From a virus, in the IMG/VR virus record IMGVR_UViG_3300020185_000334, positions 1-20,077 of that record: DNA of 20,077 nt; one strand, given 5' to 3'. Positions 1 through 20,077 of this stretch are shown piece after piece. Under the pieces are notes generated by a model, which saw nothing but the letters and a program-made list of their open reading frames with translations, had not been told where the DNA came from and made no database searches. How positions within the stretch are numbered: position 1 is the stretch's first letter; each line of letters opens with the position of its first letter. The position numbers were made by a program, and so were the translations under genes.

Positions 1-195
1 AAGAGTATATCTCTAGCAGATAGCGGAGAGAAGGTTTTTATATGGCCGAAAGAGTTAAAGCAGTTTAAAGACTTCAATGATATATGTGTAATCGGTAATA
101 AAGACAAAATAAGACCCGAATTCATATCAAAAAATACGTATTCAGGTCTTAAAGCTAAATTGCTTTTAACTGAGATTAAAAATCACCTTGTATAA
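1..195 (+). CDS. gp61: DNA primase (T4 gp61-like), C-terminal part
   Basis: The reading frame is open from the window edge to a TAA at 193-195, giving 64 residues of C-terminus. It contains VFIWPKELKQFKDFNDICV followed by NTYSGLKAKL. This matches my recollection of the end of the toprim-type primase gp61 of T4-like phages (a WP motif, then a (K/D)-x-N-D motif, then an N-T-x-x-G-L-x-A-x-L segment). In T4, gp61 makes RNA primers with the gp41 helicase at the fork. The start lies outside the window. The last seven codons and the stop sit inside a 45-bp sequence repeated at 505-549. The gene converges on the small minus-strand gene ending at 218. The family call rests on the motif match only; a different toprim protein remains possible. 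Confidence 0.65.
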   Translation, partial: KSISLADSGEKVFIWPKELKQFKDFNDICVIGNKDKIRPEFISKNTYSGLKAKLLLTEIKNHLV

Positions 196-219
196 GTGAA
201 GCATACACTTTTTGTAATT
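175..219. repeat. 45-bp direct repeat, copy 1
   Basis: This copy is identical over 45 bp to positions 505-549. It contains the last codons and stop of the primase on the plus strand. On the minus strand it lies immediately after the stop of the 91-aa gene, where it still encodes LQKVYASLIQGDF in the same frame. Confidence 0.97.
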
Positions 220-493
220 AAAATGGATATATTTGATTAAGCTGATCAAACAACGCTTGAGTAGGGACTGTCCCTTTCATGCCATTAGGATCTAGTTTAT
301 CAATGTTTACACACGCATCTTTTATATCAAGTAATATAGGTGTTAAGACACCTTCTAGTTCAGGTCTATCGCGCATAATCTCTTCAAGTCTTTCAAAACA
401 GGTTAAAGTTGAGGCTGTACGACCATAAAGATGGCTGCCTTCATTGAGAGTTTTAGCATAAGCTTCGAAAATTAGATCTTGATCTGTATTCAT
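218..493 (-). CDS. Small acidic helical protein, putative capsid-targeted internal protein (91 aa)
   Basis: The function is unknown. The N-terminus MNTDQDLIFEAYAKTLNE is predicted to be a short amphipathic helix ending in L-N-E, just before G19. This resembles T4 internal head proteins, whose targeting peptide is removed by the gp21 protease after (L/I)-x-E. If cleaved, the mature protein would be about 73 residues. Residues from about 32 (CFERLEEIMRDRPELEGVLTPIL) align by eye with the 136-aa protein at 857-1267, so the two are paralogues. The gene starts 12 bp after the stop of the 108-aa gene and has no TAAATA motif or Shine-Dalgarno, so it is probably co-transcribed with that gene. One base separates it from a longer form: its TAA stop corresponds to CAA in the second repeat copy, and the frame beyond it stays open through 13 more residues. 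Confidence 0.8.
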   Translation of the reverse strand: MNTDQDLIFEAYAKTLNEGSHLYGRTASTLTCFERLEEIMRDRPELEGVLTPILLDIKDACVNIDKLDPNGMKGTVPTQALFDQLNQIYPF

Positions 494-504
494 AATATGA
501 ATTA

Positions 505-549
505 ATTAAAAATCACCTTGTATAAGTGAAGCATACACTTTTTGTAATT
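505..549. repeat. 45-bp direct repeat, copy 2
   Basis: This copy is identical to 175-219 and lies 330 bp downstream of it. On the minus strand it encodes the last 13 residues (LQKVYASLIQGDF) and the stop of the 108-aa gene. The interval between the copies holds exactly the 91-aa gene, so the arrangement looks like a gene-sized tandem duplication or insertion. Confidence 0.97.
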
Positions 550-832
550 GAGGGTCATCAGCATAAGACTCTTGCTTTAATATATCAACAGCATCGAATA
601 CCTTTTCAAGTACTTGATTAATCTTATCTTCTAATTCTGGCACTTCTGCTTTAAGTTGTTCTAGCAAATTTACAGCACCTTCTGATGATTCATTAGCTTC
701 TTCTGGTTCTATTCCTCCAAATTGATCATCTTCAGGAGCGTCTTCAGGGGCGTATTGATCATTCATATCTTCAGATAGAATTCTAGTTTGGGTATATCTT
801 TCGAATATTAAGTCTGTTTCTGTTGTATTCAT
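506..832 (-). CDS. Small acidic helical protein, putative capsid-targeted internal protein (108 aa)
   Basis: The function is unknown. The N-terminus MNTTETDLIFERYTQTRILSE repeats the pattern of its neighbours: polar residues, then D-L-I-F-E-x-Y, then a (L/I)-x-E site (LSE before D22). Residues of about 22-55 are strongly acidic and low in complexity. The C-terminal half (LLEQLKAEVPELEDKINQVL) is helical and weakly similar to the 91- and 136-aa proteins. A perfect TATAAATA lies at 849-856, but 16 bases from the ATG because a 23-bp tandem duplication covers the start region. The 3' end is copy 2 of the 45-bp repeat. I infer a packaged head protein by analogy with T4 internal proteins; no enzymatic motif is visible. 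Confidence 0.8.
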   Translation of the reverse strand: MNTTETDLIFERYTQTRILSEDMNDQYAPEDAPEDDQFGGIEPEEANESSEGAVNLLEQLKAEVPELEDKINQVLEKVFDAVDILKQESYADDPQLQKVYASLIQGDF

Positions 833-852
833 AAGTCTGTTTCTGTTGTATT
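809..852. repeat. 23-bp-period tandem repeat across the 108-aa start codon
   Basis: A 21-bp sequence occurs at 809-829 and again at 832-852. The start codon (830-832) lies at the junction. One copy encodes N-T-T-E-T-D-L and the other forms the leader between the late promoter and the ATG. Confidence 0.93.
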
Positions 853-856
853 TATA
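849..856 (-). promoter_or_regulatory. T4-type late promoter for the 108-aa gene
   Basis: This is an exact TATAAATA on the minus strand, 16 bases before the ATG at 832. The spacing is longer than the usual five because of the tandem duplication. Confidence 0.6.
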
Positions 857-1267
857 TTAAACGTCTGGAAATAATCTATCAAGATGTATACCTAAATCAG
901 TTACATCAACTTTATAATCGTCTACATCTAGACTATTTATATCTTCGATAATATCCTGGAAGTCATTAAGGATAGGTGTTAACTCTTGTTCTGCTTCAGG
1001 GTTACTGCGCATAAAAGCTTCAAGTCTTTCAAAAATATTGCCTTCATCCTCTTCATCTTCTGCATGGGGGTATGCGAAACCGTAATGCTCTTCAAATGCT
1101 TCAGCACCGAACTGCTCGTAATATGATTCTTGCTCAGCACTAATAGCATCTTTACCTCTCATTATATTTTTTTCTCTGCTTTCGTTATCTTCATAACCTT
1201 CGTTAATAAGAGGTTTAGATACAGCGTAAGCTTCAAAGATTGAGTTTATATCAGTTTTATTATTCAT
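857..1267 (-). CDS. Acidic helical protein, putative capsid-targeted internal protein (136 aa)
   Basis: The function is unknown. The N-terminus reads MNNKTDINSIFEAYAVSKPL and then I-N-E-G, which gives a candidate (L/I)-x-E processing site after residue 23 and a mature protein of about 113 residues. The middle (about 24-75) is rich in E, Y and D. The C-terminal part (IFERLEAFMRSNPEAEQELTP) is clearly paralogous to the 91-aa protein, sharing FERLE, MR, PE-x-E and LTPIL-x-D. CTAAATA lies on the minus strand at 1276-1282, eight bases before the ATG. The role is inferred from the N-terminal resemblance to T4 targeting peptides and from its place in the cluster. Confidence 0.8.
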   Translation of the reverse strand: MNNKTDINSIFEAYAVSKPLINEGYEDNESREKNIMRGKDAISAEQESYYEQFGAEAFEEHYGFAYPHAEDEEDEGNIFERLEAFMRSNPEAEQELTPILNDFQDIIEDINSLDVDDYKVDVTDLGIHLDRLFPDV

Positions 1268-1275
1268 ATTATTAT

Positions 1276-1282
1276 TATTTAG
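1276..1282 (-). promoter_or_regulatory. Late promoter for the 136-aa gene
   Basis: CTAAATA on the minus strand, followed by eight A/T bases and the ATG at 1267. No Shine-Dalgarno is present. Confidence 0.5.
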
Positions 1283-1300
1283 TTTAAAGGTATGTATAAT

Positions 1301-1663
1301 TTACTGTCTCCCCATCACCCGACGATCGAGGTCCTCCACTATATCCAGTAAGGTTTGAGAAATGTCTCCGGGATTAACGTGACCTAGGTCCTTAATTTGC
1401 TCATTTTCGGAGAATAATAATCGAAGTCGCTTTATAACATCGTTAACAATGGTTCTAAAATTACCGAGGTGAGCTTTATTTAAGTCATCACTTATAGCCT
1501 TTAAGTCCTCATATAGATTGTCTCCGCTTTTCTGAATCTGTATGCGGTGAGCGTATAAAAGCCTACTAAGCCACCGGGCAGGGTCGTCATAGCCATACTC
1601 TTCTTCGTATGAATACTCTTTTTCATTTATTAAAGATGTGTATAATTTATTAAATTTGTTCAT
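1301..1663 (-). CDS. Small helical protein with putative capsid-targeting N-terminus (120 aa)
   Basis: The function is unknown. It begins MNKFNKLYTSLINE, a short helix ending in I-N-E before K15, then an acidic Y/E-rich stretch (SYEEEYGYDD). The rest, up to the basic C-terminus DLDRRVMGRQ, is predicted to be largely helical. The start is fixed by CTAAATA at 1669-1675 with five bases (ATAAT) before the ATG. The promoter overlaps the TAA stop of the upstream 133-aa gene. It is less similar to its neighbours than the 91/108/136-aa trio, so common ancestry is uncertain. Its place in the same string of minus-strand genes suggests a related virion role. Confidence 0.78.
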   Translation of the reverse strand: MNKFNKLYTSLINEKEYSYEEEYGYDDPARWLSRLLYAHRIQIQKSGDNLYEDLKAISDDLNKAHLGNFRTIVNDVIKRLRLLFSENEQIKDLGHVNPGDISQTLLDIVEDLDRRVMGRQ

Positions 1664-1668
1664 ATTAT

Positions 1669-1675
1669 TATTTAG
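1669..1675 (-). promoter_or_regulatory. Late promoter for the 120-aa gene (N5 spacing)
   Basis: CTAAATA on the minus strand with exactly five bases to the ATG at 1663. The stop codon of the upstream gene (1672-1674) is part of the motif. Confidence 0.65.
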
Positions 1676-2073
1676 TTAAATCTATATTTTGGATCATTAG
1701 CTCCTGCTAAGTAACCTTTAAGTATTTCACTTAACGATGAAACTTCCATTGCTACTCTAGCAATCTTCTTTGTTTCTGAATTTGAAATACTATCAAAAAT
1801 CGTATCAGCTTCTGCGGAATTTAAAGATGTTTGAATACTATCTGTAGTACCGTTAAGGTAATTAGAAAATTCATCCATTCTAGTAATCCACTCACTTAAC
1901 TCATCATACATCTCTTTTTGCTGATTAGCAATTGTTGATGTACCGCCTTCAGGTATATCAGCACCGAGCTCATCACTAGTAATATCTTGTAATTGTGAAT
2001 CTAAAGCCTCTGCATCGGTAAGCTCTTCATCTTGTTCTAAAATTTTATAAAATCTATTTGAATACGTACTCAT
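1672..2073 (-). CDS. Small helical protein with putative capsid-targeting N-terminus (133 aa)
   Basis: The function is unknown. The frame is open for 43 codons upstream, but the ATG at 2071-2073 is chosen because TATAAATA lies exactly five bases before it and the upstream part reads antisense through the divergent gene. The protein begins MSTYSNRFYKILEQDEELT, with I-L-E as a candidate protease site after residue 13. An acidic stretch follows, then long predicted helices (EMYDELSEWITRMDEFSNYL). It is divergent from the plus-strand gene at 2108, with which it shares a perfectly mirrored promoter and start region. An internal head protein is inferred by analogy only. Confidence 0.78.
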   Translation of the reverse strand: MSTYSNRFYKILEQDEELTDAEALDSQLQDITSDELGADIPEGGTSTIANQQKEMYDELSEWITRMDEFSNYLNGTTDSIQTSLNSAEADTIFDSISNSETKKIARVAMEVSSLSEILKGYLAGANDPKYRFN

Positions 2074-2078
2074 GTATA

Positions 2079-2086
2079 TATTTATA
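2079..2086 (-). promoter_or_regulatory. Late promoter for the 133-aa gene (N5 spacing)
   Basis: Exact TATAAATA on the minus strand, then TATAC, then the ATG at 2073. Confidence 0.7.
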
Positions 2087-2094
2087 TCAAACAG

Positions 2095-2102
2095 CATAAA
2101 TA
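2095..2102 (+). promoter_or_regulatory. Late promoter for the 121-aa gene (N5 spacing)
   Basis: CATAAATA, then TATAC, then the ATG at 2108. It mirrors the divergent promoter at 2079-2086. Confidence 0.65.
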
Positions 2103-2107
2103 TATAC

Positions 2108-2473
2108 ATGAAGCGAAGAATATTTGAAGATTCCGAAATACCAAACTCGCAAAGGCAAGTAGCTGGAGTAGGAGCTAATGCAGTTGATCCTGGTGCAACC
2201 ACTGTTCAGCAGCACTTAGTTCATAAGAACGACGATATAGCTCTACAAAATCCTAATAAGATGTACCCAATCGAAGGTATAGATCAAGCTATTTCCGATG
2301 CTTTTATCAATATATCTAACGCAGCTAGGCTTATAGAGACAGCTAAATTAAACCCAGCTCTTAAGAATCATAAAAATAGTTTTCAAAAATTAAAAAATAA
2401 TCTTAAGAGTATAACGAGCTTATTAGTAGATTTTGACGAGACTGTCGCTATAATAAAGAATAATGAAAAGTAG
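2108..2473 (+). CDS. Small protein of unknown function, possible internal head protein (121 aa)
   Basis: The function is not recognised. The ATG at 2108 is preferred over upstream in-frame starts because a late promoter sits exactly five bases before it. The N-terminus MKRRIFEDSEIP contains I-F-E, a possible though very short version of the (I/L)-x-E pattern in the neighbouring minus-strand proteins. Residues of about 13-50 look unstructured and rich in A, V, N and Q. The second half (from about IDQAISDAFINISNAARLIE) is helical. It leads a tight plus-strand string: its stop overlaps the next start by 11 bp (ATGAAAAGTAG). The operon is convergent with the neck gene block. Confidence 0.78.
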   Translation: MKRRIFEDSEIPNSQRQVAGVGANAVDPGATTVQQHLVHKNDDIALQNPNKMYPIEGIDQAISDAFINISNAARLIETAKLNPALKNHKNSFQKLKNNLKSITSLLVDFDETVAIIKNNEK

Positions 2474-2858
2474 TTTTGGTAAATTAATATACTCAATATT
2501 CTTAACCCTATGCGTAAGCTCGTTAGTAGCTTTAATATTTAAAGATGTATTTTGGAATGTATTCGCAATAGTAACTATATTACAGATTATTAGTTTTGTA
2601 ATTTTCAATAGGATATATACAAATTGGTTAATATTAGCTCTCGAAAAGAGTAAAGCTGTTCAAGTAAAAGAATTAAATAGAAATTACACTCATGTAGAAT
2701 GCCCTTGTTCGCAAAAATATAATCAATTAGTAGATATAAGATTCGATACTAAAAATATTTACCAGTGCTTACAATGTAAAAAAGATATATCAGCTACTCC
2801 GAGCGTTATTACTGTTAATACATCCGATCCCCTATACTTTGATAAAACGAATGGATAG
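2463..2858 (+). CDS. Membrane protein with zinc-ribbon-like cytoplasmic tail (131 aa)
   Basis: The function is unknown. Residues of about 8-27 and 31-60 are strongly hydrophobic, giving two predicted transmembrane segments. A soluble tail follows in which C80-P-C82 and C102-x-x-C105 could bind one zinc ion. The start overlaps the end of the previous gene by 11 bp and the stop overlaps the next ATG by 8 bp, so expression should be translationally coupled. No Shine-Dalgarno is visible. A membrane protein is unusual among virion genes. It could act at the host membrane during lysis, superinfection exclusion or takeover, but nothing in the sequence decides between these. Confidence 0.78.
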   Translation: MKSSFGKLIYSIFLTLCVSSLVALIFKDVFWNVFAIVTILQIISFVIFNRIYTNWLILALEKSKAVQVKELNRNYTHVECPCSQKYNQLVDIRFDTKNIYQCLQCKKDISATPSVITVNTSDPLYFDKTNG

Positions 2859-3249
2859 TTTAAAAGATATTACAACAGAAGTGCCTCCATCCTCACTTCA
2901 AAAGCCATTAAAAGACTTACCAATTGGTATAGAAGCTTTATCTGAAGAGTTACTAAAATCACTTACATACGATCAGCGTGATTTATTTAAACAAGGTAGA
3001 GCGTTTATAGGTAATAAGCCAACTACTACTATTTCTCTATTAAGAGATTTCCTTTATATGGAAGTAGAACAATTACAATTAACAAAAGAAGTAGATAATG
3101 TTGATAGAACTATTAACAGCAAAACTAAAAAAGCGCTAATATCTCAAATTAATAACATTATTAGCATTTTGGAGATGTCGCTTAATAATAAGCCAGATCG
3201 TGTATATCTTATGATAGGAATGCTTTTACGTTCTTTATATAAGAAATAG
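2851..3249 (+). CDS. Hypothetical helical protein (132 aa)
   Basis: The protein is not recognised. The ATG at 2851 is chosen over a TTG four codons upstream because it overlaps the previous stop (ATGGATAG), as elsewhere in this string. A proline-containing N-terminal stretch of about 30 residues is followed by predicted helices. Segments such as SLTYDQRDLFKQGRAFIGNK and a leucine/isoleucine-rich C-terminal half (ISQINNIISILEMSLNNK) suggest a helical bundle. There are no catalytic motifs or membrane segments. The tail ends LLRSLYKK. The tight overlap with the membrane protein gene suggests the two are made together and may work together. Confidence 0.75.
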   Translation: MDSLKDITTEVPPSSLQKPLKDLPIGIEALSEELLKSLTYDQRDLFKQGRAFIGNKPTTTISLLRDFLYMEVEQLQLTKEVDNVDRTINSKTKKALISQINNIISILEMSLNNKPDRVYLMIGMLLRSLYKK

Positions 3250-3270
3250 GAACCCTGATATAATTAGAGT

Positions 3271-3537
3271 ATGAAAAATACTAAAGAAGTACATACGATG
3301 ACAGTAGAAGAGCTTGAACGTGAAAATATTGATTATCTCGCGCGGTTCGCATGCCTATTATATGGGGTAAATGTGGCCGGTGACGCTGCAGATAAAATGG
3401 GTTGTAATACCGAGCGTAGTAGCTCATGGATTAAGCCTATTTTCTTTCAGAAGTATATTGATGAGAGATATGGTGATATGAAATATAATATTAATAAATC
3501 TTTAAAAGGAGAAGATGATGAAGTTTATTCCTGGTAG
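3271..3537 (+). CDS. Hypothetical protein (88 aa)
   Basis: The protein is not recognised. It begins MKNTKEVHTMTVEELERENI; an internal ATG at codon 10 is an alternative start. The middle (DYLARFACLLYGVNVAGDAAD) could be a helix-rich small domain, and the end is basic then acidic. There is no TAAATA before it. TATAATTAGAGT directly upstream resembles a bacterial -10 element, but I see no matching -35. The last 20 bases overlap the next gene in another frame, and its end supplies that gene's Shine-Dalgarno. The overlap and consistent frame use support a real gene; the role is unknown. Confidence 0.68.
   Translation: MKNTKEVHTMTVEELERENIDYLARFACLLYGVNVAGDAADKMGCNTERSSSWIKPIFFQKYIDERYGDMKYNINKSLKGEDDEVYSW
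3507..3511 (+). promoter_or_regulatory. Shine-Dalgarno deciding the start at 3518
   Basis: AAGGAG lies just before two tandem ATG codons. The second (3518) has a normal six-base spacing and the first (3515) only three. This is one of only two clear ribosome binding sites in the window. Confidence 0.65.
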
Positions 3538-3718
3538 TTCATTTATAAACAATACTTCGAAGTTTGGCAAATACTTTCGTCGTGGGCAATCATACGTTTT
3601 AAAGAATATTTCACCAAGAGATGGTAAGATGAAATATATCTTTACGAGCGTTGATGGTGATAAAGAGATTGTATTTAATTCAGCTGAAGAAGCGGATAAT
3701 TTCTTGAGTAACTTCTAG
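3518..3718 (+). CDS. Small hypothetical protein (66 aa)
   Basis: The protein is not recognised. With the ATG at 3518 it begins MKFIPGSSFINNTSKFGKYF. It looks like a small beta-rich domain: a basic N-terminal half, a GQSYVLKNISPRDGKMKYIF segment, then alternating acidic and hydrophobic residues to EEADNFLSNF. The Shine-Dalgarno inside the previous gene indicates translation within an operon. Its TAG stop shares the palindrome CTAG with the stop of the convergent neck gene, so the two genes overlap tail to tail by four bases with no terminator between. Confidence 0.72.
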   Translation: MKFIPGSSFINNTSKFGKYFRRGQSYVLKNISPRDGKMKYIFTSVDGDKEIVFNSAEEADNFLSNF

Positions 3719-4503
3719 TAATAATCGCCATATATATCAGTATCATTAACACCCATATCAAACACTTCGTTTATACTAGTAGAGTCAGCACTATATTCGC
3801 TATAATTTTCTTTCTTAGGTTCAGTTTCAATATTAGCGCCTCCACTTAATCTACCAGCGAACGCATCCTCATATATTTGCTGATTACCTGAAATACTTTC
3901 CCCAACAGTACTGAATGGTATACCAGGTTCAAAGCTATAATCATAACGTTTAGCTTTGATTATAAAAACATAGTGACCGGCTAGAGGGTTAATTTGAGAT
4001 ATATCTTCATCTAGCTTTTCAGTAACCTCAAAATACTTTGGCTGCCTATTAGCCGGTCGATCGTCGCCAAATTCTGATAACTGAAATATATCACCTGCTT
4101 TAGGCTCGACTATTGAATATTGAGTATCGTATACAGATGATAAACTATCAAATGTAGCTTCGTATGATGAAATATGCACGTAAGCAGTAATTTCATCATC
4201 ACTTAAGAATCCGTATTTACTTAAAGTAATAGCATTATCATTAAGATTGACTGCTATTACTATATCCCTAGGTTCTGCGAATGTCTTAGTAGGCTCTTCA
4301 CCGTATATATTATCGGCCGACAGTACGTTAAATGTATTAACAAAATATGAAACTTTAACCCCGTATTGATTTATAACTTCTCTCCACCAGTTACTAAATA
4401 GAACGCGTTCTGATTCCTGTACACCCTTATCCGTAAACCTCCAACATGTTTCATCATCTTGAACCAGACCTGGGTAGCAATTATTATCGTAATCTATACT
4501 CAT
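3715..4503 (-). CDS. gp14: Neck protein, T4 gp14-like (262 aa)
   Basis: This is probably the gp14 homologue, which with gp13 forms the neck that closes the filled head and joins it to the tail. T4 gp14 is of similar length (about 256 aa). Recognisable features are YGVKVSYF and then D-N-I-Y-G-E-E-P-T-K-T-F (about 47-75), matching the Y-G-x-x-x-x-Y and G-E-D-P region of gp14 proteins. Also present are the EPKAGDIF segment (133-140), PKYFEVTEKL (155-164) and a closing strand GHYVFIIKAKRYDYSFE (176-192). The last 70 residues are variable and polar. The start overlaps the stop of the 103-aa gene (ATGA), so the pair is translationally coupled. gp13 and gp15 are not in the window. Confidence 0.7.
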   Translation of the reverse strand: MSIDYDNNCYPGLVQDDETCWRFTDKGVQESERVLFSNWWREVINQYGVKVSYFVNTFNVLSADNIYGEEPTKTFAEPRDIVIAVNLNDNAITLSKYGFLSDDEITAYVHISSYEATFDSLSSVYDTQYSIVEPKAGDIFQLSEFGDDRPANRQPKYFEVTEKLDEDISQINPLAGHYVFIIKAKRYDYSFEPGIPFSTVGESISGNQQIYEDAFAGRLSGGANIETEPKKENYSEYSADSTSINEVFDMGVNDTDIYGDYY

Positions 4504-4811
4504 TTTTGTAACATAAAGGTGTTAGTTTGCGGATTAAAGAAGAGACGAATACCGGTTTTACCTAAAGTACAGTCCTTATCCTTATGAGGTATAATATTAA
4601 AAGTATCTCTTATATACTCTAGATCAGCTGGCGTGCATGCGCAAGTACCTTTATTAGTTTTTAAATTTTCAATTTTTTGATTCTTAGATGCATCAGTCTT
4701 AACATAATCAGGTACAAGATTTAAGTGTTTACGTCTATATGATGATTGAGTATCTGTAAACCCATGACCTCTATGTCTATGGTTGGTATGAAACTTTGCA
4801 AAACTATCCAT
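4500..4811 (-). CDS. Hypothetical basic protein upstream of the neck gene (103 aa)
   Basis: The function is unknown. The N-terminus MDSFAKFHTNHRHRGHGFTD is rich in histidine and arginine. The middle is lysine-rich. C-A-C with a later D-C (about 58-60 and 81) could coordinate a metal, but the pattern is not a standard finger. The C-terminus (GIRLFFNPQTNTFMLQK) is a likely beta hairpin. ATTAAATA lies on the minus strand at 4817-4824 with exactly five bases to the ATG. The stop overlaps the start of the gp14-like gene as ATGA, which suggests a head-completion or neck-assembly partner. Confidence 0.75.
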   Translation of the reverse strand: MDSFAKFHTNHRHRGHGFTDTQSSYRRKHLNLVPDYVKTDASKNQKIENLKTNKGTCACTPADLEYIRDTFNIIPHKDKDCTLGKTGIRLFFNPQTNTFMLQK

Positions 4812-4816
4812 AATTA

Positions 4817-4824
4817 TATTTAAT
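4817..4824 (-). promoter_or_regulatory. Late promoter for the 103-aa and neck genes (N5 spacing)
   Basis: ATTAAATA on the minus strand, then TAATT, then the ATG at 4811. It lies directly downstream of the terminator at 4826-4862. Confidence 0.65.
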
Positions 4825-4825
4825 C

Positions 4826-4862
4826 AAAAAAAAGCTGCAACCAATAAAGTTGCAGCTTTTTT
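4826..4862. terminator. Bidirectional intrinsic terminator
   Basis: An 8-bp stem (GCTGCAAC, 4834-4841, paired with 4849-4856) encloses a 7-base loop. Eight A's precede it and six T's follow, so it has a U-tract on either strand. In context it ends the minus-strand 277-aa transcript. Confidence 0.9.
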
Positions 4863-4880
4863 AAATTTCTCTTTTAAATC

Positions 4881-5372
4881 TTAAGCAAACAAGTCGCCGG
4901 TCTTGCCAGTTTTTGAACTATGAACTTTGTTTTTCTTTGATGTTAGCTTATGACCAGCTGCATCTGCAAGCGGCTTGCCCTTACCATCTACAGTTGATTT
5001 AACTTGGCCTTGAGCTTTACCACCGGAAGCTCTAACACTGCCAACTGTATTTTTACGGCTCATTAATGATTGACCAGCTGAATCAGGTACTTCCTTTAAG
5101 TCAGTTGCTTCATCGACTGTATCTTCAAAATCTTCGAAGCCGTCTTCAACTTCATCATCACCTTCGTCATCGAGTTCTTCTTCACCTCCGAGTTGCGCTT
5201 GAATCAGATCGCACAATTGTTGTGCCATATCACGGTCAAGTGTCAAAGTAACCTCATCAGTCTCTTCAACGTCGTTAACTTCGTCATCAGTGTCAATACC
5301 GAGAGCATCAAGCTCTTCCACGTCTTGGTCACCCATAACATCTTCAAATAATTTATCAAAAACAGATTTCAT
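4881..5372 (-). CDS. Nested in-frame gene: 163-aa short form of the 277-aa protein
   Basis: Met115 of the longer protein is preceded on the minus strand by CATAAATA (5378-5385) and exactly five bases (TTAAT). This is the same promoter-start module found before the other late genes. The predicted product begins MKSVFDKLFEDVMGDQ, again a short helix with an L-F-E protease-like site, as expected for an independent capsid-targeted protein. It would contain the acidic core and the basic repeated C-terminus but not the lysine-rich N-terminal 114 residues. The long form may have arisen by in-frame fusion of a second small gene upstream. Both products from one frame is inference; the module itself is seen. 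Confidence 0.5.
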   Translation of the reverse strand: MKSVFDKLFEDVMGDQDVEELDALGIDTDDEVNDVEETDEVTLTLDRDMAQQLCDLIQAQLGGEEELDDEGDDEVEDGFEDFEDTVDEATDLKEVPDSAGQSLMSRKNTVGSVRASGGKAQGQVKSTVDGKGKPLADAAGHKLTSKKNKVHSSKTGKTGDLFA

Positions 5373-5714
5373 ATTAATATTTATGTTATCTTTATATGTT
5401 TTTTCAACTTTTTCATCAAACTTTTCTGAACTATATTTACCGGGAGTGTAAAGATTAGCTTTCTTTTTCTTTTTTGCCATGGTCTTTGGATCAATCGGCT
5501 CTTCATAACCATCGACTTCTGTAATATCTGAAGTCTTCTTATTTTGAATATCAGTAGCAGCCTTACTATTTGTACTTACCGAGCCTTTACCAGGCTTTGT
5601 ACCAAAGCTTTTTATACCACCTCTCATACATGGTGAAGCTTCCTTTGTTGACTCTTTTATAATATTGTTTGAGTATACATTCCATATATCGGTTAGATTA
5701 TTCTTTTTTGACAT
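4881..5714 (-). CDS. Acidic head-associated protein with putative capsid-targeting N-terminus (277 aa)
   Basis: This is probably a prohead core or internal head protein; the exact family is not certain. The N-terminus MSKKNNLTDIWNVYSNNIIKE ends in I-K-E before S22, a candidate gp21-type cleavage site. Residues of about 23-110 are basic and low in complexity (PKTMAKKKKKANLYTPGKY). A second start-like segment, MKSVFDKLFEDVMGDQ, begins at residue 115. After it comes an acidic middle (about 130-205, almost all D and E around L-T-L-D-R-D-M-A-Q-Q-L) and a basic C-terminus with two related segments (DSAGQSLMSRKNTVG and DAAGHKLTSKKNKV). It has its own N5 late promoter and a terminator downstream. It may encode two products. 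Confidence 0.75.
   Translation of the reverse strand: MSKKNNLTDIWNVYSNNIIKESTKEASPCMRGGIKSFGTKPGKGSVSTNSKAATDIQNKKTSDITEVDGYEEPIDPKTMAKKKKKANLYTPGKYSSEKFDEKVEKTYKDNININMKSVFDKLFEDVMGDQDVEELDALGIDTDDEVNDVEETDEVTLTLDRDMAQQLCDLIQAQLGGEEELDDEGDDEVEDGFEDFEDTVDEATDLKEVPDSAGQSLMSRKNTVGSVRASGGKAQGQVKSTVDGKGKPLADAAGHKLTSKKNKVHSSKTGKTGDLFA
5378..5385 (-). promoter_or_regulatory. Internal late promoter within the 277-aa gene (N5 spacing)
   Basis: CATAAATA on the minus strand, then TTAAT, then an in-frame ATG at 5372-5370. Confidence 0.55.
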
Positions 5715-5721
5715 CTAAATA
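5715..5721 (+). promoter_or_regulatory. Possible late promoter for the terminase gene
   Basis: CTAAATA, 11 bases before the ATG at 5733. It overlaps the divergent minus-strand promoter in a near-palindrome. Confidence 0.45.
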
Positions 5722-5728
5722 TTTAATA
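5720..5728 (-). promoter_or_regulatory. Late promoter for the 277-aa gene (N5 spacing)
   Basis: TATTAAATA on the minus strand, then TTTAG, then the ATG at 5714. Confidence 0.6.
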
Positions 5729-5732
5729 CATA

Positions 5733-7424
5733 ATGACAAAAAATAAACAAAATTATATGAATAACCCAAATCTACCAGCGGTAGGTGCGGAATTTGAATA
5801 TACATCAGCGCAAATAAAGCACCTTCAAAAAGCTGCGAAGAACTTATTATATTTTGCTGAAAACTTTTTTTATATTATATCCTTAGATGATGGTAAACAA
5901 AAAATTAAATTACATTTACCTCAAAAGCGCGCTTTACGTAAAATGCGCGATAATAGATTCTTTATATTATTAGCATCGCGACAAATTGGTAAGACTACAA
6001 TGATGACAATCTATGCTTTATGGATTGCTTGCTTTAATGATGATCAAAAGATTCTTATCGTAGCTAATAAAGAGGGGACTGCTATTGAAATAATGCAACG
6101 TATACGAATGGCTTATGAAGAGTTACCCAATTGGTTAAAGCCTGGGGTAAAGGAATACGGTAAGACATCGGTAACGCTAGCCAATGGTACAAGAATCGGT
6201 ATATCAACTACAACGGGTACAGCAGCTCGTGGTCAATCTGTCAACTGCCTTATATTAGACGAGCTAGCTTTTATTGAGCCACATTTAGTAGAAGAGTTTT
6301 GGAAATCGGTATACCCTATTGTTTCAGCTTCTAAGAAGTCTAAAATTTTTATAGCTTCAACTGCAAATGGTACCGGTAACTTATTTCATAAGATATATTC
6401 TGGAGCTGATTCCGGGGAGACGAACTGGGCATGTGATAAAATCTTATGGAACGAGATACCTGGTAGAGATGAGCGATGGAAGAATGATACTATAGCGTCA
6501 ATTGGAAGCGCCGAAGCTTGGTCGCAAGAATTTGAATGTAATTTTATAGACTCAGGAGAAAGCTCATTAAATGAAGAGCTATTTATAAGGTTAATGCAAA
6601 AGACGCAAGAGCCTAAATTTATATTTGATGAAGGTAAGTATTTGCTGTGGGATGAACCAAACGCAGAGGGAGTTTATATAGTTAGTGTTGATACAGCTGA
6701 AGGAGTGGGGGCTGACTATTCCGTAGTGCAGATATTTGACTATAGAGACCTTACATCTATTAAACAAGTAGCTACATATTGCGATAATACGATATCACCT
6801 TATAATTTTACCGAAAAGGTGTATGAGATACTACAACACTGGGGCAACCCGCTAGTATGTATAGAAAGAAATAACTGCGGGGCACAAGTAGTTGATAATT
6901 TAAGTAAGCATCACGGTTATGAAAATATTGTATCGTGGGGTGCGTCTACTGCAGGTCGATCTAAGGGTCAATTAGGAGTGGTGGCTCATACTAATACAAA
7001 GCATAAAGGTATAACGAACATGAGATATTGGGTAAATGAGCTAGAAAGCGTAGATATACGAGATGTTAATCTTGTAAAGGAGCTAAGAGACTTTGTTAGA
7101 TATCCGAACGGTACATGGGCAGCTAAGAGAGGTGCTGGCAATCATGACGATAGAGTGATGTCGATGATATGGAATTTAATTATATTAGAAGATGAGGTAG
7201 TTAAGAGGCATTTTGAGGTCGTTCGGTTGGATAAGAATAATAAGCCATTACAAATTAAGCAATTCGACTTTGGGATTAAATATTTTATGAACCCTACATC
7301 AATTTATAGTAATGAGAGAGAGGATAGCTTTGATAATACACCACCGGTGCTTATTGGAAATGCGATGAATCAATCTTCAGATATAGACCAGCTAACGGAA
7401 ATGGGATTTTCACCTTTACAATAA
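5733..7424 (+). CDS. gp17: Terminase large subunit, T4 gp17-like (563 aa)
   Basis: This is the ATP-driven motor and nuclease that packages DNA into the prohead and cuts the concatemer. The N-terminal ATPase has a Walker A variant S82-R-Q-I-G-K-T-T89, Walker B L173-I-L-D-E177 with the catalytic glutamate, and a coupling motif S209-T-A-N-G213. The C-terminal RNase H-like nuclease has D320 (VSVDTAEG) with D328, E378 (VCIERNN) and D472/D473 (GNHDD), so all metal-binding acids are present. The length is close to T4 gp17 (610 aa). Both halves look intact, so the enzyme should be functional. The next gene begins five bases after the stop. The small subunit is not adjacent; a candidate lies at 19432-19890 on the other strand. 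Confidence 0.96.
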   Translation: MTKNKQNYMNNPNLPAVGAEFEYTSAQIKHLQKAAKNLLYFAENFFYIISLDDGKQKIKLHLPQKRALRKMRDNRFFILLASRQIGKTTMMTIYALWIACFNDDQKILIVANKEGTAIEIMQRIRMAYEELPNWLKPGVKEYGKTSVTLANGTRIGISTTTGTAARGQSVNCLILDELAFIEPHLVEEFWKSVYPIVSASKKSKIFIASTANGTGNLFHKIYSGADSGETNWACDKILWNEIPGRDERWKNDTIASIGSAEAWSQEFECNFIDSGESSLNEELFIRLMQKTQEPKFIFDEGKYLLWDEPNAEGVYIVSVDTAEGVGADYSVVQIFDYRDLTSIKQVATYCDNTISPYNFTEKVYEILQHWGNPLVCIERNNCGAQVVDNLSKHHGYENIVSWGASTAGRSKGQLGVVAHTNTKHKGITNMRYWVNELESVDIRDVNLVKELRDFVRYPNGTWAAKRGAGNHDDRVMSMIWNLIILEDEVVKRHFEVVRLDKNNKPLQIKQFDFGIKYFMNPTSIYSNEREDSFDNTPPVLIGNAMNQSSDIDQLTEMGFSPLQ

Positions 7425-7429
7425 TTATT

Positions 7430-8041
7430 ATGTCACTAAACCAATCACAGTTAAATAAGAGTAGATTAGATAAATTTCTAATGGTTATCAATCTACCAGA
7501 CCCTTTAAAAAATATTAATACCACTGATCTAGCCGCTCATACAGATAAAAAGGTAAATGAAAATTCACTACAGTTCTCAGTTTACGGTGCAGTAATTCCA
7601 AGTATACAGGTACCTGCGATTACTCAACAATACGCTGGTCAGTCATATAAAGTATCTACCAATACGAGACCGCCATACGAGAACGTATCAGTTAATTTTA
7701 CTATTGATAGTAGGTTTAATAATTACTGGGTACTATATAAATGGTTAGATTTACTTAATAATGATAGAGCATCTACATTCGATACAGACGACTTGTCAAA
7801 AACTCCTAAGGTAAGTCCGTCAAGTAGAAACACAAATAAATCTTCGAATCCCCCATCGTTATATCAAGCCGATATAACATTATATGCTAAGGACGAATTT
7901 GATCAAAATGTTGTTAAATTTCTTTATACTAAAGCATTTCCAGTGAGTTTAGGTTCTATTGATTATAATTATAGAACAGAAGGTGAGATAGAAACTACAT
8001 TCGAATTTGCATTCTCTCAGTTAATAGTCGATTTATTATAA
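7430..8041 (+). CDS. Tail-tube-fold protein between terminase and sheath (203 aa)
   Basis: This is probably a structural protein with the gp19/tube beta-sandwich fold. Residues of about 47-100 (LQFSVYGAVIPSIQVPAITQ, then Y-A-G-Q-S-Y-K-V, T-R-P-P-Y-E-N-V-S-V-N-F-T-I-D) show the strand pattern and the Y-E-x-x-x-x-x-F segment common in tube proteins. N-Y-W-V-L-Y-K-W-L-D-L-L and the closing LGSIDYNYRTEGEIETTFEF support this. An insertion of about 30 polar residues (about 118-145) interrupts it. T4 has no gene between 17 and 18, so this is an extra relative to T4. It could be a baseplate or tail-terminator tube ring. It is co-transcribed with terminase and has no promoter motif of its own. Confidence 0.72.
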   Translation: MSLNQSQLNKSRLDKFLMVINLPDPLKNINTTDLAAHTDKKVNENSLQFSVYGAVIPSIQVPAITQQYAGQSYKVSTNTRPPYENVSVNFTIDSRFNNYWVLYKWLDLLNNDRASTFDTDDLSKTPKVSPSSRNTNKSSNPPSLYQADITLYAKDEFDQNVVKFLYTKAFPVSLGSIDYNYRTEGEIETTFEFAFSQLIVDLL

Positions 8042-8058
8042 TTTTTTATCCGAAATAT

Positions 8059-8066
8059 CTTAAATA
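8059..8066 (+). promoter_or_regulatory. Late promoter for the sheath gene (N5 spacing)
   Basis: CTTAAATA, then ATATT, then the ATG at 8072. No Shine-Dalgarno. Confidence 0.65.
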
Positions 8067-8071
8067 ATATT

Positions 8072-10459
8072 ATGGGACGTACAATTCAATCACCAGGTGT
8101 AGAAATTAATGAAATAGATTTAAGCTTAAGACCTAATTTAGCTACAGGTACAACTGTATTAGCTACTGGGTTCGCTGACAAAGGGCCAGCAGACGAAGTT
8201 ATTCAAGTAACGAGCTTGAGTGAATTCGAGCAAATTTACGGAGTACCTACAACTCCAGCGGAAAGATATTTCTATCATACGGTAAGACCGTTATTTAATT
8301 CACAAGCTAACATATTAACATATCGCCTACCGTATGGTTCGGATCAAGGTACCGGCTTTGGAAATAACTACGGAGCATTAGCATATCCTGTAGCGCCTGT
8401 CGCTCTTTCTGCTATTGACTCATCATTATCTGGTATAGCACTTAGTACCTTTGAACAACCTCTTTCAAGTAATGGTGACGCCATTCCGGTTATATATGTT
8501 GTTGGTAAGCCAGTACACTACGAACTTACAGAGACAGAGTATAATAACATTCTCAAAGGCGAGACCTTTTCATGGTCTTCTACGCCAGCTGTGTCATCTG
8601 CTCAGCTAAGTGCAATATCTTCACTACAAAACGCTGGTATTATTGTTCTTAATAAGGGCCAGACAACTGTTAATAATAAATTTGAAGGGTTCTACTTCGG
8701 TATGATAGATAACTCTAACATTAATGATGTTACAGATTATGACGGTATTAAAACTGCAGAAACAATTACTAGTAATACTACTGTATTAACTAGCGACTAT
8801 ATTAGGTTGCCAGAGCCTAGGCTTTCATTTGCTCTATCTGCAGAAAATAACGCGCTTACTAATACTTTCGGTCAAGAGTCAGATAGTATTTCCGAAATAA
8901 TGGAAAATCTCGTACCATACGACCTATCACCGGCTGTTTTCAACGATACTATTTCAATAGGAGTGTTTAGATTAAGACAATCTGTATTTGCATCTGATGT
9001 AATTAAGCTTAATTACAGCTTAGCAGAAAGTTATGTAGGTTCTCTTGATTATCATCGCCAGCAGCAATCACAAACTGGTGGATCTGCTCAGAGCTTCTTT
9101 ATAGGTACAAAAGAAGATCAATCTCCTAATATTACGATAATGGTAAACGATTACCTTTCTCGTAAGAACGGCGTCACTTGGAGAGATATTGACGGTAATC
9201 CAGTTAATCAGGTTAGACTAGCAAGAGGGCTCGATTCGTCGTCATGGTCGAATCTATCTTCTTCATATATACCAGAACCTTATCGCGATATTACCATTCA
9301 TCGCAGCGTTTCAGCTGCAGTTATTCAAGCTGAAACTCATCTAGGAGATGCTAATAGCTTATTTACAATCGGTTCGTATTCATCTTCAAACTTAAAGGGT
9401 AAAGAAAAAGAGCTAGGCTCGATTCCTAAAAAGATTGATAGGTTACTCGATACTGTTGAAAATCCGGATATTTTTGATATTGACATTACTGTTGAAGGCG
9501 GTCTAGGTACTATTAACGGAGCTCGCGAGGAAAATGGGGATGAAAAATATTTCGATGATACGTCGTTTATTGAAATGTCGTCATACTATACTTCAGATCC
9601 AACAACTATTAGTAATACTACATATAGAGATAACTGGAAGACGATCTACAACAGGTTTAATGACTTCGCGGAAAAGAGAAGAAAGGATCACCTGTTTATT
9701 GCCGATCTGCCAAGACCGATATTTGTACAAGGTGCTAACTTTAAAACATTAATGGATCCGGAGAAGAACTTCTCGTTAAATATAACAGGAGCTATTAAAT
9801 CGTTTACATCTATCTTAAATTCAAGCTACTCTACTACTTATGCATGCTGGACTAAGGTATATGACGCTGTTCTTGACGATCAGACCTGGGTACCTTTCTC
9901 TGGTACTGCTGCTGAGATAATGGCAAATACAGATGCTAACTTCCAGCCATGGTTTGCACCAGCTGGCTTTACTAGAGGTAGAGTTGGTAGTGTTAATGAT
10001 ATTGTTTTATATCCAAAGCAGAAGCAAAGAGATCAGCTATATAAGAACTCCGTTAATCCTGTAGCATTCTTCCCTGGTGATGGCTTCGTAGTATTCGGGC
10101 AAAAGACATTACAATCAGCTCCAACTGCATTCGATAGAATTAATGTACGTCGCTTGTTCTTGAACTTAGAGAAGTCTACACGCGAGACTGTTAAGTACTT
10201 CGTCTTTGAACCGAATACTCTTCTTACTAGAACTCGTATTATTAATACTCTTACGCCTATATTCGAGCGCGCCAAAAATACAGAAGGTGTTTATGATTAC
10301 TTGATCGTCTGCGACGAAAGAAATAACACTCCAGATGTTATCGATCAAAACGAGCTTGTAGTAGACATATACTTAAAACCAGTACGTGCTGCAGAATTCA
10401 TTCTTGTCAACTTTTATGCGACAAGAACCGGGACAGACTTCAACGAAATCGTTGGATAA
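8072..10459 (+). CDS. gp18: Contractile tail sheath, T4 gp18-like (795 aa)
   Basis: The sheath polymerises around the tube and contracts to drive it through the host envelope. The N-terminus (GRTIQSPGVEINEIDLS, then TGTTVLATGFADKGPADEVI) matches the S-P-G-V/I-E-x-x-E opening and the G-P-A-x-x-x-x-x-V-T region of gp18. The C-terminal domain has GVYDYLIVCDERNNTPDVID, then N-E-L-V-V-D-I-Y-L-K-P, F-I-L-V-N-F and A-T-R-T-G. This is the most conserved part of the family and carries the inter-subunit strands. At 795 residues it is longer than T4 gp18 (659), the extra length being in the variable middle (surface domains). It has its own N5 promoter and a strong terminator 20 bases after the stop, so it can be a single-gene, high-level transcript. 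Confidence 0.95.
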   Translation: MGRTIQSPGVEINEIDLSLRPNLATGTTVLATGFADKGPADEVIQVTSLSEFEQIYGVPTTPAERYFYHTVRPLFNSQANILTYRLPYGSDQGTGFGNNYGALAYPVAPVALSAIDSSLSGIALSTFEQPLSSNGDAIPVIYVVGKPVHYELTETEYNNILKGETFSWSSTPAVSSAQLSAISSLQNAGIIVLNKGQTTVNNKFEGFYFGMIDNSNINDVTDYDGIKTAETITSNTTVLTSDYIRLPEPRLSFALSAENNALTNTFGQESDSISEIMENLVPYDLSPAVFNDTISIGVFRLRQSVFASDVIKLNYSLAESYVGSLDYHRQQQSQTGGSAQSFFIGTKEDQSPNITIMVNDYLSRKNGVTWRDIDGNPVNQVRLARGLDSSSWSNLSSSYIPEPYRDITIHRSVSAAVIQAETHLGDANSLFTIGSYSSSNLKGKEKELGSIPKKIDRLLDTVENPDIFDIDITVEGGLGTINGAREENGDEKYFDDTSFIEMSSYYTSDPTTISNTTYRDNWKTIYNRFNDFAEKRRKDHLFIADLPRPIFVQGANFKTLMDPEKNFSLNITGAIKSFTSILNSSYSTTYACWTKVYDAVLDDQTWVPFSGTAAEIMANTDANFQPWFAPAGFTRGRVGSVNDIVLYPKQKQRDQLYKNSVNPVAFFPGDGFVVFGQKTLQSAPTAFDRINVRRLFLNLEKSTRETVKYFVFEPNTLLTRTRIINTLTPIFERAKNTEGVYDYLIVCDERNNTPDVIDQNELVVDIYLKPVRAAEFILVNFYATRTGTDFNEIVG

Positions 10460-10478
10460 TTTTAATCCTTAACAAACT

Positions 10479-10506
10479 AAGCCGGTCTGAGGATCGGCTT
10501 TTTTTT
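10479..10506 (+). terminator. Intrinsic terminator after the sheath gene
   Basis: A 9-bp stem with one G-T wobble (10479-10487 with 10492-10500) encloses a four-base loop, TGAG. A T-tract runs to 10506. Confidence 0.88.
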
Positions 10507-10535
10507 GAACTCATATAAAAAACAACTAATCTAGA

Positions 10536-10542
10536 TTAAATA
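10536..10542 (+). promoter_or_regulatory. Late promoter for the tube gene (N5 spacing)
   Basis: TTAAATA, then ATTAC, then the ATG at 10548. Confidence 0.62.
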
Positions 10543-10547
10543 ATTAC

Positions 10548-11093
10548 ATGGCAGACGTTAAACAAACGATACAAGATTTTTATACCCAGGCTCAAGTAAA
10601 AGACTTTGCAAGAAACAATCTTTTCAGAGTTTTAAATATTGACTTTGGGGATGGCAGTGATGTTACTATAGGTGAAGAGGATTTAGTCTATGTTACTACA
10701 TCAACACTACCTGGCAAGACAATTCAAGATGTTGCAGTTCCTTATATGGGATTAGAGTTTCATGTACCTGGCACCGTTAAATATAATGGATCTGAGGGAT
10801 ATTCTCTTAGCTTTAGAGCTGATGAATCATATAACTTATATGATAAGTTCCAACAAGTAATTAATGACACCTTCGATGATTCTAATTCTACTGGTAATTA
10901 CTTTACTCCTAAAGCTAGCTCAGTTATTGATTTAGTTCAGTTAGATAAACAGCTTGATAAAATTTCCCAATACCAATTAGTTGGATGTAGTATTAGAAGT
11001 ATCGGCGACTTATCATACGATGCGACCGCTTCTGGAGAAGTTCAGACATTCACTGTAACCATAGCTTACCACTACTATAGGAAGACATCTTAA
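10548..11093 (+). CDS. gp19: Tail tube protein, T4 gp19-like (181 aa)
   Basis: This is the major tube subunit, stacked in hexamers inside the sheath. The length is close to T4 gp19 (163 aa). The order sheath then tube is that of T4 genes 18-19. Typical features are an N-terminal helix (DFYTQAQVKDFARNNLFRVL), strands around V-T-T-S-T-L-P-G-K-T-I, the G-L-E-F-H-V-P-G-T-V-K-Y segment with FRADESYNLYDKF, and a closing VQTFTVTIAYHYYRKTS. The gene stands alone: a terminator ends the sheath transcript upstream, a promoter precedes the ATG by five bases, and another strong terminator follows 19 bases after the stop. This suits a protein needed in large amounts. Confidence 0.88.
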   Translation: MADVKQTIQDFYTQAQVKDFARNNLFRVLNIDFGDGSDVTIGEEDLVYVTTSTLPGKTIQDVAVPYMGLEFHVPGTVKYNGSEGYSLSFRADESYNLYDKFQQVINDTFDDSNSTGNYFTPKASSVIDLVQLDKQLDKISQYQLVGCSIRSIGDLSYDATASGEVQTFTVTIAYHYYRKTS

Positions 11094-11112
11094 ATTTTAA
11101 TTAATTTTACTT

Positions 11113-11144
11113 AAAAGCCGTATCGTTTGATACGGCTTTTTTTT
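11113..11144 (+). terminator. Intrinsic terminator after the tube gene
   Basis: A perfect 12-bp stem (11113-11124 with 11129-11140) encloses the four-base loop GTTT. It ends in eight T's (11137-11144). Confidence 0.93.
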
Positions 11145-11146
11145 GC

Positions 11147-11153
11147 TTAAATA
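11147..11153 (+). promoter_or_regulatory. Late promoter for the 274-aa gene
   Basis: TTAAATA with six bases to the ATG at 11160, starting three bases after the terminator T-tract. Confidence 0.58.
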
Positions 11154-11159
11154 TTATAT

Positions 11160-11984
11160 ATGGGTATATTAAACGCAGCTAATGACGCTATACAGGGAGT
11201 ATCAAATCTTACTAAAGGTGCTTTAGGTGGTACTCTTGCGCAACCAAATGTAAGTCTATTCGGTACAAATATACCAGGCGTACCTTTAGTAAGCTTTAGA
11301 AACTACTTTATTCAGTCTATGTCGACGTGGATTGGCGCTATACCTTTAAGGACACAATGGGTAGTTTTATTTGATAGTTTCCCGATTGGTTTAAATTCTG
11401 ATATAATAAGAGGCCTAGAGCCTGTTCAAGGCGATAAAAAGGGGTTTGATATAGATAAGGCAAAAGCCTTTGTAACTTCATACCCAGCTCAAGGAATAGT
11501 AGGGTGTATTTTCGCGCAAGGAGCTAATATACCAGATGACACATCACCAACTTCTGTAGCCAGTATTCCAAATAATCGTGGATTTATACCAGGGGTAATT
11601 TCTGGCAAGCGCGAGTCGTTTGGACCGCTTACTCTACAATTTAGAGAGACTAATACGTCCTTTATTGATAGCGTTATTAGACCATGGGTTATATTAGGGA
11701 GTCATGCAGGTATGGTAGCTAGGGATGAAAATAATAAACCGGAGCTGAGCCCTAAATCTAATATCACTATAGTTCAGTATACTAGATCATATCAAAATAT
11801 ATCGCAAATTCCGAGAAAGGTGTGGCAGTTTTATAACTGTGTACCAACTGGCGTCGGTACTAGAAACTTAACATATGATTCAGAGAGTATGGAGCAATAC
11901 ACTACAAACTGGAGCTATTCTCACTATAACGTTAGCGATAACTTATATTTGCCTTTACCGGACTTGATAGATAAATTATTTTAA
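11160..11984 (+). CDS. Tail-tube-fold structural protein, possibly gp54/gp48-like (274 aa)
   Basis: This is probably a tube-fold baseplate component such as the gp54 tube initiator; the exact orthologue is uncertain. The N-terminus is rich in G, A and N (about 1-40). A core follows with LRTQWVVLFDSFP (about 62-74), A-Q-G-A-N-I-P (about 119-125), ISGKRESFGPLTLQFRETNT (about 148-167) and a closing set of strands with VWQFYNCVPTGVGTRNLTYD. The F-x-x-C-x-P-x-x-V/I-x-x-x-x-x-Y-D-S-E pattern near the C-terminus is typical of tube-like proteins. Its stop overlaps the next start (TAATG), so it is coupled to the first of the two gp26/gp51-like genes. T4 gp54 is somewhat longer (320 aa). Confidence 0.7.
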   Translation: MGILNAANDAIQGVSNLTKGALGGTLAQPNVSLFGTNIPGVPLVSFRNYFIQSMSTWIGAIPLRTQWVVLFDSFPIGLNSDIIRGLEPVQGDKKGFDIDKAKAFVTSYPAQGIVGCIFAQGANIPDDTSPTSVASIPNNRGFIPGVISGKRESFGPLTLQFRETNTSFIDSVIRPWVILGSHAGMVARDENNKPELSPKSNITIVQYTRSYQNISQIPRKVWQFYNCVPTGVGTRNLTYDSESMEQYTTNWSYSHYNVSDNLYLPLPDLIDKLF

Positions 11985-12742
11985 TGATTGATAATTTAAT
12001 ACCGGTGCAGCTAACACGCGGTACTATATATTTTAGGGAGCCTTCATTCCATGAATATAAAAATATATGTAAAATATTAATATCTAGCGATACTGCTGGT
12101 ATAAACAATTGTTTTAATAATGTACTGAATAGTCTTATAGTAGATAAGCGACCTTTAAACATAATTGATAAATTTAAATGTTTACTAGCTATTAGAAATA
12201 CAATTCATGGTAATGATATAGCTGTTGAAATTAAAGGTAAAAAAATAAACCATGATCTATCATTAATATTAGATATGCCATTTGATGATATTACGTTTAA
12301 GTTTAAAGATTTGACATTTGCTAGCCCTACCGATTTTTTTACCGATAGTTATGATGAGTTAATTGCGCAGTGTCTAGTTAAAGTGAGAGATATCGATGTT
12401 ACCGGCCTAACTATAGCTAATAAAATAGATATTATAAATGAAGTAACCTTACCGCTTACGTTAATATATAAAAAAATAACCGAAAACTTCGCAACCAGGA
12501 GTTTTACATTCTATAAAGATGTCGATCTTAATATATATGATTCAGTTAATATATTAGCATTTTTAAGAAATATATTTCAGGAAAATTTATTAGATATATA
12601 TAATTTTGAATATGCATGCATGCGTAATCTTAATTTAAAATCTGTAGACTTTAATACATATACGTACCCTGAACTTAAGATATTTATTAATTACCTAAAC
12701 AAAGAAAATAGTGAGCACGATAAATCTATGTCAGATAAGTAG
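11984..12742 (+). CDS. Baseplate hub or tail-chaperone-like protein (gp26/gp51 type, 252 aa)
   Basis: This is tentatively a T4 gp26/gp51-type hub assembly factor, a group occupying the place of tail assembly chaperones in other tailed phages. The N-terminal part has FREPSFHEYKNICKILISSD, then F-N-N-V-L-N-S-L-I, then I-D-K-F-K-C-L-L-A-I-R-N-T-I-H-G (about 17-76). The I-D-x-x-x-x-L-L-A-I-R-x-x-x-x-G signature recurs in the next protein. The rest is helical and asparagine/isoleucine-rich. Its start overlaps the stop of the 274-aa gene. The last codons (KSMSDK) and the bases around 12720-12738 resemble a degenerate copy of the next gene's promoter and start. The function is inferred from position and the weak motif. 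Confidence 0.62.
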   Translation: MIDNLIPVQLTRGTIYFREPSFHEYKNICKILISSDTAGINNCFNNVLNSLIVDKRPLNIIDKFKCLLAIRNTIHGNDIAVEIKGKKINHDLSLILDMPFDDITFKFKDLTFASPTDFFTDSYDELIAQCLVKVRDIDVTGLTIANKIDIINEVTLPLTLIYKKITENFATRSFTFYKDVDLNIYDSVNILAFLRNIFQENLLDIYNFEYACMRNLNLKSVDFNTYTYPELKIFINYLNKENSEHDKSMSDK

Positions 12743-12762
12743 TTGTTATTATAAAAACTTAA

Positions 12763-12770
12763 TATAAATA
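12763..12770 (+). promoter_or_regulatory. Late promoter for the 246-aa gene (N5 spacing)
   Basis: Exact TATAAATA, then TCTTT, then the ATG at 12776. Confidence 0.72.
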
Positions 12771-12775
12771 TCTTT

Positions 12776-13516
12776 ATGTCTGATAATAAATTTAATGATA
12801 TCTTAAATGAAATTAAAGTTAATAGAACCGCTTTAAGTGTATATATCCCGTCAAAGCAAGCAGAAGTAGAGTTATTACCTCTTACACTAGCTCAGCAAAA
12901 ATTAATTATTGAAACTACATCAGATACAACTCTCGGTGTTTTGTTTTTTAATAATATATTTTATAAAATATTAAAGGAAAATATTAAAGGTGATATTAAA
13001 GAGTTAACGACAATAGATAGAGTTAATCTAACGCTAGCGTTAAGGCAGCATTTAGAGGATATTGTAGAGTTTGAGGATATTAAGATATCTATAACAGAGA
13101 TTCTTGAGAAAAATAAATCTATTATTAATAATATAGAGTCAGCCACTATAACTTCAGGTGATTTTACCTTTGAGATTCAAGCCCCGAATCTAGATATTGA
13201 TAATTTTATTAATACTCACTTACTAAACAAATATAAGAACGTTTCATTCGATGATCATAAATTAAAGAATCTTATAAGTGACTTATATGTATACGAGATT
13301 TTAAAATTCATCAAAACTATTAAGATAAACGATACAGAAATATCATTACATAGCGAATTAGTTAAAAGCGCCAGTGTTATAGAGAGTATAGACACAAAAC
13401 ACTTTAAATCAATTACCGATTACATTAATGATGTTCGCGATGCAGAGGCGAAATATACTAAATGCATTAAGAGTGAAAAATCTATAGATATTACTCCTGA
13501 CTTGTTTATACTCTGA
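12776..13516 (+). CDS. Baseplate hub or tail-chaperone-like protein, second copy (246 aa)
   Basis: This is a distant paralogue of the preceding protein and is tentatively assigned to the same gp26/gp51-type group. The region from about 24 to 110 has YIPSKQAEVELLPLTLAQQK, then F-F-N-N-I-F-Y-K-I-L, then T-I-D-R-V-N-L-T-L-A-L-R-Q-H-L. This lines up with F-N-N-V-L and I-D-K-F-K-C-L-L-A-I-R in its neighbour. P-S-x-x-x-x-V-x-L-x-P-L-T resembles the opening of T4-like baseplate hub proteins. The remainder is helical and charged. It sits directly before the tape-measure candidate, where tail chaperones usually lie. It has its own N5 promoter and no Shine-Dalgarno. The two genes are in separate ORFs, not joined by an evident frameshift signal. 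Confidence 0.62.
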   Translation: MSDNKFNDILNEIKVNRTALSVYIPSKQAEVELLPLTLAQQKLIIETTSDTTLGVLFFNNIFYKILKENIKGDIKELTTIDRVNLTLALRQHLEDIVEFEDIKISITEILEKNKSIINNIESATITSGDFTFEIQAPNLDIDNFINTHLLNKYKNVSFDDHKLKNLISDLYVYEILKFIKTIKINDTEISLHSELVKSASVIESIDTKHFKSITDYINDVRDAEAKYTKCIKSEKSIDITPDLFIL

Positions 13517-13524
13517 GTTAGCTA

Positions 13525-13531
13525 TTAAATA
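13525..13531 (+). promoter_or_regulatory. Late promoter for the tape-measure gene (N5 spacing)
   Basis: TTAAATA, then ATAGT, then the ATG at 13537. The stretch TAAATAATAGTATG is also found at the gp53 gene. Confidence 0.68.
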
Positions 13532-13536
13532 ATAGT

Positions 13537-15375
13537 ATGGCTGACACTACTATAGGTGATGCATTACTATTATTATCAAAAGTATCCTCATCAACAGATA
13601 AAAGACTATCTTTACTTGAGAAGGTAATAGGTAAGTCCGCGGTACCCGCGTCGAATCTGAAAGATTCAAATAAAAAACCGCGGTCAGTTGTTGAAAAACC
13701 AAAATCGGTGATAGTTACTGATTTTGGTAAAAAGGCAGAGAGTGATCTAAAGGTACTTCAAGATAAAGATGGCGGAGAAGGTAAGGAGGAAAAGCCAGGT
13801 AAGGACGGTGGAGGTATGAGTTTTATTAAAAAGCTTATAGGCCCTGCATTATTAGTATTAGGTGGTTTAGCAGCTCTCGTAACAGGCTTAATGTCTGACG
13901 GTCCGTTAAAGGGGCTTTTGAATATATTATCAAAAGGTGGTATTATCGGAGGAATTAAACTATTTAAAAGTATGGCGGTTAAGCAAGTAGGTAAGTTTAC
14001 CACTCTATTTGCTAAAATATTACCTAAAAACATGTTTGGTAGTTTAATTAAAAGCGCAAAAGGGTTCCTAGGTAGTATAACTAAGTTTTTATTGAAGCCA
14101 TTTGCTAAATTAGGCGGCAAAGCAGCCGGTAAGGGTATATTTGGCACCATTGGTAAGCTTTTCGGTAAATTTATAAAGCCAATCTTAGGTAAACTACCCG
14201 GGATTGGTACCCTAATATCATTCGGGTTTGCGTTTAGTAGATTCAAAAAGGGCGATCTTATAGGCGGGTTAATTGATGTAGCGTCTGGTATCGCGGCGAT
14301 GGTACCTGGTGTAGGAACTGGTATATCAATTGGTTTAGATGTTCTTAACGCATTTTTAGATGTTAAAAAAGGCGGTAAGGATGAGAAGGTTGAACCGAAA
14401 GGTTCTGGATTTAAGCTTAGCGACTTTTTCGGTAAGATAAAAGATAAGATAATGAATAATTTCCCAGTTAAAAATTTAGTACAATTCTGGGACGGCGCTA
14501 AAATGGTATTTAGCGGTGATATTAAAGGAGGTTTAACAGAAATGGCTTACGCTATACCGTTTATGAAACCTTTAGCTAATTTCTTATTCAGCGAAAAAGA
14601 GGAAGTTAATGAAGAAACAGGAGAGGTTACAAGTACTACAATGTTTGCAAAGATAAAGGAAGTAGTAATGAATAACTACCCTATTAAAAATTTAATGCAA
14701 ATGTGGAGTGGTATTAAGAAAGTAACTAGCGGTAATTATAAAGAAGGTTTTACTGAAATGGCTTATGCTATACCGTTTATGAAACCTTTAGCTAATTTCT
14801 TATTCGGTGAACGTGAAGAAGTTAATGAAGAAACAGGAGAGGTTACAAAAAAGGAAAGTTTATTTTCTGGTATTAAGACTGCAGTCATGAGTAAGTTGAA
14901 GACTTTCTGGAAAAAAGCTCCTAGATGGTTAAAGTGGGGCGCTAAAAAGGTATTACCCGATAATATTATTAGTGTGTTAGAATCTGAAGGCGAGGCTGCA
15001 CCAGAAGACCCTACTGAAGCTGAAGCTGGAGCTGCAATGTCAGCCGAAGCAGCAAGCGGGGGTTCAAAAACCGGGTCATCAAATGTCAGTAATTCGACTG
15101 AGGGTTCAAAAACAGCGGCATCGATTGGCGACAAGCAGAGATCAAATTTACTTGCTATGACGAGGCAATCTAACACCGTGCTTCAAAATTTAGATAAATC
15201 TAATAGAGCTCTTCTAGAGATGCAAGTCGAGTTATTAAATGAAAATATAGCTATACTGAGAGAAATAGCGCAAAAGACAGGTGGCAGTGCTAATATTGTC
15301 ACAAATAACACCACATCAGTAACTAACATGAACAATCAGCGAAGTTTGAGAGATGTTCAAGAGATGTATACTTAA
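13537..15375 (+). CDS. gp29: Tape-measure-like protein, T4 gp29 type (612 aa)
   Basis: This probably sets tail length and lies inside the tube, like T4 gp29 (590 aa). Residues 1-90 are helical then charged. Residues of about 96-119 and 240-280 are glycine-rich and hydrophobic, as in tape measures that later insert in the membrane. Residues 298-369 and 370-441 form two tandem 72-residue repeats containing EMAYAIPFMKPLANFLF and EEVNEETGEV; a third partial unit (from about 442) has lost the centre. An A/E/S-rich linker (about 490-530) precedes a helical C-terminal segment and an asparagine-rich tail. The position after the chaperone-like genes and before baseplate genes fits. The call is from composition and order; no catalytic motif is present. 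Confidence 0.68.
   Translation: MADTTIGDALLLLSKVSSSTDKRLSLLEKVIGKSAVPASNLKDSNKKPRSVVEKPKSVIVTDFGKKAESDLKVLQDKDGGEGKEEKPGKDGGGMSFIKKLIGPALLVLGGLAALVTGLMSDGPLKGLLNILSKGGIIGGIKLFKSMAVKQVGKFTTLFAKILPKNMFGSLIKSAKGFLGSITKFLLKPFAKLGGKAAGKGIFGTIGKLFGKFIKPILGKLPGIGTLISFGFAFSRFKKGDLIGGLIDVASGIAAMVPGVGTGISIGLDVLNAFLDVKKGGKDEKVEPKGSGFKLSDFFGKIKDKIMNNFPVKNLVQFWDGAKMVFSGDIKGGLTEMAYAIPFMKPLANFLFSEKEEVNEETGEVTSTTMFAKIKEVVMNNYPIKNLMQMWSGIKKVTSGNYKEGFTEMAYAIPFMKPLANFLFGEREEVNEETGEVTKKESLFSGIKTAVMSKLKTFWKKAPRWLKWGAKKVLPDNIISVLESEGEAAPEDPTEAEAGAAMSAEAASGGSKTGSSNVSNSTEGSKTAASIGDKQRSNLLAMTRQSNTVLQNLDKSNRALLEMQVELLNENIAILREIAQKTGGSANIVTNNTTSVTNMNNQRSLRDVQEMYT
14428..14859 (+). repeat. Two tandem 216-bp coding repeats in the tape-measure gene
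   Basis: Unit 1 is 14428-14643 and unit 2 is 14644-14859, in register at 72 codons. The core encoding MAYAIPFMKPLANFLF and the segment encoding EEVNEETGEV are nearly identical in DNA. A shortened third unit follows. Confidence 0.88.
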
Positions 15376-15381
15376 TAAATA
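15374..15381 (+). promoter_or_regulatory. Late promoter for the 387-aa gene
   Basis: AATAAATA with seven bases (ATAGTAT) to the ATG at 15389. It overlaps the TAA stop of the tape-measure gene. Confidence 0.55.
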
Positions 15382-15388
15382 ATAGTAT

Positions 15389-16552
15389 ATGAGTAATCTT
15401 TGGAATTTACAGTTTGGTGGTACCACTTCTCTACCTATACTAACAAGAGGTGATAGTAGATTAACTGATTCGACTACTGATATGAAGGATCTTACGAATT
15501 TTGGAGTATACGGGGATCAATCCGCTCAAATAAAGGATCCTATTAATATAGTAACGGATTTTCCATGGACAAATAGCCCTAAAGGTTCTCGTGACGATGT
15601 ACCTAAGTTACAGATGATAGAGCAAAGAATAGTTTTAAACTCAACTGTTTCAAACATGATATATTCAACTTTAGCTACTGCTGATAATATATCATCCCTC
15701 AGTAACACAGCTGCTGGAGTAGGTACTAGAATAGGAGGATTTTTTAGTGACGACGAAGCAACCTCTACAGATAGCGGAGACTCTCAAGATAGTAGTATTG
15801 CCAATGAAGAGGAGGCGTCAAATAGATCAGCATTAAAGGACGCATTTAACCGAGCATTGCAAGGTGGCTTCTTTAAAACATTTAATAGTGATGTACTAAA
15901 GCCGTACGACGCATTATATGCAACTGAATATACTGGGTTTAATTATTATTTCCCCTACTTAGAGGACTCCTACAGAGAGATTACCAACCAATTCGGCGCC
16001 GGCGAATCGAACGCTCTGACACCTATAGCTGAGCTCGCGAGCTCAGCAGCAAACTTTTCAAATATATTAAATGTAGTAAAGCCGGGTACTTATATTGAAA
16101 AATCTAAACAATATACAATGGGCGATAAAGGTCGATCGTTAACGTTTACTGTACCTTTACTTAATACCGGTACGTTTGATGATGTTAGACGTAACTGGCA
16201 GCTTATTTTTGGGATTGTATACCAAAATCGACCTGGTAGAGTTAGTAAGAGTATTATAGATCAGCCAGTTATTTATGAAATACATCTACCAGGAGTTGCG
16301 TATATGCCATATGCTTTTATATCAAATATGTCGGTTAAATTCCTGGGTAATAGACGCGAGATGGAGTTAGATGTGCCTATTATGAATGAAGGAGTGCAGG
16401 GTGGGTTAGCTAATAATATTGGTAAAATACGTACAGTTATACCAGATGCATATGAATTATCTATAACTGTTGAAGGCCTTAACGAAGAAACTAGAAACTT
16501 TCTATATGCTAGTGTTAAAAAAGATAAATTGACAGTTAATAAGCCTATATAG
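15389..16552 (+). CDS. Baseplate tube-cap-like structural protein (gp48/gp54 type, 387 aa)
   Basis: This is probably a baseplate or tube-cap protein; T4 gp48 (364 aa) is the likeliest counterpart by length and by position after the tape measure. The N-terminal 60 residues are polar. A D/S/E-rich linker (about 118-150) leads to YFPYLEDSYREITNQFG (about 192-208), then P-G-T-Y-I-E-K-S-K-Q-Y (about 232-242). The C-terminal beta-rich domain has LTFTVPLLNTG, then P-V-I-Y-E-I-H-L-P-G, AFISNMSVKFLGNRREME and V-I-P-D-A-Y-E-L-S-I-T-V-E-G-L. The last stretch is typical of tube-fold proteins, in which the loading surface ends in such a strand pair. Assignment to gp48 rather than gp54 is inference. Confidence 0.68.
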   Translation: MSNLWNLQFGGTTSLPILTRGDSRLTDSTTDMKDLTNFGVYGDQSAQIKDPINIVTDFPWTNSPKGSRDDVPKLQMIEQRIVLNSTVSNMIYSTLATADNISSLSNTAAGVGTRIGGFFSDDEATSTDSGDSQDSSIANEEEASNRSALKDAFNRALQGGFFKTFNSDVLKPYDALYATEYTGFNYYFPYLEDSYREITNQFGAGESNALTPIAELASSAANFSNILNVVKPGTYIEKSKQYTMGDKGRSLTFTVPLLNTGTFDDVRRNWQLIFGIVYQNRPGRVSKSIIDQPVIYEIHLPGVAYMPYAFISNMSVKFLGNRREMELDVPIMNEGVQGGLANNIGKIRTVIPDAYELSITVEGLNEETRNFLYASVKKDKLTVNKPI

Positions 16553-16569
16553 TCATAACGTAAAAATAG

Positions 16570-16577
16570 TATAAATA
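16570..16577 (+). promoter_or_regulatory. Late promoter for the gp53-gp27 operon (N5 spacing)
   Basis: Exact TATAAATA, then ATAGT, then the ATG at 16583. Confidence 0.72.
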
Positions 16578-16582
16578 ATAGT

Positions 16583-16945
16583 ATGGAAGGTAAATATCAA
16601 AATGATATAAGAATACTACCTGAGCTTGAGCTCTATAGGTATGAAAATATCTTTAAACTATATCAACGTGGGGAGAATAATTATTTCTTTTATAATATTT
16701 TAAAGAAACTTAAACTACCAGAAGATATAAATGAAGATGTTTTCGATTATATTAAATACACAACTGCCTTGCCTCTAACTACATTAAGTTATAGAATATA
16801 CGGTACTACTTATTTATGGTGGTTGATATTAATTGTTAATAATATTAAAAACCCGATTGCTATTGAATCCGGTACTAGGATTAAGTATATTAAAAAAGCA
16901 TTTCTCAAGATAGTACTACAAAGTATTACAGATCAATTGCAATGA
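16583..16945 (+). CDS. gp53: Baseplate wedge protein, T4 gp53-like (120 aa)
   Basis: gp53 clamps neighbouring baseplate wedges together around the hub. The diagnostic segment is YRIYGTTYLWWLILIVNNIKNP (about residues 72-93), followed by I-E-S-G-T-x-I-K-Y-I. This is the LysM-like fold with the Y-G-x-x-x-L-W-W-x-I-x-x-x-N motif of the family. At 120 residues it is shorter than T4 gp53 (196 aa), the missing part being around the C-terminus. A plausible start is fixed by an exact TATAAATA five bases from the ATG. Its stop overlaps the start of the next gene (ATGA), so the hub-like protein is translationally coupled to it. Confidence 0.82.
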   Translation: MEGKYQNDIRILPELELYRYENIFKLYQRGENNYFFYNILKKLKLPEDINEDVFDYIKYTTALPLTTLSYRIYGTTYLWWLILIVNNIKNPIAIESGTRIKYIKKAFLKIVLQSITDQLQ

Positions 16946-18510
16946 GGTATAATGAAGAAACAGTGTATGAAGAGAGATTTACATATATTATCGACAATGA
17001 AAAATATATTTTTAAAGCTACTCTTTTTAATCCTGATGGTGATTTATTGACACTTACAAAAAGTTCAGTCTTAGAATTAAATATCTTTGATAGTATTTTT
17101 GAGCCATGGCTTAAGGGTTCTATTATATTAGATAATACTGAAGATGCTTTGGAAAGATTCGTAACCCCGCCTGGAGATACTGAATTTAACTCAAATACAC
17201 CGAAAGCAAAGGGATACACAGTAAGAGGCGACGGTCGTGATGTATTAAAAATCGAAATTATACCATTAGATGGCAATAAATCTGATTATAATAGTAGCGA
17301 TGAGAGTTATAATAAAATATTTGCACTTAAATATATATTCTGCTTGGAAGATGAGCAGGCTATGGAATATAATGAAAAATCTGCAAAAAAATATAGTATT
17401 ATAGATTATGATTTAGAAATCATGAAAGAGAGAAAGATTTTCTTTACAAGCTCTGACGTTTTATCAGAAAATACAGGGCAAGTAACACAGCTCAGTAATA
17501 AAGACCGCGAAGCATATACAGGCGAGTGTATGAAGTATATTATAAAGAAGGCTCTTAACGATAAAGTTGCTATTCTTACTACTCAGGACGTCGATACTGG
17601 TAATGAAAGTACACCGTTTTTTGAAAGCGGTATATCTAAGATATTCTACTCATCACCTGCTGTAAATAATACTCTTGAAGATTTAACATATATATTAAAG
17701 CGGCATGTAAGTAGTGGTACTAAAAATGATTTTAGTTTTTTAAAAAAAGAAAACTATACTGGTGAGTATATATTAGAGGGGGCATTTGATATCTTTAAAA
17801 AGGCGTATAATCCGAATACAGGTCAGACTGGCGCGCGATTTTTAGAGAATTTTACGATAACCGGGGCTAGTCGCGAATCTAGTAGTATTATTGAGAATGA
17901 GCAAAAAAAGCCAGATAATGCTTTAGAGTTCGGTGAAAAAAGCGAGATATTGGATTATAAATTCTTTAATACCTCATCACGAATTCGTAGAGATGCGATT
18001 AAATCATATATCACCCATTCATACGATTTTAACAAAAAGGAGTTTAATATTGATATGGTTGACGGTAATATTGAAAATGTTAAAGACGTGTTTGCGAGTA
18101 ATTATGTATCAGTAATGAAAGGTAAAGATAAGAACCCGACTCCAAATCTTATTATAAACGGCATGCAACGTAATAATTTATCATATGAAAATGTATTTTC
18201 TGAATATGGTGACAACTCAATTATTAGAAAAAGCTACGGAGTGAATAAGTTACTAAAAAATGCGCTAGTAACAAATATGGGAGTTGAGATTACAGTTAAA
18301 GGTCAATTACAGCGTAAATCTGGTAGATTCTTTAGTATCGATAGAGCCGGTGATTATATTGATAATCACTTCGATAATAAATTATTAGGTATCTATTTTA
18401 TTCTCGACGTACAGCATTTATTTATCGACGATACGAAATATCTTAACAAGCTTATTGCGATAAAAACATATCATTTTGATAATCCAAATTATAAGGAGGA
18501 TTTATTATGA
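16942..18510 (+). CDS. gp27: Baseplate hub protein, gp27-like (522 aa)
   Basis: This is probably the hub that joins tube and central spike. The N-terminal part has LELNIFDSIFEPWLKGSIIL (about 44-63), then D-N-T-E-D-A-L-E-R-F, the opening strand set seen in gp27-type proteins of many T4-like phages. I-F-A-L-K-Y-I-F-C-L-E-D-E (about 126-138) and a middle helical region follow. The C-terminal domain ends VTVKGQLQRKSGRFFSIDRA-type strands and LLGIYFILDVQHLF, then T-K-Y-L-N-K-L-I-A-I-K-T-Y. This is the common hub ending, in which a G-x-Y/W-x-I/V-x-x-V-x-H pattern closes a barrel. T4 gp27 is shorter (391 aa). Its start overlaps the gp53 stop. The C-terminus encodes an unusually good Shine-Dalgarno for the next gene. 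Confidence 0.68.
   Translation: MRYNEETVYEERFTYIIDNEKYIFKATLFNPDGDLLTLTKSSVLELNIFDSIFEPWLKGSIILDNTEDALERFVTPPGDTEFNSNTPKAKGYTVRGDGRDVLKIEIIPLDGNKSDYNSSDESYNKIFALKYIFCLEDEQAMEYNEKSAKKYSIIDYDLEIMKERKIFFTSSDVLSENTGQVTQLSNKDREAYTGECMKYIIKKALNDKVAILTTQDVDTGNESTPFFESGISKIFYSSPAVNNTLEDLTYILKRHVSSGTKNDFSFLKKENYTGEYILEGAFDIFKKAYNPNTGQTGARFLENFTITGASRESSSIIENEQKKPDNALEFGEKSEILDYKFFNTSSRIRRDAIKSYITHSYDFNKKEFNIDMVDGNIENVKDVFASNYVSVMKGKDKNPTPNLIINGMQRNNLSYENVFSEYGDNSIIRKSYGVNKLLKNALVTNMGVEITVKGQLQRKSGRFFSIDRAGDYIDNHFDNKLLGIYFILDVQHLFIDDTKYLNKLIAIKTYHFDNPNYKEDLL
18493..18499 (+). promoter_or_regulatory. Strong Shine-Dalgarno for the 307-aa gene
   Basis: AAGGAGG, seven bases before the ATG at 18507. It is the best ribosome binding site in the window and lies inside the upstream coding sequence, where a leaderless start is not possible. 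Confidence 0.85.
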
Positions 18511-19430
18511 GTAATAAAGTTACATTACTACCAGATTATATAGATATTACTCAGCTACCTAGTGTCGAGTTCTATAATAATGCTACAAACTTAATGTCCG
18601 CGTTTAGTACATATACAGGTGAACTTAGTGTTTGTATTGATTTTGAGAAAAGTAAAGTTAGTAGTAATGTTATAGCCAGCACTTCGAGCTTATATAAGAA
18701 GCTAAATGAAAATAGCTTTAATATACAAGCTGGTGATACAGCATACCAGTTTGATGATATTTTTAAGCTATTCTATATAGAAAAGTTTCAAAGTCTGACA
18801 GACAATATAAAAACATTATTAACTAGCTCCTTTTCTGGTAGTAATATTTTCTTTAACAATTATAGTGATGATACAGGAAATATTACCAATATAACAAGTA
18901 TCATTGATAATAATACATCTCCTTATTTCGATAGAGATGATGCTCTATTTAACTCTCCAAATAGTGTAGCAGCGTCATTGTATAATAAAATATCTGTTAA
19001 TGAATTAACTACCAGTATTAATATGAATATCTTAACTGATGCTGTCTTAAAGACAAATATAAAAGGTCTTCAGAGCAACGTTACAGTAAATACAGCTAAA
19101 ACTGCTCATGGTGAAAATTTAGTTACTGACAATTTATATGTCGATAGAGTGTTTAAATACGCCGATACTATTAATAGTCAGTTAAAAAATATAATAGGGG
19201 ATATGGCCGACTTTATTAAATTCTTTAAAGGGGTTAACTATCGTGATCAGGATGAGAGTAGACAGGCTTTATTTTTAAAATATAAGCTTAATGTAGAGGG
19301 TATAGAAGTTGAAATTGATATTCTTAAAAATAAGCTCGATAAATCGATTCCAAATACTCTAGTATCTCAGAGCGAAGAGGATGTAACACCTACTCGAGTA
19401 GAAACCGCAGTCGATACAGTTATTTTATAG
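18507..19430 (+). CDS. Structural protein of unknown function, probably baseplate or tail (307 aa)
   Basis: The protein is not recognised. It starts inside the stop of the hub-like gene (ATGA) with a strong Shine-Dalgarno, so it is part of the gp53-hub operon and is probably made in proportion to them. It is polar and rich in S, T and N, with no membrane segments or catalytic motifs. Segments such as YNNATNLMSAFSTYTGELSV and a helical C-terminal part (LFLKYKLNVEGIEVEIDILK) are visible. The final residues are acidic and T/V-rich. Possible roles are a baseplate wedge component or fibre-attachment protein. It converges on the small terminase candidate with one base between the stops and no terminator. 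Confidence 0.72.
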   Translation: MSNKVTLLPDYIDITQLPSVEFYNNATNLMSAFSTYTGELSVCIDFEKSKVSSNVIASTSSLYKKLNENSFNIQAGDTAYQFDDIFKLFYIEKFQSLTDNIKTLLTSSFSGSNIFFNNYSDDTGNITNITSIIDNNTSPYFDRDDALFNSPNSVAASLYNKISVNELTTSINMNILTDAVLKTNIKGLQSNVTVNTAKTAHGENLVTDNLYVDRVFKYADTINSQLKNIIGDMADFIKFFKGVNYRDQDESRQALFLKYKLNVEGIEVEIDILKNKLDKSIPNTLVSQSEEDVTPTRVETAVDTVIL

Positions 19431-19431
19431 A

Positions 19432-19890
19432 TTAACTATCTGTAACATCTGCGTCAATTATTTGAGCGTCGCCGATTAACTGTTTCATTAATTCTTCTCG
19501 GTTTAATAGTAATTTAGTTTCAGTATCTTGCTGTTGTAAAGCTTTTTTACTTTCAATATCCATTACCTTAAGCTCTTTTGTCGACTTAGCCTTTTGATCG
19601 GAAATATGAATCTTATTAAGTGTTTCAATTGCAGCTGCAGCAGCTCCTACTAGTTTACTTAAACTCTCAACATCTTTAGCATCAGGAGCAGATGTAATAA
19701 ATTGCTTTACATCTTCAACGTAATCCACACTACCTTTAATTAACTTACCAGAGTACTGTAAGAGGAAATTTTCTAAATCTTCTTTTTCGAGTTTAAAGTC
19801 ATCTTGTTTTTCTATATCTCTACCTACCTGGTTAGATGATTGTAGTTGTGAGAGTAAATCGTCAATTGAATCAGTCATATCGTCATCCAT
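19432..19890 (-). CDS. gp16: Terminase small subunit candidate, T4 gp16-like (152 aa)
   Basis: This is tentatively the small subunit that recognises DNA and regulates the packaging motor. The length is close to T4 gp16 (164 aa). The architecture fits: an acidic, flexible N-terminus (about 1-30), a helical core DFKLEKEDLENFLLQYSGKL with A-P-D-A-K-D-V-E-S-L-S-K-L-V-G (about 31-85), a second long helix with A-A-A-A-I-E-T-L-N-K-I-H, and a charged C-terminus. gp16 proteins have the same order of D-F, a helix, a P-x-A-x-x-x-E turn, and a central coiled pair. AATAAATA on the minus strand (19897-19904) lies six bases before the ATG; an ATG four codons downstream is an alternative. It is opposite in strand and about 12 kb from the large subunit. 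Confidence 0.58.
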   Translation of the reverse strand: MDDDMTDSIDDLLSQLQSSNQVGRDIEKQDDFKLEKEDLENFLLQYSGKLIKGSVDYVEDVKQFITSAPDAKDVESLSKLVGAAAAAIETLNKIHISDQKAKSTKELKVMDIESKKALQQQDTETKLLLNREELMKQLIGDAQIIDADVTDS

Positions 19891-19896
19891 ATAGAC

Positions 19897-19904
19897 TATT
19901 TATT
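19897..19904 (-). promoter_or_regulatory. Late promoter for the small terminase candidate
   Basis: AATAAATA on the minus strand with six bases (GTCTAT) to the ATG at 19890. Confidence 0.58.
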
Positions 19905-19933
19905 AATATAGTTGAAAAGTTAAACTATATTAA
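19903..19933. repeat. 11-bp perfect inverted repeat between divergent promoters
   Basis: TTAATATAGTT at 19903-19913 mirrors 19923-19933 across a nine-base spacer. It touches the minus-strand promoter on one side and the plus-strand TTAAATA (19930-19936) on the other. Confidence 0.85.
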
Positions 19934-19936
19934 ATA
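19930..19936 (+). promoter_or_regulatory. Possible late promoter before the dUTPase remnant
   Basis: TTAAATA with nine bases to an ATG at 19946. That ATG opens only four codons before a TAA. Confidence 0.35.
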
Positions 19937-19946
19937 TAATATATAA

Positions 19947-20077
19947 TGTTTAAGTTATAAATTTAAGAAAGGTGATAAAGTAGCTCAGATCAAGATTGAG
20001 AAGAATTATGATACTACCGTTGAATGGGCTGATGAAGTCGAGGTAGCTGAACGAGGTGAAGGTGGATTCGGATCAAC
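19947..20077 (+). pseudogene. dut: dUTPase C-terminal fragment lacking a start (continues past the window)
   Basis: The frame reads FKKGDKVAQIKIEK, then ERGEGGFGST at the window edge. These are motif IV (G-D-x-x-A-Q) and the glycine-rich motif V (R-G-x-G-G-F-G-S-T) of trimeric dUTPases, which convert dUTP to dUMP and keep uracil out of DNA. Motifs I-III, including the catalytic aspartate and the YRG region, are absent: the frame is closed by TAA at 19944-19946 and contains no ATG, GTG or TTG. A nearby ATG at 19946 is in a different frame; with one T fewer in the TTT that follows, it would read M-L-S-Y-K into this sequence. I read it as the remnant of a broken or partly duplicated gene. A 3' exon of a split gene is another possibility. 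Confidence 0.6.

Follow-up and report, generated by a model that had tools for sequence, protein, structure and literature searches.

Gene content and late boxes of the locus

The DNA window analyzed here is an entire IMG/VR record of 20,077 bases (66% A+T) that encodes a T4-type large terminase (gp17), a tail sheath, tail-tube-like proteins, a head-closure protein, and a baseplate-like protein. Its terminase is less than 60% identical to those of all named phages (e.g., 38% to that of Sinorhizobium phage phiM9). The comparison set comprised 80 related IMG/VR loci with terminase identities of 66–100%, and related contigs as long as 225 kb were scanned whole; near relatives are non-independent samples, and gene starts were set by simple rules.

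The predicted promoter and terminator features of the window are collected in Table 1, in which N denotes the number of bases between the hexamer TAAATA and the start codon. All 11 modules that a first-pass annotation of the sequence had described as TAAATA, exactly five bases, and ATG (N = 5) are present, as are the four near variants that it listed at N = 6 to 8. We counted 12 matches at N = 5, including an ATG at 16602 that lies just within the gene starting at 16583. The same annotation had expected about one such module by chance, and 300 dinucleotide shuffles gave nearly that figure (mean of 1.01, maximum of 5), while none of the remaining spacings between 0 and 40 had more than four matches in the window. 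When every hexamer at every offset upstream of ORF starts was scored, with no motif chosen beforehand, TAAATA at N = 5 was the top-ranked combination (10 observed, 0.3 expected). The full T4 box TATAAATA is found in only 3 of the 11 modules (those of 2073, 12776, and 16583), and one of the 11, at 5372, is an in-frame start within the gene at 4881–5714 rather than an intergenic one.

Table 1. Predicted late boxes and intrinsic terminators in the 20,077-base window
Feature	Position	Strand	Basis or conservation
Late box TAAATA (1281-1276), N = 8, ATG 1267	1267..1281	-	Orthologues N = 5 or 8
Late box TAAATA, N = 5, ATG 1663	1663..1674	-	Sequence
Late box, full TATAAATA, N = 5, ATG 2073; divergent partner of 2108	2073..2084	-	N = 5 in 32/33 orthologues
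Late box TAAATA, N = 5, ATG 2108	2097..2108	+	N = 5 in 15/18 orthologues
Late box TAAATA, N = 5, ATG 4811	4811..4822	-	Sequence, orthologues
Intrinsic terminator, hairpin + eight T; U-tract end 14 nt before ATG 4811	4826..4856	-	Conserved in relatives
Nested in-frame late box, N = 5, internal ATG 5372 of 4881-5714 gene	5372..5383	-	N = 5 in 64/64 relatives
Late box TAAATA, N = 5, ATG 5714; minus-strand half of palindrome TAAATATTTA	5714..5725	-	N = 5 in 69/69 relatives
Late box TAAATA, N = 11, ATG 5733 (large terminase, gp17); plus-strand half of palindrome TAAATATTTA	5716..5733	+	N = 11 in 60/76, N = 8 in 13/76 relatives
Late box TAAATA, N = 5, ATG 8072 (tail sheath)	8061..8072	+	N = 5 in 34/71, N = 7 in 37/71 relatives
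Late box TAAATA, N = 5, ATG 10548 (tail tube family)	10537..10548	+	Orthologues mainly N = 5 or N = 9
Intrinsic terminator, hairpin + eight T; U-tract end 15 nt before ATG 11160	11115..11144	+	Conserved in relatives
Late box TAAATA, N = 6, ATG 11160	11148..11160	+	Sequence, orthologues
Late box, full TATAAATA, N = 5, ATG 12776	12765..12776	+	Sequence, orthologues
Late box TAAATA, N = 5, ATG 13537	13526..13537	+	Sequence, orthologues
Late box TAAATA, N = 7, ATG 15389	15376..15389	+	Sequence, orthologues
Late box, full TATAAATA, N = 5, ATG 16583 (baseplate wedge family)	16572..16583	+	Sequence, orthologues
Late box TAAATA, N = 6, ATG 19890	19890..19902	-	Sequence, orthologues

Box-to-start spacing in related genomes

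The excess at N = 5 is also present in the 80 relatives. Pooled over 83 loci, near-duplicates included, there were 473 matches at N = 5, compared with a maximum of 107 and mostly ~40 at other spacings. The genome-wide count of spacings that the first-pass annotation had proposed as a check likewise revealed a sharp peak at five in the larger relatives (47 starts in G001, 29 in G002, 38 in G011, and 39 in G012). Specifically, among boxes preceding ORFs of at least 60 codons in the 185-kb relative G001, 47 were at N = 5, 19 at N = 6, and 8 at N = 7, with other spacings being rare; the start codons found at N = 5 in this genome were ATG (54), GTG (3), and TTG (4). TAAATA at N = 5 ranked first among all hexamers and offsets in the window and in G001, G002, G011, G012, and G015. 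In comparison, the top-ranked hexamer of T4 was AGGAGA at N = 5, which is a Shine-Dalgarno (SD) sequence, and the box-to-ATG spacing in T4 and Syn9 displayed a broad maximum at ~20–30. The relatives showing the TAAATA-N5 arrangement are contigs of 106–225 kb with a GC content of 30–41%. Their TAAATA core is conserved, and positions −13 and −12 are A/T-rich but looser than in T4, giving the consensus WWTAAATA. Some orthologues have the box at N = 9–11, which implies leaders of a few bases.

Predicted position of the transcription start

In T4, the late box covers positions −13 to −6 (PMC2988020), which places +1 on the sixth base after TAAATA. With five intervening bases, +1 falls on the A of the ATG, and the geometry put forward in the first-pass annotation is thus correct. 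The sixth base after the box is a purine in 90% of the Syn9 sites and 77% of the T4 sites, with the ATG far off in both phages. Among relatives of the window, a purine occupies the same position in 82% of the sites at N = 7 and 86% of those at N = 9, while the preference is weaker (45%) at N = 8; a pyrimidine precedes the predicted +1 in 88% of the sites at N = 5 and 80% of those at N = 7. The purine at N = 7 and N = 9, together with the preceding pyrimidine at N = 5 and N = 7, indicates that the start signature is tied to the box and not to the ATG alone. From these sequence patterns, together with the terminators, divergent pairs, and nested start described below, we strongly infer that the mRNA 5′ ends lie at, or within ~2 bases of, most of these ATGs.

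Terminators, divergent pairs, and a nested start

Intrinsic terminators whose U-tract ends 12–16 nt before an ATG, with the box in between, were found in ~38 distinct sequences, and the same scan applied within ORFs as a control found none. Overall, 71 of 665 modules have a recognizable terminator upstream, and both window terminators located near ATGs fit the 12–16 nt pattern. In G001 and G002, we also found four divergent gene pairs spanning 28–29 bp with both ATGs counted, so that the 22–23 bp between the ATGs consist essentially of two back-to-back boxes. Taken together, the terminators and the short divergent regions mean that an SD-containing leader cannot fit unless the transcript starts in the opposite gene or passes the terminator. 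In the window itself, the promoters of 2108 and 2073 are back-to-back, with 34 bp separating the two ATGs.

The in-frame module nested at 5372 is kept in every relative compared, down to 37% protein identity. Each of the 26 distinct sequences spells this box with the codons ATA-AAT, while ATA makes up only 48% of the Ile codons in G001; the relatives are not independent, and hence no P value is claimed for this count. Judged by its sequence, the nested start should yield a second product, with a predicted length of 163 aa. The gene that hosts it diverges from the terminase gene at the single palindrome TAAATATTTA (5716–5725), which stands at N = 5 from the first of these genes and, in most relatives, at N = 11 from the second. 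The terminase mRNA is accordingly predicted to carry a leader of 6 nt, and the two palindrome-driven starts would be mutually exclusive.

Sigma70-type promoters and Shine-Dalgarno sequences

The first-pass annotation had assigned the fixed spacing to late promoters. The N = 5 late-box arrangement stands, but it is not the only one of its kind: TTGA-N18-20-TATAAT promoters cluster at N = 6 (11 in G001, 6 in G002, and 6 in G011), upstream of genes that include gp55 itself. The sigma70 −10 box occupies −12 to −7, so that a spacing of six bases again places +1 on the A of the ATG. A Bacteroidota-type promoter, TAnnTTTG, was also considered and rejected, as it was not enriched (8 versus 8.8 in shuffled sequence).

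SD-like motifs were not clearly above the shuffled expectation in any gene class of G001, G002, G011, or G012. Among box genes, SD frequencies were 0–1%, and among operon-internal genes of G001, they reached 20% versus 17% after shuffling. In comparison, a clear excess was seen in T4 (~70% versus 29% shuffled) and in Pelagibacter phage HTVC008M (~66% versus 34% shuffled). The annotation had contrasted leaderless modules with clear SD sites inside operons. The sites that it noted before 3515/3518 and 18507 do exist, but the contrast fails family-wide, and the internal genes of the window show no enrichment (2 of 10 versus 1.4 expected by shuffling). Since the relatives display no SD excess, these two operon sites are probably incidental, and SD pairing as a signal of operon genes, not being clearly above the shuffle, was rejected. 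The 60 bases upstream of starts do show a mild excess of a few SD-like words, e.g., AAGGAG.

Transcription machinery and host searches

The search for late transcription factors elsewhere in the genome, as suggested in the first-pass annotation, was successful for gp55 and negative for gp33. A gp55 late sigma is encoded in G001 and G002 (phrog_234, E-values of 7e-29 and 3e-29), outside the 20-kb record of the window, while no phmmer match to gp33, a short and fast-diverging co-activator, was found in the relatives. In addition, the relatives encode a 245-aa protein with a predicted PCNA-type clamp fold (pLDDT of 86; best PDB match with an E-value of 4e-14), which had no phrog match and no match to Pfam PF02916 (gp45 clamp); on the strength of the structural model, it is predicted to be a candidate sliding clamp. 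The gp55 proteins of the window relatives form a group apart from Kyanoviridae gp55 (split support of 99/98), in a tree that has long branches and many weakly supported forks. Among possible phage-encoded helpers of leaderless initiation, neither ribosomal protein S21 nor IF3 was found in the relatives searched. A host search based on the terminase found no relative among genome contigs, and one based on gp55 found four distant contigs, belonging to MAGs of four unrelated labels, which is uninformative for the host.

Proposed mechanism and alternative explanations

We propose that the host RNA polymerase, together with a gp55-type late sigma, transcribes the late genes and that gp55 would recognize the WWTAAATA box, positioned as in T4 (−13 to −6). 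Most boxes would set +1 on the A of the ATG or at most two bases ahead of it; the mRNAs would then begin with AUG, or nearly so, and initiation at a 5′-terminal AUG (leaderless initiation) would replace SD pairing. Operon-internal genes presumably use translational coupling. The genome comparison argues strongly for the interpretation offered by the first-pass annotation, namely that the late mRNAs are leaderless. Our confidence in this explanation is high, and it covers the leaderless late promoters as a whole along with the assignment of the window to the genome of a T4-related myovirus.

An A+T-rich sequence could itself generate TAAATA close to ATG, and the window is 66% A+T. However, shuffled sequences and reversed-pattern controls (54 versus 4 in G001 and 42 versus 5 in G011, which has a GC content of 41%) speak against such an artefact, as does the complete conservation of the modules at 5372 and 5714 (Table 1), and no composition-matched control showed the same peak; we consider this origin of the spacing peak exceedingly improbable. 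TAAATA at −11 to −6 might alternatively be a translation signal, i.e., a ribosome contact of the A/U-rich or Kozak-like type in a non-SD host, with the mRNAs starting further upstream. A constant distance to the ATG would suit a ribosome contact too, and the lack of a clear SD excess in any class of relatives means that some other start signal is needed. Yet the terminator U-tracts and the divergent pairs of 22–23 bp leave no space for a leader, the same TAAATA box stands 20–30 bases upstream of the ATG in T4 and Syn9, and sites whose ATG is displaced by two or four bases (N = 7 and N = 9) still mostly have a purine at the sixth base. Moreover, the TTGA/TATAAT promoters have a spacing of six and the same predicted +1, and two boxes with two spacings but one predicted 5′ end make a translation signal hard to sustain; we therefore judge it very unlikely.

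A less easily dismissed alternative accepts the boxes as promoters but holds that longer read-through mRNAs, made from upstream promoters, serve as additional templates for many genes, with leaderless mRNAs accounting for only part of expression. T4 late genes are expressed partly by read-through, many genes in the present genomes are co-directional and tightly packed, and only a minority of modules have a recognizable terminator before them. Nevertheless, divergent pairs and genes abutting terminators cannot rely on read-through, and there is no SD excess to serve long mRNAs, so we view such a read-through contribution as somewhat unlikely. Returning to the leaderless late promoters, we lean, with modest confidence, toward a broader picture of a T4-like lineage without SD initiation, in which sigma70-type and late-sigma promoters would both start the mRNA on AUG, some divergent genes would share palindromic or back-to-back promoters that are probably unable to open together, and a conserved nested leaderless promoter would give rise to a second product.

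Relation to known systems and implications

T4, with its 8-bp TATA box one helical turn upstream of the transcription start, is the textbook case of late transcription in phages and of late mRNA translation guided by an SD. The present uncultured lineage resembles T4 late transcription (gp55, gp33, and the gp45 clamp; TATAAATA) in its core box, predicted box position, gp55 homologue, candidate clamp-fold protein, and structural-gene targets. The two differ in that T4 boxes precede the ATG by ~20–30 bases, usually with an SD (26 of 30), whereas here the box abuts the ATG, the SD is absent, positions −13/−12 are looser, and gp33 was not found. HTVC008M, a member of the Kyanoviridae, has TAAATA at N = 5 for some genes (12 starts) and SD sequences for others, and its gp55 falls in a different group from that of the window relatives. 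This mixture of N = 5 box genes and SD genes, also seen in the G015 type, looks like an intermediate state.

Phage phiYS40 infects Thermus and uses host-sigma-like promoters. The middle and late mRNAs of this lytic phage have been reported to lack leaders (PMC3594737); its 5′ ends are reported ones, while those of the present phages, which are T4-like and have a gp55-type late sigma, are predicted. Leaderless genes of Deinococcus-Thermus and Actinobacteria display a fixed distance from the −10 box to the start and no SD (PMC12340547, PMC3160421). They resemble the TATAAT-N6 class described above but depend on cellular sigma factors and genes, whereas most of the present modules carry the phage late box. 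Phage AR9 was considered as a leaderless precedent and rejected, as its 5′ UTRs are 26–491 nt long. The literature searched, which covered few subscription papers, contained no account of leaderless late mRNAs in T4-like phages. What the present phages would add to the phiYS40 case is a T4-type late promoter in the role of a leaderless start module.

If this explanation is true, the promoter takes over the role of the ribosome-binding site, and the choice of transcription start alone would set the translation start. The infected cell would also have to translate 5′-terminal AUGs efficiently, either by host habit or through reprogramming by the phage. TAAATA-N5-ATG and TATAAT-N6-ATG provide a simple signature for better calling of gene starts in these phages.

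Upstream sequence motifs and additional genes

GGAAC lies 4-5 bases upstream of TATAAT in several sigma70-type promoters (e.g., ttgactgaaacGGGAACtgcacTATAAT) of two relatives of the window phage, G001 (stretches L090-L099) and G011 (L268-L279), and is perhaps a middle-promoter element. G011 also encodes 24 tRNAs, along with a tmRNA whose predicted tag is GAEQCMLLNQTLG (L269-L271). In a further relative, G012 (L288-L298), TTCTTCTCT stands immediately 5′ of ~22 candidate ATGs and akin words occur farther upstream, together forming a repeated element.

The predicted sliding-clamp-fold protein of G001 has homologues in stretches L219-L262 and gave no match to the Pfam gp45 model PF02916. The tail-tube family phrog_45 matched 3 distinct window genes. 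Three small window proteins have a common N-terminus; its IFE|AY resembles a T4 gp21 head-protease cleavage motif, and these proteins possibly constitute a family of small head proteins.

Coordinates of predicted genes
Feature	Location	Strand	Remark
Sliding-clamp-fold protein, predicted	L095:11693-12427 (G001)		
Small protein gene	window 218-493	-	N-terminus like MNTxxDLIFEAY, then acidic tail
Small protein gene	window 506-832	-	N-terminus like MNTxxDLIFEAY, then acidic tail
Small protein gene	window 857-1267	-	N-terminus like MNTxxDLIFEAY, then acidic tail
phrog_45 match	window 7430-8041	+	
phrog_45 match	window 10548-11093	+	
phrog_45 match	window 11160-11984	+
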